From positions 3,322,501-3,386,500 of the forward strand of contig OU015322.1 of assembly GCA_907163225.1 (NCBI GenBank): a DNA stretch of 64,000 nt, written 5' to 3'. Origin of the DNA: an uncultured Rhodocyclaceae bacterium (GTDB lineage Bacteria > Pseudomonadota > Gammaproteobacteria > Burkholderiales > Rhodocyclaceae). Shown here piece after piece: positions 1 to 64,000 of this stretch. The notes beneath the pieces are model-generated. The model did no database searches. It saw nothing but the letters and a program-made list of their open reading frames with translations, and was not told the origin of the DNA. How positions within the stretch are numbered: position 1 is the first letter of the stretch; the number at the start of each line of letters is the position of its first letter. Both the position numbers and the translations under genes were made by a program.

Positions 1-947
1 TGATGCCGCTTTACATGCGCTTCGTGCGGGGTGTCGTTGATTCGTCCGACCTGCCGCTCAATGTCTCGCGTGAAATCCTGCAGCAGAGCAAGGATATCGA
101 TGGTATCCGCAGCGGCTGCACGCGCAAGGTGCTGGGCATGCTCGAAGACCTGGCCGAGAATGACAAGGAGAAATACACCAAGTTCTGGGAGGCTTTCGGC
201 GCTGTGCTCAAGGAAGGTGTCGGCGAGGATCATGCCAACAAGGAAAAGATCGCCGGCCTGATCCGTTTTGCTTCGACGCACAACGACACCCCGGAGCAGA
301 ACGTTTCGCTGGCCGACTATATCGGACGCATGAAAGAAGGCCAGGAGAAGATTTACTTCGTCACGGCCGATACCTTCAACGCTGCCAAGAACAGCCCGCA
401 CCTGGAAATCTTCCGCAAGAAGGGCATCGAAGTGCTGCTGCTGTCGGATCGCGTGGATGAGTGGGTCGTTGGCCACCTGACCGAGTTTGATAGCAAGCAC
501 CTGCAATCTGTCGCCAAGGGCGGTCTGGATCTGGGCAAGCTGGAAGATGAAGCCGAGAAGCAGGAAGCCGAGAAGGCTGCCGACGAGTACAAGGAGTTGC
601 TGGAGAAGGTGAAGACCTCGCTCGGGGACAAGGTCAAGGATGTTCGCGTCACCTATCGTCTGACCGATTCGCCGTCCTGTCTGGTGTCTGACGAGCACGA
701 CCCGTCGGGTAACCTGGCCCGCCTGATGAAGGCAGCTGGCCAGCCGATGCCGAATTCGAAGCCGATCCTTGAAATCAACCCGCAGCACCCGGCTGTCATG
801 CGCCTCAAGTACGAGGAAAGCCGTTTCGATGACTGGGCGGCGCTGCTGTTCGAACAGGCAACACTGGCCGAAGGTGGCCAGCTCGATGATCCCGCCGGTT
901 TCGTCAAGCGCATCAACGATCTGATGATGGCGCTGTCAGCGAAGTAA
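1..947 (+). CDS. htpG: Molecular chaperone HtpG (Hsp90), C-terminal part
   Basis: Partial gene, cut by the window start; the visible 314 residues are the 3' half of a protein normally about 630 aa long. The stretch [17 protein letters not shown] is the conserved Hsp90 middle-domain segment, followed by the rest of the middle domain and the C-terminal dimerisation domain. HtpG is a cytosolic ATP-dependent chaperone; the N-terminal ATPase domain lies outside the window. The reading frame is open from the first base, so the ATG at position 3 is internal and not a start. A strong terminator hairpin follows 30 bp after the stop codon. Confidence 0.97.
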
Positions 948-975
948 TCTGCCGAATTTATCACGGCAACGAAAT

Positions 976-1002
976 AGGGCCGCCCTTGGGTGGCCCTTTT
1001 TT
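976..1002 (+). terminator. Rho-independent terminator of htpG
   Basis: GGGCC/GGCCC-type stem with a very short loop followed by six T residues, 29 bp after the htpG stop codon. Confidence 0.85.
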
Positions 1003-1010
1003 ACGAGTGG

Positions 1011-1040
1011 AAATTGGCATGAATTTCCGGTTGACCGTAG
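1011..1040 (+). repeat. Dispersed TTGACCGT repeat, copy 1
   Basis: Reads AAATTGGC, a short AT-rich spacer, then TTTCCGGTTGACCGTAG, matching the family core in the same order. It lies between the htpG terminator and the next gene. The 5' half is diverged. Confidence 0.7.
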
Positions 1041-1189
1041 CATTGGATGTCAGGTTTCGCGCCGCCTCGGCCGGCAAACCGGGTACACTGTCGTCCTTTC
1101 GAGAAACTGATTTCAGGCCGGTGTTTTCCGGCCTTTGACCCGCTGATTCCCCGCCGTTTCTCATTCCCCAGATATTCATAGGTACTCCG

Positions 1190-1678
1190 ATGCATCCAGT
1201 CCACGACGTTGACTCCCTTCTCATTCTCGCCACGGCGCTTTCTTCCAAGCGGCGGCCGGCGGAGCTGGTCGAGATCGTCGCGGCAGCCGATCTGCTGCAG
1301 AACAATATTCCCAACGAGGCCAAGCTGGTCGAGGCATTTGACCGGCTGGCCAAGAGTGGGCTGATCAAGGCGGAGGGCGGCGGTTTCGTGCTGACCGCTG
1401 TGGCGCAGGAGATCGTGACCGGCCTGCCGCGCAAGGCGGAAAACCCTGAGCGACTGTTCGCCATCAAGGACAGGCTATCGGAATACAACATCAAGGGCGA
1501 GCACGCCGGCGTTACCGTTGATCCTGCCGATGTGACCAAGGCCATTCTGGCCCATCGCGCCGCGGAGAAGACGACAGCCAAGAACCTGCTGGTGCCCAAG
1601 CCGAAGCCCGAGGCCGAAGTACACAAGCCGGGCCAGCGTCAGCGCAAGCCGATGCCGGCGCGCAAGCGTCGGGATTGA
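1190..1678 (+). CDS. Conserved hypothetical protein, winged-helix-like N-terminus
   Basis: 162 aa. The first 90 or so residues are predicted helical with a helix-turn-helix flavour (VEIVAAADLLQ, then AFDRLAKSGLIKAEGGGFVLT, which looks like the recognition helix and wing of a small winged-helix fold). The tail from about residue 130 is rich in Lys, Arg and Pro (PKPKPEAEVHKPGQRQRKP) and probably disordered and nucleic-acid binding. It ends 7 bp before dbpA, so the two are probably co-transcribed, which would fit an RNA- or DNA-binding accessory role; that role is inference from context. No family name is recognised with confidence. Confidence 0.75.
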   Translation: MHPVHDVDSLLILATALSSKRRPAELVEIVAAADLLQNNIPNEAKLVEAFDRLAKSGLIKAEGGGFVLTAVAQEIVTGLPRKAENPERLFAIKDRLSEYNIKGEHAGVTVDPADVTKAILAHRAAEKTTAKNLLVPKPKPEAEVHKPGQRQRKPMPARKRRD

Positions 1679-1685
1679 GCTGCGC

Positions 1686-3086
1686 ATGAGCGAGACTTCC
1701 ACCGCCAGCAACGCTTTTGACACGCTGCCCTTGTCGCCGGCCATGCTGGCCAACCTGGCGCAGCTTGAATACCTGAGCATGACGCCGATTCAGGCCGCCA
1801 GCCTGCCGCTGGCCCTGGCCGGCAACGACCTGATCGCCCAGGCCAAGACCGGCAGCGGCAAGACCGCCGCCTTCGGTCTGGCGCTGCTTAATCGCCTGAA
1901 CACCAGCCGTTTTGCCGTGCAGGCCATGGTGCTGTGCCCGACGCGCGAACTGGCCGATCAGGTGACCCAGGAAATCCGTCGTCTGGCCCGTTTTGAAGAG
2001 AACATCAAGGTGCTGTCGCTGGTCGGCGGCTCGACGCTGCGCAATCAGGCAAACAGCCTGGAGAACGGGGTGCATATCGTCGTCGGCACGCCGGGGCGCA
2101 TCATGGATCACATGGAGCGCGGTTATCTGAAGCTCGACGAACTGAATACCCTGGTCCTCGACGAAGCCGACCGCATGCTCGACATGGGCTTCCATGACGA
2201 CATCGCCTACGTCGCCAAGCGTTGCCCGGCGCAGCGCCAGACGCTGCTGTTCTCCGCCACCTATCCGGAAGGCATCGCCCAACTGGCCAAGCAGTTCCTG
2301 CGGCAGCCCAAGGAGGTCAAACTCCTCGAGCAGCACGAAGAAACCAAGATTCGCCAGCGCTTCTACGAGGTCAAGCACGAAGAGCGTCTCGACGCCGTCG
2401 TGCGCCTGCTCAAGCATTACCGCCCGGTCAGCACGCTGGCCTTCTGCGACACCAAGCAGCAGTGCCGCGATCTGGTCAATGTCCTGCGCCACGCCGGCAT
2501 TCATGCGCTGACGCTGAATGGTGACCTCGAGCAGCGCGAGCGCGATCAGGTGCTGATCCAGTTCGCCAACCGCAGTTGTTCGGTGCTCGTGGCGACCGAT
2601 GTGGCGGCGCGCGGCCTTGATATCGACCAGCTCGAAGCGGTCATCAACGTCGATGTGACGCCTGATCCGGAAATCCATATCCACCGCATCGGCCGCACCG
2701 GTCGTGGTGATGAGGAAGGCTGGGCGCTGAGCTTGTGCAGTTCGGGCGACCGTCGCCGCGTGGCAACCATCGCCGAGATGATGAAGTGCAAGCTCGACGT
2801 GCTCGACTTGAAAACGCTCGAAGTCACCGACGACTCGCCACTCGTGCCGCCGATGTCCACGCTGCTCATGCTTGGCGGGCGCAAGGACAAGATCCGGCCC
2901 GGCGACGTCATGGGCGCGCTGGCCGGCGAGGCTGGCCTGACCCGCGAGCAGGTCGGCAAGATCACGGTGACCGATCAGAGCACCTACGTCGCCGTGGCGC
3001 GCGGTGTGGCCAAGGACACGGTACGCAAGCTGTCGGCTGGCAAGGTCAAGGGCAAGACCGTCAAGGTACGGATTCTGACCAACTGA
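1686..3086 (+). CDS. dbpA: ATP-dependent RNA helicase DbpA (DEAD-box)
   Basis: 466 aa with the complete DEAD-box set: Q motif near residue 34, Walker A AKTGSGKT (53-60), PTRELA (85-90), GTPGR, DEAD (159-162), SAT (190-192), ARGLDI and HRIGRTGR. The last 75 residues match the DbpA RNA-binding domain that recognises 23S rRNA hairpin 92; this extension separates DbpA from RhlE/SrmB-type helicases. Cytosolic; acts in 50S subunit assembly. It follows the winged-helix-like gene with 7 bp between them and ends at a strong hairpin. Confidence 0.95.
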   Translation: MSETSTASNAFDTLPLSPAMLANLAQLEYLSMTPIQAASLPLALAGNDLIAQAKTGSGKTAAFGLALLNRLNTSRFAVQAMVLCPTRELADQVTQEIRRLARFEENIKVLSLVGGSTLRNQANSLENGVHIVVGTPGRIMDHMERGYLKLDELNTLVLDEADRMLDMGFHDDIAYVAKRCPAQRQTLLFSATYPEGIAQLAKQFLRQPKEVKLLEQHEETKIRQRFYEVKHEERLDAVVRLLKHYRPVSTLAFCDTKQQCRDLVNVLRHAGIHALTLNGDLEQRERDQVLIQFANRSCSVLVATDVAARGLDIDQLEAVINVDVTPDPEIHIHRIGRTGRGDEEGWALSLCSSGDRRRVATIAEMMKCKLDVLDLKTLEVTDDSPLVPPMSTLLMLGGRKDKIRPGDVMGALAGEAGLTREQVGKITVTDQSTYVAVARGVAKDTVRKLSAGKVKGKTVKVRILTN

Positions 3087-3095
3087 GCGGTTCTG

Positions 3096-3122
3096 AAATC
3101 ACGCCAGCCATTGGCGTGATTT
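3096..3122 (+). terminator. Terminator hairpin after dbpA, fused to repeat copy 2
   Basis: Perfect 10-bp inverted repeat AAATCACGCC / GGCGTGATTT with a 7-nt loop. The T-rich tract that follows (TTTCAATTTT) is the 5' end of the dispersed repeat, so the repeat supplies the U-tract. Confidence 0.8.
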
Positions 3123-3157
3123 CAATTTTGGCCGGTTTTTCCGGTTGACCGTGGAAG
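3119..3157 (+). repeat. Dispersed TTGACCGT repeat, copy 2
   Basis: Near-consensus copy: ATTTCAATTTTGGCCG, then a T-run, CCGGTTGACCGTGGAAGT. It starts inside the right arm of the dbpA hairpin. The GTGGAAGT ending is shared with the copy at 24282. Confidence 0.92.
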
Positions 3158-3189
3158 TTGGTTGGCGTCGCTCACCGCCGGCTTCCTAC

Positions 3190-3987
3190 CTAAAACTCAT
3201 AGGTCACAGCAACGACGCCGGTGGTCGATGTCGCTTGGCGCGTCAGCGGGCTGTCTTTGGCATCACCTTGCAGGCTGCTGACTGACACGGTGGTCAGGAT
3301 CGTGATGCTCGGTGTGATCAGATAGCTCAGTGACGCGTTGGCGCGAATGTCGCGCAGGCCGAATTCTGGGCGGTATGCCGCGTAGCCACTTGATGCAGCC
3401 TGAGCCGTGCTAACGCCAAAATACGACTGCATGTATTCGTCGTTGGCCAGCGTCATGCTGGCGCCGAAACCGAGGCGCCAGAGCGGCGACAACTTTGTCG
3501 AATAGCCCGCACCGAGATCGATGACCATCCCCGCGCTGTCATTGCCCGAGCCGTAACGCAGCGACGAGGTCAGGGTGATTTCCTTGTTGAGCGAGTAGTT
3601 CAGGAAGGCGCCCAGCTCTGGCTTTGGGTCGATATCGCCCATGCCGCGCAGCGCATTCGAACGGCTCTCGTCGCGCCCGAAATCAGCGGTGATGCGCAGG
3701 CCATACTGCAATTCCCGAGTCTGACCAAAATTGTAGCCGACGCCATTTCGCGTGCCGGCAAACCAGCCGTTGCGCCACTGGTAATCGATCCCCGGCAGAA
3801 CCAGCGTTCGCCGTTCGTCGGCGCCCTGGTAAGCCATGCCGGCGATGACGGCCAGCCCGACGGAGCCACGATCCTTTTCAGCAGAGCCGCCGGCGAGGCG
3901 AACGGCATCAAACGCCTGGGCAAACGCATTGGGTGCCGCGAGCGAAAGCAGGCCGATTACGGCGAGGAATTTGAGTGGATTTTTCAT
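3190..3987 (-). CDS. MipA/OmpV-family outer membrane protein
   Basis: 265 aa from the ATG at 3987, which is preceded by GGAGTC; an upstream in-frame ATG at 4089 would add a stretch without signal-peptide character. Residues 1-23 form a signal peptide (MKNPLKFLAVIGLLSLAAPNAFA). The mature part alternates hydrophobic and polar residues, repeats GLRITADFGRDESR-type strands and ends in Phe (VTYEF), as a beta-barrel outer membrane protein does. The pattern fits MipA/OmpV proteins, which scaffold murein enzymes or act as small porins. The exact role is unknown. It is last in a run of minus-strand genes. Confidence 0.8.
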   Translation of the reverse strand: MKNPLKFLAVIGLLSLAAPNAFAQAFDAVRLAGGSAEKDRGSVGLAVIAGMAYQGADERRTLVLPGIDYQWRNGWFAGTRNGVGYNFGQTRELQYGLRITADFGRDESRSNALRGMGDIDPKPELGAFLNYSLNKEITLTSSLRYGSGNDSAGMVIDLGAGYSTKLSPLWRLGFGASMTLANDEYMQSYFGVSTAQAASSGYAAYRPEFGLRDIRANASLSYLITPSITILTTVSVSSLQGDAKDSPLTRQATSTTGVVAVTYEF

Positions 3988-4031
3988 GGGGACTCCGTTG
4001 AGAAATGACTGACTGACAAATTGGATCGAGG

Positions 4032-5369
4032 CTACATCACGCGCAGGGTCAAACCGCTTGACCCAGCCACTTCCTGCATATTTACGCATGCATTCAATCG
4101 GGCCGCCAGCAAATAAAGCCCGCCCAGCTTTCGATGCAGAAAGAGCGCATCGGCCGGCGGCGTATGCCAGAAATCGCGATCCATGCCGAGCACCATGCCG
4201 GCATCGCGGATGCGGATGCCGAGATCGGAGCGGCCAAAGTCATATTCGCCGGGGTGGCTCAGCGGTTCGCACGCCAAAGCAAAAATGTCGAGCACGGCCT
4301 GACGCTGGCCTTCCTTGATGTCCTGCTGAAAATAGCCGATGGCCATCGCGGCCTCGTTCATCCCCTGCCGGTCATTGCGCATGGCGCTGGTCATCAGGTG
4401 TCGATAACTGTCGATCATCGCCGCCGGATAGGCGCGGGTGGCGCCGAAGTCGAGCAGGATGAGCTGCTGCGATGCCGCGGCGTAGCGATAATTGGCAAAA
4501 TTCGGGTCGGTCTGGATCAGCCGGAATTCGAAAATTTCGCGAAACAGCAGGCGGAAAAGCCGGCTCACAATGCGGTCGCGTTCGGCCTGCCGCAGGTGGA
4601 TCAAGGTTTCCACCGCATCGCCGTCGAGGCGCGTCATGGCCAGGATGTTTTCCGTCGTCAGATCGTCGTGCATTTCCGGCACCATGAACTCATCGGCATC
4701 GGCCAGCAGGTCGGAAAACTGCATCATGCAGGCGCCTTCGCGGCGGTAGTTGGCCTCGTCGTGCAACTGCTTTTTTGCTTCGTCGAGCAGCGGCTTGATG
4801 TTCAGCGACTTCGGCAGCAGGCCAGAAACCCGGAGCAGGGTGGCGACGTTGTCGACATCGCTGTCAATGCTGCGGCGGATGCCGGGGTACTGGATCTTGA
4901 CCGCGACCTTTCGTCCATCCTTGCGTTGCCCGAAATGCACCTGACCAATCGAGGCCGCCGCCATCGGGGTGAAGGAGAAACGCTCGAAATGCCGATCCCA
5001 GCCCTCGCCCCAGTTGGCGTTGAGGGCGCTGACAACCTGGCTCATCGGCATCGCGATGGCATCGGCGCGCAGCCGGGAGAGGATTTCGGCCAGTTCCGGC
5101 GGCAACAGCTCGCCGGCATCCATCGACAGCAACTGTCCGACCTTCATCGCCGCGCCGCGCAGTTGTGCCAGTTGATCGGCCACGCGGCGCGCGTTGGCCG
5201 GCGTCAGCAACAGTTGATGCATTTGCGGCCGCTTGCCCTGGGCAAATTGGCGGGCGCCCTCAGCCAGCATGTTGCCGGCCACGCCACCAGCCAGTGAACC
5301 CAGCCGGGCCAGGCGCGACAAGCGGCCATGGGGAACGGAAGACGACTTCCTTACCGGCTCATCGACCAT
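4032..5369 (-). CDS. ABC1/UbiB-family atypical kinase
   Basis: 445 aa from the ATG at 5369. Family motifs are all visible: the KxGQ motif KVGQ (76-79), the Ala-rich loop AAAS (137-140) that replaces the glycine loop of ordinary kinases, the VAVK lysine (158), a catalytic-loop variant TDPNFANY and the metal-binding DFG in LLLDFGATRA. UbiB-like proteins are ATPases/kinases linked to ubiquinone or lipid metabolism. This one has no C-terminal transmembrane pair and sits in a stress-type cluster rather than with ubi genes, so it is a UbiB paralogue and not ubiB. Its start overlaps the end of the next gene upstream by 11 bp. Confidence 0.88.
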   Translation of the reverse strand: MVDEPVRKSSSVPHGRLSRLARLGSLAGGVAGNMLAEGARQFAQGKRPQMHQLLLTPANARRVADQLAQLRGAAMKVGQLLSMDAGELLPPELAEILSRLRADAIAMPMSQVVSALNANWGEGWDRHFERFSFTPMAAASIGQVHFGQRKDGRKVAVKIQYPGIRRSIDSDVDNVATLLRVSGLLPKSLNIKPLLDEAKKQLHDEANYRREGACMMQFSDLLADADEFMVPEMHDDLTTENILAMTRLDGDAVETLIHLRQAERDRIVSRLFRLLFREIFEFRLIQTDPNFANYRYAAASQQLILLDFGATRAYPAAMIDSYRHLMTSAMRNDRQGMNEAAMAIGYFQQDIKEGQRQAVLDIFALACEPLSHPGEYDFGRSDLGIRIRDAGMVLGMDRDFWHTPPADALFLHRKLGGLYLLAARLNACVNMQEVAGSSGLTLRVM

Positions 5370-5718
5370 GCGGCTTCCCGTGTGGCTTCCATTTCGGTGG
5401 CGCATCCAGCGACTCAGCTTCGTTGAGCGGATAGGCGTCGGCGACATAGGCCGGGCCTTTCATCATCATAACGATGAAGGCGGCAATGCCGACGGTGAAC
5501 ACCACCGTCCAGTGCAGGATGATCAGGCTGATGACGTAAATGTCGGTAGTCATGACGGTGAGTGAATTCTCAGGACTGTCGATGAGGCGCGCCATCAGTG
5601 AGGGGATCGCAAGCGACAACGTGCCCAGAAAAAATGCCTTGGGGAGCAGACGGATAACGACGCGTTCCTTGCCGGCCGGTGCGCGGGAGAATCCGGGCAA
5701 ACGATTGAACAAGTTCAT
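5359..5718 (-). CDS. Small two-helix membrane protein, unknown function
   Basis: 119 aa. Hydrophobic segments near residues 27-46 and 60-87 (YVISLIILHWTVVFTVGIAA) indicate two transmembrane helices with a short polar tail rich in Pro, Lys and His. No family recognised. It overlaps the UbiB-like kinase gene by 11 bp and follows the DUF3429 gene by 27 bp, so it belongs to the SDR-DUF3429-kinase operon read leftwards from the operator at 7048. Confidence 0.7.
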   Translation of the reverse strand: MNLFNRLPGFSRAPAGKERVVIRLLPKAFFLGTLSLAIPSLMARLIDSPENSLTVMTTDIYVISLIILHWTVVFTVGIAAFIVMMMKGPAYVADAYPLNEAESLDAPPKWKPHGKPHGR

Positions 5719-5745
5719 GATAGGTCCTTCAAATTTGTTGCCAAG

Positions 5746-6204
5746 TTAAAAATAACTTGAGAAAGCGCCACCAACCAGACAAACAATAGCGACAATACTC
5801 AGGCGCAAGCGAAGCGGCAGATACCAGCCCGGTAGTGTCACCTGGTCGGCCAGCCGGCGGTCCTGCAGGTAATGGGCAACAAAGCCGAACACCAGCAGCG
5901 GCGCAGCAAGGAGTGGCGAGAACAGAAGAGCCGGCCAGGCAATAAGCGCTGGCACCACGCTCCAAACAAACCAAGCCGAGCGCTGACGTTCTGAAAGATC
6001 AGGCAGGATCATCGCCATGCCCCAATGCAGCGCGCCGATAAAACTCAGGATGATGGCCCCGTAGGCGTAGAGAGCATCGCTCCAGACTGCGCCGTGATGA
6101 TCAATAAGGCTGGCCGGCATCAGAACCAGAAAAGGGAGAAGGCCGCCGTAGCCAAGCCAGGCCACGCTAGTCGGCAGGGTGGAGGATTTTGCGTCATTCA
6201 TCAT
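5746..6204 (-). CDS. DUF3429-family membrane protein
   Basis: About 152 aa with five hydrophobic segments. The segment GAIILSFIGALHWGMAM is the hallmark of DUF3429. Start taken at the ATG at 6204 (ATG 6201 is equally possible) because GAGG lies just upstream; the GTG at 6213 would start inside the stop of the preceding SDR gene. Integral inner membrane protein of unknown function. Translational coupling with the SDR gene is likely, since their ends nearly touch. Confidence 0.82.
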   Translation of the reverse strand: MMNDAKSSTLPTSVAWLGYGGLLPFLVLMPASLIDHHGAVWSDALYAYGAIILSFIGALHWGMAMILPDLSERQRSAWFVWSVVPALIAWPALLFSPLLAAPLLVFGFVAHYLQDRRLADQVTLPGWYLPLRLRLSIVAIVCLVGGAFSSYF

Positions 6205-6209
6205 TGACC

Positions 6210-6950
6210 TCACTTAACCAAGGGGCGGATGCTGGAAAATCCGCCGTCGAGCGACCAGACCTGCCCGGTGATGCGGGCGGCCGAATCGGAAAGTAGCCAA
6301 ACCATCAGTTCGGCCAGTTCATCCGGCGAGCCGATGCCGGGAAGCGGATACTGCCGGGCGGCACCTTCGCGGGCGGCCGGGTTGGCGATCACGCTCGCCG
6401 AAGCCGGCGTTTCCATAATGCCGGGTGCCACAGCGTTGATACGGATGGCGTTGGCGGCGTAGCTGGCTGCGGTTCCCCGAACCAAACCCTCCAGCCCTGC
6501 CTTGGCGGCGGCGACTGCTTCGTGGTTGGGCGTGCCGATGCGCGCTGCGGCCGATGAAACCAATATGGCTGCACCAGGGCTGCGGGCCTCGCGCAAGGCG
6601 CCGACGAATGCTGACAGGGTGTGGAAGGCACTGATCAGATTGGCGCTCAGACAATCGTTGAAATCCGCCTCACTCATCCGATGCATGGCGCCAAGGCGAA
6701 TATTGCCGACGCAATGGGCCAGTGCGGTGGGCAGCATCTGGTGGTCTTTCGCTACTTGCAGAATCTGCCTGGCACCTGCCACAGTCGAGCAATCGGCGGC
6801 CACTTGCAGGTGCTGGTCGCCGAAAGCTTCCGCCAAGTGCTCTGCGTGGCGGCTAGCGACAATCAGTTGCCAGCCCTGAGTGGCGAGTCGCGCCACCACG
6901 GCACGCCCGACACCGCCGGCGGCGCCTGTGACCAGTGCGATTTTGCTCAT
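6210..6950 (-). CDS. SDR-family protein lacking the catalytic tyrosine
   Basis: 246 aa with a classical Rossmann nucleotide-binding start (TGAAGGVG, 8-15), the catalytic Ser at 133 (VSSAA) and the Lys at 150, but the YxxxK tyrosine is Val146 (VAAAK). The substrate loop NAVAPGIMETP and the C-terminal ITGQVWSLDGG motif are intact. The fold and NAD(P) binding are therefore kept while ordinary dehydrogenase chemistry is doubtful. It is the first gene of a leftward operon (SDR, DUF3429, small membrane protein, UbiB-like kinase) and is divergent from the lipocalin gene; the shared 164-bp spacer holds one TTGTCTAGGACAA operator. Confidence 0.85.
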   Translation of the reverse strand: MSKIALVTGAAGGVGRAVVARLATQGWQLIVASRHAEHLAEAFGDQHLQVAADCSTVAGARQILQVAKDHQMLPTALAHCVGNIRLGAMHRMSEADFNDCLSANLISAFHTLSAFVGALREARSPGAAILVSSAAARIGTPNHEAVAAAKAGLEGLVRGTAASYAANAIRINAVAPGIMETPASASVIANPAAREGAARQYPLPGIGSPDELAELMVWLLSDSAARITGQVWSLDGGFSSIRPLVK

Positions 6951-7047
6951 TTAGGCTCCTTTGCGGGTTTGTGTTTCGTCCAGCTCTACAACGATTAATA
7001 AAAGACATATTTGCTGCTCTGATTGCTGAAGTGATTGTATTGCAGTT

Positions 7048-7060
7048 TTGTCTAGGACAA
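7048..7060. promoter_or_regulatory. TTGTCTAGGACAA operator, site 1
   Basis: Near-palindrome (arms TTGTC and GACAA) with flanking T on the left and AAT on the right. It lies midway between the divergent SDR and lipocalin genes, 54 bp upstream of the lipocalin start. The same 13 bases recur at 7865 and 21101. Confidence 0.8.
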
Positions 7061-7114
7061 AATAGCGATAATACCGTTCAATGACAATTTCAGTTTTTTT
7101 CCGAAAGTCCCTAC

Positions 7115-7657
7115 ATGCCCTCCATTCACGCTGCCATCCTCGCCCTGGTTTTCTCACTGACACTGGGTGCTTGTTCGACTGTTCCGCCCGAGGGTCTGCG
7201 CCCGGTTACCTCGTTCGACATCAATCGCTATCTCGGGCAGTGGTATGAAATCGCCCGGCTTGATCATTCGTTCGAGCGCGGCATGAGCGACGTCAGTGCC
7301 ACCTACCTGCTGCAGGATGACGGAAGCGTCAAGGTCATCAATCGGGGTTACGACACGCAACGGCAGGCATGGAAGGAGGCTATCGGCCGCGCCCTTTTCA
7401 GGGGTGACATTGGAACTGGTTCTCTCAAGGTATCGTTCTTTGGCCCATTTTATGGTGGCTATCATGTGATAGCGCTGGATCAGAACTATCGTTGGTCGCT
7501 CGTCGCCGGGCCGGATCGCGAATATTTGTGGATTCTCGCCCGCGAAAAGTCGCTCTCCGCCGACATTCGTGCGAAGCTGGTCAGCCAGGCCAGAGAGTTC
7601 GGCTTTGCCACCGATAGGCTGATATGGGTCGATCATCAACGTTCTGAGGGGCAATGA
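7115..7657 (+). CDS. blc: Lipocalin-family lipoprotein (Blc-like)
   Basis: 180 aa. Signal peptide with lipobox LGAC (Cys20), then the lipocalin signature INRYLGQWYEIARL with the conserved GxWY, and the second motif YGGYHVIALD. Blc-type lipocalins are membrane-anchored carriers of lysophospholipids or fatty acids induced under envelope or oxidative stress. Length is normal for the family. Divergent from the SDR gene, with a TTGTCTAGGACAA operator in between, so it is likely controlled together with that operon. Confidence 0.92.
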   Translation: MPSIHAAILALVFSLTLGACSTVPPEGLRPVTSFDINRYLGQWYEIARLDHSFERGMSDVSATYLLQDDGSVKVINRGYDTQRQAWKEAIGRALFRGDIGTGSLKVSFFGPFYGGYHVIALDQNYRWSLVAGPDREYLWILAREKSLSADIRAKLVSQAREFGFATDRLIWVDHQRSEGQ

Positions 7658-7864
7658 CCATTCGATTGGCCCCGGTCGCATCTTTGGCTCGCCCTGCAGC
7701 CTGCGTGGCGTGATGCCTGATGGCCATTCGCGTGCTGGACAATATTTCCGCATTCTGGCACTCCGCTGACCAAGGGGGCCAGACATGCGCCACACGCTTG
7801 CCCGCGCGATAAGTGAAATTTGGTTTCTGTTGGAACTTCTTGTGTTTTGAGTTTGTCTCTGTAA

Positions 7865-7877
7865 TTGTCTAGGACAA
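7865..7877. promoter_or_regulatory. TTGTCTAGGACAA operator, site 2
   Basis: Exact copy of the 13-mer with the same AAAAT on its right, in the 287-bp gap upstream of the hydrolase lipoprotein gene; a second TTGTCT half-site lies at 7853. I see no other gene or structure in that gap. Confidence 0.8.
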
Positions 7878-7944
7878 AATTAAGTTCGTTTGGGCTCGCC
7901 AAAACGAGGCGTCATACGTAGAAACACAAATTGGAGGGGCTGCC

Positions 7945-8757
7945 GTGAAAAATTCGGATTCGTATGAATTTAGCGTTTTGCGTGCAATCTTGACGCTGCT
8001 GCTTGCCTCGCTGCTTTTGTCGGGTTGTGCCTCAACGGGCTATGCACCAATGCAGTCACTGAGCTACCCGCGCGATGAAGTTCAAAGGCAGCCTAATTTG
8101 CTGGTCCTGATACGCGGACTCGGTGCTGACCACACCATATTCGCCAAGGAAGGCGTCGTCGATGAAATACGCGATCTCGGGCTGCCATTTGACGTCGTTG
8201 CGCCAAATGCACATTTTGGCTACTACCAGGCAGAAACCTTTGTTCAGCGTTTGAGGGAAGATGTGATCGAGCCCGCGCGTCGTCAAGGTTACGAGCAAAT
8301 TTGGTTGGCAGGATTTTCGATGGGAGGTTTGGGTTCGCTGATCTATTTGCGTAGCCATCCGGAGGACATCGACGGCGTTCTACTGACCAGTCCTTTCTTG
8401 GGGTGGCCCGGTATCCACAGCGAAATTCGGCAGGCAGGAGGTATTTCTGAGTGGGTAGCGAATCACAGCGATCCAAAAGACTGGCAGCGGATGATCTGGA
8501 GCTGGATCAGTCAGCAGGATTTCAATTCCCAAGTGCCAATCTGGCTGGCCTACGGTGAAAACGACATTGTGACGCGCTCCGGTCCTTCCCTGCTGGGAGC
8601 AGCGCTTCCAGAGTCGAGAGTTTTCTCCGCTCCCGGCAATCACTCGGTCGCCACCCTAAAAACATTGTTTCGCCAACATCTGACCATGCTGGCAAGCCAG
8701 AGTCAGCCGACCCCCGTTGTCTTGTCGCGCGGGGAAGACGCAACTTCAACGTTTTAG
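7945..8757 (+). CDS. Alpha/beta-hydrolase lipoprotein
   Basis: 270 aa, GTG start preceded by GGAGG. Lipobox LSGC puts the acylated Cys at residue 28. The nucleophile elbow GFSMGG, an acid in YGENDIV and the histidine in GNHSVATL complete an alpha/beta-hydrolase triad; IRGLGADHTIF supplies the oxyanion loop. Likely an esterase or lipase acting in the periplasm at a membrane; substrate unknown. It is the first gene after operator site 2 and is followed 93 bp later by the DUF2189 protein. Base composition is visibly more AT-rich than the window average. Confidence 0.85.
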   Translation: MKNSDSYEFSVLRAILTLLLASLLLSGCASTGYAPMQSLSYPRDEVQRQPNLLVLIRGLGADHTIFAKEGVVDEIRDLGLPFDVVAPNAHFGYYQAETFVQRLREDVIEPARRQGYEQIWLAGFSMGGLGSLIYLRSHPEDIDGVLLTSPFLGWPGIHSEIRQAGGISEWVANHSDPKDWQRMIWSWISQQDFNSQVPIWLAYGENDIVTRSGPSLLGAALPESRVFSAPGNHSVATLKTLFRQHLTMLASQSQPTPVVLSRGEDATSTF

Positions 8758-8850
8758 ACAAGTTCGGGTCGAGTTCGGAAATACCAGCTTTAACCAGAAT
8801 TGTTTGAATTTCGATGTCTGCATCACAGTTGCACGAATAGCGGAGGTCTT

Positions 8851-9648
8851 ATGAGCGATAAACTGAATACCCTGAACCAAGCCACGCCGGAGTTGCTTCA
8901 GCAATTCGCAGTTGTTAACAAGGTTGGCTTGCTGGCGCCTTTCTCCTGGGTCAAGAAAGGGGGGCGTGATTTGTTGAAGTGCCAGTTCTCCAGCATGTTT
9001 TATGGCGTTGCTTTCGCCCTGATGGGCTGGACGATCGCATTTTTCTACGGGGCTGCGTATTGGCTAACGATCACTGCAGCGGGGGCTTTCATGCTGGCGG
9101 GTCCGTTGCTGGCGATCGGTCTGTATGCGCTTTCGCGCCAAGTGGAGCGCGGCGAAGAGCCGCATTTGCGTCCTACCTTGACTTGCTGGCGGGGCAATAT
9201 GGCCAACCTTTCGATTTTCGCGCTGGTCATCGGCGTGGTGACAATGATCTGGGCGCGCGCTTCCATGGTGGTTTTCGCGGTTCTCTACGATAGCGGATTG
9301 CCAACAGCGAACGATTTCCTGAATGAACTTCTGGCATTCGAAAATATCACGTTCGTGGTCAGCTATTTGATAGTGGGCGGGCTATTCGCCAGCTTTATCT
9401 TCGCCATCAGCGTGGTTTCCGTGCCCTTGATGTTCGATCAGGGTAAAGATGCGATCAGCGCCATGTTGATCAGTCTTTCTGTTGTCGCCAGAAACCCCAT
9501 GGCAATGCTCATCTGGGCGGCGCTACTGGTTGCCTTGATCGGAATCGGTTTTGCAACCGGCTTCCTTGCGCTGGTATATACAGCCCCCATCGCAGGGCAT
9601 GCAACGTGGCACGCCTATCGCGAGTTGATTGGTGCGAAAGAGAGCTGA
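8851..9648 (+). CDS. DUF2189-family integral membrane protein
   Basis: 265 aa; ATG at 8851 chosen because GGAGGT stands 4 bp upstream, whereas the upstream in-frame ATG has no ribosome site. Six hydrophobic segments and the typical DUF2189 features: GPLLAIGLYALSRQVERGE and a C-terminal AGHATWHAYRELI. Function unknown; located in the inner membrane. It lies downstream of the hydrolase lipoprotein in the same orientation and probably shares its promoter. Confidence 0.85.
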   Translation: MSDKLNTLNQATPELLQQFAVVNKVGLLAPFSWVKKGGRDLLKCQFSSMFYGVAFALMGWTIAFFYGAAYWLTITAAGAFMLAGPLLAIGLYALSRQVERGEEPHLRPTLTCWRGNMANLSIFALVIGVVTMIWARASMVVFAVLYDSGLPTANDFLNELLAFENITFVVSYLIVGGLFASFIFAISVVSVPLMFDQGKDAISAMLISLSVVARNPMAMLIWAALLVALIGIGFATGFLALVYTAPIAGHATWHAYRELIGAKES

Positions 9649-9803
9649 TTGAGAATAGGCGGTACTCCATCTTTTTCAATAGAAAACGCCGTATTTTGCT
9701 GTTTACCGTAGTGATTTAAGACGTTTTGTTCCAGTCTAGTGCGGATAACCGCTTTTTCAAAAATGATATTCCTATTGCATTTCAACTGCCATAGGTCGGG
9801 AAC

Positions 9804-11276
9804 GTGAGTAAATTCGACGACGACAAGTTGCCAAGTAAGCCGCTAACCCTTGTTTTTGGTGCCAGCGGCTACATTGGTACACACCTCGTGCCACGTTTGC
9901 TGGTCGAAGGTCGATCATTGCGTGCCGTGTCCAGGCGCCGTGCAACCTTAGAATCCCGTGGCTGGGAAGGCGTTGAATTTATTGAGGCAGATGCCCTCAA
10001 GCCGGAGACCTTGGGCAAGGCTTTGGCGGGCGTTAGCGTTGCTTATTATTTGGTTCACTCCATGGCCAGCGGTCGACATTTCGGCCAATTGGATCTTGAG
10101 GCGGCCAGCAATTTTGCCGCAGCAGCAGCCACAGCGGGCGTCCAGCGCATAGTTTATCTCGGCGGGATTATTCCGGAGGGCGCTCGTTCCGAACATTTGC
10201 TCTCGCGTCGGGACACCGGTGAGCGATTGCGTGCCGGCCCCGTGCCTGTAATCGAAATTCGCGCTGCCGTCATTGTCGGAACAGGCTCCGCGGCTTACGA
10301 AGTGATTCGTGACCTGGTGTACCACCTGCCGATCATGGTTACCCCGAAATGGGTGCAGTCGCGTTCGGCGCCAATTGCTTTGGAAAATTTGCTGACCTAT
10401 CTTGTGCGTGTTGCCGAATTGCCTGAAGCCGAGGGCAAGATACTGGATGCGGGCGGCACGGATTTTCTCAGCTACGAAGAGATGATGCGGCAATTTGCCG
10501 ATTCCGCTGGTCGGCGTCCGTTCATTCTTCGGGTGCCGGTGCTAACCCCCAGTTTGTCATCACGCTGGCTAGGGTTGGTGACAAGTGTCCCGACAAATAT
10601 AGCTCGGGCGCTGATTCAGGGGCTCGAATACGACATTCCGGCGAAGGGAGATACCCTGGCACGCTTGGTACCACAGCGCTTGCTTAGTTTTCGTGAATCC
10701 GTTGACGCTGCACTCAGCGCCGAGCGCCGTGAGGCAGGTTTAGGTGGGCCTTGGGTGGAGGGCGATCTTGCCGTTCGCAACCTCAAACCCGATTATTCCT
10801 TTTATGCCAAGAAAGCGGCTGGCAAGGCTGTAGCCAATGCATCAACGTCCAGTGTATGGCGACAACTTTGCTCGATGGGTGGCGAGCGAGGGTACTTCTA
10901 CCTCGATATCCTGTGGCAAATCCGTGGCTCGCTAGACTGGCTGATCGCTGGGCCTGGGTTATGTCGCAGGCGCCCCAATCCGACCGAATTACATCTTGGC
11001 GACAAGCTTGATTTCTGGACGGTAACAGCGATTGAGCCCGAGCGCCGCCTGACGCTGAGCTTTGACATGAAAACGCCCGGGGCTGGCTTACTGGAGTTTG
11101 AACTCAAGGAAATTGACGGGAAAACCGAGTTGACCGCAACAGCCTACTGGCATCCGGCGGGGGTTTGGGGTCTGCTCTACTGGTACTCGCTGGTGCCGCT
11201 GCACGTTATTTTGTTTGAAGGGATGACGAAGGCGATTGCTATGCAGGCAGAGAAAAATCCGGTAGCTGAAAAATAG
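9804..11276 (+). CDS. NAD(P)-binding protein with DUF2867 C-terminal domain
   Basis: 490 aa, GTG start. Residues 15-260 form an atypical SDR/epimerase fold with the nucleotide motif GASGYIGTHL; VAYYLVHSM and RIVYLGGIIPEG are characteristic of this subgroup. From about residue 340 a DUF2867 (SRPBCC-like lipid-binding) domain follows: WRQLCSMGGERGYFYLDILW, then LDFWTVTAIEPERRLTLSF. The combination suggests reduction or transport of a hydrophobic molecule, but no substrate is known. Downstream of DUF2189 after a 155-bp gap in which I see no further operator. Confidence 0.85.
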   Translation: MSKFDDDKLPSKPLTLVFGASGYIGTHLVPRLLVEGRSLRAVSRRRATLESRGWEGVEFIEADALKPETLGKALAGVSVAYYLVHSMASGRHFGQLDLEAASNFAAAAATAGVQRIVYLGGIIPEGARSEHLLSRRDTGERLRAGPVPVIEIRAAVIVGTGSAAYEVIRDLVYHLPIMVTPKWVQSRSAPIALENLLTYLVRVAELPEAEGKILDAGGTDFLSYEEMMRQFADSAGRRPFILRVPVLTPSLSSRWLGLVTSVPTNIARALIQGLEYDIPAKGDTLARLVPQRLLSFRESVDAALSAERREAGLGGPWVEGDLAVRNLKPDYSFYAKKAAGKAVANASTSSVWRQLCSMGGERGYFYLDILWQIRGSLDWLIAGPGLCRRRPNPTELHLGDKLDFWTVTAIEPERRLTLSFDMKTPGAGLLEFELKEIDGKTELTATAYWHPAGVWGLLYWYSLVPLHVILFEGMTKAIAMQAEKNPVAEK

Positions 11277-11278
11277 GC

Positions 11279-11306
11279 AAAAAAAGCCGGGCAGCGCGTG
11301 CCCGGC
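11279..11306 (-). terminator. Rho-independent terminator of the SOUL/fasciclin transcript
   Basis: 8-bp stem GCCGGGCA / TGCCCGGC with a 5-nt loop; read on the minus strand it is followed by seven T. It ends the leftward transcript and also lies just beyond the stop of the DUF2867 gene. Confidence 0.8.
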
Positions 11307-11340
11307 AAAAGGAGGAGTCAAGGGGGTAAATCAAGTCTTC

Positions 11341-11634
11341 CTAAAAGCGCTTAGCTTGACCCAGCGATTCCGCGCTGAATTTTGCCAACTGCTGAGAGAA
11401 CTCGGTGGGGGCTTCACCCGAACGAACAATCACGTTATCTATCGCGTGCACAACGCCATTTTCACCCTCAAGGTCGGTCGCCACTACCTTCATCCAATTC
11501 ACATGAATATTTCTAAGCGTGGTGACCGGCATAGTCCGTCTCCAAATTGTTTTCATCGTTCCGGTGCTTATTTCTGCTGAGCGATGTTTTCCGAGTACCA
11601 CGTGCTGAGCGATGCGGCGCATTGTCGGTTCCAA
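11341..11634 (-). pseudogene. Truncated fasciclin (FAS1) domain protein
   Basis: The translated frame contains HVVLGKHRSAEI and, near its end, KVVATDLEGENGVVHAIDNVI, matching the second half of a bacterial FAS1 domain (usually about 130 aa plus a signal peptide). The N-terminal half with the TVFAPTD-type motif and any signal peptide are absent, because the preceding SOUL gene ends only 36 bp away. I read it as a decayed fasciclin gene that kept its place in the SOUL operon. Less likely alternative: a short functional FAS1 half-domain. Confidence 0.65.
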
Positions 11635-11670
11635 GCCTGGCTGCTTAGGCGCACATTCTTGATGGCTAAG

Positions 11671-12327
11671 CTACTTTGCTCTGATCTCCTGCAATATTTC
11701 GTTGCGGCGCAAAAACGGTAGCGTCCACGGCGGGTTGTAGCGGGCGAGTTGGGGGTTGCCGATGGTTTCGATTTTTTGAGTCGAAAGCCAGTTGAGCAAC
11801 TCGTTGGTCTTTTCCTGAACCGTGCTTTCGGTGTTGATGCCGGAGTAGGTCAGCGTGGCGAACATCCTGGCCGGAATCTCGCGTAGCTTGACCTGCGGGT
11901 TGAGTGGTTTGGGCAGGGTGGCGAGGGTGTATTGGCTGGGCATCACGAAGTGGATGCGCCAGCGCTGGGCACCGGCCATTTTGCTGTCCTCGGCGTTTTG
12001 CGGTTCGATGCTGACCGGGGCGGTCATGGCAATTTTTTCCGAGCTGCCCTGAGGTTCGGCAACCACGGGGGCTGTCATCGCGATCCGTTCATTGTTGCCA
12101 AAGATATAGCCGGCAATGAGCTGGAAACCACGGTTGGAGGCCGTGTCCATGTCGCCGTCGACGTGTGTTTCAGCAACGATCACAGGTACATAGCGGCGGA
12201 TTTCGATGTTGTCTTCCTTGCGCAGCGATTCAAATTTCGGTTCTTCAGTAGCCATCAGGTTTCCCGTCGAGAGTGGCCCCATCAGCAGGCCAAAAAACAG
12301 CGTGGAGAGTGTGCGGTGAAATTTCAT
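11671..12327 (-). CDS. SOUL-family haem-binding protein
   Basis: 218 aa with an N-terminal signal peptide. SOUL/HBP hallmarks are visible: EIRRYVPVIVAET, then RGFQLIAGYIFGNNERIAMTAPV and a typical RYNPPWTLPFLRRNE C-terminus. The motif IAMTAPV occurs twice (NERIAMTAPVVAEP and SEKIAMTAPVSIEP), as is common in bacterial members. Probably an exported haem or tetrapyrrole binder. It overlaps the M1 peptidase gene by 4 bp, and a fasciclin remnant follows it. Confidence 0.9.
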   Translation of the reverse strand: MKFHRTLSTLFFGLLMGPLSTGNLMATEEPKFESLRKEDNIEIRRYVPVIVAETHVDGDMDTASNRGFQLIAGYIFGNNERIAMTAPVVAEPQGSSEKIAMTAPVSIEPQNAEDSKMAGAQRWRIHFVMPSQYTLATLPKPLNPQVKLREIPARMFATLTYSGINTESTVQEKTNELLNWLSTQKIETIGNPQLARYNPPWTLPFLRRNEILQEIRAK

Positions 12328-14456
12328 TTGTTGTCCTTGCGTGGGGAGCTGGAGACGATAATTTCCGGCACACTGGCCGGCCAGATGCCTTTGTTGATGG
12401 CGCGTCCTTGTTCAAAAATCAGCCAGCTCTGCCCGCCGTAGTGGGGCAGGCCGCGTTGCAGGGCATTGAGTGCCGCCGCATCCTGGCCTGAGATGACGGC
12501 AAGCTGAAATGTCTTCCCGGACACTGTCCACACTTGCGCCGAACCTTGTCCAGCCAGGCTGGCCGGGCGGGGTGGCAATCCGGCGCTGGCCAGTGCTTGA
12601 TCAATGTCGGCATGGGTGCCGGCAAGCAACACGGGGTTCTTGCTGCTCAGGGCCGTACTCAGTTGCCCCGGCTTGGGTTTTGTCTCAAAAAAACGCGCAG
12701 AAAGCTGGTTGACCGCAACATTTGCTTCGAGAGGGCGAGCAACATTGACCAGTTGCGGCGCGCTGGCCGCCATCCATTGCCGCAGGATGGGCGGTAGCTG
12801 GCTGGCTTCAAGGCGGCGCCAGACGCGCATTTCGGGGTCAAGGCGGAGGGTTTGTGGTGCAAAGTCGAGATTGATCGAGGCGCTATTGCGCTCTGCACCC
12901 AAATCTACCCAGTGCGTTTCGCGCCGGCCGGCTGCGCCGATTTCAAGCGGCAGACGCAAGGGCAGGCGGGCATCCTGTTTGTTGAAGCTGACATTCAGTT
13001 GGTGTTGCGTGCCAGTTCGACTGCTTTCGGCGCGGGCAATGGCCACAACGGGCAGGGCTTGCTGGTCGAGCCAGGGGGCGAAAAAGGCGCCAAGTTTTTC
13101 CCCCGAGGCCCGCTCGAAAGCGGCCTGCAAGTCGTCCCAGCCGGCAATTTTGAATTGCTGTGCAGCCCAGAAATTGCGGATGCCCTGATCAAACACTTTT
13201 TTCCCCAGGCGGTCGCGCAGCATGACGAATACCATCGCCGCTTTACCGTAGCCGACCGTGGCACCGGCGGCATTGGCGCGTGAGCGGAAGCTACGCAGCG
13301 TGCCGGGGTTTTCGCCGGCAAATACGGCAGCGTCGCGCAGCCAGGCCAGGCGCATTTCGCTGGCGGCGTTGGCTGATTCGTCTTCCTTGTAGGCGTAGTC
13401 GGCCATGAAGGTGGTCAGGCCTTCCGACCAGTTGCCGCGTTCGTAATCGACATAGACGCCGTTGCCCCACCAGTTGTGCAAAATTTCATGGCCGAGCGAG
13501 GTTTTGCGAATGAAGGGCAGGCGCAAAACCTCGGCGCCAAGATAGGTCAGCGTCGGCATGCCGAAGCCGGTGGGCAGCGGGCTGGCGACGATTGAAAATT
13601 CGCTGTACGGATAGGCGCCGATGTCCTTGCTGTAACGTTCGATGTAGGCCTGGGTGTCGTCGAGATAGGCCTGCGCCAGGCCGGGCGTGGCATCGAGATC
13701 AGCCGGGAAAAAGGTGCGCAGGACGAGGGACGACTGCGGAGACGACTGCGGAGACGACTGCGGAGACGACTGCGGAGACGACTGCGGAGACGACTGCGCG
13801 TTGCGCGACACGGTTTTTTCGCGGACGACCCAAGGCCCGGCCATGAGGTCAATGCCGTCGCTCGGCTGGGTAAATTCAAAGCTCGCCCGGTAAGTTTCTC
13901 CGGCGCTGGTTGGCAAGGTTTCGGCGATGCGTTTTCCGGCCACTAAAGCGCGTTGACCGTAGGGAACGGCGAGTTTGACGCGATAGGAGAACAAGTCAGC
14001 CGGGCGCGGATACCAGCCGCTGCCGGAAGACAGAAAACTGCCTTCCGGCGCGGCCATCGGTGGCATGCCGCCGAGTACGCTGCGGTGGTCGCGGTTGCGC
14101 TCCAGCGGTGGCAACTGGCCTTCGTAGCGGATGCTTAGTTTTTGCCCGGCCTGGGTGAGCCGGATGTTCCATTGCCGATAGCCGGCCGGGCCGCTGCTCG
14201 GCTCAGCCACCGGGGTTTCCGCGCCGGCCTTGACGCCGGTAACGCGCAGCGACTCATGCAGCAGGAAACGGAAATTCCGCGTTGGGGCCTGCAACTCGGC
14301 TTCGGCCTTGAACTGCCGGGATTGCGGATCAAGCGCAACGTCGAGAATGAGTTCGGGGGCGGCTGCGTTGACGGCGCTGGCAGCAACCAGCAGCAAGCCA
14401 AAAAGCGTCACGGCATGCTGACGAAAGCGGACGAAACGGAAGCAGGCAAAACTCAT
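12324..14456 (-). CDS. M1-family zinc metallopeptidase-like protein with SSPQ tandem repeat
   Basis: 710 aa, exported (hydrophobic N-terminus ending NAAA). The gluzincin zinc site HEILHNWW (His323, Glu324, His327) and the downstream Glu in NWSEGLTTF are intact. The aminopeptidase GxMEN motif is not obvious; the equivalent place reads FGMPTLTYLG, so classical aminopeptidase activity is uncertain. Residues about 219-243 are five SSPQ repeats encoded by a 12-bp tandem repeat. The start overlaps the preceding gene by ATGA, and its end overlaps the SOUL gene, giving a tightly coupled ChaN-M1-SOUL operon. Confidence 0.85.
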   Translation of the reverse strand: MSFACFRFVRFRQHAVTLFGLLLVAASAVNAAAPELILDVALDPQSRQFKAEAELQAPTRNFRFLLHESLRVTGVKAGAETPVAEPSSGPAGYRQWNIRLTQAGQKLSIRYEGQLPPLERNRDHRSVLGGMPPMAAPEGSFLSSGSGWYPRPADLFSYRVKLAVPYGQRALVAGKRIAETLPTSAGETYRASFEFTQPSDGIDLMAGPWVVREKTVSRNAQSSPQSSPQSSPQSSPQSSPQSSLVLRTFFPADLDATPGLAQAYLDDTQAYIERYSKDIGAYPYSEFSIVASPLPTGFGMPTLTYLGAEVLRLPFIRKTSLGHEILHNWWGNGVYVDYERGNWSEGLTTFMADYAYKEDESANAASEMRLAWLRDAAVFAGENPGTLRSFRSRANAAGATVGYGKAAMVFVMLRDRLGKKVFDQGIRNFWAAQQFKIAGWDDLQAAFERASGEKLGAFFAPWLDQQALPVVAIARAESSRTGTQHQLNVSFNKQDARLPLRLPLEIGAAGRRETHWVDLGAERNSASINLDFAPQTLRLDPEMRVWRRLEASQLPPILRQWMAASAPQLVNVARPLEANVAVNQLSARFFETKPKPGQLSTALSSKNPVLLAGTHADIDQALASAGLPPRPASLAGQGSAQVWTVSGKTFQLAVISGQDAAALNALQRGLPHYGGQSWLIFEQGRAINKGIWPASVPEIIVSSSPRKDNK
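13729..13800 (-). repeat. 12-bp tandem repeat inside the M1 peptidase gene
   Basis: Five perfect copies of GACGACTGCGGA (plus-strand reading) at 13729-13788 followed by a sixth copy with 10 of 12 bases. It encodes repeated SSPQ in frame; copy-number change would keep the frame. Confidence 0.97.
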
Positions 14457-15682
14457 GGCAGCGGCGGGAACTGGACGACGAGATCGAGCTGGCTGTCACC
14501 CCGCGCAATGCGCAGCGGAAGCCAGGTGCCGGGCGGCTGGCGGCGGATTATCGCCACTGCATCGCCGCTGCCGCTGGCCGGGCGTCCGGCAATTTCAACA
14601 ATCCGGTCGCCGGCGCGCAGCCCGGTTTTTTCGGCCAGACTGCCGGCCGCTACGGTGCTGATTTTCAGGCCCTGCTTTGCATCCTCCAGCACCACGCCGA
14701 GGCGCGGTGGCTCGCTCGGCGGCAAGGGTTTGGCGGGCAGGGTGAATACGGCTGTGGCAAGACCCCGTTCAAGATGCAGACATTCTCCTTCCAGCGCCAC
14801 TGGCAGCAGGCTGGCCACTTTGGGCGCGCCCAGAGCGCCGAGCTGGTGCGGCACGCCATGACCATAACGAATATGACCACTGCCCATGATGCCGACGACC
14901 AGCGCCGGATTTTTACTACCGGCCGGGGAGATTTCCAGACTCAGTGCCTCCGCCATGGCGCGATCCCAGGTCAACTGGCTGTCCACGAAGCCCTTGAAGC
15001 CAGCGTCGACCGGCGCTCCTTTCTTGCCTGCGTGCGACCCCGAAGCTTTTTCGTGCATCTGGTAAATGTCGCGCAAAAACTCAAGGTAGGCGGGCAGTGC
15101 CGGTGCGGGGCGGCCAATGCCTTCACGCGTTTCTTCCGGAACGCCTTCCCAGCCTTTTTCGGCCACCAGTCGTGTCAAATTCTTGTCGACATTGAGTGCC
15201 CGCATGGGAATCTTGTTGATCCGGGCAAATTCAAACAAAGGCATGTAAATCTGCGGCGGGAAAGTCCAAACCTTGTCCCATTCGGCTTGCTTCAGAAACT
15301 CCTGGGCGGTCAGCGAACCCGCCACCCACTTGTCGAGCACTGGCTGAACACGGCGCGGGAACATCTCGAAGCCGATCACCATGTTCGGGCGCTGTGCGTG
15401 CAGGGCGGAGAGCATCTGCAACTGCCAGCGGTGATGGTCTTCAAGGTCGTGTTGTTCGCCAAGCAGCACAACGTCCTGCTTGGCCGCATTGGCAACGATT
15501 TCCTGAATGGTGCTCGGCCGTGGAGGCGTCGTGCCAAGCGACAGCCAGTTGCCACCCGCTTTGCAATAGGCCGGCGCAGGTGGCTCTGCCGGGGGCTTGC
15601 GGGACGCCAAAGCAGCGACTGCAACGCCCGCACTGACCAATAGACAACTGATGTAAAAGGTTTTCAAGGTCATTTTCAGCAT
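14453..15682 (-). CDS. ChaN-family lipoprotein-like protein with PDZ domain
   Basis: About 409 aa from the ATG at 15682, chosen because AGGAG stands 8 bp upstream. After an N-terminal hydrophobic segment, the ChaN/DUF399 domain shows VVLLGEQHDLEDHH and MVIGFEMFPRRVQPVLD, then GIMGSGHIRYGHGVPHQL. ChaN proteins bind haem iron at the outer membrane. The last 90 residues are a PDZ domain (PRLGVVLED, AEKTGLRAGDRIVEIAGRP). It is the first gene of the ChaN-M1-SOUL operon, so haem handling may be the common theme (inference). Confidence 0.88.
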   Translation of the reverse strand: MLKMTLKTFYISCLLVSAGVAVAALASRKPPAEPPAPAYCKAGGNWLSLGTTPPRPSTIQEIVANAAKQDVVLLGEQHDLEDHHRWQLQMLSALHAQRPNMVIGFEMFPRRVQPVLDKWVAGSLTAQEFLKQAEWDKVWTFPPQIYMPLFEFARINKIPMRALNVDKNLTRLVAEKGWEGVPEETREGIGRPAPALPAYLEFLRDIYQMHEKASGSHAGKKGAPVDAGFKGFVDSQLTWDRAMAEALSLEISPAGSKNPALVVGIMGSGHIRYGHGVPHQLGALGAPKVASLLPVALEGECLHLERGLATAVFTLPAKPLPPSEPPRLGVVLEDAKQGLKISTVAAGSLAEKTGLRAGDRIVEIAGRPASGSGDAVAIIRRQPPGTWLPLRIARGDSQLDLVVQFPPLP

Positions 15683-15744
15683 GTGCTGCGCTCCTGATGG
15701 TGCCATTTCGACCCGTGGATACAGAAATGTTTCCCTGTCGTCAT

Positions 15745-16821
15745 TCAGCCGACCTTGATTTTTTCGCCATAGCCGGCCAGCTCAAGATAGCCCTCACCGA
15801 GTGGCTTGGCGTTTTCGCTGACACCGATGGCGCCCTCCCAATACACCGTGCCCACCGAGCGGCGACTGTCCAGTTCCTGATCATCGAACAGCGGGTTCAG
15901 CTCGAATTCACGATCACCGATTTTCAGCCGCCAGGCGACGGGGTAATCGATCCCCGTGCGCGGCGAGCGCCAGCGGCGCAGCGGCGAAAAATCGACCGCA
16001 TCGGGTTTGTAAATTTGGTCGATTTTTCCGGTTGACCGTAGCGAAGCTGCTGCCCACTGTTTGTTGCCGCTGGTGTCGCGCAAACGGAAGGCCATCAGGG
16101 CGCTGCCGTCACGCAGGTTGATGCCAACCCAGTCCCAGCCTTGCGCGCCCTCGGGCAGCAATTCGCTCGACCATTCGTGATCGAGCCAGGCCTGCCCCGT
16201 AACCGCTTCGGCGCGTCCATCGAGTGAAACCGATCCGCTCACCGCCAGTTGCGGCCGGCTGTAGTAATAGCTCGCATGACGCGGGTCGGATGCCTTGGTG
16301 CTGAAACCGTCCAGACCGTTGAGCAGGGGCGGCGCTGTCGTCTGCATGGCGAGATCGTAGGCGAAGTCTTCACCGCGCACGCTGGTCTGATAGCGATCAC
16401 CCTGCTGGGCGAGGCGCCAGTCACCGATCCAGACTTCACTGCGCCCCAGGGTAAAACCGGCATGGCCGAAGCTGACGCGGGCAGCGCGCTCGCCATGTCG
16501 CAAGCGGCCCAGTTGCGGGTCGGCGATGGCGGCGTGGGCGAGCATGAGCTGGCTCGGCGCGAAGCGGCTGGCGCTGTTTTCGCCGATCCCGGTTCGCACA
16601 CGAAAGAAGGTGATCTGAAACCCCAGCGGCCTGCCATCCTGGCGCTTCAGCCAGCCGGTGGCGTACCACCATTCCGTCCTGAAATTAGGGTGGGCGCCAA
16701 AGTCATCCGGGAAGACCAGTCGCCGCCCGGCCAGCACCGGGGCGAAGTCGACCGCCGCCGCAGAGCCGGGTAGCAAGCCGTACCCTGCCGCCAGCGCCAT
16801 CAGAAATTGTCGGCGCTGCAT
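15745..16821 (-). CDS. CrtC/AttH-like lipocalin-fold protein
   Basis: 358 aa from the ATG at 16821, which overlaps the stop of the permease gene by one base. The N-terminus MQRRQFLMALAAGYGLLPGS resembles an export signal with twin Arg. Family motifs include RTEWWYATGWL, GFQITFFRVRTG, SQLMLAHAAIADP and GQAWLDHEWSSELL, as in hydroxyneurosporene synthase (CrtC)/AttH proteins. Such genes accompany an ABC transporter of this type in many proteobacteria; a lipid-processing role is suspected, and carotenoid hydration is unlikely because no carotenoid genes are visible. Residues about 260-271 are encoded by the dispersed repeat. Confidence 0.88.
   Translation of the reverse strand: MQRRQFLMALAAGYGLLPGSAAAVDFAPVLAGRRLVFPDDFGAHPNFRTEWWYATGWLKRQDGRPLGFQITFFRVRTGIGENSASRFAPSQLMLAHAAIADPQLGRLRHGERAARVSFGHAGFTLGRSEVWIGDWRLAQQGDRYQTSVRGEDFAYDLAMQTTAPPLLNGLDGFSTKASDPRHASYYYSRPQLAVSGSVSLDGRAEAVTGQAWLDHEWSSELLPEGAQGWDWVGINLRDGSALMAFRLRDTSGNKQWAAASLRSTGKIDQIYKPDAVDFSPLRRWRSPRTGIDYPVAWRLKIGDREFELNPLFDDQELDSRRSVGTVYWEGAIGVSENAKPLGEGYLELAGYGEKIKVG
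16011..16043 (+). repeat. Dispersed TTGACCGT repeat inside the CrtC-like gene
   Basis: AAATTTGGTCG, T-run, CCGGTTGACCGTAGCG: a good copy lying antisense within the coding sequence and translated in frame as RSTGKIDQIYK. Confidence 0.88.
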
Positions 16822-19313
16822 TACCAGTCCTCGCGCACGGCGAGCACCGCGCCCTGGCGCATCGCCTGCCGTCCGGCCAGCACCGCAGCCAGCCCGGCGA
16901 GGGTAACGAGGCTGCCGGCAAAAAGCAGCAGGGCGCCCCACGGCACATGCAAATCCATGCTCCAGTGGAAGCTCTGGCGATTGACCACCTCGATCAGAAT
17001 CAGGCCGATACCACCCCCGGCCAGCAAGCCGCCAAGCACCCCGATGCTCGCCACCAGTCCGCCCTCAAGCGCCAGCATGGCGCCGATCTGGGTGCGGCTG
17101 ACGCCGAGGTGGCGCAGCATCCCGAACTCTTTGCGCCGGGTCGCCGCCAGCGAGGCAAAACTGGCCGCTACCCCGGCCAGCCCGATCACGATGGCAACCG
17201 CTTCGAGCAAATACGTGACGGCAAAAGTACGATCAAAAATGCGCAGGCTGATCTGTCGAATCTCGCCGGGGCGGGCAACTTCCAGTGTGTCGCCAGCAGC
17301 CAGCGCCAGCAGCCGGCTGGCTACCTGCTCGCTGCTAGCCGGGTCATCAACGGTAATCGCGGCATCGTTCACCCGCAAATCGCCCGTCAATTTCCGGTAG
17401 ACCGCAAGATCGATCATCAGCGCACCGGTTTGTCGGGAATAGTCGCGCCACACACCGTTCACATGAAATTCACGCGCGACGCCACCCAGCGGCAGCGCGA
17501 CCACTTTCCCCGGCTGCCAGCCGAACTGGTCGGCCATGGCTTCAGAAATCCAGAGTGCCGGCAAGGTGGAGAACTGGGGCTGGCCGACCAGCGGCAAGTT
17601 GCTGCCATCTGCCGGGAGCGGGCGGGCAATCAGGGCCACCGGAGCGCGACCTTCGCCCAGGCGCAACTGGTCGTGGCGGGTGAATTCGAGGTGCTTGATG
17701 CCGGGCGTGCGGGCGATGGCGGCCTGCAAATCCGCGCCCAAATACGCGCTGCTTTGGGCTCGGCCGGCACGCAGGTAAAGGTCTGCCGGCAATAATTGGC
17801 CCAGCCATTCATCGACTGATTCACGGAACGAGGCGACCATGATCGCCATGGCCACGGCCAGTGCCACGCTGGTCAACACGCCGGCGGCCGCCACCACGGC
17901 GTAACCGGGGGCGCTGACCAGACGCGCGGCCGCCAGCCGCCAGGCGACCGACGCGCCGCGTTCGGCCAGCGGTTGTGTCAGGCGATGGGCGGCGGCTGGG
18001 AGCAGCAAAATGCTGCCGGCCAGCAAAAAGGCGATGGCGGCGTAACCTCCCAGCGGCAGGCCAGCCAGCGGCGGGATGAAGCAGGCCGCCAGACTCAGCG
18101 CCAGGGCCAGCAATCCCGCCCAAGGGCGGCGCTGGCTGCGGATCATCAGCGGATCACCCGCCGACTTGAGGGCTTGGGCGGGCGCAATGTCGGCGGCTTG
18201 CCGCGCCGGCACGGCGGCGCCAGCCAGCCCGGCCAGCAGCCCGAGCATGACGTACAAAGCGGTTAGCCCCGGCTTGAATTCAAGCTGCGGTTGCAACCCG
18301 GAAAAATAGCCGGCGCCTAGATCGCCGCCGAGCAATTGCAGCGCCGCCCAGGCCAGGCCGTAACCAAGCGCGACGCCAATCACGCCGCCGATCAGCCCGA
18401 CCAGCGCGCCTTCGGCGAGCAGCCAGCGAATCAGGGTCGCACGGTCAAGGCCCAGGGCGCGCAGGAAGGCAAACTCGCTGCGTCGCCTGACGACAGATAG
18501 CGCCTGCGCCGAAAACACCAGAAAGGCGCCGGTCAACAGCGCAATCGCCGCCAGCATGCTGAGATTGACGCGATAGGCGCGGCTCAGGTTGCCGGATTGT
18601 TCGCTGGCCGCCTCGGGCGCTTCGAGCAGCACGCCAGCCGGCAAGCTGCCCTGCAAACTGCGGCGCAGGCTCTCGGGCGAACTCGATTTGGCGACGATCA
18701 GATCGATCCGGGTCAGCTTGCCGATGCGCCCGAAGGCCGTCTGGGCGCTCGCAATATCCATGACGGCCAGGCGCTGGCCATCGGCAAGCCCCGGCAGGTC
18801 GCCGGCGATGCGCAGCTTGAGCGCGCGGCTGCCGTCCTGCACGCTCAGTTCGTCGCCAAGTTTGACTCCGTAGGCTTGCTGCGCCGCCTGGCTGAGAAAC
18901 AGTGATTGTTCAGCCAGCGTCGCAAAGCGGTCGGATTTATCCTGGCTCTGTGGTAGCAGTCGCGGTGCAACGCGCGCCAGCGTGAAAATGTCGATGCCGA
19001 GGACGCGCAACGGCTGTTCGTGCCCGGCCAGTTTCGCCTCGACCTCGACGATGGGTGTGGCATGGGCAATCTCGGGATGCTGCAGGATTTGCTCGTAGAG
19101 TGTTTCGTCAAAACCACTGGCCGGGCCGACCACGCGCAGATCAGATTCGCCAGCCAGCACGCGCACGCCACGGCCAAATTCATTGAGCGCCGCTTCGTGG
19201 ATGGCCTGCACGGCCATGCCCAGAGCCACGCCGAGGACGATGGCGACCAACGAGAAAAGTGTCGCCATGCGCCGTCGGCCGAGCGAGCCGAGAAACACTG
19301 GGGCCAGCGTCAT
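16821..19313 (-). CDS. FtsX-like ABC transporter permease
   Basis: 830 aa, twice the usual FtsX unit: an N-terminal transmembrane helix (LFSLVAIVLGVALGMAVQAI), a large periplasmic domain, two sets of membrane helices (around residues 255-370 and 680-820) and a second periplasmic domain between them. Two FtsX domains in one chain match LolCE/YbbP-type permeases, which move lipids or lipoproteins. It overlaps the ATPase gene upstream (4 bp) and the CrtC-like gene downstream (1 bp), so the three products probably act as one machine. Confidence 0.9.
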   Translation of the reverse strand: MTLAPVFLGSLGRRRMATLFSLVAIVLGVALGMAVQAIHEAALNEFGRGVRVLAGESDLRVVGPASGFDETLYEQILQHPEIAHATPIVEVEAKLAGHEQPLRVLGIDIFTLARVAPRLLPQSQDKSDRFATLAEQSLFLSQAAQQAYGVKLGDELSVQDGSRALKLRIAGDLPGLADGQRLAVMDIASAQTAFGRIGKLTRIDLIVAKSSSPESLRRSLQGSLPAGVLLEAPEAASEQSGNLSRAYRVNLSMLAAIALLTGAFLVFSAQALSVVRRRSEFAFLRALGLDRATLIRWLLAEGALVGLIGGVIGVALGYGLAWAALQLLGGDLGAGYFSGLQPQLEFKPGLTALYVMLGLLAGLAGAAVPARQAADIAPAQALKSAGDPLMIRSQRRPWAGLLALALSLAACFIPPLAGLPLGGYAAIAFLLAGSILLLPAAAHRLTQPLAERGASVAWRLAAARLVSAPGYAVVAAAGVLTSVALAVAMAIMVASFRESVDEWLGQLLPADLYLRAGRAQSSAYLGADLQAAIARTPGIKHLEFTRHDQLRLGEGRAPVALIARPLPADGSNLPLVGQPQFSTLPALWISEAMADQFGWQPGKVVALPLGGVAREFHVNGVWRDYSRQTGALMIDLAVYRKLTGDLRVNDAAITVDDPASSEQVASRLLALAAGDTLEVARPGEIRQISLRIFDRTFAVTYLLEAVAIVIGLAGVAASFASLAATRRKEFGMLRHLGVSRTQIGAMLALEGGLVASIGVLGGLLAGGGIGLILIEVVNRQSFHWSMDLHVPWGALLLFAGSLVTLAGLAAVLAGRQAMRQGAVLAVREDW

Positions 19314-19963
19314 TCCTGCAGGCCGTCGGGAGTGAGGTGCAGGACGCGATCGGCCGTGGCTGCTGCTTCGCGGGAGTGCGTGACGAGAATGCCGATCGCC
19401 CCGACCGCCCGGATGCGTTCGCCGAGCAGGGCGAGAACTCGGGCCGCATTGGCCGGGTCGAGATTGCCAGTCGGCTCGTCGGCCAGCACCAGGCGCGGGC
19501 GATGAACCAGCGCGCGGGCAATGGCCACCCGCTGCAATTCGCCGCCGGACAATTCATGCGGCCAACTGGCAGCACGCTCACCGAGGCCGACGGCATCCAG
19601 CATCTGACGGGCGGTGTCATCCGCAGCGGCGCCGGAATCGCCTTGTAACCAGAGCGGCAGCGCGACGTTCTGCAACAGGTTCAGGTGCGGGAGGATGTGA
19701 AAGGCCTGAAAGACAAAGCCCAGCTTGTTCCGCCGCCAGCGGGTCAAGGCGGCTTCGTCGAGGCCTGACAGCTTGTCGCCATCAAGAACAACGCTGCCCT
19801 GATCGGCCCGGTCGAGACCGGCGATAAGGTTGAGCAGGGTGGATTTGCCGACCCCGGATTCGCCGACAATCGCCACGTATTCACCATCGTTCAGCTTGAG
19901 CGAGGTGCTGTGCAGTGCCACTCGGCCATTGAAACTGCGCGACAGGGAAGTTATCTCAAGCAT
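19310..19963 (-). CDS. LolD/YbbA-type ABC transporter ATPase
   Basis: 217 aa with Walker A GESGVGKST, Q-loop in FVFQAFHILPHL, signature LSGGELQRVAIAR, Walker [13 protein letters not shown] and switch His in LVTHSREAA. The TGNLD extension is typical of the MacB/LolD branch. Partner of the 830-aa permease encoded directly downstream with a 4-bp overlap. First gene of the ATPase-permease-CrtC-like operon. Confidence 0.93.
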   Translation of the reverse strand: MLEITSLSRSFNGRVALHSTSLKLNDGEYVAIVGESGVGKSTLLNLIAGLDRADQGSVVLDGDKLSGLDEAALTRWRRNKLGFVFQAFHILPHLNLLQNVALPLWLQGDSGAAADDTARQMLDAVGLGERAASWPHELSGGELQRVAIARALVHRPRLVLADEPTGNLDPANAARVLALLGERIRAVGAIGILVTHSREAAATADRVLHLTPDGLQE

Positions 19964-19986
19964 GTCCGGGCTAATACCTTCAGGGT

Positions 19987-20418
19987 TTAGATTCGCAGGG
20001 TCAGGTCAGGCACAGGACCAGAATCGGGCTGCTTGCTCAGATCGTACTGGATGCCGAGGTAATAGATCACCCGGTTGTCGCGGTCGACCAGTGGACGGAT
20101 CGACAATTTGTTGAGAAAGAGCTCGCCATTCTTGCGGTAGTTACGCAGGGTGACGGTGCAGGGCTGATGCTGCGCCATTGCTTCGCGCAGGGTTTGCAGG
20201 GCGGGTTGGTCATGGTCATCGCCCTGCAAGAAACGGCAGTTGCGACCGAGCATTTCTTCCTGCGTGTAGCCCGACATCTCTTCGAAGACGCGATTGACGT
20301 ACACCAGTGGGCTGTCCGGCAGATCCGGGTCGGAGAGCGTGACGCCATTGACGCAGGCGTCGAGGATCTGCGTCAGAACGTAGGGAATGACGCCTTCGTC
20401 CTTGGTGGCTATGAACAT
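19987..20418 (-). CDS. Short LOV-domain blue-light photoreceptor
   Basis: 143 aa made of one LOV domain with short ends. The flavin-adduct motif GRNCRFLQG is perfect, with Cys61 as adduct cysteine; the FMN-contact Asn93 (NYRKNG), Asn103 (FLNKLS) and Gln124 (YLGIQYDLS) are present. No output domain is attached, so it belongs to the short-LOV class and must signal by protein-protein contact or dimer change. It sits 54 bp from an SRPBCC gene and 0.8 kb from a photolyase/cryptochrome. In Pseudomonas putida a short LOV protein is reported to control a MerR/LitR-type light regulator; a similar role here is inference. Confidence 0.93.
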   Translation of the reverse strand: MFIATKDEGVIPYVLTQILDACVNGVTLSDPDLPDSPLVYVNRVFEEMSGYTQEEMLGRNCRFLQGDDHDQPALQTLREAMAQHQPCTVTLRNYRKNGELFLNKLSIRPLVDRDNRVIYYLGIQYDLSKQPDSGPVPDLTLRI

Positions 20419-20472
20419 GATTGATTCTCCAGAATTGAGGTGTACCAGTCGGCAAGGGGATTTTGCAAGCGC

Positions 20473-20925
20473 TTACCAGTCATCGAGCATCTCCTTCTCG
20501 ATCAGCAGTTTCAACCGCTTGACGGTGCGCTTGGCGCCGTCTTCGAGGGCAATGCGGATCAGCTTTTCAAAGGGCCGCAAACGCGCCTCAACTTCACGCA
20601 ACTCAAACGTGAAAGTCAGCCGGGTCGATGCCTTCAGGTCATCGAATTCGTACGTCGAGACATACGGCGCCGTGACCCCGCGAAAAATGACCCGGCGCAG
20701 CGCGATCATTTCGCTGACCTCAAAAACGGAATCGGTCTTGTGCCCCTGATCGACGCGAATTTGCCGCGCCTGGAAACCGGGCTGCACCGGCCCTGCCGTC
20801 AGCGGTTCAAGCTTGCTGACCTCGGGCGACCAACGCGGGTAATTCTTCGGAAAGTCGAGCGCTACAAAGCGAAAGACAGGCTCTATTTCGTGGAAGATCA
20901 GCGCGTCAGCTTTGGCGGTGATCAT
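20473..20925 (-). CDS. SRPBCC-family protein
   Basis: 150 aa from the ATG at 20925, which has GGAGG 7 bp upstream; the longer reading frame to 21087 would run through the operators. The hydrophobic-ligand SRPBCC/polyketide-cyclase-like fold is suggested by IEPVFRFVALDFPKNYPRWSPEV, alternating beta strands and a long C-terminal amphipathic helix (LEDGAKRTVKRLKLLIEKEM). Ligand unknown. Divergent from DUF2256-photolyase; a degenerate operator (20954) lies directly before it and the perfect one (21101) beyond. Confidence 0.8.
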   Translation of the reverse strand: MITAKADALIFHEIEPVFRFVALDFPKNYPRWSPEVSKLEPLTAGPVQPGFQARQIRVDQGHKTDSVFEVSEMIALRRVIFRGVTAPYVSTYEFDDLKASTRLTFTFELREVEARLRPFEKLIRIALEDGAKRTVKRLKLLIEKEMLDDW

Positions 20926-20953
20926 CGACGTGCCTCCGGGCGAGGAAACTGAA

Positions 20954-20966
20954 TTGTCCAGGACGA
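20954..20966. promoter_or_regulatory. Degenerate TTGTCCAGGACGA operator, site 4
   Basis: Matches the 13-mer at 11 positions and is better than the others in its left half as a palindrome. It lies 29 bp upstream of the SRPBCC start and 135 bp from the perfect copy. Confidence 0.55.
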
Positions 20967-21100
20967 GTTGTAGTCTGTGGTGATCATGATCTCCTCGCTG
21001 GACTCGGGGTGTGTGGTCGCTTTGGTCTATAACTGGAAGCGAATTTTCTGGAGCATGGTGTGCAAACTTGCCGGATGAATTTTGCATCGATATGTTTTAA

Positions 21101-21113
21101 TTGTCTAGGACAA
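21101..21113. promoter_or_regulatory. TTGTCTAGGACAA operator, site 3
   Basis: Exact copy preceded by TTTTAA and followed by AAT, as at sites 1 and 2. Located 64 bp upstream of the DUF2256 start in the spacer divergent from the SRPBCC gene. Confidence 0.82.
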
Positions 21114-21176
21114 AATGGATTTTCAAGTAAGATTGTCCAACCTGCACGGCTTGTGTTTTTCATCTTCCTCCTTTCA

Positions 21177-21323
21177 ATGTCCATCAAAAAGATTCATTTG
21201 CCGAGCAAGACTTGTATCTGCTGCGGTCGACCGTATTTTTGGCGAAAAAAATGGGCCGCTGTTTGGGCTGAGGTCAAGTACTGCTCCGAACGCTGCCGGC
21301 GAAATCGTCAGGGAAAATCATGA
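21177..21323 (+). CDS. DUF2256 small Cys-rich protein
   Basis: 48 aa from the ATG at 21177. Motif KTCICCGRPYFWRKKW followed by VKYCSERCRRNR gives two Cys pairs (CxxC and CxxxC), likely a small zinc site. DUF2256 genes are very often coupled to photolyase/cryptochrome genes; here the stop overlaps the photolyase start by ATGA. No good ribosome site precedes it. Function unknown. Confidence 0.88.
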   Translation: MSIKKIHLPSKTCICCGRPYFWRKKWAAVWAEVKYCSERCRRNRQGKS

Positions 21324-22849
21324 CCACACTCCGCCTGATCCTTGGCGACCAGCTCAATCCGCAACACAGCTGGTTTTCGGCGCCTGATGACAACACGGTT
21401 TACGTCCTGATGGAGATGCGTCAGGAAACCGATTACGTCCTGCACCACGCCCAGAAAATCATCGCTATCTTCGCCGCCATGCGCGACTTTGCCCGGCAGT
21501 TGCAGCTAGAGGGGCATCGCGTGCATTACCTGGCGATTGACGACCCGGCCAACCGCCAATCGCTGCCGGCAAATCTGGATGCGCTGATTGCCGAGTATGC
21601 GGCCAGCGCCTTCGAGTATCAGGCGCCCGACGAATGGCGGCTCGACCGGCAACTTGCTGACTATGCCAAGCAGCTCGCCATCCCCGGCCGGATGGTCGAT
21701 AGCGAACATTTCTACAGCCATCGCAACGAAGCCGCGCAGCTTTTCGCCGAGCGCAAGCAATGGCTGATGGAGCATTTCTACCGTCAGATGCGGATTCGTC
21801 ACGGCGTGCTGATGGCCGGCACTGGCAAGCCGCTGGGCGGCCAGTGGAATTTCGATCACGACAACCGCAAGCCGTGGCCCGGCCTGCCGCGCGAGCCGGC
21901 CGACTGTCGCTGCGAGCACAATCATTCGGCGCTCTGGCAGAGCATCCAGCAGGCCGGCGTGGCCAGCTTTGGCGAGCCGAGCGCGGCGCATTTTCGCTGG
22001 CCGCTGAACCGAGGCGAAGCCGTGCAGCAGCTGGAAGATTTCATCGATGAGGCGCTGCCGCATTTCGGCGACTTTCAGGATGCGCTGACCTGGCGCGCCT
22101 GGCGCCTGTTCCACTCGCTGCTCTCCTTCGCGCTCAACACCAAGATGCTCAATCCGCGCGAGGTCGTGGCCAAGGCTGCCGAGGCTTATGAGTCCGGCCG
22201 CGTGCCGCTGGCTGCGGCGGAAGGGTTCATCCGGCAGATTCTCGGCTGGCGCGAATACGTGCGCGGCGTCTATTGGGCCAACATGCCCGGCTACGAGGCG
22301 CAGAACTACTTCGATCACCAACGGCCGCTGCCATCATGGTTTTGGACCGGCCAGACCAAAATGCGCTGCCTGGCGCACGCCATCGGCCAGTCGCTCGAAC
22401 ACGCCTACGCTCACCACATCCAGCGCCTGATGGTCATCGGCAACTTTGCGCTGCTCGCCGGGATCAATCCGGCGGCGGTGCATGGCTGGTATCTCGGTGT
22501 TTATATCGATGCCTTCGAATGGGTCGAGCTGCCCAACACCGTCGGCATGAGTCAGTTCGCCGATGGTGGACGGCTTGCCACCAAACCCTATGTGTCGAGC
22601 GCCGCCTACATCGACCGCATGAGCGATTACTGCAAGGGCTGCCATTACGACAAGAAGGCGCGGGTCGGAGAGCGGGCCTGCCCGTTCAACGCCCTGTACT
22701 GGGATTTCTTCGCGCGCAATGGCGAACGGCTGGCGGCAAACCCAAGGCTGGGGATGGTCTATCGTCAGCTCGCCAAAATGAGCCCGGAGGCTCTGGATGC
22801 CGCGCAGGGCAGGGCGGATGAAATCCGAGCCGGGATCGAGGATTTGTAG
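21320..22849 (+). CDS. phrB: Iron-sulfur bacterial cryptochrome/(6-4) photolyase (FeS-BCP)
   Basis: 509 aa. The N-terminus TTLRLILGDQLNPQHSWF is typical of the FeS-BCP class (Agrobacterium PhrB, Rhodobacter CryB). The iron-sulfur cluster ligands are in MRCLAHA and YCKGCHYDKK...ACPFNALYWDF (C-x2-C-x12-C). Binds FAD and a lumazine-type antenna in characterised members and repairs (6-4) UV photoproducts or signals light; which applies here cannot be told from sequence. Co-transcribed with DUF2256 from the promoter region carrying operator site 3. Confidence 0.93.
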   Translation: MTTLRLILGDQLNPQHSWFSAPDDNTVYVLMEMRQETDYVLHHAQKIIAIFAAMRDFARQLQLEGHRVHYLAIDDPANRQSLPANLDALIAEYAASAFEYQAPDEWRLDRQLADYAKQLAIPGRMVDSEHFYSHRNEAAQLFAERKQWLMEHFYRQMRIRHGVLMAGTGKPLGGQWNFDHDNRKPWPGLPREPADCRCEHNHSALWQSIQQAGVASFGEPSAAHFRWPLNRGEAVQQLEDFIDEALPHFGDFQDALTWRAWRLFHSLLSFALNTKMLNPREVVAKAAEAYESGRVPLAAAEGFIRQILGWREYVRGVYWANMPGYEAQNYFDHQRPLPSWFWTGQTKMRCLAHAIGQSLEHAYAHHIQRLMVIGNFALLAGINPAAVHGWYLGVYIDAFEWVELPNTVGMSQFADGGRLATKPYVSSAAYIDRMSDYCKGCHYDKKARVGERACPFNALYWDFFARNGERLAANPRLGMVYRQLAKMSPEALDAAQGRADEIRAGIEDL

Positions 22850-22867
22850 GCGGCAGCGTGGTTACGC

Positions 22868-23374
22868 CTAAGGCTGGCGGTCGCGCATCCAATCGGCAAA
22901 CCATTCAGTCAGCGGCCGACTTTCACCCAAACCAGCCAGCCGGTGGTCGATGGCATCGTGGTTGCCCCAGACCACGTTTGGCAGGGCGCCATCGGCCACC
23001 AATTTTTCGATGTCGCGGCAGAACAGCCCGAGGTCGCGCTGCATGTAAAAGCCGTAGGTGCGGCAGGCCACCGGGCGGTGCAGATAGACCGGGCAGGCGC
23101 CGGTGGCGCGGTCGAGCAGTGGGCAGACGACGGGGCGTGCGGTTGAGTTGGCCACCGCGGCGATCTCGTGGCGGATGGCTTGCAGGTGATCAGCCGCCAA
23201 CCCGGCCAGGCCTTCGCGCAGCAAATCCCATTCGGCGGCAGTCAGTTGCGGCACCTCGGCCAGCCGTTTGCAGCAGCTATCGCAACCCTTGCCGCACAGC
23301 CAGTCGGCCGTTTTTTCCCGGATGCTGGCCACCCGGGCGTCGATATCGACGTGGAGTTCGGTCAGTTGGCTCAT
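22868..23374 (-). CDS. YkgJ-family cysteine-cluster protein
   Basis: 168 aa. Cys-rich metal-site pattern: WLCGKGCDSCCKR near residue 26, then VVCPLLDRATGACPVYLHRPVACRTYGFY, the CxxCC and RPxxCR hallmarks of the YkgJ/UPF0153 zinc- or iron-binding family. Cytosolic, function unknown. Convergent with the photolyase gene, 18 bp away. Confidence 0.88.
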   Translation of the reverse strand: MSQLTELHVDIDARVASIREKTADWLCGKGCDSCCKRLAEVPQLTAAEWDLLREGLAGLAADHLQAIRHEIAAVANSTARPVVCPLLDRATGACPVYLHRPVACRTYGFYMQRDLGLFCRDIEKLVADGALPNVVWGNHDAIDHRLAGLGESRPLTEWFADWMRDRQP

Positions 23375-23380
23375 TGTTGC

Positions 23381-24253
23381 TTATTTGATCGGCCGGGCGG
23401 CTTCAGCCGCCTTGGGGGAAAAGCTCGGCCCGGCAATGTCCGCTTCGCTCAGGCCGCGATTCACATCCAGTCCGATCAGCCGCCAGTCATGCACCGGCAG
23501 GCTGGGGATGGGCTTGCGCAGACGCTCGTAAAAGCGGGTTGGCCAGGTGATGCCTGCGATCTCCTTGTGGTCGAAGAAATCGACCTCGGCGATGGCCCCC
23601 TGCGTCGATTCCAGCCCTTCCATCGTGAAGCGGACGCGGCGCAGCAGGTGGCTTTCGGCGTCGATGAACAGCAGGTAACGGTCCTCGGCCGACAGCCCGT
23701 GGCCGGGGCGACGCACGGCGACCAGCGTTGTGCACGGGCGACCTTCGACGGTTTCGTCTTCGCCCATTTCCAGACTCCGGTTGCCATCGAGAAAGTAAAA
23801 CGGCCCGGTCAGGAACATCCGGTAACCGTCGGCGACCAGTGCGGCTGCAGCGAGCACGTCGCGGTCGGCGCTCGGCATATCATTGTAGAAAACCTGCACG
23901 TCGCGGGCACGGCGGATGACCTGCTTGCTGCCTTTCGGGCCCAGATGGCGCTGACTGATCAGCGGGCCGCCCTTGAAGATGATCCGCTCCTGTGAACCCT
24001 GACGGAAATCGGCATCGATCAGCGCCGGTTGCACCTTGCTGACCAGCCCGTGCCACTCTCCGGCATAACCGACGCTGAGGTCATCGATCTGGCGGAAGGC
24101 AGCCAGGCCATGGGCTTCCGCCGATTTCTGCAGCATTGCGCGGGCGGCCGGTTGTTCGCCGCTGCCACCGGCCTGCGGGATGCCGCGCGACATGCAGCCG
24201 CTGAGGAGCAGCACGAGGGCGATGGGCCGCAATTTAATCAGTCTGGGGCGCAT
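23381..24253 (-). CDS. Hypothetical lipoprotein
   Basis: 290 aa from the ATG at 24253 (GGAG 9 bp upstream). Lipobox LLSGCMSRG puts the acylated Cys near residue 18. The rest alternates beta strands with conserved-looking YAGEWHGLV, FFDHKEIAGITWPTRFYE and the Trp/Phe-rich spacing of LolA/LolB-like or MucB-like outer-membrane lipoproteins; no family is assigned firmly. It ends 6 bp before the YkgJ gene. A repeat copy lies in its upstream gap. Confidence 0.75.
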   Translation of the reverse strand: MRPRLIKLRPIALVLLLSGCMSRGIPQAGGSGEQPAARAMLQKSAEAHGLAAFRQIDDLSVGYAGEWHGLVSKVQPALIDADFRQGSQERIIFKGGPLISQRHLGPKGSKQVIRRARDVQVFYNDMPSADRDVLAAAALVADGYRMFLTGPFYFLDGNRSLEMGEDETVEGRPCTTLVAVRRPGHGLSAEDRYLLFIDAESHLLRRVRFTMEGLESTQGAIAEVDFFDHKEIAGITWPTRFYERLRKPIPSLPVHDWRLIGLDVNRGLSEADIAGPSFSPKAAEAARPIK

Positions 24254-24281
24254 GTTTTCCGACTCCATTTGGTCACAGAAA

Positions 24282-24320
24282 ATTTCAATTTTGGCCGTTT
24301 TTTCCGGTTGACCGTGGAAG
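24282..24320 (+). repeat. Dispersed TTGACCGT repeat between two minus-strand genes
   Basis: Consensus-quality copy: AATTTCAATTTTGGCCG, T-run, CCGGTTGACCGTGGAAG. It fills the 67-bp gap between the YgjP-like stop and the lipoprotein start, opposite in orientation to both genes. Confidence 0.93.
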
Positions 24321-24860
24321 TCACAGTTCGACGGAAACCTCGGCCGCCCACAACGGCTCACCACCGGCAGCAAGGTGGCAGAGGTAGGCCCGCAGGTCGA
24401 ATTCAAGCTGGAAGTAATCGGCCTCCATGTGCTGGCACAGCTGATAGAACGCCTTGTCGTGTTCCGGTTCCTTTAGATGCGCAATTTCATGGACGACGAT
24501 CATGCGCAGAAACTCGGGCGGCATCTCGCGGAAAATGCTGGCAACGTGGATTTCGCGCTTGCTCTTGAGCTTGCCGCCCTGCACGCGGGCTATCCGGCTG
24601 TGTATCCCCAGCGCTTTTTGCAGCGTCTGCAACTTGCCGTCAAAAGCCACCTTGCTCGGCTGCGGCGCATTGCGCAAATACGTCGCCTTGATCTCCTGAA
24701 CGTAGTCGTAAAGCGCCTTGTCGGTGCGTACCTGATGCACTTCCGGATACTTCTGGCGCAGCACTTTGCCGAGCTGATCCTGTTCGATCAGGCGCTGCAC
24801 CGATTCGGTCAGGTGCGCGGGGTAACCGGCGAGGCAGTTGGGCGAGGCGGGTTTGTTCAT
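24321..24860 (-). CDS. YgjP-like (DUF45) zinc metallopeptidase
   Basis: 179 aa. The zinc motif VVHEIAHLKEPEHDKAFY contains HExxH and a downstream His as in the M48-like YgjP/WLM group. The preceding segment with Arg- and Lys-rich KLKSKREIHVASIFREMP is also typical. Cytosolic; substrate unknown. Divergent from and slightly overlapping the 5' region of the MFS gene's longer frame. Confidence 0.88.
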   Translation of the reverse strand: MNKPASPNCLAGYPAHLTESVQRLIEQDQLGKVLRQKYPEVHQVRTDKALYDYVQEIKATYLRNAPQPSKVAFDGKLQTLQKALGIHSRIARVQGGKLKSKREIHVASIFREMPPEFLRMIVVHEIAHLKEPEHDKAFYQLCQHMEADYFQLEFDLRAYLCHLAAGGEPLWAAEVSVEL

Positions 24861-24966
24861 GGCGTGCCGATTTTACTGGAAGCGGGCGCGCCAGGCGGCT
24901 CGGCTTGCTGGCAAGCGCGGGGCAATCGGCGCTAAGCTGGCGCACATTTTCGTTTTTCGAGCCTTG

Positions 24967-26139
24967 ATGCAAAACCCCGTCCTCATCATCGTCATCGCCC
25001 AACTCTTCGGCACCTCGCTCTGGTTCTCCGCCAACAGCGCCGCCGACGACCTGATTCGCGCCTGGGGCATCGCGCCGGCCGAAATTGGTACGCTGACCAA
25101 CGCCGTGCAACTCGGCTTCATCCTCGGCACGCTGACCTTCGCCATCTCCGGCCTGGCCGACCGCTTCGCGGCGAGCCGCATTTTCGCCGTCTGTGCCGTG
25201 CTCGGCGCCGTCTGCAACGCCGCCTTTGCCTTGCTGGCCGATGGCATGAGCTCGGCAATCCCGCTGCGCTTTGCCGTCGGCTTCTGTCTGGCCGGCGTCT
25301 ACCCGCTGGGCATGAAACTAGTCGTCAGCTGGGTGCCCGAGCGGGCCGGTGCCGCGCTGGCCCAACTGGTCGGCATGCTGACTTTGGGCACCGCCTTGCC
25401 GCACGGCATCCGGCTGGCCGGGGCAGGGTGGTCGTGGCAGGCCACCATTCTTGTTTCGTCCGGGCTGGCATTGCTCGCCGCAGTCATGATCTTCCGCCTC
25501 GGTGACGGGCCTCACCTCAAGCGCCAGCACGGTGCGCCGCCCTTGCGTCTGGGCCGCGTCTTCTACGCCTTCTCCGTCTGCGAATTCCGTGCCTCCGCCC
25601 TCGGATATTTCGGCCACATGTGGGAGCTCTACGCCTTCTGGACGCTGACCCCGGCACTCATCATCCTGAGCGGACTGGCCGAGACGGGTAGCCGCCAACT
25701 CTCCGGGCTGGCCTTCGCCATCATCGGCATCGGCGCCCTTGGCTGCCCGCTCGGCGGCTGGTGGAGCCAGCGCATCGGCAGTCCGCGCGTCGCTGCCGCG
25801 GCCTTGGCCGGCTCGGCCCTCTGCTGCGCGCTCTTCCCGCTGACCGGCAACTGGCCGGCCGCCGCCAAAACCGCCTTGCTCCTCCTCTGGGGTGCTACGG
25901 TCGTCGCCGACTCGCCCCATTTTTCCGCCCTGTCGGCCCGCGCCTGCCCGCCGGAAATCGTCGGCAGCGCACTGGCCTTTCAAAACGCCATCGGCTTCGC
26001 CATCACCATGCTCTCCATCCAGCTCGGCACCGCCTGGATCGCCGACAGCGGCTTGAGCATCGCCTGGCTGCTCCTGCCCGGGCCGCTGCTCGGCTTGCTC
26101 GGCCTCCACCCGCTCTGGCGCCGCGCTCAAACCCGATGA
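24967..26139 (+). CDS. MFS transporter
   Basis: 390 aa from the ATG at 24967. Twelve hydrophobic segments; the first is VLIIVIAQLFGTSLWFSANSA and the loop 2-3 motif ISGLADRFAASR corresponds to the MFS signature. The N-terminus (FGTSLWFSANSA) fits a subgroup annotated as NarK/CynX-like permeases, but substrate cannot be inferred. Its stop overlaps the DUF3820 start (ATGA). Confidence 0.88.
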   Translation: MQNPVLIIVIAQLFGTSLWFSANSAADDLIRAWGIAPAEIGTLTNAVQLGFILGTLTFAISGLADRFAASRIFAVCAVLGAVCNAAFALLADGMSSAIPLRFAVGFCLAGVYPLGMKLVVSWVPERAGAALAQLVGMLTLGTALPHGIRLAGAGWSWQATILVSSGLALLAAVMIFRLGDGPHLKRQHGAPPLRLGRVFYAFSVCEFRASALGYFGHMWELYAFWTLTPALIILSGLAETGSRQLSGLAFAIIGIGALGCPLGGWWSQRIGSPRVAAAALAGSALCCALFPLTGNWPAAAKTALLLLWGATVVADSPHFSALSARACPPEIVGSALAFQNAIGFAITMLSIQLGTAWIADSGLSIAWLLLPGPLLGLLGLHPLWRRAQTR

Positions 26140-26348
26140 ACCCCGAAGACCTGCTCCTCCTCGTTACCCGCGCCATGCCCTTCGGCAAACACAAAGGCAC
26201 CCTGATCGCCGACCTCCCCGGCAACTACCTCAACTGGTTCGCCCGCGAAGGCTTCCCGCCCGGCGAAATCGGCCGCCTGCTGGCGCTGATGCAGGAGATT
26301 GACCACAACGGACTGTCAGATCTGCTGAAACCCTTGCGCCGCAAGTAG
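26136..26348 (+). CDS. DUF3820-family protein
   Basis: 70 aa. Family pattern MPFGKHKGTLIADLPGNYLNWFAREGFP is clear. DUF3820 resembles the short module found in exonuclease/quorum-type contexts (FGKHKG motif); function unknown. Overlaps the MFS gene by 4 bp. The 522 bp that follow (26349-26870) hold no convincing gene, hairpin or repeat; only the promoter of the next lipoprotein is expected there. Confidence 0.85.
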   Translation: MNPEDLLLLVTRAMPFGKHKGTLIADLPGNYLNWFAREGFPPGEIGRLLALMQEIDHNGLSDLLKPLRRK

Positions 26349-26870
26349 AGGGGCGAACCCGACTAGCTGTTTGCCAGTGGCCTATCAGCGAATGGGCGCC
26401 GCATTCCAAATACAACTGTTGTCAGGCAGAAACTGGCCCACGAGCAGACAATCGTGGTTGTTCCCTGAAGCGGACGGTCAAACGCTGCAGGGTATGCGTT
26501 TGGAGTTTTTGGTTGCGCAGAGAATGTCGGAAGCGTAAGGTTAAGACAGTCCGGTTTGTTTCGGAGACATGCACGTGAATATCTGCAGAAGAGTCCGATA
26601 CGCCAAACCGAATGGGCTTTCCGGGCTGCCCAGCATTGCCCGTTTGCCACAGCTTTCCCGGCAAACCTTCCTAACCCGGCGGTCGCCCTCGCCCTTAGGT
26701 CGCTGGACACTGTGCGATATGGCCGCGTAGCGCCGGTCATCTTTTTGTTGGGCGCCACCAAATATCTCCGTCTGTCTTTTCCCGTATCGTTCTGTATAGC
26801 GTAGTTTGTCTGCGTCTTTGAGCCTTTCAGTATCAGCCTACAGGACTTCCACCATCCACTGGAGAATGAG

Positions 26871-28139
26871 ATGAAACCACGATACTCAAGTGTAGCTTTG
26901 ATGTCTTTGTTGATGCTTTCCGGTTGTGCCTCGACACCGCCCATGACCATTGCACTGACTGAAATGGGTACTGCAACCAGGACAGACAAAGGAACTCGTG
27001 CACTGCGTCTGATGCGGGCCGTAAATGCCACTGGACTAGGCGCTGAAGATGTTGTCGGCAGTTATTCGATGGACCCTGACCCATATTTTTTCGAGATCCC
27101 GCCAATTATCGGTTCGGATAGCTCACCGGATTCGCTGGCTTCCAGAATTAAACCAGGCTGCTCTTGGATTTTGGAGACAACATTTGGCAGTACGATGGCG
27201 CAGGAGGATGTTCTGAAGGTGCGGGACAAACTGATTGAGCTTGATATGGCTGCGGCGAAAGCCGCCCATGCAGAACAGAAGCGCGCAATTCTGAGCGTGA
27301 TTCAAGCTCAATTACTGGAGATGCAGGATGCCGATAAAAACAGCCCAACGCTCAAGGGTCAGTTACTTAATCTAGCCTCAGGCATAGCACCCTCTGCCAA
27401 AGACCCAGCGTCCCTAGATATAGCACTCAAAGCGGCAACTAATGATTCCGATAAAGAGAAGCTTGCTTTTGTAGCCCAAAAAAATAAAGTAAATATCTCG
27501 CTAGCGAAGGAGGGCATTCTGGTCACAAATTGGGTCCGAACTACAAAAACTTCTGCAAATGCCGAGATCACGGATGCTGTTAATTTTGGAGCATCCAAGG
27601 AAAAAGAGGTTCATGGTTATCTCGTGATGGGAGGGCTGCGCACTGCCACCTTGGTGGTCGGCAAAGACCTGCTGGACGCGGCCAAAACGGGGCCGTTGTC
27701 AGGTGTTAAGCGGCAGCAGCTTTTTGTGACGCAACACTCCGTGTCGGCAAAACATTTGAGTTGGGGTGAATCCCGATCAGGCTTATTGGTGGCCTCACTA
27801 CAAGTAGATGTCCAGAAATTGCTAGGCATAGCCAGTGGACTTGAGACAATACCGGGGTTGATCCAGAAGCTCAAAGAGGTGCCACTGCGCGTCAGTACGT
27901 CCTATGCTACGAATTACGCTGCTGAAAATACGGGTGCGCTATCGGGTGGCACGAAAAAGATTCACCGGTTCAACTTCAGCGACAATGCCTACGAGGCGGC
28001 CTGGACGGCCGAGCTGAATCGATCGAGTGGCTATAGCACGGTCATTGCCTCTCGGGCTACTCTCGCAAACCTAGCCGGTTTACTGCTGGAAAAACAAAAG
28101 GAAAAAGATAGCGCTATTTGCGAAACTACTGGCTTCTGA
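26871..28139 (+). CDS. Unknown lipoprotein, probably acquired
   Basis: 422 aa, ATG preceded by GGAGAATGAG. Lipobox LMLSGCAST marks the acylated Cys at residue 19. The middle (residues about 115-215) is strongly helical with KVRDKLIELDMAAAKAAHAEQKRAILSVIQAQLLE, possibly a coiled coil; the C-terminal third is rich in Ser, Thr and Ala with beta character. No family recognised. It is flanked by a 522-bp gene-free gap and a perfect inverted repeat, and is visibly more AT-rich than neighbours, which suggests transfer. Confidence 0.75.
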   Translation: MKPRYSSVALMSLLMLSGCASTPPMTIALTEMGTATRTDKGTRALRLMRAVNATGLGAEDVVGSYSMDPDPYFFEIPPIIGSDSSPDSLASRIKPGCSWILETTFGSTMAQEDVLKVRDKLIELDMAAAKAAHAEQKRAILSVIQAQLLEMQDADKNSPTLKGQLLNLASGIAPSAKDPASLDIALKAATNDSDKEKLAFVAQKNKVNISLAKEGILVTNWVRTTKTSANAEITDAVNFGASKEKEVHGYLVMGGLRTATLVVGKDLLDAAKTGPLSGVKRQQLFVTQHSVSAKHLSWGESRSGLLVASLQVDVQKLLGIASGLETIPGLIQKLKEVPLRVSTSYATNYAAENTGALSGGTKKIHRFNFSDNAYEAAWTAELNRSSGYSTVIASRATLANLAGLLLEKQKEKDSAICETTGF

Positions 28140-28185
28140 ACTGCATTGCCCCCCGATAAGCAATAACCTTCCCGACTTACATATC

Positions 28186-28220
28186 TGGGTCTCACGGCGT
28201 CCGCGAAGCCGTGAGACCCA
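28186..28220. repeat. Perfect 13-bp inverted repeat
   Basis: Arms TGGGTCTCACGGC and GCCGTGAGACCCA around a 9-nt loop, 46 bp after the lipoprotein stop. No T-run follows on either strand, so it is a poor Rho-independent terminator; it could stabilise the 3' end. Confidence 0.85.
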
Positions 28221-28291
28221 AGCATCATTCCGCCGGGCCTTGCGTCGTAGCCGCACAAGGCCCGTAAATTCAAAACGTTGATTGTCGCAAT

Positions 28292-28328
28292 CCCACGGTC
28301 AACCGGAAATTCTGCCCAAAATTGAAAT
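28292..28328 (-). repeat. Dispersed TTGACCGT repeat after the Cys-repeat gene
   Basis: Minus-strand reading ATTTCAATTTTGGGC, AGAA, TTTCCGGTTGACCGTGGG. It begins inside the terminator hairpin of the minus-strand gene at 28354, as at dbpA. Confidence 0.9.
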
Positions 28329-28344
28329 GCCGGTTTCCCGGCAT
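28327..28344 (-). terminator. Hairpin after the Cys-repeat gene
   Basis: Arms ATGCCGG / CCGGCAT around a 4-nt loop, 10 bp beyond the stop; on the minus strand it is followed by the T-rich start of the dispersed repeat (TTTCAATTTT). Confidence 0.7.
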
Positions 28345-28353
28345 CTCGTGGCA

Positions 28354-28887
28354 CTACTTCACCCCGAACTGTTCTCGTAGGCAGGCTCTGTGTTCCGGGC
28401 CGATTTTGTCCTGGCAGGCGGCGCGGGCTTTCTGGTGTTGGTCGCAGCGGGCCTGGTTCGGGGCCTTGCTGCAGTCGACTGACGGCATTTTCTGTTGCAC
28501 GCACTGGCGGAAGGTGGGGCCGGGTTGGCCTTGGCACTCCTTGTAGGCCATCTTGCGGGCTTCGCATTGCTGCGGGTTGCCGGCTTTGCTGCAGTCGAAG
28601 TTTTGCATCTGGTCACGCATGCATTGGCGGCGTTGCGGGCCGGCGCTGCCTTTGCAGGCGTCGAAGGCTTTGCTGCGGGCTTCGCGGTGGGCGGTGCAGG
28701 CGGCTGGGTTGGGGCTCAGGCTGCAGTCGCGCGGAGCGCCGGCCCGTGGCCCGCCGCCCTGGCTCATGCCGGAACCCTGGCCCATGCCATTCATGCCGCC
28801 CATTCCGGCGCCTTGCTGGGCGCCAGCGGGTAAGCAGATCAAGGACGCCAGCAGTGCGCTGGCGATCATCATCAGGCGTGCTTTCAT
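28354..28887 (-). CDS. Secreted protein with three Cys4 repeats
   Basis: About 177 aa; start at ATG 28887 preferred because AGGGAG lies 6 bp upstream (ATG 28893 is too close to it). A signal peptide ends at PAGAQ, then a Gly/Met/Gln linker, then three tandem units of about 37 residues, each starting DCS and following C-x6/7-C-x11-C-x8/9-C with conserved GP before the third spacing. Twelve cysteines in repeats of even number suggest disulfides or metal binding in the periplasm. No family name recognised. Confidence 0.82.
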   Translation of the reverse strand: MKARLMMIASALLASLICLPAGAQQGAGMGGMNGMGQGSGMSQGGGPRAGAPRDCSLSPNPAACTAHREARSKAFDACKGSAGPQRRQCMRDQMQNFDCSKAGNPQQCEARKMAYKECQGQPGPTFRQCVQQKMPSVDCSKAPNQARCDQHQKARAACQDKIGPEHRACLREQFGVK

Positions 28888-29028
28888 TTTCATCTCCCTG
28901 TTATCGGTGGTTGTTGCAATTTGATTTTAGGCGCTGCCAGCCGGTTTCCAACGGGGAGTTGTAAGGGAGTGCAAACAGGCGGCGTCCTGCTTACAAATGC
29001 TTACGGGCTGCGTGCTATATTGCCGCGC

Positions 29029-30813
29029 ATGACTGACAAGAATATCGGCGAACATCGCCTCGCACTCTCGGAAGTGCTGGACTGGATGGTGGAGGATGGG
29101 CTGGTCAGCCAGGAGGCGGCTGGCGCGCTCAAGAGCGAGCGTCGCCTGCACGGCGGCAAGACGCACCCGCTGGTGGTCATTGCCGACCAGAAATGGCGGC
29201 AGGCCGGGCCGCCTGTCCGGCAACTGACGCTGGAATTGCTGACTGAATGGCTGGCTGGCAGAACTGGCCTAGATTATCAGCACATCGACCCGCTCAAAAT
29301 TGATTTCACCGGCGTTGCCGAGGTGATGTCCAGCGCTTATGCAGCCCGTTTCGGCATTTTGCCGGTGCAGGTGACAACGCGCGAAATCGTCATTGCAACG
29401 GCTGAGCCGTTTGTGCGCGAGTGGGTCGAGGAGTTGCAGCAGATCCTGCGCAAGGAGATTCGCCGGGTGATGGCGAATCCGGAGGACATCAGCCGTTATC
29501 TGGTTGAGTTTTTCAACCTGGCCAAGTCGGTCAAGAAGGCTGCCGCCAAAGGTGACGTGACGTCTGGTCTGTCTAGCTTCGAGCAATTGGTCGAGCTGGG
29601 CAAGGGCAACAAGCAGTTTGATGCGAACGACCAGCACATCGTTCACATCGTCGATTGGCTCTGGCAGTACGCCTTTGATCAGCGCGCCTCGGACATTCAC
29701 ATCGAGCCGCGGCGCGATCTGGGTATCGTGCGCTTCCGCATCGACGGCGTGCTGCATCAGGTTTACCAGATTCCGATGGCGGTGATGAATGCGATGACCA
29801 GCCGCATCAAGCTGCTTGGGCGCATGGACGTCATCGAAAAGCGTCGTCCGCAGGATGGCCGGATCAAGACGCGGACGCCGGCCGGGCAGGAGGTTGAGCT
29901 GCGTTTGTCGACGTTGCCGACGGCCTTTGGCGAAAAGCTGGTGATGCGGATTTTCGACCCGGAGGTGCTGGTTCGCGACTTCCGCTCGCTCGGTTTTTCG
30001 GATGAAGACCAGGCGCGCTGGAAGCAGATGACAGGCTCGCCCAATGGCATCATTCTGGTCACCGGCCCGACTGGCTCAGGCAAGACAACAACGCTGTACA
30101 CGACGCTGAAACAGGTGGCGACGCCCGAGGTGAATGTGTGCACCATCGAAGACCCGATCGAAATGGTCGAGTCGGCCTTCAACCAGATGCAGGTCAATCG
30201 CGCCATCGAGCTTGGCTTTGCCGACGGCGTGCGCGCCCTGATGCGGCAGGATCCTGACATCGTGATGATCGGCGAAATCCGTGATCTGGAAACGGCTGAA
30301 ATGGCCATTCAGGCTGCGTTGACCGGGCATCTGGTGTTTTCCACGCTGCACACCAACGATGCCCCTTCGGCCATCACCCGCCTGCTTGACCTCGGTGTGC
30401 CATCCTACCTGATCAACTCGACGCTACTTGGCGTCATGGCCCAGCGCCTGGTTCGCACGCTGTGCCCGCACTGCAAGAAGGCCGTGACCCCTCGCGAAGA
30501 GCAGCGTGCTGCCTGGCGCGCGCTGGTTGCCCCGTGGAAATCGGCTGAGCCGACCCAGATCTGGCAGCCGGTGGGTTGTCTGGAATGCCGGATGACCGGC
30601 TACACCGGCCGGGTTGGCGTGTATGAAATTCTGGTCAATTCGCCGGAGATCCGCCGCCAGATCAAGCCACTGACCGATATTCCCAAACTGCGCGAGCAGG
30701 CTTTCCGCGAAGGCATGCGGCCGCTGCGCATTTCCGGCGCGCTGAAGGTGGCGCAGGGGGTGACCTCGCTGGAAGAAATCATCAAGGTAGCGCCGCCGTC
30801 GGACGACAGCTAG
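29029..30813 (+). CDS. GspE/PulE/PilB-type secretion ATPase
   Basis: 594 aa from ATG 29029. N-terminal GspE-N-like domain to about residue 170; then the ATPase: Walker A GPTGSGKTTT, Asp box, Walker B DPDIVMIGEIRD, His box FSTLHTNDAPSA and a zinc-binding Cys pair set (CPHC ... CLEC). These ATPases drive type II secretion or type IV pilus assembly. No other secretion or pilus gene is in the window, so it is an orphan here. A long copy of the repeat follows 11 bp after the stop. Confidence 0.9.
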   Translation: MTDKNIGEHRLALSEVLDWMVEDGLVSQEAAGALKSERRLHGGKTHPLVVIADQKWRQAGPPVRQLTLELLTEWLAGRTGLDYQHIDPLKIDFTGVAEVMSSAYAARFGILPVQVTTREIVIATAEPFVREWVEELQQILRKEIRRVMANPEDISRYLVEFFNLAKSVKKAAAKGDVTSGLSSFEQLVELGKGNKQFDANDQHIVHIVDWLWQYAFDQRASDIHIEPRRDLGIVRFRIDGVLHQVYQIPMAVMNAMTSRIKLLGRMDVIEKRRPQDGRIKTRTPAGQEVELRLSTLPTAFGEKLVMRIFDPEVLVRDFRSLGFSDEDQARWKQMTGSPNGIILVTGPTGSGKTTTLYTTLKQVATPEVNVCTIEDPIEMVESAFNQMQVNRAIELGFADGVRALMRQDPDIVMIGEIRDLETAEMAIQAALTGHLVFSTLHTNDAPSAITRLLDLGVPSYLINSTLLGVMAQRLVRTLCPHCKKAVTPREEQRAAWRALVAPWKSAEPTQIWQPVGCLECRMTGYTGRVGVYEILVNSPEIRRQIKPLTDIPKLREQAFREGMRPLRISGALKVAQGVTSLEEIIKVAPPSDDS

Positions 30814-30824
30814 GCCGGGGTGCC

Positions 30825-30886
30825 TTTCGGTTTTGGCTGTTTTTTCCGGTTGACCCTAGGGCCAGCAGTTGTTTCTATGGTCCTGG
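30825..30886 (+). repeat. Dispersed repeat, long form
   Basis: Core TTTTTTCCGGTTGACC, then CTAGGGCCAGCAGTTG and TTTCTATGGTCCTGG. It contains the 3' extension shared with 31575 and 47487 and lies directly after the GspE-type gene in the same orientation. Confidence 0.93.
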
Positions 30887-30948
30887 AAGCTGCCCCGATG
30901 TCCATCGCCGCGAAAAATGGCGGCCACGCCGCCGGCTGAACTCAGCCC

Positions 30949-31380
30949 TTAAATCATGCTCGATTTGCGCTTGACGGCATCGACGTAGGCCATTGCATCC
31001 ATTGGCTGGCCTTGGCTTTGGGCGCGCCAGATGGTTTCGCCGAGGCATTCGAGCAGGACGTGCTCGGCGTCGTGGGGGTCCATGCGGGCGCGTAACTGCT
31101 CGAAAGCCATGCGGATGCCCGGCGGCTGGTCGATGCTGACCTGCTCGTGGATGGCGAGGTGTAGCGACAGATGCAGGAAGGGGTTCATGGCGCCGCCTTC
31201 GGGCGTCCATTCCTTGTCCACGGCGGCGTTGGCGTCGCTCAGCATGGCCTGGTATTCCGGGTGGCGGGCGGCGATGTCGGCGGCGGCGACTTCGGCGCCA
31301 ACCAAAGGCAGGCGGTCGATATGCTTCTTCCATGCGTCGCAAAAGAAGCGGCGGACTTGCTCGCGGGAGGGGTTAAACAT
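30949..31380 (-). CDS. DUF1841-family protein
   Basis: 143 aa from the ATG at 31380, inside a longer open frame; the chosen start MFNPSREQVRRFF is the family N-terminus. Conserved features HPEYQAML, GAMNPFLHLSLHLAIHEQ and the C-terminal ECLGETIWRAQ match DUF1841, common in betaproteobacteria and often near nth. Cytosolic, unknown function, His-rich helix suggests metal binding. Overlaps the FIST gene end by 8 bp. Confidence 0.88.
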   Translation of the reverse strand: MFNPSREQVRRFFCDAWKKHIDRLPLVGAEVAAADIAARHPEYQAMLSDANAAVDKEWTPEGGAMNPFLHLSLHLAIHEQVSIDQPPGIRMAFEQLRARMDPHDAEHVLLECLGETIWRAQSQGQPMDAMAYVDAVKRKSSMI

Positions 31381-32443
31381 GGGCGCTTTCGAACAATAAG
31401 GTGAGTGCAGTGTTGTGGAACAAGCGGTTGCGGCCAGCCAGCGGGGCGATCTGCCCGGTGCCGTAGGCGCCGAGCAGCGGCGTGTCGGGGAAGGTTTCGC
31501 GGAAGGCCAACAGGTCGCGGTCATCGTTGCCGTAGAACAGCGGGCCGCGGCCGATACAGGAAAACATGAGTGCGAAATTTGGCTGTTTTTTCCGGTTGAC
31601 CGTAGGGCCAGCAGTTGTTTCTATGGTCGTGCGGCCAGCCGTTATCGCCATGGCAGCAGAAGCCAGCGCCTGACGCATCTCCTGCTCGGCGGCAAGCGGC
31701 TGGCGAATGGCCCAGATTATCGTCTCGCCCTCGGCGAAGCTATCGGCCAAGGTCAGGGAGCCGTCAGTGTTGACGGAAAGGATGGCAATGCCCGGTTCGT
31801 CCGGGTGGCGCAATGCGGCGATCTGGTGCAGCGGCGGCTGCTTGCGCAAGTCGGCCGGCAGGGCGCGATAGAGGCTATCGACCGCACTGTGGCCGCCTAC
31901 TTGGCTGACTTCATGGTTCAGGCAACGCTCGACAGGCTGCGCATCGCCCAGCAGGCGCAGGCCGCTGGTGCGGATCAGGCGGCTCGTCAGCCCGGGCAGG
32001 CGAAATTCCGCGCAGCCATTTTCTGTTGTTCGGCCATGCGACCAGGCGACGGCATCGGTATCGAGCAGGCCGGTTCGCGGGGCGTCGTCCTGCCATTCGA
32101 AAGGCAGGCGGCCATGGCCGCTGAATGAGAGGAGCGGGGCATCAGGCGATGTCTGATTCGATGTCGAGGCGAAGACCAGCGCTGCGGCAGCGGGCTGGTC
32201 GAGCTGCCAGCCGCGTTCGGTGAACAGCCCGCTGGCGGTGCAGCCGCCGACCGACAGGCAACCGGCCGCTCGCGCCGCAGCGAGGACGGCTGGCTGGGCG
32301 TGACGGCTGAAGTCGCGGCTTAAAAAAAGAATGACATTGTCGGCGCGCTCCAGCCCGGCTTCAGCCAGTGCTGCCTGAACGGCCGCGTGTGCCAGTTCCG
32401 GTTCCGCCCGGTGGCCGGCAACGAGGGCGGTGGCTACCTTCAT
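31373..32443 (-). CDS. FIST-domain sensory protein
   Basis: 356 aa from ATG 32443, overlapping the nth stop by ATGA. FIST-N features: VATALVAGHR, ILFLSRDFS, GCTASGLFTERGW; FIST-C features: FALMFSCIGRGPLFYG, FPDTPLLGAYGTGQIAPL. FIST proteins are ligand-binding sensor modules without enzymatic domains. Residues about 271-290 (ETTAGPTVNRKKQPNFA) are encoded by a long repeat copy and replace the usual variable loop before FALMFSC. Middle gene of nth-FIST-DUF1841. Confidence 0.9.
   Translation of the reverse strand: MKVATALVAGHRAEPELAHAAVQAALAEAGLERADNVILFLSRDFSRHAQPAVLAAARAAGCLSVGGCTASGLFTERGWQLDQPAAAALVFASTSNQTSPDAPLLSFSGHGRLPFEWQDDAPRTGLLDTDAVAWSHGRTTENGCAEFRLPGLTSRLIRTSGLRLLGDAQPVERCLNHEVSQVGGHSAVDSLYRALPADLRKQPPLHQIAALRHPDEPGIAILSVNTDGSLTLADSFAEGETIIWAIRQPLAAEQEMRQALASAAMAITAGRTTIETTAGPTVNRKKQPNFALMFSCIGRGPLFYGNDDRDLLAFRETFPDTPLLGAYGTGQIAPLAGRNRLFHNTALTLLFESAHV
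31575..31631 (+). repeat. Dispersed repeat, long form, inside the FIST gene
   Basis: TTTTTTCCGGTTGACCGTAG, then GGCCAGCAGTTGTTTCTATG, GTCGTG; near identical to the copy 750 bp upstream at 30825, direct orientation, and translated antisense in frame as part of the FIST protein. Confidence 0.95.
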
Positions 32444-33117
32444 ACGGATTTTCCCCGGAAGTTGCACAGATCTGCGACACAGCAGCGTTCGCATTCCGGT
32501 TTGCGCGCCTTGCAGATGTATCGCCCATGCAGGATCAGCCAGTGATGGGCGTCCTTCTTGAATTCATCTGGCGTGACGCGAAGCAGCTTCTTTTCGACCT
32601 CGTCGACCGTTTTTCCCGGCGCTAGCCCGGTGCGGTTGCCGAGGCGAAAAATGTGCGTGTCGACGGCGATGGTCGGGTGGCCGAATGCCGTGTTGAGCAC
32701 GACATTCGCCGTCTTCCGGCCAACGCCGGGCAGCGCTTCGAGCGCGGCACGATCATCCGGAACTTCGCCGCCATGCAATTCGAGCAACCTGCGGCAGGTC
32801 GCGATAACGTTCCTTGCCTTGGTGCGGAACAGACCGATGGTCTTGATGTATTCCGTCAGCCCCTCTTCGCCCAGCGCCAGTATGGCGGACGGTGTCGGCG
32901 CGACGGGATAGAGCCTGGCGGTTGCCTTGTTGACGCCAACATCGGTCGCCTGGGCCGACAAAATGACGGCGATCAGCAATTGAAACGGCGTCGCATAGTG
33001 CAGTTCCGTGGTCGGCGCCGGATTGGCGTCGCGCAGGCGGGTGTAAAACTGCTCGATCTGGACTTTTTTCAAGGCGGGTGGCGAGAATGGATTGTCAGGC
33101 GCAGCGGGATGCGCCAT
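32440..33117 (-). CDS. nth: Endonuclease III (DNA glycosylase/AP lyase)
   Basis: 225 aa from ATG 33117. Helix-hairpin-helix LPGVGRKTANVV contains the catalytic Lys, and the catalytic Asp is in VDTHIFRLGNRTG. The C-terminal iron-sulfur ligands are C-x6-C-x2-C-x5-C in CKARKPECERCCVADLC. Removes oxidised pyrimidines in base-excision repair. Normal length. In many gammaproteobacteria nth follows rnfE; here rnf is 4 kb away on the same strand, separated by other genes. Confidence 0.96.
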   Translation of the reverse strand: MAHPAAPDNPFSPPALKKVQIEQFYTRLRDANPAPTTELHYATPFQLLIAVILSAQATDVGVNKATARLYPVAPTPSAILALGEEGLTEYIKTIGLFRTKARNVIATCRRLLELHGGEVPDDRAALEALPGVGRKTANVVLNTAFGHPTIAVDTHIFRLGNRTGLAPGKTVDEVEKKLLRVTPDEFKKDAHHWLILHGRYICKARKPECERCCVADLCNFRGKSV

Positions 33118-33160
33118 ATTGTCAAAAACAAATTCTACCTGACAGAGAGGGTGGGCTCCC

Positions 33161-34570
33161 ATGCCGCGTACAACAGAAGGCAATCTGATTGCCCTGACGC
33201 AGTTGGTCGAAGGTAACCCGGTGGCGACCATCGTCGTCGATGCCGACCATCGCGTCACCCACTGGAATCGCGCCTGCGCACTCCTGACCGGGGTGAGCGC
33301 CAGCGAAATGGTTGGCCGCAACGAGCAGTGGCGGGCCTTCTACGCTGAACCCCGCCCGATTCTGGCCGATTTGATCGTGGATCAAGCGGTGGAGGGTGCC
33401 GTTGCAAGTTATTACGACAGCAAGTTCAAGCGTTCCGATCTGATTGAGGGTGGCTGGGAGGCAGAGGATTTTTTCCCGGCCTTCGGCGATGGCGGGCGGT
33501 GGCTTTTTTTTACCGCCGCGGCCATCCGAAACGCCGAGGGGGAAATCGTCGGCGCCATTGAAACACTGCAGGATGTAACGGCCAGGCGGCGTGCCGAAGC
33601 GGCTCTGCAAGACTCGACCACCTTCTTGTCACAAATCATCGACGGCTCGTCGGTGGCCACGCTGGTCATCAATGCCGAGCACCGCGTCACGCATTGGAAC
33701 CACGCTTGCGAGGTGCTGACCGGCACCTTGGCCAGAGACGTGATCGGTACGGACAATCAATGGAAGGCCTTCTACGCCGGGCGGCGCCCGATCATGGCCG
33801 ACCTCGTGCTCGACGAGGCGTCGCAGAGCGAGGTTGGGCGCCTTTATCACGGCCGCTATCGGCCTTCGGCCCTGGTGCAGGGCGGCTATGAAGCGGAGGA
33901 TTTTTTCCCGCACTTTGGTGACGGCGGCCGCTGGCTGTTTTTTACGGCGGCACCCTTGCGTAACGCCACAGGTGATGTGGTTGGCGCGATCGAGACGCTG
34001 CAGGACGTCACCGAGCGGCGGCGCGCCGAGGAGGCCTTGCGCGAAAGCGAGGAGCGTTACCGCACCCTGAGCCTGACCGATTCCCTGACTGGCCTGTTCA
34101 ATTCCCGCCACTTGCATGACCGTCTTCTGGCCGAGGCCGAGCGCGCCTTGCGCTACGGGCGACCAATATCATTGCTGGTTCTCGATTGCGACAATTTCAA
34201 ACGCATCAACGACAGCTTTGGCCATCTCGTCGGCGATCAGGTGCTGCAGGCCCTGGCCGAGGTAATCCGGCACTGCCTGCGGCGCTCGGACAACGGCTTT
34301 CGCTATGGCGGCGAAGAGTTTGTCGTTTTATTGCCGGAAACCGGGTCGACCGCAGCACAGGCTTTGGCCGAGCGCTTGCGCTGTGCTTTTGCCGAGCGGG
34401 TTCTGCGCACCGCCGCTGGCGAGGAGGTTCGTTGCACGGTCAGTATCGGCGTCGCCGAATGGGTGACTGGCGACAGTGAGAAATCGCTGGTCAGGCGCGC
34501 TGATGCTGCCTGCTATCGGGCCAAGGAGCAGGGCAAAAATTGTGTCGTCGTCGCCAGTCCGACCGACTGA
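33161..34570 (+). CDS. Diguanylate cyclase with duplicated PAS-type sensors
   Basis: 469 aa. Two tandem sensor domains (residues about 8-145 and 152-290) are clearly duplicates: both have VTHWNxAC, an FYAxxRPI segment and AEDFFPxFGDGGRWLFFTAA, ending in IETLQDVT. A GGDEF domain follows with active-site GGEEF and an RxxD inhibitory site (RRSD) five residues before it, so an active, feedback-controlled c-di-GMP synthase is expected. No transmembrane segment, so a cytosolic sensor; ligand unknown. Divergent from nth. Confidence 0.92.
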   Translation: MPRTTEGNLIALTQLVEGNPVATIVVDADHRVTHWNRACALLTGVSASEMVGRNEQWRAFYAEPRPILADLIVDQAVEGAVASYYDSKFKRSDLIEGGWEAEDFFPAFGDGGRWLFFTAAAIRNAEGEIVGAIETLQDVTARRRAEAALQDSTTFLSQIIDGSSVATLVINAEHRVTHWNHACEVLTGTLARDVIGTDNQWKAFYAGRRPIMADLVLDEASQSEVGRLYHGRYRPSALVQGGYEAEDFFPHFGDGGRWLFFTAAPLRNATGDVVGAIETLQDVTERRRAEEALRESEERYRTLSLTDSLTGLFNSRHLHDRLLAEAERALRYGRPISLLVLDCDNFKRINDSFGHLVGDQVLQALAEVIRHCLRRSDNGFRYGGEEFVVLLPETGSTAAQALAERLRCAFAERVLRTAAGEEVRCTVSIGVAEWVTGDSEKSLVRRADAACYRAKEQGKNCVVVASPTD

Positions 34571-34572
34571 TA

Positions 34573-34588
34573 CTTACTTTTTGGTAAG
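34573..34588. promoter_or_regulatory. Candidate HxlR-type operator
   Basis: Near-palindrome CTTACTTTTTGGTAAG, followed at once by a further CCTTACC half. It lies 115 bp upstream of the haem-binding protein gene whose convergent neighbour encodes an HxlR regulator. The link is inference. Confidence 0.5.
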
Positions 34589-34703
34589 CACCTTACCTTC
34601 TGGTGCGTTCTTCCGCTGTCCGGGCGTTTGCCCGACAATCGTTCGCTGTCGTCGCGAGCCATGCCGCGACGAAGCCGAATGATCACCGCAACGGAGAATA
34701 ACC

Positions 34704-35441
34704 ATGCAAAAAATGTCCAAAAAACTGGGTGTGCTGTGCTTTGCACTGCTCGCTACCGGTAACGTCCTGGCCGCCAACAAGGCTTGTGCCGGTTTGCCGG
34801 GTCAGGCCGAACTCAAAGCCGCGCTGAAAGAATCCAGAGCTGCCAGCAACGGCGGTTTCAACCTCGACATGTGGGGCACCGTCGTCAATCGTAGCGGCGA
34901 AGTCTGCGCCGTCGCCTTCACAGGCGGCGATGCCGGCGCGCAATGGCCGGGCAGCCGCGTCATCTCGGCGCAAAAGGCCAATACCGCCAATGCCTTCAGC
35001 CTGACGGGCCTGGCGCTGGCCACGGCCAATCTGTATTCCGCCGTGCAACCGGGCGGCAGCCTGTTCGGCCTGCAGGAAAGCAATCCGGTCGATACCAAGG
35101 TGGCCTACGCCGGCCCGGCTTCGGCTTGGGGACAAAGCAATGATCCGATGGTCGGCAAGCGCATCGGGGGCGTCAATGTCTTCGGTGGCGGCCTTGGTTT
35201 GTATGACGCAGCCGGCAAACTGGTCGGTGCCGTTGGCGTCTCGGGCGATTCGTCCTGTGCCGATCACGCCATCGCCTGGCGTGTGCGCAATGCGCTGAAG
35301 CTGGATTACGTGCCGGGCGGCGTTGGCCCAGGCGGTGTCGATCAGATTGCCTACACCGGCGGCTGGTCGCAGCCGCATTGCAAGGATGCTGTCGTCGAAG
35401 ATCAGGTCGTCAGCAGCCTGCCGGCCACGCGCAAGAAGTAA
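34704..35441 (+). CDS. Exported haem-binding protein (GlcG/HbpS-like, DUF336)
   Basis: 245 aa. Signal peptide to about residue 23 (LLATGNVLAAN). The GlcG/HbpS-like fold is suggested by GFNLDMWGTVVNRSGEVCAVAFTG, NAFSLTGLALATANLYSAVQPGGSL and GGLGLYDAAGKLVGAVGVSGDSSCADHAIAWR, the last being the family hallmark. Periplasmic. Convergent with hxlR, 6 bp apart; a palindromic operator lies upstream. Confidence 0.85.
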   Translation: MQKMSKKLGVLCFALLATGNVLAANKACAGLPGQAELKAALKESRAASNGGFNLDMWGTVVNRSGEVCAVAFTGGDAGAQWPGSRVISAQKANTANAFSLTGLALATANLYSAVQPGGSLFGLQESNPVDTKVAYAGPASAWGQSNDPMVGKRIGGVNVFGGGLGLYDAAGKLVGAVGVSGDSSCADHAIAWRVRNALKLDYVPGGVGPGGVDQIAYTGGWSQPHCKDAVVEDQVVSSLPATRKK

Positions 35442-35447
35442 CTCGCC

Positions 35448-35801
35448 TCAAACCTCGCCAGCCGGCCCCGGTGCCGCTGGCGAGTCGCTGCGCTCAGCGA
35501 GCTGGCGCAGCCCCCATTCGTGCATGGTGTTGAGCACCGGCCACAGGCTGGTGCCGAATTCGGTCAGCGAATATTCGACGCGCGGCGGAACTTCGGGGAA
35601 AACCTGGCGATGGATGACATGATCCGCCTCCAGCTCGCGCAACTGCTGGGTCAGCACCTTCTGGGTGATGCCTTCGATGGCGTGCTGCAAGGCCGAAAAT
35701 CGCTGCGTTCCCTTGAACAGGCATTGCAGGATCTGCACCTTCCAGCGGCCGCTGACAACGTCAGCCGTTACCTTGGCAGCGCAATGCAGGTCGTCGGGCA
35801 T
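35448..35801 (-). CDS. HxlR-family transcriptional regulator
   Basis: 117 aa winged helix-turn-helix: VSGRWKVQILQCLFKGTQRFSAL is the typical N-terminal DNA-binding part, ITQKVLTQQLRELEADHVIHR the recognition helix and wing, and VEYSLTEFGTSLWPVL the family C-terminus. HxlR/MarR-like proteins often sense electrophiles or redox change. Only Cys7 and Cys27 could serve as redox thiols. Likely regulator of the adjacent haem-binding gene. Confidence 0.92.
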   Translation of the reverse strand: MPDDLHCAAKVTADVVSGRWKVQILQCLFKGTQRFSALQHAIEGITQKVLTQQLRELEADHVIHRQVFPEVPPRVEYSLTEFGTSLWPVLNTMHEWGLRQLAERSDSPAAPGPAGEV

Positions 35802-35878
35802 CTTGGGGTGTTCTCCGAAAAATAAGCAATGATCATGAACCCATTTTAGCCGAGGGCGGCGGGGGGTGTGCCGCTAGT

Positions 35879-36952
35879 TCAGGCGGTATCGCCGGTCGGC
35901 TTTGCCGGGGCGGCTCGTCGCCGTAGCGGCTGGGGCGCGCCGCTCGCTGTGTCGCTCTGGCGGGCGCGCAGCTGGCCACAGCCGCCATCGACATCCTGAC
36001 CGGCCGAGTTGCGGACGGTCGTCCGGACGCCCTGGGCGTGCAGATATTTGGTCAGTGCCGTGATGCGCTCCAGCGGCGGTCGTTGGTAAGCGAGGGCAGC
36101 GGTCGCGTTGTACGGGATCAGGTTCATGATCGCGTACTTGCCGGCGAGCAGGCGGACGATGCCGTCCATTTCTTCCATGCTGTCATTGATGCCGTCGATC
36201 AGCGTCCATTGGTACTGGATCGGATAGCCGGTGCTGCGGGCATACTGCTCGGCCAGATCGACCAGCTCGGCCGGGTCGATGCGTGGCGCCTTGGGCAGCA
36301 GTTCGGCGCGCAGTTCGGCCCGGGTCGAGTGCAGCGAAATGGCCAGCGCCGGGACGACGCGTTGCTGCGGTAAACGCTCAAAAACGCGCAAATCTCCAAC
36401 CGTCGAAAAAACCAGATTCTTGTGGCCGATGCCGCCGTAGGTGCCGAGTGCATCGATGGCTTCCAGCACGCTGTCCATGTTGTGCGACGGCTCGCCCATG
36501 CCCATGAAAACAACGCGCGTCACCTTGCGCCGGGCGCGACCGAGGACAACCTGGGCCACCATTTCGCCGCTGCTCACCTGGCGCAGGAGACCATCGCGGC
36601 CGGTCATGCAGAAGGTGCAGCCGACGGCGCAGCCGATCTGCGTTGAGACACACAGACCATCGCGCGGCAGCAGCACGCTTTCGACGGTCTGTCCGTCACC
36701 CAGTTCAACCAGCAGGCGAGACGAGCCATCGTCACCCGGATGTTCCGAGCGGACGCGGGCGAGTTTGGCAAATTCTTCACTCAGCCCGGGCAGCGCATTG
36801 CGCAGGGCCAGCGGCAGAAAATTTTCGGGCTGGTGGCGGCGCGCACCAGAGTCAAGCGGCTTGGCTTGAATCCAGGCACGCAGCACGCGGTCGACGTGAC
36901 AATCCTTGGCGCCGGTGGCGAGCAGGGTGTGGCGGAGGGCGTCGATACGCAT
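35879..36952 (-). CDS. RlmN/Cfr-family radical SAM RNA methyltransferase
   Basis: 357 aa. The radical SAM motif CxxxCxxC is CAVGCTFC (Cys108, 112, 115), followed by FMGMGEPSHNMDSV (GGE-like SAM contact) and the C-terminal NSAGQDVDGGCGQLR that carries the methyl-bearing Cys. The family methylates C2 or C8 of adenines in rRNA/tRNA. The N-terminus is shorter than typical RlmN, so this may be a paralogue and not the housekeeping rlmN. Located 42 bp after rnfE in the same direction. Confidence 0.88.
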   Translation of the reverse strand: MRIDALRHTLLATGAKDCHVDRVLRAWIQAKPLDSGARRHQPENFLPLALRNALPGLSEEFAKLARVRSEHPGDDGSSRLLVELGDGQTVESVLLPRDGLCVSTQIGCAVGCTFCMTGRDGLLRQVSSGEMVAQVVLGRARRKVTRVVFMGMGEPSHNMDSVLEAIDALGTYGGIGHKNLVFSTVGDLRVFERLPQQRVVPALAISLHSTRAELRAELLPKAPRIDPAELVDLAEQYARSTGYPIQYQWTLIDGINDSMEEMDGIVRLLAGKYAIMNLIPYNATAALAYQRPPLERITALTKYLHAQGVRTTVRNSAGQDVDGGCGQLRARQSDTASGAPQPLRRRAAPAKPTGDTA

Positions 36953-36994
36953 GCGGGCGTCTTCTTCAGGCCCGCAACGGGCTGCTTGGGGGGA

Positions 36995-37684
36995 TTAGTG
37001 GCAGCCTGCGGTGGCGACCGGGGCCGGCGGCTTCTGCTTGTTACGCTCGGCGGCGCGCGCTTCCATCCAGTTTTTCCAGGCGATCATGCAGCCGAGCAGG
37101 ATGAAGGCGCCTGGTGGCAGCAGAGCAAGCAGGAAGCCGGGGTAGCTCTCTGGCAAGACCTGAATTGGCTGCAGGCTGGGGAAAACCATGTCTATGCCGC
37201 CGAGGATGGTGCCGCTGCCGAGAAACTCGCGCATGGCGCCGAGCAATGCCAGCGTCCACAACATGCCGACGCCCATAAAAATGCCATCGAAAGTGGATTG
37301 CAGCGGCGGATTCTTGGCGGCAAAGGCTTCAACGCGAGCGAGCACGATGCAGTTGGTGACGATCAACGGGATGAAGATGCCGAGCACCAGATACAGCTCG
37401 TGCAAATTTGCGTTGAAAAGCAGGTCGACCACAGTAACCAGCGCAGCGACGATGAGGATGAAGACCGGGATGCGGATTTCGTGCGGAATGAAGTTGCGCA
37501 GGCTGGCGATGGCCACGCCCGACAGCGCCATGACAATGATGGTCGCCAGCGACAGCATGATGCCGTTGACTGCGTTGGTGGTTACCGCCAGCAGCGGGCA
37601 CAGGCCGAGAATCTGGACGATGGAGGTGTTCTGCTTCCAGATGCCGTTGCCGGCGATGGTCTTGACTTCATCACGGGTGATCAT
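36995..37684 (-). CDS. rnfE: Electron transport complex subunit RnfE
   Basis: 229 aa with six hydrophobic segments; family motifs NTSIVQILGLCPLLAVTTNAVNG and VFILIVAALVTVVDLL. RnfA/E paralogues form the membrane core that binds a [2Fe-2S] cluster through Cys residues such as the one in LGLCPLLAV. Last gene of rnfABCDGE, overlapping rnfG by 4 bp. Confidence 0.96.
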   Translation of the reverse strand: MITRDEVKTIAGNGIWKQNTSIVQILGLCPLLAVTTNAVNGIMLSLATIIVMALSGVAIASLRNFIPHEIRIPVFILIVAALVTVVDLLFNANLHELYLVLGIFIPLIVTNCIVLARVEAFAAKNPPLQSTFDGIFMGVGMLWTLALLGAMREFLGSGTILGGIDMVFPSLQPIQVLPESYPGFLLALLPPGAFILLGCMIAWKNWMEARAAERNKQKPPAPVATAGCH

Positions 37685-38343
37685 TTGGCGGCTCCTTCGG
37701 CGAACAGGCGGTTACGGTTGGCTTCGGCCCATTGTGCAGCCCGCAACACAGCTTTGGAGACAGCGCGTGGCGTGACGGTTGCGCCGGCGTGGTAGTCAAT
37801 GCGGCCACCATCCTTCTTCAATTTCCACTCCTTGTCGGTCACTTGGGCGAGCGACATTCCGTTGAATTGCGTGATCCAGGGCCGGGCCTTATTCTTGTCC
37901 TTCTTGACCTCGATGTAATCGCCGAGCCCTGGCGTTTCCTTGTGCTGCGTCACGCGCACGCCGGCCACTTCGCCGGTGGCGCGGATGGCGATGATCAGGC
38001 GAATCTTGCCGGCATAGCCATCGGGAGCGACCGCTTCGAAAACCAGGGCAACCGGTTGCCCGCCTTTGCGCGCCCGGTAAAGCTGCGTCGGATCGGCCAG
38101 GGTCAGCTCAGGCGTTGCCGGCAGGGTGAGCGTGTCTTCAAGCAGGGCGTTGTCGTATTCGCTGCGCGGCAGCACTTCGTCCACCAGCTTCATCTTTTCC
38201 TCGGCGGCCGATGCTTCGATGGCCGGCTTGGTCCACAGGTAGGCGCCGGAGAGCAGGCCGGTAAAGATGATGACGAAGACGAACAGGATGGCCGCCGTGC
38301 GGGCCGCCATGCCGGTTGCGGAAAATTCCTTCGTGGCGCTCAT
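37681..38343 (-). CDS. rnfG: Electron transport complex subunit RnfG
   Basis: 220 aa: one N-terminal transmembrane helix and a periplasmic domain with covalent FMN; the attachment motif is HAGATVTPRAVSKAV (Thr of GATxT). Takes electrons within the Rnf ferredoxin:NAD oxidoreductase. Overlaps rnfD and rnfE by 4 bp each. Confidence 0.96.
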   Translation of the reverse strand: MSATKEFSATGMAARTAAILFVFVIIFTGLLSGAYLWTKPAIEASAAEEKMKLVDEVLPRSEYDNALLEDTLTLPATPELTLADPTQLYRARKGGQPVALVFEAVAPDGYAGKIRLIIAIRATGEVAGVRVTQHKETPGLGDYIEVKKDKNKARPWITQFNGMSLAQVTDKEWKLKKDGGRIDYHAGATVTPRAVSKAVLRAAQWAEANRNRLFAEGAAK

Positions 38344-39356
38344 GCCTTGTCCTTCATGCCGAAAACAGGCGGCTGCGTGAGCAGGTCGATCAGCGGTGCA
38401 GACAGGTTCATCAGCAGCACCGCGAAGGCGACGCCGTCCGGGTAGCCGCCGAAGACGCGGATGATGTAGGTAAGCAGGCCGGCGCCTGCGCCGAAGATCA
38501 GCTTGCCGCGCGGTGTCGTGCAGCCGGAAACCGGATCGGTGGCGATGAAGAAGGCGCCGAGCATGGCGCCGCCGGAGAGCATGTGGAAGAGCGGGCTGGC
38601 GAACTGGCTCGGGTTATAGAGCCAGAGGGCACCGGACAGCGCGGTCAGCGAGGCCATGAAAGCCAGCGGCACATGCCAGGTGATCAGCTTGCGATGCCAC
38701 AGCCAGAGGCCACCGAGCAGGTAGCCGGCTGACACCCATTCCCAGCCCCGACCGGCAAAATTGCCGTAGATGTCCTGATTGGCCAGCAATGCGGTGACGT
38801 CGAAGCTGCCGTCGCTGAGATTCAGCGCTGTTTTCATGGCGTCGAGCGGGGTGGCGCCGGACAGGGCATCGAGACGGGGCGCCCAGCCGAGAATGACATT
38901 CATCTGGTCGACCAGACCCAGTTGCAGGCCAACGCTTGGCCACTGCGACATCAGCGCCGGGAAGGACACGATAGAGACGGCAAAGGCTACCATCGCCGGA
39001 TTGAACGGGTTCTGACCCAGCCCGCCGTACAGGTGCTTGGCGACGACGATGGCGAAAACCGTACCGGTAACGATCAGCCACCAAGGTGCGAGCGGCGGGA
39101 AAGTCAGGGCGATCAGCCAGGCCGTGACGATGGCAGATCCATCGGTCAGGAACATGGCCAGCGGTTTGCGCAGAATTCTGAGCATGACCGCTTCGGCCGC
39201 CAGCGCCGCCAGCGTGGCGATGGCCAGCTGGACGAGGATGGCCGGGCCGACCAGGCTGGCGTAGGCGGCGATGCCCGGGATCAGGGCGACGCAGACCTGG
39301 ATCATCACCTGGCTGACGCTGACATCTTTGAGAAGAAAGGGGGCGGGAGCGAACAT
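38340..39356 (-). CDS. rnfD: Electron transport complex subunit RnfD
   Basis: 338 aa with about nine hydrophobic segments. The covalent-FMN motif is LSGATPLDAMK and the family loop TDPVSGCTTPRGKLIFGAGAG is present. Ion-translocating membrane subunit. Adjacent to rnfC without gap. Confidence 0.96.
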   Translation of the reverse strand: MFAPAPFLLKDVSVSQVMIQVCVALIPGIAAYASLVGPAILVQLAIATLAALAAEAVMLRILRKPLAMFLTDGSAIVTAWLIALTFPPLAPWWLIVTGTVFAIVVAKHLYGGLGQNPFNPAMVAFAVSIVSFPALMSQWPSVGLQLGLVDQMNVILGWAPRLDALSGATPLDAMKTALNLSDGSFDVTALLANQDIYGNFAGRGWEWVSAGYLLGGLWLWHRKLITWHVPLAFMASLTALSGALWLYNPSQFASPLFHMLSGGAMLGAFFIATDPVSGCTTPRGKLIFGAGAGLLTYIIRVFGGYPDGVAFAVLLMNLSAPLIDLLTQPPVFGMKDKA

Positions 39357-41111
39357 TTACTCGGTTTTCTCGCCGGCCGGGGTGGCCGGCTCGGGTTCAA
39401 TCAGGTGGGCGGCAACGCGCCGCGCTTCGATATCCGACGCTGCTCGTTGCTGCTCGGACGTCAGGTTCTCGGTGTTCTTCGGCTGCACGGCCTCGCGCTG
39501 GGCCTTGGCTCGGGCCATGGCGGCTTCGATGGTGGCCATTTTTGCGGCTTTTTCCGCGTCGACCGCAGGAACGGCGCTTGTTTGCGCGGGGGCCGGGCCA
39601 GAAGCGCTTGGGGTTGCTTCCGCCGAGGCATCAGCTGGCACAGCTGCGGCCGCTGCCGCTTCGGCGGCCTTCTTGGCGGCCTGGGCTGCGGCTGCCTTGG
39701 CGAGCTTCTCGGCCTTGTCCGCCTTTTCACGCTCTTCGCGCAATTGCTTGAATTCGAAGCGCGTCTTGGCCTGATCGGCGGCGTTCTTTTCGCGTTCGCG
39801 CGCCCATATTTCGCTCTTGGCAAACCGGAAGTACTGGACCAGCGGGATGCGCGACGGGCAGACGAATGAGCAGCAACCGCATTCGATGCAGTCGAAAATG
39901 TTGTATTCCTGCGTCTTGCCGAAATTCTTGGCACGCGAGAACCAGTACATCTCGAAAGGTTGCAGTTCGTGCGGGCAAGCCTGGGCGCAGGCGCCGCAGC
40001 GGATGCACGGCATCTCCGGCGCCTTGGGCGGGAACAGGCGGTCGTCGTGGGCGATCAGGCAGTTGGTCGCCTTGATCACCGGTACATGCACATCGGGCAC
40101 CAGGAAGCCCATCATCGGGCCGCCCATGATGATGCCATCGGTGTCGGGGTGCGGCCGGGCGAGCTTGAGCAGTTCGTCCATCGGCGTGCCGATCAGCACT
40201 TCATAGTTGCGTGGATCGTGAACGTTGCCGGTCACCGTGACGAGGCGCGAAACAACCGGTTCTCCATGGGCGATGGCGCGCCAGGCGGTGTAGGCGGTGG
40301 CGACGTTGAAGCACTGGACGCCAAGATCGGTCGAGCGCTTGGCGGCCGGCACTTCCTTGCCGGTCAGTACGCGGATCAGTTGCTTGGCGCCACCGGCCGG
40401 GTAGAGCGTCGGCACCTGGATAACCGCGAAATCCTCGCCCACAGCCGCGACTGCGGCACGCATGGCGGCGGCGGCTTCCGGCTTGTTGTCCTCGATGCCG
40501 ATCAAAACCTTCTTCGGCCGCAGCAGGTCGCGGAAGATGCCGATGCCGCGCACCACTTCCTCGGCGCGTTCGCGCATCAGCAGGTCGTCGCAGGTGATGA
40601 ACGGCTCGCATTCGGCGCCGTTGATGACCATCTCTTCCATCGGCACCGTCTTCGAGGCGGTAAGCTTGCCGTGCGTCGGAAAAACGGCGCCACCCAGCCC
40701 GACCACGCCGGATTGCTGCAGGTGCTCGCGGACTTGCTCCGGCGACATCGCCGCATAGTCGAGCGGCTGGCGATCTATCCATTCGTCCTTGCCATCCGGC
40801 TCGATGACCACGCACAGCGCATCGAGGCCGGACGGATGGGGCTGGATGTGCATGGCAACGTCAACGACCGTGCCCGAAGTCGGGGCATGGACGGCGGCAG
40901 AAATCCGGCCATCCGCTTCGCCGATCAGCTGGCCTTTCAGAACCTTGTCGCCAGCCTGGACAACCGGGCGGGGCATACCGCCGATACTTTGGTGCAGGGG
41001 CACGACGAGCTTTGACGGGAGCGGTGCGATGGCAATGGGCAAGCCGACTGATTGGGTCTTGTTGGTCGGTGGCTTGACGCCGCCCTTGAATTTGAAAAGG
41101 TTCATCAGCAT
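39357..41111 (-). CDS. rnfC: Electron transport complex subunit RnfC
   Basis: 584 aa. N-terminal NADH/FMN-binding portion (GLGGAVFPTHGKL, MVINGAECEPFITCDD) followed by two [4Fe-4S] motifs, CIRCGACAQACP and CIECGCCSFVCP. A C-terminal Ala/Lys/Glu-rich extension from about residue 450 is typical of proteobacterial RnfC. Residues about 510-525 in that tail coincide with a degenerate copy of the dispersed repeat. Overlaps rnfB by one base. Confidence 0.95.
   Translation of the reverse strand: MLMNLFKFKGGVKPPTNKTQSVGLPIAIAPLPSKLVVPLHQSIGGMPRPVVQAGDKVLKGQLIGEADGRISAAVHAPTSGTVVDVAMHIQPHPSGLDALCVVIEPDGKDEWIDRQPLDYAAMSPEQVREHLQQSGVVGLGGAVFPTHGKLTASKTVPMEEMVINGAECEPFITCDDLLMRERAEEVVRGIGIFRDLLRPKKVLIGIEDNKPEAAAAMRAAVAAVGEDFAVIQVPTLYPAGGAKQLIRVLTGKEVPAAKRSTDLGVQCFNVATAYTAWRAIAHGEPVVSRLVTVTGNVHDPRNYEVLIGTPMDELLKLARPHPDTDGIIMGGPMMGFLVPDVHVPVIKATNCLIAHDDRLFPPKAPEMPCIRCGACAQACPHELQPFEMYWFSRAKNFGKTQEYNIFDCIECGCCSFVCPSRIPLVQYFRFAKSEIWAREREKNAADQAKTRFEFKQLREEREKADKAEKLAKAAAAQAAKKAAEAAAAAAVPADASAEATPSASGPAPAQTSAVPAVDAEKAAKMATIEAAMARAKAQREAVQPKNTENLTSEQQRAASDIEARRVAAHLIEPEPATPAGEKTE
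39538..39584 (+). repeat. Degenerate repeat copy in the rnfC tail
   Basis: ATTTTTGCGGC, TTTTTCCGCGTCGACC, GCAGGAACGGCGCTTGTTTG: same order as the long form with many mismatches. Shares GTCGACCGCAGGAACG with macA (46477), so it may be chance or drift. Confidence 0.45.
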
Positions 41112-41671
41112 CAGGCAGCTTTCTGCAGCGCGGCCGCCTTGATTTCAACTACTGGATATTTCCATTTCCAGTTGTCAATGTTTTCATCGATGACTTCCAT
41201 CCGGATGCATTCGACCGGACAGGGCGGCAGGCACAGTTCGCAACCAGTACATTGCTGGGCAACGATGGTGTGCATCTGCTTGGCGGCACCGACGATGGCA
41301 TCGACCGGGCAGGCCTGGATGCATAGCGTGCAGCCGATGCAGGTGTTCTCGTCGATGATGGCGATCTGCTTGGGTTTCTCTTCGGCGTCGAGCGGTTTGA
41401 CCTCGCGGCCGAGCAGGTCAGCCAGACGCTGTACGCCCTCGACGCCACCCGGCGGGCACTTGTTGATTTCGTCGCCGTTGGCAATGGCCTCGGCGTAGGG
41501 CTTGCAGCCTGGGTAGCCGCACTGGCCGCACTGGGTCTGGGGCAGGATGGCTTCGATTTTCTCGATCAGCGGATCGCCCTCGACCTTGAATTTGACCGAA
41601 GCAAAGCCGAGCAGGGCGCCAAGAACGACAGCCCCGAGGGCCATGATGGCGATGGCGAGCAGAATGTCCAT
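41111..41671 (-). CDS. rnfB: Electron transport complex subunit RnfB
   Basis: 186 aa: N-terminal membrane helix, the Fe-S motif [16 protein letters not shown], then two [4Fe-4S] ferredoxin motifs, [12 protein letters not shown] and [12 protein letters not shown]. Entry or exit point for ferredoxin electrons. Follows rnfA with a 5-bp gap. Confidence 0.97.
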
Positions 41672-41676
41672 GGCGC

Positions 41677-42261
41677 TTACTGGTACTTGTCCAGACCGGC
41701 GAAGCCCATGAAGGCCAGCGCCATCAGGCCGGCTGTAACCATGGCAATGGCCACGCCGCGGAAATGGACAGGGACGTCCGCCCCTTCTGTGCGTTCGCGG
41801 ATGCCGGCAAACAGGATCAGCACGAGCGAGAAGCCGAAGGCGCTACCGGCACCGAACAGCAGGGATTCGACGAAATTGTAGCCGTTGGCGATATTGAGCA
41901 GCGGGACGCCTAGCACGGCGCAGTTGGTGGTGATCAGTGGCAGGTAGATGCCCAGCGTCTGCTGCAGCGTCGGCGAAGTCTTGGCAATGACCATTTCGGT
42001 CAACTGGACAATGGCGGCGATGGTGACGATGAAGGAGAGTGTACGCAGGTATTCCAGTCCGAACGGCATCAACAGGGTGTGGTCGATGATGTAGCTGGCG
42101 CCGGTCGCCATGGTCAGCACGAAGGTCGTGGCGGCGCCCATGCCGTAGGCGGTTTCCAGTTTCTTGGAAACGCCCATGAAGGGGCAAAGACCGAGGATCT
42201 TCACCAGCACGACGTTGTTGACCAGCACCGCGCCGACGAGGATGAATAAGTAGTGGCTCAT
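41677..42261 (-). CDS. rnfA: Electron transport complex subunit RnfA
   Basis: 194 aa with six membrane helices; [20 protein letters not shown] is diagnostic of RnfA. First gene of the operon rnfABCDGE, which builds the complex that couples ferredoxin/NAD redox chemistry to ion flow and in diazotrophs feeds nitrogenase. No nif or other rnf-linked gene is visible here. Confidence 0.97.
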
Positions 42262-42276
42262 AAATTAGGCAAGCGT

Positions 42277-42297
42277 AAGGCCGATATTATCGGGCTT
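42277..42297 (-). terminator. Weak hairpin between pyrD and rnfA
   Basis: Inverted repeat AAGGCCGATA / TATCGGGCTT with one mismatch and a tiny loop, about 40 bp after the pyrD stop on the minus strand. No long T-run, so termination is uncertain. Confidence 0.4.
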
Positions 42298-42333
42298 TGC
42301 TGCGGTGCAAACAACCGCGTGACAGGTATGGCT

Positions 42334-43377
42334 TTATCTCGTTTTTCGCATGACGTAGGCCAGCGTTTCCGCCACTTCGGCCACCAGATCCGGGCCGCGA
42401 TAGATGAAACCGCTGTAGAACTGCACCAGGCTTGCGCCGGCGCGAATTTTCTCGGCTGCATCCTCGCCGCCCATGATGCCGCCGACACCGATGATCGGCA
42501 GTTCGCCAGCCAGGGCAATTGACAGCTTTTTCTGCACGGCGGTCGATTTCTGGAAAACCGGCTTGCCTGACAGGCCGCCGGTTTCGGCGCCGTTCGGCAG
42601 ATCCTCGACGCCGTCGCGCGACAGCGTGGTGTTGGTGGCAATGACGCCGTCGAAACGGTGGCGGCGCAGCGCGTCGGCGATGGCGGTGATCTGCTCGTCG
42701 TCGAGATCGGGCGCGATCTTGAGCGCCATCGGCACGTATTTGCCATGCTGGTCAGCCAGTTGCAGCTGCTTGGCCTTGAGCTGGGCGAGCAGGTCGTCGA
42801 GTGCCTCGTCCTTCTGCAGTTCGCGCAGGTTCTTGGTGTTCGGCGAGGAAATATTGACCGTCACGTAGCTGGCGTCGTTGTACACCTTGTCGAGGCAGAT
42901 CAGGTAGTCGTCGGCGGCCTTCGCGATGGGGGTCGTCGCGTTCTTGCCGATGTTGATGCCGAGGATGCCGCCCTTTTTCGGGAATTCGGCAGCGCGGACG
43001 TTTTCCAGCAGCTTGTCGACACCGGCGTTGTTGAAGCCCATCCGGTTGATGATGCCCTGCGCTTCCGGAATGCGGAAAAGGCGCGGTTTCGGGTTGCCAT
43101 CCTGCGGGCGCGGCGTGATCGTGCCGATCTCGATGAAGCCGAAGCCGAGCTTGGCCAGGCCGTCGATGTGGTCGCCGTTCTTGTCCAGGCCGGCAGCCAG
43201 GCCAACCGGATTCGGGAATTTGAGGCCCATGACCTCGACCGGGCAGGGGGCCACCGGTTTGACGACCGCGCAGGCGAGGCCGGCGGCGTTCATGAAATCG
43301 ATCCCCTTCATGCCAATGCCGTGTGCGGTTTCGGCGTCGAGGGCGAAGAAGAATTTGCGAATGAGTGGATAAAGCAT
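42334..43377 (-). CDS. pyrD: Dihydroorotate dehydrogenase (quinone), class 2
   Basis: 347 aa from ATG 43377 ([11 protein letters not shown], the usual PyrD N-terminus; the ATG at 43389 is less likely). Class 2 features: the membrane-associating N-terminal helices, [28 protein letters not shown], the catalytic Ser region in [14 protein letters not shown], and [19 protein letters not shown] for FMN binding. Fourth step of pyrimidine synthesis at the inner membrane. Confidence 0.96.
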
Positions 43378-43548
43378 AGTGGGCGGCATTTTACCGCATG
43401 GTCAGCGAGGCGCGGCGGGGAAGTCGTGCCTCTGAGCGCTTTGGTTTTACCATTTCTTACATGAATTCACGTTTTGCAGGCTCACACTGATCGACCTCGC
43501 GGATTAGAATTTCCGGCGTTTGCAGCACGTATTTTTCGTAAGAGGATC

Positions 43549-44043
43549 ATGGTAACGCAACTCAATCTTCTCAAGGCCATTCGCGCCGGGCGGCTGAAAT
43601 ACGTCGTTCGGGCCCTGGATGCGGGCGCTCTGCCCGACGACGCAGAGGGCGGAGAACCCGGCTTGGCTTTGGGTATCGCTTGTTTTTTGGGTCACGTCGA
43701 TATCGTGAGTGAACTGATCAAGCGCGGCGCGGTGGTCAACCTGGCCGACAACCGGCTGCCAACTTCGCCGCTCAGCATGGCCGTGCGCGGCAAGAACAAC
43801 GAAGTCGTGCGTACCCTGATCCAGTTGGGCGCAAAGGTGCCGGACGGAATGGAAACCGGTCTCAGCGAGCATGAAATCATGTTGGCCAAATGGATTGCCT
43901 TCCGCGATGGGCTGGGCGAGGAGGCAGATGCCGCCTGTGCTACTAAGCCGGTGTTCGAGGAAATTGTCCTGCAGGGCCATTTCGACACCGATACGCAGGC
44001 CCTTGAAGCAGAAACCCTGCGCTTGATCGACGACATGCGCTAA
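43549..44043 (+). CDS. Ankyrin-repeat protein
   Basis: 164 aa from ATG 43549 with AGAGG upstream. Two to three ankyrin units: LLKAIRAGRLKYVVRALDAGA, ALGIACFLGHVDIVSELIKRGA and PLSMAVRGKNNEVVRTLIQLGA. No signal peptide, so cytosolic. The C-terminal 50 residues are acidic and not repetitive. Partner unknown; adjacent genes on both sides are separately transcribed. Confidence 0.85.
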   Translation: MVTQLNLLKAIRAGRLKYVVRALDAGALPDDAEGGEPGLALGIACFLGHVDIVSELIKRGAVVNLADNRLPTSPLSMAVRGKNNEVVRTLIQLGAKVPDGMETGLSEHEIMLAKWIAFRDGLGEEADAACATKPVFEEIVLQGHFDTDTQALEAETLRLIDDMR

Positions 44044-44129
44044 CGCGCTGGCGGCCGCTATTCGCCTGATATTCCGTCAGAAACAAACTGTAACGACTCA
44101 ATTGGCGCAGTGAGGCTAAACTTCTGCCC

Positions 44130-45518
44130 ATGCGCTTTTTACCCTGTTTTTTCCTGTTGACCGCAGCAGCGCTGCCCGCGTGGGCAGGAAGTTTCGACGA
44201 CCCGTTCAAGACTGATGGCATGGCGCCGCTCAAGCCGTCGCCGCGGCTTGCCGCACGGGTGGATGATGCGCCGTGCATGAACGCCTTGCCGGCGAGCGCG
44301 TTGACGGCGCTCGATGCAGTCGATCTGGCGCTGTGCAACCACCCGCAGACGCGTGAAGTCTGGGCGTCGGCCCGGGTGCAGGCGGCATTGGTCGGTGTTG
44401 CTCAGGCAGCGTGGTTGCCCAGCATTGATGGCAGCGCCAGCATCAACCGCTTGCAATTCGACAACGGCTCGTACAACCGGAGTGCTGCAGCGCTGACGCT
44501 GTCCTGGCTGCTCTATGACTTCGGCCAGCGCTCGGCCAATGTCGAGAATGCCCGGCAATTGCTGAGTGCCGCTGCGGCGACGCAGGACGCCACCGTGCAG
44601 TCACTCTTCCTCGCTGTGCTGCAAGGCTACTACTCGGCACAGGCGACGCGGGCGGCAGTCACCTCGGCGAACGAGGCGGAACGCGCGGCGCGCGAAAGTT
44701 TTCTCGCGGCGGAAAGCCGCTACAAGGTCGGGGTCGGGACGCCGGCGGATCGTCTGCAGGCGCAGACGGCGCTCTCGCAGGCGACATTGAACCGTATCCG
44801 GGCCGATGGCGATGCCCGCAACGCACTCGGCACGCTGGCCAATGCGCTGGGTTTCGACGCCCAGCAACGGATTGCCCTGGCTGACATGCCGGCATTGCCC
44901 GCCGAATTGATTTTTCAGAAGGAAGTCGACGCCCTGATCGCCGAGGCGCAGGCCCGCCGGCCCGATCTGCGGGCGGCTGAAGCGCAGCTCAAGGCGGCTG
45001 AGGCGAGTGTCGATCTGGCCCGCGCCCAGGGGCGGCCGACCGTTTCGCTGGCGGCCGGGCCGAGTTGGCAGAATTCGGCCGGCGTCGTGACGCAGGGCGG
45101 CAGCGTTGGCTTGAGCCTCAATGTGCCGATTTTCACCGGTTTTGACACGACCTACCGCGTTCGCTCCGCCGCAGCTCAGGCCGATGTGCGCGCCGCCCAG
45201 CGCGACCGCATCAAAAATCAGATCGCGCTCGATGTCTGGAAGGCGTATCAAAGCCTGACGACGGCGACACAAAGCCTGAAAACGGCAGCCGATCTGGTCG
45301 CCAGCGCCCAGCAGTCGGAGCGCGTCGCGCTCGGCCGCTACAAGGCCGGCGTTGGTACCGTGCTCGATCTGCTGTCGGCGCAGAGCGCGCTGGCCAGTGC
45401 CCGCCTGCAACGCATTCAGGCACAACTCGACTGGAATGTTTATCGCGCCACGTTGGCTCAGTCCATGGGCGCGCTCGATTACACGCTGCTGCAACCGGCG
45501 GCGGAGGGAACACGATGA
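44130..45518 (+). CDS. TolC-family outer membrane efflux protein
   Basis: 462 aa with an export signal (MRFLPCFFLLTAAALPAWA). The two TolC half-repeats are visible by similarity of ANVENARQLLSAAAATQDATVQSLFLAVLQGYY and AAQRDRIKNQIALDVWKAYQSL, each followed by ESxRYKVGVGTxxDxLxAQ. Forms the trimeric outer membrane duct. First gene of TolC-MacA-MacB-type efflux; the next gene overlaps by ATGA. The first codons coincide with a degenerate repeat copy. Confidence 0.93.
   Translation: MRFLPCFFLLTAAALPAWAGSFDDPFKTDGMAPLKPSPRLAARVDDAPCMNALPASALTALDAVDLALCNHPQTREVWASARVQAALVGVAQAAWLPSIDGSASINRLQFDNGSYNRSAAALTLSWLLYDFGQRSANVENARQLLSAAAATQDATVQSLFLAVLQGYYSAQATRAAVTSANEAERAARESFLAAESRYKVGVGTPADRLQAQTALSQATLNRIRADGDARNALGTLANALGFDAQQRIALADMPALPAELIFQKEVDALIAEAQARRPDLRAAEAQLKAAEASVDLARAQGRPTVSLAAGPSWQNSAGVVTQGGSVGLSLNVPIFTGFDTTYRVRSAAAQADVRAAQRDRIKNQIALDVWKAYQSLTTATQSLKTAADLVASAQQSERVALGRYKAGVGTVLDLLSAQSALASARLQRIQAQLDWNVYRATLAQSMGALDYTLLQPAAEGTR
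44135..44169 (+). repeat. Degenerate repeat copy at the tolC-like start
   Basis: CTTTTTACCCTG, TTTTTTCCTGTTGACCGCAG: in register with the family core but with several mismatches. It overlaps codons 2-14 of the signal peptide, where T-rich sequence is expected anyway. Confidence 0.4.
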
Positions 45519-46753
45519 AATCCATAGGCAAGATTCTGCTCGGCGTCACCGTGATCGCCGGCCTGATCGGCGGCGGTGTCTGGTACAGCAAGCAGCGCGA
45601 GGCGCAGAATCCGGAGAAACGCTACAAGCTGGCCACGGTCGAGAAGGGTGATGTGACGCAGACGGTGTCGGCCAACGGCACGCTCAACCCGGTGGTGCTG
45701 ATCAGCGTCGGTACGCAGGTGTCCGGCACGGTGCGCAAGCTTTACGTCGATTTCAACGACAAGGTGAAAAAGGGCCAGCCGCTGCTCGAACTGGACGACG
45801 CGCTGGTTTCGGCGACCGAGCGGCAGAGTGCAGCGAACGTGGTTAACGCTCAGGCGACGCTCGATCTGGCGCAGGCCAACGAGGCGCGCATGAAGTCGCT
45901 GCTCAAGCAGGAATACGTCTCGAAGCAGGAATACGACCAGTCCAGCCAGGCGCTGAAATCGGCCCGGGCGCAGGTGGCGCTGGCCAGGGCGCAGAACGAG
46001 CGCGACCGGGCCAACCTCAATTTCACGGTGATCCGCTCGCCGGTCGATGGCGTGGTTATCGACCGCGTGGTCGATCTGGGTCAGACGGTGGCGGCCAGCT
46101 TCCAGACGCCGACGCTGATCAAGATCGCACAGGATCTTTCCGAAATGCGCATCGACACGAGCTTCGCCGAGGCTGACATCGGCAACATCCGCGAGGGGCA
46201 GAAGGCACGCTTCACGGTCGATGCCTTCCCCAGCCGCAGTTTCGTGGGCGAGGTGCAGCAGATTCGCCTGAACCCGACCAACCAGCAGAACGTGGTGACC
46301 TACAACGTGCGCATCAACGTCGCCAACCCGGAGCAGGTGCTGCTGCCGGGCATGACGGCCTACGTCAATATTGGCGTGCAGAAACGCGAGGGCGTGCTGC
46401 TCGTACCGAATGCCGCGCTTCGTTTCAAGCCGGCCGAGGCGGGCGACAAGAAGGCAGAAAATGGGCAAAAAATGCCGTCGACCGCAGGAACGCCTGGCAT
46501 GGGCCCGGGCATGGATGGCGGCGCTGCCAAGGCCGGCGCCGGCAAGGGCAAGAAGCGCGACGGCCAGAGCGGCACGCTGCATGTTCTGGCCGGTGTTGAG
46601 CTGAAGCCGGTCAGCGTCCAGCTTGGCATCACGGACAACCGGAACACCGAGATCGTCGGTGGCGAGCTGAAGGAGGGCGAGCGCATCGTCACCGGCGAGA
46701 ACGGCGGCGCCACGCCGGGCAAGCCGTCCAGCGTCGGCATGCGGATGTTCTGA
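45515..46753 (+). CDS. macA: MacA-type efflux periplasmic adaptor
   Basis: 412 aa: N-terminal membrane anchor, lipoyl/biotinyl half-motifs (VGTQVSGTVRKLYVDFNDKVKKGQPLLEL and RSPVDGVVIDRVVDLGQTV), an intervening coiled coil, then beta-barrel and membrane-proximal domains. A Gly/Lys-rich insertion at residues about 310-350 (PGMGPGMDGGAAKAGAG) is unusual. Bridges the permease and the TolC-like duct. Overlaps both neighbours. Confidence 0.92.
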   Translation: MKSIGKILLGVTVIAGLIGGGVWYSKQREAQNPEKRYKLATVEKGDVTQTVSANGTLNPVVLISVGTQVSGTVRKLYVDFNDKVKKGQPLLELDDALVSATERQSAANVVNAQATLDLAQANEARMKSLLKQEYVSKQEYDQSSQALKSARAQVALARAQNERDRANLNFTVIRSPVDGVVIDRVVDLGQTVAASFQTPTLIKIAQDLSEMRIDTSFAEADIGNIREGQKARFTVDAFPSRSFVGEVQQIRLNPTNQQNVVTYNVRINVANPEQVLLPGMTAYVNIGVQKREGVLLVPNAALRFKPAEAGDKKAENGQKMPSTAGTPGMGPGMDGGAAKAGAGKGKKRDGQSGTLHVLAGVELKPVSVQLGITDNRNTEIVGGELKEGERIVTGENGGATPGKPSSVGMRMF

Positions 46754-47478
46754 TGGCTCAGTTGGCAAATGAACCGGTTATCCAGTCGGTCATTCGCGTG
46801 GCTGGACTGGGCAAATCCTATGAAACGGCAGCCGGGCTTTTCCCGGCGCTAAAGGGCGTCAACCTGGAGATTCGGGCGGGTGAGTTCATCGCCATCATGG
46901 GCCCGTCCGGCTCGGGCAAGTCGACGTTCATGAACCTGCTCGGCTGCCTCGATACGCCGACCATGGGCGATTTTTTCCTGGCCGGATCGAACGTCGCGTA
47001 CATGGACAAGGACGCCCTGGCCATCCTGCGCAATCGCACGCTGGGCTTCGTTTTCCAGGGCTTCAACCTGCTGCCGCGCATGAGTTTGCAGGACAACGTC
47101 GCCCTGCCGCTGGTCTATGCCGGCGTGGACAAGGAAACCCGGCGGGCCAAGGCGCGGGCCATGCTCGACAAGGTGGGACTGGGCAAGTACGCCGAATCCC
47201 TGCCCAACCGGATTTCCGGCGGGCAGCAGCAGCGCGTGGCGATTGCCCGGGCGCTGGTCAATTCACCGCGCCTGATCCTCGCCGACGAGCCGACCGGCAA
47301 CCTCGACAGCCACACCAGCGAGGAGATCATGCGGCTGTTCGAGGAGCTCAACGCCGAGGGCATCACCATCGTGCTCGTCACGCACGAGCCGGACATCGCG
47401 GCGCATGCCAAGCGTCAGGTCAAGTTTTTGGACGGCCAGATCGTCAGCGATCATCTGACGGAGCAGGCGACGGCATGA
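46753..47478 (+). CDS. MacB-type ABC transporter ATPase
   Basis: 241 aa with Walker [10 protein letters not shown], signature [13 protein letters not shown], Walker [14 protein letters not shown] and switch His LVTHEPD. Classical MacB is a fusion of this ATPase with the permease; here the two halves are separate genes. Its start overlaps the macA-like stop by one base. A long repeat copy follows 8 bp after its stop. Confidence 0.93.
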
Positions 47479-47486
47479 GCGCGAGC

Positions 47487-47549
47487 ATTTCAATTTTGGC
47501 CGTTTTTTCCGGTCGACCCTGGGGCCAGCCTTTGTTTCTATGGTCGTGG
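47487..47549 (+). repeat. Dispersed repeat, long form, between ATPase and permease genes
   Basis: ATTTCAATTTTGGCCG, TTTTTTCCGGTCGACCCTGG, GGCCAGCCTTTGTTTCTATG, GTCGTGG. It interrupts an otherwise overlapping operon and contains TCGACC where most copies have TTGACC. Confidence 0.95.
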
Positions 47550-47584
47550 CAAGCCGAAAAACCCCGTCTGCGAGAGGCTTCGCC

Positions 47585-48801
<1,217 letters not shown>

Positions 48802-48805
<4 letters not shown>

Positions 48806-50079
48806 GCGACGGCGCCCAAATCAATTCGCTGCGTCGCCAGCTGCTGCTGGCAGCGGGCCTGCTGCCGCTGGTTCGCCCGGCACGCGCTGCGGCGGAACGC
48901 GTGCTCATCGTCGGTGGCGGCTGGGGCGGCCTCTCGGCGGCGAGCCATTTGCGCCGGCTGGCACCGGACATCGACGTCACGCTGGTCGACCGCCAGCCCG
49001 CCTTTCATTCCTTTGCCCTGAGCAACCGCTGGCTGGTCGATCCCGCCAGCGGCGCGCTGGAAAAACACGATTACGCCAAGCTCGCCGCAACCTGGGGTTA
49101 TCGTTTCGTGCAGGCCAGCGTCGATGCCATCGACCGCGCGCAACGCGAGGTGACGACCAACACCGGACGGCTACCTTACGACTGGCTGATCCTGGCCCCC
49201 GGCATTCGCGAAAACTACGCGGCCTGGCAGGTGAACGACCCGCAAACTGCGGCCGAACTGCGCCAGCGCCACGGCGGCGCGATGCTCACCGCCGCCGAAC
49301 TGCCAGCGCTCAAGAAGCGCCTCGCCGGGTTCAAGGGCGGCGAGCTGCTGATGACCATTCCGCCAGCACCCTACCGTTGCCCGCCGGCGCCGTACGAGCG
49401 GGCGATGTTGATCGCCTGGTGGCTGAAAACGCAGAAAATTCCCGGCAAGCTGGTCATCATCGATCCCAATCCGCTGATGCCGGCCTTCAAGTCGATTTTG
49501 CTCGACCGGTTCAAGGACCAGATCACCTACCTCGACCACGCCAAGGTGCGGCAGGTCGATCCGGTGCGCAAATCGGTGTCGACCGACATCGACGATATCC
49601 GCTTCACCGAGGCGCTGCTCTGCCCACCGCAGGAAGCGGCTGATATTCTCTGGCAGGCCGGGTTGATCCGCAGCGATGACAGCGGCCGGGTGACCGGCTG
49701 GGCCGATCAGGCTTCGCTCAGCTTTCGCAGCGCCGTGGATGAGCGGGTTTTCATCATCGGCGACGCCGCCGGGCTGGCCTCGCCGCTATTCGGCCATTAT
49801 CCGAAGACCGGCCATGTCGCCAACCGTATGGGCGCCATCGTCGCTCGGCAAATTGCCGCGCGGAGTACGGGCAAGGCTTTTCCAGCGCTGTTGCCGGAAA
49901 GCGTTTGTCACGTCCTGAGCAGCGTCGAGCCGGACGAGCAGACGCGCATCGAAACCACTTACCGGCAGCGCGGCGACGGCTTCCTGATGCAGCAGGTCAA
50001 ACAGACCCGCGAACCCAATCCGGCTGGCGAGGATGTCGCCTGGGCCGAGAGCATGTACAAGAATTTCCTGCGGCCCTAG
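48802..50079 (+). CDS. FCSD/SQR-like FAD flavoprotein
   Basis: 425 aa. Export signal with twin Arg (LRRQLLLAAGLLPLVRPARAA), FAD-binding VLIVGGGWGGLSAASHL, a second FAD motif VFIIGDAAGLASPLFGHYPKTGHVANR, and two Cys in the places of the sulfide-active disulfide of flavocytochrome c sulfide dehydrogenase (YRCPPAPYERA; SVCHVLSS). No cytochrome subunit gene is near. It overlaps the efflux permease gene by 4 bp, an unusual pairing. Sulfide or thiol oxidation is plausible, not proven. Confidence 0.88.
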
Positions 50080-50189
50080 CGCAGCAGCCTGGCCGCGAAG
50101 GTCGATTCAGTCCGGCCGTGAAAATGGTCGTGGGAGAACACCCGCTTCAACGGCAAAGCCTGGATGTTCCGCAATGATCTTCCGGCTGA

Positions 50190-50522
50190 TCAGTCTTCTT
50201 CGTAACCGTGCTCGGTTTCAAGTTCTTCAGTAAATTGACGAGTCAGTTCGGCCCGACCTTTTTGCGTCTCGATGCGCTGCAGCAGTCGCTCGAACGTCTC
50301 GTCGTCAATCTCGCCGGCGGCACGATTGACTGACAGGACGTACACCAGGAACTCGATATTTTCGCGATCTTCTTCACTGCCCGGAGCGTTGCCTAGCGCC
50401 GAAGCGAGGGCATTTGCCAGCGAGTTAGCCTGGCCCTTCGGTGGCGTGGGCGCGATGTCGCGATGGGCGGCTTGTACGATCCTGATCATGTCGGGGTGGT
50501 TTTCGGGCAGCGTTTGTTCCAT
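50190..50522 (-). CDS. Hypothetical protein
   Basis: 110 aa, acidic, no signal peptide or membrane segment. Two likely helical parts: [17 protein letters not shown] and the C-terminal [23 protein letters not shown]. No family recognised. Divergent from the VF530 gene, 135 bp apart. Confidence 0.6.
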
Positions 50523-50657
50523 GGCGCGAGGTCTTCAGGTGATGGGGGCGATAGTTTCAGGCCAATCCGTCAGCGCGGCAAGCGTGTAACCGTAGCGGGG
50601 TCTGCTCAGGGTGGCGGTGGGTATAATCCCGGCCTTAATTTTCGGTTGGGCAATCGC

Positions 50658-51158
50658 ATGAGTGACGAGATCAATTATCAAAACAACCCGCTGCATGGGC
50701 TCAGTCTAAAGAACCTGCTCATTGAAATCGTCGATCACTACGGGTTTGAGCTGTTGTTTGCCTACCTGAATGTCAATTGTTTCAACAACAACCCGAGCAT
50801 TGATTCGGCCGTCAAGTTTCTAAAAAAGACGGATTGGGCGCGCGAGAAGGTTGAAGCCTTCTATCTGTATCAGTTCAAGAGCCTGCCCCGCGCGTCTGCC
50901 GCGCAGTTTGAGCTGCCGCCAAGGGATCGCATCGTCCCGCCCGAGCAAGTGCCAGGCTTGCCCGCCGAATTGAGCCTGGCGGATGCAGATCGATTGAGAG
51001 AGAAACGAATCCTGAAAGCCGCGCAACACGACCAGGAAAAAAGCCGCAGGGCAGCATCGGCCAAGAAAACGTCCAGCGATGCCAAGGCATCGGCTGGTGG
51101 CGATGCCAAGGCATCGGCTGGTGGCGATGCCGACCCATGGGCCAAGTGGAAAAAATGA
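50658..51158 (+). CDS. VF530-family (DUF2132) DNA-binding protein
   Basis: 166 aa from ATG 50658. The VF530 domain occupies the first 75 residues: [53 protein letters not shown]. The tail carries two exact DAKASAGG repeats encoded by a 24-bp direct repeat (51078-51125) and ends in [10 protein letters not shown]530 proteins bind DNA in structural studies; cellular role unknown. Confidence 0.88.
51078..51125 (+). repeat. 24-bp tandem repeat in the VF530 gene tail
   Basis: Two identical units, GATGCCAAGGCATCGG plus CTGGTGGC, followed by a third partial unit; in frame, encoding DAKASAGG twice. Confidence 0.95.
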
Positions 51159-51218
51159 AATTGATGCGGCGGGTCGGTTCAGTTCAGGAGCCGATTTCCG
51201 ACAATCAATGATCGCCCG

Positions 51219-51719
51219 TCAGTGGCGGGCGAATCGCGACGGATGGCCTTTGCGGTCAACCAGAAAAGTTTCGAAAAATTCACGGCGCACGGGTTGTTCG
51301 ACGCTTTCCTTGTCGAGCATGGTGCACGCGGTTTCGCAGGTCGGGTTAGAGAACTCGCGACCCGGCGCCCCTTGAGGCAGGCCGGGCACAGCGAGGCCGA
51401 GGGCGCGCGGTTTGTCGATCAGCAGTTGCTTGATGTCTTCGGCCGGGACGTGGCCTTCGACGAAATAGCCGGCGACCAGCGCGCTGGGAACCGATTCCAT
51501 GTCTTTGGGAACCTTCAGGCGACGCTTGATGGCATCCATGTCTTCAGTCTGTGTCACTTTGACGGCAAAGCCGTTTTGGCGCAGATGTTCGGCCCATTCG
51601 ATGCAGGTCAGGCACACCGTGGGGGTGAAAACCTCGACCGCTGGCAGCTGGGCTGACTGATCGGCGTTGCCGCTGGCGGAGAGCATGGCCAGCAGCAGCG
51701 GAATGGCCTTTTTCAGCAT
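51219..51719 (-). CDS. DUF411-family thiol protein
   Basis: 166 aa from ATG 51719. Signal peptide then VEVFTPTVCLTCIEWAEHL with a CxxC in the DUF411 position, and VPSALVAGYFVEGHVPAEDIKQLL, the family core. DUF411 proteins are periplasmic thiol proteins tied to copper or redox stress. The tail after residue 125, including REFFETFLVDRKGHP, is not typical and coincides with a degenerate repeat. Overlaps the ankyrin gene's end by 7 bp. Confidence 0.85.
   Translation of the reverse strand: MLKKAIPLLLAMLSASGNADQSAQLPAVEVFTPTVCLTCIEWAEHLRQNGFAVKVTQTEDMDAIKRRLKVPKDMESVPSALVAGYFVEGHVPAEDIKQLLIDKPRALGLAVPGLPQGAPGREFSNPTCETACTMLDKESVEQPVRREFFETFLVDRKGHPSRFARH
51251..51283 (-). repeat. Degenerate repeat copy in the DUF411 gene tail
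   Basis: Minus-strand reading GTGAATTTTTCGAAAC, TTTTCTGGTTGACCGCA. Weak but in the correct order; encodes residues about 146-157. Confidence 0.45.
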
Positions 51720-52186
51720 GGCTTGCCGGCCTTGCAGCCTTTGAGTACCCACAGCGACAGGACACCAGCGGTTTCGTCCGCCTTGACCTTGCGCGCCATG
51801 GAACCGGGGTCGCGGCCGTTATCGGTCTTGGCCATGGGGTCGGCGCCGGCTTCGAGGAGCAGCTGGGTGTTTTTCGGGCGGCTCGAATAGGCGGCCATGT
51901 GCAAGGGGGTCGCACCGTCATTGTCGCGAGCCATGACATCGGCGCCGGCCGCGATCAATGCTTTCATGGCGGAGGTGTCCGGGTTGGTGGCGGCCAGGTG
52001 GAGCGGGGTCGAGCCCATCGCCGTGCGCGCCTCGCGCTGTTTCGGGTCGGCCTTGAGCAGGCGGCGAACGTCGTCACCGCTTCCTTCGCGGGCGGCATCG
52101 TGTATCGCCTGATCGTAGCTTTTCACTTCTGCGAAGGCAGGGAAGGCAAGGGTGGAAATCAGCAGCCAGGGGAGCAAATGTTTCAT
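51713..52186 (-). CDS. Periplasmic ankyrin-repeat protein
   Basis: 157 aa with a signal peptide (LLPWLLISTLAFPAFAEV). Three ankyrin units: AIHDAAREGSGDDVRRLLKAD, PLHLAATNPDTSAMKALIAAGAD and PLHMAAYSSRPKNTQLLLEAGAD. The end WVLKGCKAGKPC carries two Cys. Small periplasmic ankyrin proteins often accompany catalase or redox genes; here the partner is DUF411, with overlapping ends. Confidence 0.87.
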   Translation of the reverse strand: MKHLLPWLLISTLAFPAFAEVKSYDQAIHDAAREGSGDDVRRLLKADPKQREARTAMGSTPLHLAATNPDTSAMKALIAAGADVMARDNDGATPLHMAAYSSRPKNTQLLLEAGADPMAKTDNGRDPGSMARKVKADETAGVLSLWVLKGCKAGKPC

Positions 52187-52302
52187 CGGGGAAGTCCCAT
52201 TGATTAGATGGTGGCGATTGTTGCGGCTAGCGAATCGGACAACATTGATCTGCGCTAGTTTCAGTTTTTGCTAATGCGGGGAAAAAATGACCTCCACAAG
52301 AA

Positions 52303-52330
52303 AACGCCTCGCCGGGGCGGGCGAGGCGTT
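52303..52330 (-). terminator. Rho-independent terminator of kup
   Basis: 11-bp stem AACGCCTCGCC / GGCGAGGCGTT, 6-nt loop; on the minus strand followed by TTTTCTTG, 18 bp after the kup stop. Confidence 0.85.
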
Positions 52331-52348
52331 GCTGGTGGGCCGCGGCCA

Positions 52349-54214
52349 TCAAATAACCAGTTGTGTCCCCAGCTCGACCACACGGTTGGTCGGAATTTGG
52401 AAGAAGTCGCTGGCGCTGGTTGCGTTCTTTGACATCACGGCAAACAGGCGGGCCCGAACCGGAGTCATGCCGCGTGCCATCGAGGGCACAATGGTTTCGC
52501 GCGACAGATAGAAGGTGGTTTCCATCATCTCGAAACGCTCGCCGTGGCCTTTGCAAAGCTCCAGCGCACCGGGAATGTCCGGGCTTTCCATGAAACCGTA
52601 GCGAATGATCAGGCGCATGAAGCCCTTCTGCATGCGGTGGAGGTAAATGCGCTCCATGTCGTTGACGGTCGGCGTGTCGGTGGTTTGCACCGTGACCAGC
52701 ACGACGCGTTCATGCAGCACCTGGTTATGTTTCAGGTTGTGCAACAAGGCCGGTGGTACGCCATCCTTGGCACTGGTCATGAAAACGGCCGTGCCATAAA
52801 TGCGGTGCACGTCGTCGATCGACTGAAGGAAGTCGCTCATCGGGATGCTCTGCTTGGCCATTTCCTCGGAAACCATGCGTCTTCCGCGCAACCAGGTGGT
52901 GAGCACGGTAAAGGAAACAAGGCCCATGGCCAGGGGGAACCAACCACCCTCGGGAATCTTGATGGCGTTCGCGGCAAAGAAGGCAATGTCCACGACGAGC
53001 AAGGAGCCGGCCACGAGCGCAACGAGCAGTTTGTTCCATTTCCACATCAGAACCATGACGAAGGCGACGAGGATGGTGTCGATCAGCATGGTGCCGGTAA
53101 CCGCGATGCCGTAGGCGGCGGCGAGGTTCGATGAGCTCTTGAAGCCGATGACCAGCGCGACGACGGCCAGGTAGAGCGACCAGTTGGTGAAAGGCACGTA
53201 GATCTGGCCTTCTTCCATGCCGGAGGTGTGGATGATCTGCATGCGTGGTAGGAGACCCATCTGGATCGACTGGCGAGCGACCGAGAAGGCGCCGGAAATG
53301 ACGGCCTGCGAGGCGATGACGGTGGCGGCGGTGGCCAGAATCACCATCGGGATCAGCGCCCAGTCCGGAGCCAGGTGGTAGAACGGGCTGGCGATCGCTC
53401 CCGGCTCGACGAGCAGGAGTGCGCCCTGGCCGAAGTAGTTGAGTACCAGCGCCGGCATGACGAAGCCGAACCAGGCGAGGCGGATCGGGAAGCGGCCGAA
53501 GTGGCCCATGTCGGTGTACAGGGCTTCGCCACCCGTCACGGCGAGAACGACCGAGCCGAGCGCGAGGAAGGCGAGGCCGGTGTGTTCGGTGATGAAAACG
53601 ATCGCATACAGCGGATTGAGGGCGAGCAGGATGGCCGGGTTATGGACAATCTGCATCACGCCCAAGACGCCAAGAATGGCGAACCAGGAGACCATGACCG
53701 GGCCGAACAGCTTGCCCATGGCGCCCGTGCCGTGCTTCTGGATGAAGAACAGGCCGGTCAGGATGCCGAGCGTGAGCGGGATGACGTAGGGCTTGAGGTC
53801 GGGCGTGATGATCTCCAGACCCTCAACGGCGGAAAGCACTGAAATGGCCGGGGTGATCATGCTGTCGCCGTAGAACAGCGCCGCGGCAAAGATGCCGAGC
53901 AGCGTGATGATCCAGGTTAAACGCGGGTTTTTCGCCCGCTCGGTCACCAGCGCCAGCAGGGCCAAGGAACCGCCCTCGCCGCGATTGTCGGCACGCATGA
54001 TGATGGCGACGTACTTGATCGTGACCAGCACGATGATCGCCCAGAAAACCAGCGACAACACGCCGAGAATATTTTCCGGCGTGACCGGGATAGGATGATG
54101 GCCGTTGAAGATTTCCTTTAGGGCGTAAAGCGGGCTAGTGCCGATGTCGCCGAAGACGACACCGATGGCGGCGACCGTGATGGCCGGCAAGGCTTGTTTG
54201 TTGTGTGACGACAT
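52349..54214 (-). CDS. kup: Kup-family potassium uptake protein
   Basis: 621 aa with twelve hydrophobic segments. [19 protein letters not shown] at the N-terminus and [17 protein letters not shown] are Kup/Trk D signatures, as is the [18 protein letters not shown] segment. Symports K+ with H+. C-terminal cytosolic domain of about 160 residues. Normal length. Confidence 0.96.
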
Positions 54215-54347
54215 CTATTCCCCTGAGGCGCCTTGGGCGCTGATTTTATTGTGCTGTCTGCATGGTGCGCAGACCGACAATCTAGCACTTCGCCATGCGC
54301 TTTGGTATAGATACGGCTCTTAACGGCGAGTAGGCAAGGAGCAGGAT

Positions 54348-54626
54348 GTGGCAAAAATCGGACGTCATATGTTGATTGAAGGCCGCGTGCAGGGCGTCGG
54401 CTATCGCTGGTCGATGACCGAACAGGCACGGGTGCTCGGCGTCGTCGGCTGGGTGCGCAATCTGGCCGACGGCAGGGTCGAAGCCATGGCCGTCGGCGAG
54501 GAATCGGCCGTGCTCGACCTGATCACCTGGGCCCGACGCGGCCCCAGCCACGCTATCGTTCGGCAGCTCAATATCGCGTTGGGCGAAGGGGATTTCAGGC
54601 GCTTCGAGCAACTGCCGAACGGTTGA
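54348..54626 (+). CDS. acyP: Acylphosphatase
   Basis: 92 aa, GTG start with AAGGA upstream. Active-site Arg in [16 protein letters not shown] and the Asn in [12 protein letters not shown] are both present. Hydrolyses carboxyl-phosphate bonds in the cytosol. Divergent from kup; a repeat copy follows 8 bp after its stop. Confidence 0.95.
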
Positions 54627-54634
54627 TGGCGAGC

Positions 54635-54670
54635 GCCACGGTCAACTGGAAAAATGGCCAAAATTGAAAG
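54635..54670 (-). repeat. Dispersed TTGACCGT repeat after acylphosphatase
   Basis: Minus-strand reading CTTTCAATTTTGGCCA, TTTTTCCAGTTGACCGTGGC. Opposite to the gene it follows. GTTGACCGTGGCGC is also shared with the copy in aat. The rest of the gap to 54827 holds no convincing gene. Confidence 0.92.
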
Positions 54671-54827
54671 CGGGAATCTGTGTTGAGTCGAGCTGTAGCG
54701 GCTTGTCAGCCGCCTTTTAGCATCCATGCCCGGGGATTGTGCTCGAAGCCGAGCTTCGGGTAATACTCATTCGCCTTCGGGGCGGAGAATTTCTGACATG
54801 CCCCACAGCGACCGCTGGATTTCAGGA

Positions 54828-55700
54828 CTACGTGGTACCAGATGCATTGCTCTCACAGGTGGCCAACAGTTCTTTCACCAGAGCAGAATGCTCCTGCAAT
54901 TCTTTTTGGTTTATGCGCATTTTCATTCCTGAACCGCGCGCCCCCGAGTAGATTCCGGCTTCATCCAGCTTTTTTACCCATTCTGTGCGTTGTTCTCCAT
55001 CGATTTTCAAGTCGAAAAAGCAATGTGGTGCTGCTTTGCGCGGATAGCACCAGATGAAATTTCGACCTGTGGTTCCGACGGCAATATGAGATTTGTTATA
55101 GGCGACTCTGGACGCACGATTTGAACCTGTGATCAGGGGTAGCAGCTCGTCTACTACGCCAAACGACTCTCGGCTGGAGCGCTTTTCCCAATAGGCGCGG
55201 TCTGCCTGCTCTCCGGAAGGCTCATCTTCGGGGGCAAGCAATTCAGTGATGTCGAGAACTTTGGTGAAGGTCAGTACAAATTTGTTGCCATCAATGCGTA
55301 CCGGGGTCATCTGAATTGCAATGATAGGAACAGCCCGATTCAGGATTGAAATTACGTTGAAAAATCGATTGGTAATGTCCTCAGCAACGATAACGGCGCG
55401 ATGCTCTAGGTTTGGGTAACGGGTGCGCTCTATGTCCCAATACTCGATTGTTCGAATAATGTGGCTCTCATCGAGTTTTCCGAGCATGACTTCAATCTCG
55501 AAGCGGATGTCTTCTTCTGGGTCAGCCATTAGGAAATCGAGGCGACCGCCGCTGCTTTGGATTTTCTCTCGCTTTAGTAGTGTCAGGTCACCCAGTCCGA
55601 GTATCGATGGATCTTCCGCTATTCGTTCCTGAAGCCAGCGTTCGTCGAGACCAAGAGACCTCAATGTCGCTTGTTCTCCCTTTACGAATTCAGCGGCCAT
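54828..55700 (-). CDS. PD-(D/E)XK nuclease-like protein
   Basis: 290 aa. The segment GGRLDFLMADPEEDIRFEIEVMLGKLDESHIIR fits the D...ExE/K core of a PD-(D/E)XK nuclease fold (Asp of RLDF, Glu pair of FEIEV, Lys of GKLD). ITNRFFNVISILNR and the basic C-terminal half (MKMRINQKELQEH) resemble unnamed proteins of DUF4268/DUF91-like type. No signal peptide. More AT-rich than neighbours and without operon partner. Could be a stand-alone defence or repair nuclease, or inactive; function not known. Confidence 0.75.
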   Translation of the reverse strand: MAAEFVKGEQATLRSLGLDERWLQERIAEDPSILGLGDLTLLKREKIQSSGGRLDFLMADPEEDIRFEIEVMLGKLDESHIIRTIEYWDIERTRYPNLEHRAVIVAEDITNRFFNVISILNRAVPIIAIQMTPVRIDGNKFVLTFTKVLDITELLAPEDEPSGEQADRAYWEKRSSRESFGVVDELLPLITGSNRASRVAYNKSHIAVGTTGRNFIWCYPRKAAPHCFFDLKIDGEQRTEWVKKLDEAGIYSGARGSGMKMRINQKELQEHSALVKELLATCESNASGTT

Positions 55701-55743
55701 GATGGAAATATCCTTTTGTCGTCGGTGTGTGAAGGCTCATCGG

Positions 55744-56238
55744 TTACAACACCGTCGGTGCGTCGTCGAGTTCGTTCGGGTTGTCGCCGCTGGCCGGGAA
55801 GTGTTGGGCGAGCAGGGTGGTGATGCGGTCGATGGCGGCCAGGGTACCGGGGAGGTAGTCCTTTTTCGCGTAGGCGGCTTCCAGCTGGTGGCAGATGTTT
55901 TCCCATTCGGCGGCAGGGACATGGGCGGCGATGCCTTGGTCGGCGAGGATTTCGACTTGCCGGTCGACGAGCTGGATGTAAACGAGGATGCCGTTGGCTT
56001 CGCGGGTGGCGGCGACGCCGAGGGTCTGGAAGAGGGTGGCGGCGCGGTCGCGGGGGGGTTGGTCGTCGAGCAGGGCGCGTAGCGGCAGGGTGCCTTCGAT
56101 GGCGATGCGGATTTCGCCACGCTGCTTTGTTTCGGATGCCTTGACGGCGGCGGCTATGGCCGCCAGGTCGTCGGCGCGGAAGGCGCGTCTGGCCCACCAG
56201 CCGGGCGATGAGAGGTGTTTGAGCAGGCGTGTCAGCAT
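55744..56238 (-). CDS. TPM-domain protein, C-terminal gene of the LemA cluster
   Basis: 164 aa from ATG 56238. Core LAAIAAAVKASETKQRGEIRIAIEG, NGILVYIQLVDRQVEILADQGIA and ENICHQLEAAYAKKDYLPG match the TPM (YgcG/Psb32) fold without signal peptide or membrane helix. Four bp after the larger TPM gene, so co-transcribed. Companion of YgcG-like proteins in LemA clusters. Confidence 0.88.
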   Translation of the reverse strand: MLTRLLKHLSSPGWWARRAFRADDLAAIAAAVKASETKQRGEIRIAIEGTLPLRALLDDQPPRDRAATLFQTLGVAATREANGILVYIQLVDRQVEILADQGIAAHVPAAEWENICHQLEAAYAKKDYLPGTLAAIDRITTLLAQHFPASGDNPNELDDAPTVL

Positions 56239-56242
56239 GGTG

Positions 56243-57088
56243 TCACCAGTTCCCCGAGGCGCCGCCGCCGCCGAAGCCGCCTCCGCCGCCGGAGAATCCG
56301 CCGCCGCCCGATGAGCCGCCACCAAAGCCGCCGGGGAACCCGCCGCGGCCGCCGGATGACCAGCCGCCGCGGCCAAGGCGGATGAAGGAGAGCGCGAAGG
56401 CGAGTAGCGCGGCGATGCCGGCAATGCCCAGCGAGGCAAATACGCTCCAGGCCAGCCAACCGGCTACGCCGGAGACGGCAACCGAGCCGAGCAGGCCGAA
56501 CATGGAGCGAATGACGCCGCCCATGAACAAAATGATGAGCAGGAAGGTCAGCGCGTCGCCGGGGTCGGTGCCGCTTTCGGCGGTTTTGACGACGGGGGCG
56601 GGGAGCGGCTCGCCGCGAATGACCTTGTCGAGCGTTGCGACGGCGGCTTTCAGGCCGCCGGCGAAGTCGCCCTCGCGAAAGCGTGGCCCCATCTGTTCGG
56701 CCACGATGCGTTTGGCGATGGCGTCGGGGATGGCGCCTTCGAGCCCGTAGCCGACTTCGATGCGCATCTTCCGGTCATTCTTGGCGACGATGATGATCAC
56801 GCCATCATCGACGCCCTTGCGGCCGATTTTCCAGGCGTCGGCGAGGCGGATGCTGAACTGTTCGATGGCTTCCGGCTGCGTCGTCGGTAGCACAACGATG
56901 GCGACTTGCGCGCCTTTGTCCTTTTCCAGCGCGGTGAGGCTGGCCGTCAGGCTGGCTTTGTCGTCGGCGGAGAGCGTGCCGGTGAGGTCGGTGACGCGTT
57001 CGGTCAGCGTCGGCAGCGCCACCTCGCTCGCGCTCCAGCCGAGGATCGGCAGCAGCGCGAAGCAGAGGGCGACGAGCCAGCGCAGCAT
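56243..57088 (-). CDS. YgcG-like TPM-domain membrane protein
   Basis: 281 aa: signal peptide (LVALCFALLPILGWSAS), TPM domain (LPTLTERVTDLTGTLSADDKASL, KDKGAQVAIVVLPTTQPE, VDDGVIIIVAKNDRKMRIEVGYGLEGAIPD), two or three membrane helices, and a C-terminal Gly/Ser tail ending SGNW. LemA-TPM pairs are envelope-associated; role unknown. Confidence 0.92.
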   Translation of the reverse strand: MLRWLVALCFALLPILGWSASEVALPTLTERVTDLTGTLSADDKASLTASLTALEKDKGAQVAIVVLPTTQPEAIEQFSIRLADAWKIGRKGVDDGVIIIVAKNDRKMRIEVGYGLEGAIPDAIAKRIVAEQMGPRFREGDFAGGLKAAVATLDKVIRGEPLPAPVVKTAESGTDPGDALTFLLIILFMGGVIRSMFGLLGSVAVSGVAGWLAWSVFASLGIAGIAALLAFALSFIRLGRGGWSSGGRGGFPGGFGGGSSGGGGFSGGGGGFGGGGASGNW

Positions 57089-57106
57089 GGCAGCGAGTCT
57101 GGCTGC

Positions 57107-57712
57107 TTACTTGGCGGCGGCCGGGCTGTCGAATTTGACAGTCGGCGGGGCGGAGATGGCCTTTTCGTCTTCGACCGTGAAGCTGGGTTTCGGCTTGTAG
57201 CCCATGACCATGGCCGTCAGGTTGTTGGGGAAGGTACGCACTGAAATGTTGTAGTCCTTGACCGTCTCGATGTAGCGGTTGCGGGCCACGGTGATGCGGT
57301 TTTCGGTGCCTTCGAGCTGTGCCTGCAGGTCACGGAAATTGGCATCGGCCTTGAGGTTCGGGTAGTTCTCGGCAACCACGAGCAGGCGGGACAGCGCGCC
57401 TGAGAGTTCGCCCTGTGCCTTCTGGAACTTGGCGAAGGCGGCTTCGTCATTGACCAGTTCGGGGGTGATCTTCATGCCGGCCACGTTGGCGCGGGCCTCG
57501 GTGACGCGGGTCAGCACTTCCTTTTCATGGGAGGCGTAGCCCTGCACGACGGAAACGAGGTTGGGGATCAGGTCGGCGCGGCGCTTGTACTGGTTGAGCA
57601 CCTCAGCCCAGGCGGCGTTGACGCCTTCATCGTTGATCTGGATCTGGTTGTAGCCGCAGCCGGATAGCAGGGTGGCAACGAGGACGAGGATGGAATAGAG
57701 GCGAATGCGCAT
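57107..57712 (-). CDS. LemA-family lipoprotein
   Basis: 201 aa from ATG 57712 (GGAG upstream). Lipobox LLSGCGYN, then the LemA hallmarks INDEGVNAAWAEVLNQYKRRADLIPNLV and RNRYIETVKDYNISVRTFPNNL. Helical-bundle protein anchored to the membrane. First gene of LemA-TPM-TPM. Confidence 0.95.
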   Translation of the reverse strand: MRIRLYSILVLVATLLSGCGYNQIQINDEGVNAAWAEVLNQYKRRADLIPNLVSVVQGYASHEKEVLTRVTEARANVAGMKITPELVNDEAAFAKFQKAQGELSGALSRLLVVAENYPNLKADANFRDLQAQLEGTENRITVARNRYIETVKDYNISVRTFPNNLTAMVMGYKPKPSFTVEDEKAISAPPTVKFDSPAAAK

Positions 57713-57799
57713 GAAAGTGGCTCCCGGAAAATGGTTCGCGGACAAGCATACCATCGTGATATTTCACGGGAGGTAAAGTTTGGTTCGGCTACTCGATTT

Positions 57800-57834
57800 C
57801 CGCGGTCAACCGGAAAAATTGGCCAAAAATGAAT
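57800..57834 (-). repeat. Dispersed TTGACCGT repeat upstream of lemA
   Basis: Minus-strand reading ATTCATTTTTGGCCAA, TTTTTCCGGTTGACCGCGG, directly downstream of the MaoC-family gene and in the same orientation. Confidence 0.92.
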
Positions 57835-57850
57835 CGGACGCGCCGCCCGA

Positions 57851-58300
57851 TCAGGCCGGCCTGCGGCGCAGCAGGTGATTGACGATGAAGCCGAGCACGG
57901 CCTCGCCACGCTGGTTCACCGCCTGATACTTCAGGCGGGCGATGCCGCGATCCGGCTTCGAGTTCGACGGCCGCACCTCAAGCACCTCGATCTCGCTGTG
58001 CAGCGTGTCGCCCGGCCGCACCGGCGCCAGCCAGCGCAACTCGTCGATGCCCGGCGAACCCATGCTTGATTCGGCGAGGATGCCGGACTGGATGAACAGC
58101 CGGAAACAGACGGCCAGGCTCTGGAAACCGCTGGCGATCAGCCCGCCGTAGGGCGAACTGGCGGCCGCATTGGCGTCGAGATGGAAGGGTTGCGGATCGT
58201 AGCGCCAGGCGAAGTCGATGATCTCGGCTTCAGTCAGCGTCAGGCCCGGCGAGGTGAAACGCTGGCCGGGGGCGAGGTCGTCGAGGAAGCGGGTATCCAT
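57851..58300 (-). CDS. MaoC-family (R)-hydratase-like protein
   Basis: 149 aa from ATG 58300 with AAGGAG upstream. Hot-dog fold with the hydratase motif EAEIIDFAWRYDPQPFHLDANAA (Asp/His catalytic pair) and the GGLIASGFQSLAV helix; WLAPVRPGDTLHSEIEVLEVRPS is the second half. Probably hydrates enoyl-CoA esters, as in polyhydroxyalkanoate or fatty-acid metabolism. Confidence 0.92.
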   Translation of the reverse strand: MDTRFLDDLAPGQRFTSPGLTLTEAEIIDFAWRYDPQPFHLDANAAASSPYGGLIASGFQSLAVCFRLFIQSGILAESSMGSPGIDELRWLAPVRPGDTLHSEIEVLEVRPSNSKPDRGIARLKYQAVNQRGEAVLGFIVNHLLRRRPA

Positions 58301-58349
58301 GGTGCTGGCTCCTTGTTGATTGGGTTCGGGCTTTGATGCGTGACCCGGC

Positions 58350-59327
58350 CTACGGGTTCCGGCACTGCGCAACCTGCGTGTCGCCGGCCTTGCCGCAGGG
58401 GGTTAGCGCGCCGGGTATCGGGTGTGGCGTGCCGTCGTCGTCCATTTGTGCAGCCAGGGTGTCCCATTCGAGCACGCCGGTCTTGTCGAGCTTGAGGCGG
58501 AGCAGCCAGCCGCGCTTGGCTTCGGGGATCTCGAAACCGTCGAAGACGAAATTGCCCAGGCTGTAGACGATGGGTTTGCCTTGATAAATATCGGCGCCCT
58601 GGGTGACGTGCGGGTGGCTGCCGACGACCAGGCTGGCGCCTTCATCGATCATGCGCCGGGCGAAGGTCTTCAGACGCTGGCTGGCAACGGGTTCGTATTC
58701 CCAGCCCCAGTGCATGAAAGGGATGATGAGATCAGCGCCAGCGGCCTTGGCGGCGCGGATGTCGCTGATCACGTGGTCGTCTTCGCTCCACGCCGTGCCG
58801 GGGGTTTCGGCCCCGGCCTCGAAGGCGCGCGGGATGAATTCGCTGTAGCCAAGGACGGCAATTTTCAGGCCCTTGCGTTCTATCCACAACGGCTTGTGGG
58901 CTTCGCTCAGGTTCTTGCCGGCACCAAAGCGGGCAATCCCGGCCGTATCCAGCCGCCGCATGGTTTCGAGCAAGGCGTCGTGGCCGAAGTCGCCGATGTG
59001 GTTGTTGGCCAGGCTGACGGCGTCGAAGCGGCCTTGCAGCACGGCCAGGGTGCGCGGGTGGGCGCGGAAGGTGTAGAACTTTGGCGTCAGGCGGGTGCCG
59101 CTTTCGGCGACGGGCGTTTCGAGGTTGGCGATGCGGTAGTCGGCTGCCTTGAGTATTTTGGCAAACGGGGCGAGCGGGTCGCCGCCTTTGGCGATGAGCC
59201 TGCCGGGGCCGTCGTCGAGCATGATGTCGCCGGCAAAAACGAGCGTCATCGGCTCGGCTTGGGGGGCGGCTGCGAAAAATACGGCGATTGCCATGAGCGC
59301 GGAACGGAGGGCCGATTTTGCGCGCAT
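58350..59327 (-). CDS. CapA/PgsA-family metallophosphoesterase-like protein
   Basis: 325 aa from ATG 59327, which gives a clean signal peptide (MRAKSALRSALMAIAVFFAA); the longer frame to 59426 would translate the repeat. Family motifs FAGDIMLDDGPG, ANLETPVAESG, VSLANNHIGDFG, IPFMHWGWEYEP and VGSHPHVTQG match CapA, the poly-gamma-glutamate/capsule-associated phosphoesterase-like group. No capsule genes nearby. Confidence 0.88.
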   Translation of the reverse strand: MRAKSALRSALMAIAVFFAAAPQAEPMTLVFAGDIMLDDGPGRLIAKGGDPLAPFAKILKAADYRIANLETPVAESGTRLTPKFYTFRAHPRTLAVLQGRFDAVSLANNHIGDFGHDALLETMRRLDTAGIARFGAGKNLSEAHKPLWIERKGLKIAVLGYSEFIPRAFEAGAETPGTAWSEDDHVISDIRAAKAAGADLIIPFMHWGWEYEPVASQRLKTFARRMIDEGASLVVGSHPHVTQGADIYQGKPIVYSLGNFVFDGFEIPEAKRGWLLRLKLDKTGVLEWDTLAAQMDDDGTPHPIPGALTPCGKAGDTQVAQCRNP

Positions 59328-59372
59328 GGCAAGGGATGCCGGCCCCGGGAGCACAGAAGCCGACGCGGGTCG

Positions 59373-59408
59373 TACGGTCAACCGGATATTTCGGCTCATT
59401 TTGAAATG
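59373..59408 (-). repeat. Dispersed TTGACCGT repeat overlapping a stop codon
   Basis: Minus-strand reading CATTTCAAAATGAGCC, GAAATATCCGGTTGACCGTA. Its first bases encode the last residues and stop (TGA) of the gene ending at 59396. Confidence 0.85.
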
Positions 59409-59815
59409 CCTGCCCGCAGTTCGCACCAGTATTCAAGTTCGCCGCCGTAGCGCGGTTCATAGGTGCGGATCAGTCCGGTGAAACCGTGGCTGCGGCCGTG
59501 GGTCGGCGGGTAGGCGTAGGTGGCCTGGTGCGTGGGTGGGCGGCCGTCGTCGTGATTGCCGTAGGTATAAATCTTGATGCTGGCCAGGTCGGCCGGCTGG
59601 GTGCGAAAGACGATCCGGAACAGCGTGTAGGAGCCGATTTCAATCGGGGCGACGGTGTAGGGCGAGGCGCTTGGGCGGGCTTCGATGAGGCGCGTTTCGC
59701 CGCCGTAGGTGAGGTGACAGGCGACCGTCTCCACCGGCTCGGCCTGCGCCGCTGCCGCGGCCAAAAGCAGTACGCCGAGCAGCACGCCGAGCAGCGTTTC
59801 AGCGAATCCGCGCAT
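59396..59815 (-). CDS. Hypothetical exported protein
   Basis: 139 aa from ATG 59815. Signal peptide LLGVLLGVLLLAAAAAQAEP; mature part has two Cys (VACHLTYGG and YWCELRAG) likely joined by a disulfide, and IYTYGNHDDGRPPTHQATYAYP. No family recognised. Overlaps the MliC-YbaY-like gene by 17 bp and ends inside a repeat copy. Confidence 0.7.
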   Translation of the reverse strand: MRGFAETLLGVLLGVLLLAAAAAQAEPVETVACHLTYGGETRLIEARPSASPYTVAPIEIGSYTLFRIVFRTQPADLASIKIYTYGNHDDGRPPTHQATYAYPPTHGRSHGFTGLIRTYEPRYGGELEYWCELRAGISK

Positions 59816-60479
59816 GGCCGGCCGATTTGAGAATGATGTCGACGGGTTGGGGTCGCTGGCTGGCCATGACCGGATAGACCTTGTTGCTGACAAAGCGCGG
59901 CTTGCCGTCAACGTCGATGCGGGCGGTGACGGCGAGGCGGGCCTTTTTGCCGATCAGGTCGCGGTCGACCGTGGCAGTGAAGGGGATCGGCACCTGGGCG
60001 CCGTTGAGTTCATAGCGCTGGTCAGCCAGCGTGCGGCCGCCGGCCTGAATGCGGATGGACAGAATCGCGCCGGGCGGCAGGGCGATGCGGGTGAGGTAGC
60101 TGACCTGGCCGGTGATTTCCATGAAACTGCTGGCGGCAGCTGTCGGCGGCGTGGGCTGGGGGGCTTGCGCCGTGGCCGGCGGCGTATTGCTGCGCGTGCA
60201 GCGGCGCATCTCGCCCTTGCCATCTTCGAGAATCGCGTCGTCGCCCTTGGTGTGCAGGCGCATGTCGCCGTTGCGGTAGAGCGCGCCGGAGCCAGTGGGG
60301 ACTCGCGGCAGGACGATGGTTTCATCGGCCACCTGCAACGTGGCCTGCGGTCGACCGGAAATATCGCTCAAAAATGAAATATCGACGCGGCTACCGTTGT
60401 CACAGGTGTAGGTGATTTTGGGCTCGTCAGCCAGCGCGCAGAAGGGAAGGAGCAGGAGCGGAAGCAGGCATGTTTTCAT
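59799..60479 (-). CDS. MliC-like plus YbaY/YscW-like two-domain exported protein
   Basis: 226 aa. Signal peptide ([15 protein letters not shown]), then an MliC-like lysozyme-inhibitor domain: [47 protein letters not shown] and a closing Cys. After a Pro/Thr/Ala linker, a YbaY/YscW-like domain: [24 protein letters not shown]. Residues about 34-45 of the MliC part are encoded by the repeat. Periplasmic protection against lysozyme is plausible. Confidence 0.78.
60345..60380 (-). repeat. Dispersed repeat inside the MliC-like gene
   Basis: Minus-strand reading ATTTCATTTTTGAGCG, ATATTTCCGGTCGACCGCAG. In this frame the common TTGACC would create a TGA stop; here it is TCGACC (CGA, Arg). Confidence 0.85.
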
Positions 60480-61219
60480 GTTTTTTCCGGTGTGGGCATG
60501 GTGATCCAGTGCCCGTCGATCAGTCCTTCAAGGGGGCGAAACGTGGCTTTGTAGGCCATTTTTTGGCTGGCCGCAATCCAGTAACCGAGGTAGAGATAGG
60601 GCAGGCCGATGGCTTTGCATTGCGCCGCCTGCCACAGGATGTTGTAGGTGCCGAAGCTGGCGTGCGGCATGTCCGGGTCGTAGAAGGTATAGACCGACGA
60701 CAGGCCGTCATCGAGCACATCGATCAGGCTGACCATGCGCACGATCCCGTCTTCGGAAAACTCGATCAGCCGGGTGTCGACGCGGCTTTGCAGCAGGAAC
60801 TGCGCGTACTGGTCGTGGCTGTCTTCATCCATGCCGCCGCCGGGGTGGCGTGCCTGCTGGTAGCGCTTGTATAGCGCGTAGTGTTCTTCAACGTAGATCA
60901 GCGGCAATTCGCGGGCGCGCAGGCTGGCGTGCTGTTTGGCGGCGCGCCGCTGGCTGCGGTTGGGGTGTAGCGCGTCGACGGGCAGGCGAACCGGCACGCA
61001 GGCCTGGCAATTGTCGCAGTGGGGGCGGTAGGTAAAAATGCCACTGCGCCGGAAGCCGTTGCGGACGAGCGCGCTATAAATCTGGCTGTCGATCAGGTGC
61101 GCCGGCGTGGCCACCTGCGAACGGGCTTCGCGTTCCGGCAGGTAGCTGCATGGGTAGGGCGATGTCGCGTAAAACTGGATCAGCGAGTAGGGGAGCGCGG
61201 CGTCGTCAGGGAGTGACAT
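60476..61219 (-). CDS. bpt: Bacterial aspartate/glutamate leucyltransferase (arginyltransferase family)
   Basis: 247 aa. [15 protein letters not shown], then [24 protein letters not shown] with the family Cys cluster, [29 protein letters not shown] and [19 protein letters not shown] are all ATE/Bpt signatures. Adds Leu to N-terminal Asp/Glu for ClpS-ClpAP degradation. Adjacent to aat (3-bp gap), the usual bpt-aat pair. Confidence 0.95.
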
Positions 61220-61222
61220 GGC

Positions 61223-61954
61223 TTACCAGTCCAAGATCTGCCGGTCTTTCGGCCAGACAGTACGCTGCGAATTTTCTGCGCCCTTTGCGTCAGCGGCTGG
61301 CGCCACGGTCAACGCCGATAATCGGCCCAAAAACAAATCCCGTGGAACCTCGCGGCCGCCGAGGGAGGCGAGGTGGTCGGTGTACATTTGACAGTCGATC
61401 ATGCCGAATTGGTTGTCCAGAAGATAAGCGATCAGGTGCGCGAAGGCTACCTTCGATGCATCGGTGCGATGCGAGAACATCGACTCGCCGTAGAACATGC
61501 GACCAATGGCCAGCCCGTAGAGGCCGCCGACCAGCCGGCCGCCTTCATAGCTTTCGACTGAGTGCGCCCAGCCAAGTTCGTGCAGACGAATGTAGGCGGC
61601 CTTCATCTCCGGTGTGATCCAGGTACCATCCTGGCCGGCGCGCGGGGTGGCGGCGCAGGCGTCCATGATGCCGGGAAAGTCGGTATCGAAACGGACTTCG
61701 AATTTGCCGGCGGGCAGGGTCTTGCGCAGCGAGCGGGTCAGCCGGAATTCTTCGGGAAAAAGCACCATGCGCGGATCTGGCGAGTACCACAGGGGATGGC
61801 CTTCAACCGTGCCCCAAGGGAATATTCCCTGCCGGTAAGCGTCGAGCAGGCGCTCGGGGTGCAAGCCGCCGCCGGCGGCAAGCAGTCCGCCCATATCCTC
61901 TCGGGCCTGCTCGACCGGCGGAAAGGGGTCGAGTGGTCCGAGAAAACAGATCAT
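61223..61954 (-). CDS. aat: Leucyl/phenylalanyl-tRNA-protein transferase
   Basis: 243 aa. PPVEQAREDMGGLLAAGGGLHPERLLDAYRQGIFPWG and LVGGLYGLAIGRMFYGESMFSHRTDASKVAF are diagnostic. Transfers Leu/Phe to N-terminal Lys/Arg in the N-degron pathway with bpt. The C-terminus from residue about 206 (LGRLSALTVAPAADAKG) runs through a diverged repeat copy and extends past the usual end. Overlaps the iron ABC ATPase gene by 4 bp. Confidence 0.95.
   Translation of the reverse strand: MICFLGPLDPFPPVEQAREDMGGLLAAGGGLHPERLLDAYRQGIFPWGTVEGHPLWYSPDPRMVLFPEEFRLTRSLRKTLPAGKFEVRFDTDFPGIMDACAATPRAGQDGTWITPEMKAAYIRLHELGWAHSVESYEGGRLVGGLYGLAIGRMFYGESMFSHRTDASKVAFAHLIAYLLDNQFGMIDCQMYTDHLASLGGREVPRDLFLGRLSALTVAPAADAKGAENSQRTVWPKDRQILDW
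61302..61338 (-). repeat. Diverged repeat copy in the aat 3' end
   Basis: Minus-strand reading ATTTGTTTTTGGGCCG, ATTATCGGCGTTGACCGTGG; the end GTTGACCGTGGCGC is shared with the copy at 54635. Confidence 0.65.
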
Positions 61955-63033
61955 GCGTGGTGGTGGTCTTGCGGCTTTTTGAAGGCGATAACGTGGTCGG
62001 CATCGAGCCGGATACCGATTTTCTCGCCGATGGCATGGTTGTGGTGCGACGGCACCAGCGATAGCACGGATGCACCACTGGCAAGACGCAGGGTGTAAAG
62101 GATGTCGGCACCACGGAAGGCCTTGTGCAGCACCTCGGCCTGCAGCGGACTTTTATCGTCATGCACGATGTCGTCCGGGCGGAGCAGGACATCGACATCG
62201 CAGCCATCGGCGCAATTGGCGCAGGTTTCGCTGCATTCGACCGGCGTATCGGAGACCAGTTGGCCGAGTTCCATATCGACATTGGTGCCGTCGGCCACCA
62301 CACCGGGAAGCAGCACGCCCTGACCAATAAAATCGGCGACAAAGCGGTTGGCGGGCCGGTGATAAAGATTGTAGGAAACGTCCCACTGCTGGATTCGGCC
62401 CTCGTACATGACGCCAATTTCGTCGGCCATGGCGAAGGCTTCGTGCTGGTCGTGGGTGACCATGATCGCTGTCGAACCCTCGCGTTTGAGAATTTCCCGA
62501 ACCTCGGCCGAAAGCCGCTCGCGCAAACCGACGTCGAGATTGGAGAAGGGCTCGTCAAGCAGAATCAATTCCGGCCGCGGCGCCAGCGCCCGGGCGAGTG
62601 CCACGCGCTGTTGCTGACCGCCGGACAGTTCGTGCGGAAATTTATTGCCCTGGCCATGCAGGCCAACGGTCGCCAGCAATTGACGGACGCGCAGATGGGC
62701 GTCGGCAGCAGGCTTGCGGCCCAGCCCGAAGGCTACATTTTCTTCGATGGAAAGGTGCGGAAAAAGTGCGTAGTCCTGAAAGACCATCCCGATCCGCCGC
62801 TTTTCAGGGGTAACCCGTTGTCCGGCCCGGCTCACCACCTCGCCGCGCAAACGAATTTCGCCACCCGCGATGTCTTCGAATCCGGCAATGCAGCGCAGCA
62901 AGGTTGTCTTGCCGCAACCCGACGGCCCGAGCAGGCAGGCAATGCTGCCAGCTTCAAGCTGGAAATTCACACCATCTACCACGGTATTCTTGCCGTAGCG
63001 CTGGACAACGCCATTTAGTTCAAGTTGGGCCAT
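61951..63033 (-). CDS. fbpC: Fe(III)-type ABC transporter ATPase with C-terminal Cys cluster
   Basis: 360 aa from ATG 63033. Walker A GPSGCGKTT (37-45), signature [12 protein letters not shown], Walker B LILLDEPFSNLD, switch His VTHDQHEAF. C-terminal TOBE/regulatory region contains CSETCANCADGC (Cys267, 271, 274, 278), a possible metal or Fe-S site. Divergent from the permease gene and likely its partner in Fbp/Sfu-type iron import; the binding protein is not in the window. Confidence 0.88.
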   Translation of the reverse strand: MAQLELNGVVQRYGKNTVVDGVNFQLEAGSIACLLGPSGCGKTTLLRCIAGFEDIAGGEIRLRGEVVSRAGQRVTPEKRRIGMVFQDYALFPHLSIEENVAFGLGRKPAADAHLRVRQLLATVGLHGQGNKFPHELSGGQQQRVALARALAPRPELILLDEPFSNLDVGLRERLSAEVREILKREGSTAIMVTHDQHEAFAMADEIGVMYEGRIQQWDVSYNLYHRPANRFVADFIGQGVLLPGVVADGTNVDMELGQLVSDTPVECSETCANCADGCDVDVLLRPDDIVHDDKSPLQAEVLHKAFRGADILYTLRLASGASVLSLVPSHHNHAIGEKIGIRLDADHVIAFKKPQDHHHA

Positions 63034-63062
63034 GTGGTCGATTATAATTCGCATTCACAAAC

Positions 63063-64000
63063 ATGCGTACCGCCCCTTATTCCCCGCTGCTCATCGTCGG
63101 CATCGCCGTTGCCTTGCTGGCCGGTTTGCCGGTCGCCAGCGTTGGTCTGAATCTGTTTGTCGGTGGCACCAGCGCCACATGGGCGCATCTGGCCGCCACC
63201 GTTCTCTCCGAGTACATTGCAAATTCCCTGTGGCTCTGTCTCGGCGTCGGCTGCGGCGTCGGCATCGTTGGTGTGGCCACGGCCTGGCTGACGGCCATGC
63301 ACGACTTTCCCGGACGCCGTTTTTTCGAGTGGGCGCTGGTTCTCCCGCTGGCCGTGCCAGCATACGTTATGGCCTACGTTTACACCGATTTCCTGCAGTT
63401 CGTCGGGCCGGTGCAAAGCCTGTTGCGCGATACCTTCGGCTGGGAGCACGGTGACTACTGGTTTCCCGACATTCGCACGCTACCGGGCGCCATGCTGATG
63501 TTTATCAGCGTCCTTTACCCTTACGTTTACCTGCTTGCCCGCTCAGCCTTTCTCGAGCGCGCCAGCGGCATGCTGGAGGCTGCCCGTACGCTGGGCATGG
63601 GCCCGTGGCGTGCTTTCTTCGCCGTGTCGCTGCCGCTGGCCAGGCCGGCCATTGCTGCCGGCGTGGCGCTGGCCTTGATGGAGACGTTGGCTGATTACGG
63701 AACAGTGGCTTATTTTGCGGTCAACACGTTTACAACCGGAATTTACCGCGCCTGGTTTTCGCTCGGCGATCGCGTCGCAGCAGCCCAGCTGGCCGCCATG
63801 CTGCTTGCTTTCGTCTTCTTCTTGCTCATGGCCGAACGCATTTCGCGAGGCCGGGCGCGCTACCACAACACGACCGGACGCAATCGCCCGATGGCTGGCG
63901 CTCGCTTGCGTGGGCTGTCGGCATTGCTTGCAACCCTGGCTTGTGCCCTGCCGTTGCTTCTCGGCTTTGTGCTACCGGCAGCATTGCTGCTGAAAATGGC
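63063..64000 (+). CDS. fbpB: Fe(III)-type ABC transporter permease, N-terminal part
   Basis: Partial, cut by the window end: at least 312 residues from ATG 63063, the frame being open to the last base. Several membrane helices and the EAA loop LEAARTLGMGPWRAFFAVSLPLARPAI are seen, with the family segment YFAVNTFTTGIYRAWFSLGD. Fbp/SfuB permeases are two fused permease units of about 500-550 aa, so roughly half is present. Divergent from fbpC by 29 bp. Confidence 0.93.
   Translation, partial: MRTAPYSPLLIVGIAVALLAGLPVASVGLNLFVGGTSATWAHLAATVLSEYIANSLWLCLGVGCGVGIVGVATAWLTAMHDFPGRRFFEWALVLPLAVPAYVMAYVYTDFLQFVGPVQSLLRDTFGWEHGDYWFPDIRTLPGAMLMFISVLYPYVYLLARSAFLERASGMLEAARTLGMGPWRAFFAVSLPLARPAIAAGVALALMETLADYGTVAYFAVNTFTTGIYRAWFSLGDRVAAAQLAAMLLAFVFFLLMAERISRGRARYHNTTGRNRPMAGARLRGLSALLATLACALPLLLGFVLPAALLLKM

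What the first reader, a model, noticed from the sequence alone, without database searches (positions are those of the whole stretch)
1011..61338. A dispersed short repeat family (about 16 copies in 64 kb) that enters both spacers and genes
Copies share an ordered core: ATTTCAATTTTGGCCG, then TTTTTTCCGGTTGACCGTAG; three carry a further GGCCAGCAGTTGTTTCTATG and GTCGTGG. Good copies are at 3119, 16011, 24282, 28292(-), 30825, 31575, 47487, 54635(-), 57800(-), 59373(-), 60345(-), with weaker ones at 1011, 39538, 44135, 51251 and 61302. Both strands are used. Density (one per 4 kb) is far above chance and above most REP families, yet it has no strong palindrome of REP type (only CGGT/ACCG within). 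I do not recognise it as REP, ERIC, DUS or a named MITE. It may be a non-autonomous mobile element or a genome-wide binding/structure signal.
Basis: seen in the sequence. Interest (0 to 1): 0.88.

Follow-up and report, generated by a model that had tools for sequence, protein, structure and literature searches.

The report
Likely DNA uptake signal in Azonexus
A short DNA motif repeated roughly a thousand times in this environmental bacterium looks like the self-recognition tags that Haemophilus and Neisseria use to choose which loose DNA to take in, though uptake itself has not been tested here.

Summary
The repeat is real. All 16 listed copies are present. The motif has about 1,170 copies genome-wide (extrapolated from 292 in 864 kb; reversed control 1).

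A mobile element is unlikely. At three of six independent orthologous places, relatives without the motif have exactly the same length; 1 of 186 motif-less comparisons shows a motif-length gap. Copies show no replication-strand bias and are spaced more evenly than chance. They are scarce in low-GC DNA (rho 0.65).

The layout is a rigid core, CCGGTTGACCG, plus two AT tracts about one helical turn apart: the plan of the Haemophilus uptake signal (USS). In the genus (Azonexus/Dechloromonas), 38 of 76 genomes are clearly enriched and two more by another dialect, with related dialects. None of 194 sampled family members outside the genus is. comEC is found in 71 of 76 genomes and dprA in 75 of 76.

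Best reading: a third DNA uptake sequence family, not described in the literature searched. Uptake preference was not tested, and the receptor was sought and not found.

The parts
1005..1047 (+). motif copy, 40.0 bits (intergenic)
   Evidence: matrix scan; genes
3119..3161 (+). motif copy, 59.4 bits (between convergent genes)
16006..16048 (+). motif copy, 49.7 bits (antisense inside a CrtC/lipocalin gene)
17372..17414 (+). weak copy, 14.1 bits
21214..21256 (-). very weak copy, 8.7 bits
24282..24324 (+). motif copy, 63.6 bits, the best in the window (intergenic)
28286..28328 (-). motif copy, 54.9 bits
30824..30866 (+). motif copy, 45.8 bits, followed by the extra GGCCAGCAGTTGTTTCTATGG piece
31570..31612 (+). 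motif copy, 47.2 bits, followed by the extra piece (antisense in a FIST-domain gene)
36358..36400 (-). weak copy, 14.8 bits
39533..39575 (+). motif copy, 27.2 bits (inside a gene, antisense)
44131..44173 (+). motif copy, 29.3 bits, at the start of an ORF
47487..47529 (+). motif copy, 49.8 bits, just after a stop codon, followed by the extra piece; lies in a spacer that many motif-less relatives lack altogether
51243..51285 (-). motif copy, 30.3 bits, inside a gene near its end
54629..54671 (-). motif copy, 41.5 bits
57793..57835 (-). motif copy, 56.9 bits, intergenic after a MaoC-like gene
59365..59407 (-). motif copy, 39.3 bits, spanning a gene's stop codon; relatives have motif-less orthologs of equal length at this place
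60338..60380 (-). motif copy, 45.1 bits, inside a YscW/MliC-domain gene; 7 of 8 motif-less orthologs have exactly the same length
61296..61338 (-). motif copy, 22.6 bits, near the 3' end of the gene 61223-61954

Best explanation
The repeat is a DNA uptake sequence of the genus Azonexus/Dechloromonas, working like the uptake signals of Haemophilus (USS) and Neisseria (DUS). Inferred mechanism: during natural transformation a minor pilin at the cell surface binds the core (G)GTYGACCGYR on free DNA. The AT tracts, one and two helical turns from the core, let the DNA bend or kink so that the retracting type IV pilus can pull it through the secretin. ComEA and ComEC bring it into the cell, and RecA-type recombination puts it into the chromosome. 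Because fragments with a better motif enter more often, motif-bearing alleles replace others. The motif therefore builds up by substitution and homologous replacement, on both strands, in genes and spacers alike. Shown here: the motif, its layout, its distribution, same-length motif-less orthologs at three places, its dialects, its absence in some lineages, and comEC, dprA and prepilin genes. Inferred: receptor binding, uptake preference and the drive. ComEA, pilQ and pilT were not searched.
For: Abundance: 292 sites in 864 kb, control 1; 510 against 9 for the 13-mer genome-wide. Layout: strong core CCGGTTGACCG with AT tracts about 9 and 19 bases upstream of the core centre, like the USS core plus two AT segments at roughly single-turn spacing (passages of PMC1626085). 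No strand polarity: 115 of 211, p = 0.22. Over-even spacing among 166 sites above 25 bits: 6 pairs under 500 bp against 14.8 expected, range 9-21. In genes and spacers: 126 and 81 of 211, 4 at edges; the sense frame in which GTTGAC gives a stop holds 7 of 195. A 43-bp insertion would shift the frame of each gene, so 126 sites inside called genes speak against insertion (inference). Same-length motif-less orthologs at 3 of 6 places. Fewest copies in low-GC stretches, although the motif is AT-rich: rho = +0.65, p = 5e-6 over 40 stretches; 0 of 16 G002 sites lie in the sampled part of an integrated element. Dialects sharing the core in seven species; two motif-poor species have 4 and 3 core words against 5 and 5 in the control. 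Not seen outside the genus in samples of its family and order. Machinery: comEC in 71 of 76, dprA in 75 of 76, prepilins in 10 of 10.
Against: No uptake or transformation was measured. No receptor was found: no prepilin group is present in all 5 motif-rich and absent from all 5 motif-poor genomes, and the one candidate minor pilin searched matched 18 PDB sequences, none named ComP. Core machinery does not track the motif: many motif-poor genomes keep an intact comEC, and disruption is not significantly commoner in them (5 of 39 against 8 of 32, p = 0.23). Two motif-rich genomes, G002 and G008, have split comEC genes. The ortholog test is thin: its 23 usable sites are only 6 independent places; 3 have an exact-length motif-less ortholog; at one spacer (window 47487) most motif-less relatives lack about 70-90 bp, although L071 and L083 have the spacer, 3 bp off the L081 length, without the motif. 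Length changes are far commoner at motif sites than at random positions (119 of 186 against 400 of 5125), as expected of permissive places but also of insertions. One low-GC, motif-poor stretch (L058) carries ordinary metabolic genes among those searched.
Confidence: 0.78

Rival explanations
1. A genome-wide binding site of a nucleoid-associated or chromosome-organising protein, kept by selection at each site.
For: The core is nearly palindromic (CGGTTGACCG; CGGTCGACCG in other dialects), as dimeric DNA-binding proteins like; distribution is even and on both strands.
Against: AT tracts lie on one side only. About a third of the genus lacks the motif by the patterns used, sister lineages differ, and low-GC DNA has few copies. 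Selection on about 1,000 single sites, most inside genes, is hard to credit (inference).
Confidence: 0.12
2. A non-autonomous mobile element (MITE or REP moved by a Y1 transposase).
For: Dispersed copies with a strong consensus. Four motif copies carry the same extra piece of about 27 bp, and at window 47487 the motif comes and goes with about 70-90 bp of spacer, so that small subgroup may have been copied as a unit. G000 itself has two Y1 transposase matches, one of them a 58-aa frame.
Against: Only 1 of 186 motif-less ortholog comparisons has a motif-length gap. Copies are sparse at short distance. Y1 matches are absent from motif-rich G360, G008, G030 and G002. The consensus stops sharply with no terminal repeats.
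Confidence: 0.05
3. A polar chromosome signal (Chi- or KOPS-like) or a regulator's operator.
For: Short, frequent, present in genes and spacers.
Against: No leading/lagging bias (replichores guessed from GC skew). Not concentrated upstream of genes: 11 copies in divergent against 23 in convergent spacers of similar total length. Uniform along genes.
Confidence: 0.03
4. A relic: a former uptake signal no longer used in this strain.
For: Motif-poor lineages nested among motif-rich ones suggest that the trait is lost often.
Against: Many strong copies (108 above 40 bits in 864 kb); comEC and dprA each give one match without inside stops in G000.
Confidence: 0.1

Closest known systems
Uptake signal sequence (USS) of Pasteurellaceae, e.g. 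Haemophilus influenzae
   Same: Rigid core plus two AT-rich segments about one helical turn apart; over a thousand copies; subclade types; USS said to evolve by point mutation (passages of PMC1626085 and PMC7811141)
   Different: Different core sequence (GTYGACCGYR; the USS core is AAGTGCGGT); a different bacterial family; uptake not yet tested; receptor unknown (ComN is proposed there, abstract of PMC12616744)
DNA uptake sequence (DUS) of Neisseriaceae
   Same: Dialects with a shared short core, overlapping inverted pairs in one species (passages of PMC3630211; pairs here); few copies in horizontally acquired DNA (passages of PMC2397512)
   Different: Different sequence; the DUS has no flanking motifs (PMC1626085 passage); no ComP-named match for the one pilin searched. 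PMC2397512 argues that many DUS arise by recombination rather than point mutation
REP / RAYT and MITE families (features recalled)
   Same: Short dispersed repeats in many copies
   Different: No hairpin of REP type, no consistent transposase link, almost no motif-length insertion footprint, more than half of the copies inside genes

Membership tests
DNA uptake sequence (DUS/USS) | Short motif present hundreds to thousands of times, far above chance | tested here: met
DNA uptake sequence (DUS/USS) | Competent cells prefer DNA that carries the motif | not testable with these tools
   needs an uptake or transformation assay
DNA uptake sequence (DUS/USS) | Specific surface receptor (ComP- or ComN-like minor pilin) | tested here: inconclusive
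   no prepilin group is in all 5 motif-rich and none of 5 motif-poor genomes; the PilE-type minor pilin searched has no ComP-named PDB match
DNA uptake sequence (DUS/USS) | Genome encodes the transformation machinery | tested here: met
   G000 has comEC, dprA and 16 prepilin matches; comEA, pilQ and pilT were not searched
DNA uptake sequence (DUS/USS) | No replication-strand polarity (feature recalled) | tested here: met
   115 of 211, p = 0.22
DNA uptake sequence (DUS/USS) | Arises by substitution or homologous replacement, not insertion | tested here: met
   same-length motif-less orthologs at 3 of 6 independent places, 1 motif-length gap in 186 comparisons; one spacer differs by about 70-90 bp. 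Few places, so provisional
DNA uptake sequence (DUS/USS) | Scarce in recently acquired DNA | tested here: met
   rho 0.65 with GC over 40 stretches; 0 of 16 sites in the sampled 20 kb of the integrated element of G002
DNA uptake sequence (DUS/USS) | Dialects in related species that share a core | tested here: met
   seven species logos
Pasteurellaceae USS or Neisseriaceae DUS proper | The known core sequence | tested here: not met
   core is GTYGACCGYR
REP / RAYT | Associated Y1 transposase | tested here: not met
   no match in motif-rich G360, G008, G030, G002; present in 33 of 76 genus genomes, G000 included
MITE | Terminal repeats, target duplication, empty sites of element length | tested here: not met
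   1 of 186 motif-length gaps against 8 of 5125 in controls; no terminal repeats in the logo; target duplications were not looked for
Chi / KOPS | Strong polarity with replication (feature recalled) | tested here: not met

The most novel reading that the evidence does not exclude
A third, independently evolved self-specific DNA uptake system, in environmental Betaproteobacteria. It is old within the genus Azonexus/Dechloromonas, has split into dialects and been lost several times, and has converged on the Haemophilus layout of core plus helically phased AT tracts, although its members are not mucosal commensals or pathogens.
Probability: 0.7. Interest if true: 0.88.

Novelty: new member of a known kind. 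Interest (0 to 1): 0.8.

Why it matters
Self-specific DNA uptake is described for two families, Pasteurellaceae and Neisseriaceae (passage of PMC7811141). A third case with the Haemophilus layout would suggest that core plus phased AT tracts is a repeated solution, pointing to DNA bending at the membrane. It would give several dialects and losses in one genus for finding the receptor by co-variation, and it would open the question of why free-living bacteria evolve uptake specificity. Enriched named strains exist, among them Azonexus sp. R2A61, Dechloromonas denitrificans ATCC BAA-841, D. hortensis MA-1, Dechloromonas sp. H13 and Azonexus fungiphilus DSM 23841, so it can be tested at the bench.

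Tried and rejected
Mobile element: disfavoured, but not excluded for the subgroup with the extra piece. Polar signal: rejected. Receptor by presence/absence of prepilins: no group fits (143 candidate ORFs found by a regular expression, some of them not pilins). Pilin family PF00114 and GspH family PF12019 across the genus: I saw no clear link with the motif by eye. comEC disruption against motif loss: not significant, 5 of 39 against 8 of 32, p = 0.23 (counts and comEC states typed by hand; 5 genomes without a comEC match left out). In that count G005 was put among the motif-poor although the other dialect pattern finds 99 against 9 in it, so the true contrast is weaker still. De novo word counts in motif-rich relatives were swamped by codon-driven words; the useful outcome was the second dialect word GTCGACCGCA. 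Matrix refinement from the G000 matrix failed for the other dialects: G008, G010 and G336 gave hundreds of low-content hits, G360 and G030 only 4 and 3; it was redone from the core. Literature: searches joining uptake sequences with Rhodocyclales, Dechloromonas, Betaproteobacteria and Azoarcus, and Azonexus with natural transformation, listed 5 papers in all, none of which by its listing describes such a motif in this group; only the held open-access library was searched.
Full report
WHAT WAS CHECKED. The 16 listed copies are all present, scoring 22.6-63.6 bits with a 43-bp matrix built from 127 core hits in 864 kb of this genome (window plus 40 evenly placed 20-kb stretches). The same sample holds 242 sites above 8 bits and none in the reversed control. 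Genome-wide the 13-mer TTTCCGGTTGACC (up to 1 mismatch) occurs 265+245 times against 7+2 for the reversed pattern. A refined matrix gives 292 sites (338 per Mb, control 1), which extrapolates to about 1,170 in 3.46 Mb; a looser run gives 335 with 7 in the control.

ANATOMY. The logo reads roughly ATTTCAATTTTGGCC..TTTTTCCGGTTGACCG(C/T)(A/G)G.A. On the other strand it is a rigid core followed by two AT tracts, centred about 9 and 19 bases from the core centre, so spaced by roughly one helical turn each. Outside this span the columns are background, so there is no longer shared element in the bulk of copies. The core is nearly palindromic, but the AT tracts stand on one side only.

PLACEMENT. Of 211 sites above 15 bits, 126 are inside genes (71 antisense, 55 sense), 81 between genes and 4 at stretch ends (genes called by my own script). 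Spacers are about four times denser than genes, and convergent spacers densest (23 sites in 19 kb against 11 in 21 kb of divergent ones). Inside genes (195 of the 292 sites of the refined set) the sites are uniform along the gene; the sense frame in which GTTGAC would read as a stop holds only 7, of which 6 read Arg-Pro there, as GTCGACC would. Strand use relative to replication is even: 115 of 211, p = 0.22, with origin and terminus guessed from GC skew. Among 166 sites above 25 bits close neighbours are rarer than chance: 6 pairs under 500 bp against 14.8 simulated (95% range 9-21), and 18 under 1 kb against 28.1 (19-36).

ORIGIN IN PLACE. A gene of the window (arginyl-tRNA-protein transferase domains) fetched 80 named loci, the nearest labelled Azonexus, Dechloromonas or unplaced relatives. 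A flank-distance test took 41 hits in L071-L104 and the window. 23 hits had a motif-less ortholog, in 186 comparisons: 67 had exactly the same length, 45 differed by 3, 6 or 9, 2 by other small amounts, 1 lacked a motif's length, 3 lacked 10-32, 27 lacked more, and 41 had more than 9 extra bases. Random positions gave 4725 of 5125 equal, 8 motif-length gaps and 13 longer ones, so motif sites are rich in length changes, as permissive places are. The 23 hits are only six independent places: a YscW/MliC-domain gene (window 60338), the gene end at 59365, the spacer at 57793, the spacer at 47487, and two places with no match in the window at that spot or a broken one. Exact-length motif-less orthologs exist at three of the six; at 60338, for the L073 copy, 13 of 15. 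At the 47487 spacer (hits L081:18813 and L090:20043) many motif-less relatives lack about 70-90 bp, so the two genes almost touch; L071 and L083 have the spacer, 3 bp off the L081 length, without the motif. So the coding cases show change in place; that spacer could hide an insertion or a deletion.

FOREIGN DNA. Although the motif is AT-rich, the number of copies per 20 kb rises with GC (rho 0.65, p = 5e-6, 40 stretches). Among the genes searched in the poorest stretches, L041 (0 copies) has a GmrSD-type restriction gene and a YqaJ recombinase gene, L059 (2) has IS66 and Mu-type transposase genes beside ordinary ones such as accA, L070 (3) has acyltransferase and amidotransferase genes, and L058 (4, GC 0.42) shows ordinary metabolic and transport genes. 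In G002, 0 of 16 sites fall in the sampled 20 kb that lies in an element with an integrase and a restriction system. DUS has the same habit (passage of PMC2397512).

SPREAD AND DIALECTS. In 76 genomes of the genus, GTYGACCGYA reaches at least five times the reversed control in 38, at 65 per Mb or more; the richest is G360 with 1,786 against 38. G002 and G012 are rich by the other pattern (573 and 521 hits). 10 are intermediate and 26 poor by this pattern, among them G005, which the other pattern shows to be moderately enriched (99 against 9). Unseen dialects may hide in the rest. Logos share the core but differ around it: GTTGACCG(C/T)AG in G000, GTTGACCGTGG in G002, GTCGACCGCA in G360, G008 and G010, GTCGACCGC(G/A) in G030, GTCGACCGTGA in G336. 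All carry an AT tract about two turns upstream; the tract near the core is strong only in G000 and G002. G335 and G035 show no excess. Outside the genus, none of 194 sampled genomes of the family exceeds 91 copies, and none of 291 others of the order exceeds 133, at most about 30 per Mb. Some of these do pass a fivefold ratio over the control (for example G139, 112 against 16), so the ratio alone does not define enrichment; density does. Named strains: Azonexus sp. R2A61 2,440 against 227, Dechloromonas sp. H13 1,445/234, A. fungiphilus 1,257/329, D. denitrificans 1,086/227, D. hortensis 1,040/229; A. hydrophilus 318/213 is hardly enriched (pattern GTYGACCGYR). On a three-protein tree of 39 rows, enriched lineages include deep branches and motif-poor ones are nested among them (L080; L071, sister of the window; L101), which suggests an old trait lost several times (support values mostly not examined, one visible node had 0.29; 10 rows have no count; the window's label there comes from a different pattern).

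MACHINERY. comEC is found in 71 of 76, dprA in 75 of 76, and 9 to 20 prepilin matches in each of 10 genomes searched. No prepilin group is in all 5 motif-rich and none of 5 motif-poor genomes; one group occurs in 2 of the 5 rich and in no poor one. The receptor is unknown. Disrupted or partial comEC is somewhat commoner in motif-poor genomes, but not significantly so.

COMPARISON. The Haemophilus USS is a 9-bp core with two AT segments at about one helical turn each, with subclade types, and is said to evolve by point mutation (passages of PMC1626085 and PMC7811141). The Neisseria DUS has dialects around a shared core (passages of PMC3630211). The present motif matches these in the properties tested except sequence, and except for the two that matter most and could not be shown: uptake preference and receptor. 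I therefore say that it very likely works as an uptake sequence, and that by sequence it belongs to neither known family. Searches for earlier reports found none in the held library; papers outside that library were not seen.

Noticed in passing
L244/L245 (G002), L246/L247 (G362), L251 (G018); reference L032:18482-18489: comEC is interrupted at the same place in G002 and G362, whose two parts lie about 33 kb apart, and the comEC fragment of G018 begins at the same base. In G002 the sampled part of the gap is GC-poor and carries an integrase, a Type ISP restriction system and NADAR, CoiA-like and DNA polymerase B genes. comEC looks like an integration hot spot; no long flanking repeat or tRNA was seen.
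   Followed up: partly
window 30868, 31614, 47531; L061:3230; L063:19439: A further piece of about 27 bp (GGCCAGCNGTTGTTTCTATGGTCGTGG) follows four motif copies directly; at L063 it follows another, similar unit. TTGTTTCTATGG occurs 5 times in 864 kb of G000 but not in 100-kb samples of six relatives. Unexplained.
   Followed up: partly
L153-L155 (G360), L159 (G008), L167 (G010), L177, L179, L180 (G336): In some dialect species the motif forms head-to-head pairs 31-42 bp apart, most of which fold into strong hairpins (to -32 kcal/mol); none within 120 bp among the 292 sites of G000.
   Followed up: partly
L250 (G035:C1:1957000-1962500): In motif-poor G035 the comEC matches lie in two frames that overlap by a few bases, as if frameshifted.
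   Followed up: no
window 13717-13810: Tandem 12-bp repeat (GACGACTGCGGA) inside the gene at 12324-14456 on the minus strand.
   Followed up: no
window 33430-33608 and 33862-34040: Two 179-nt direct repeats, 72% alike, inside one gene (33161-34570), perhaps an internal domain duplication.
   Followed up: no
L041 (G000:C1:1700001-1720000): Low-GC stretch without any motif copy, with GmrSD restriction, YqaJ recombinase and DUF932 genes.
   Followed up: partly
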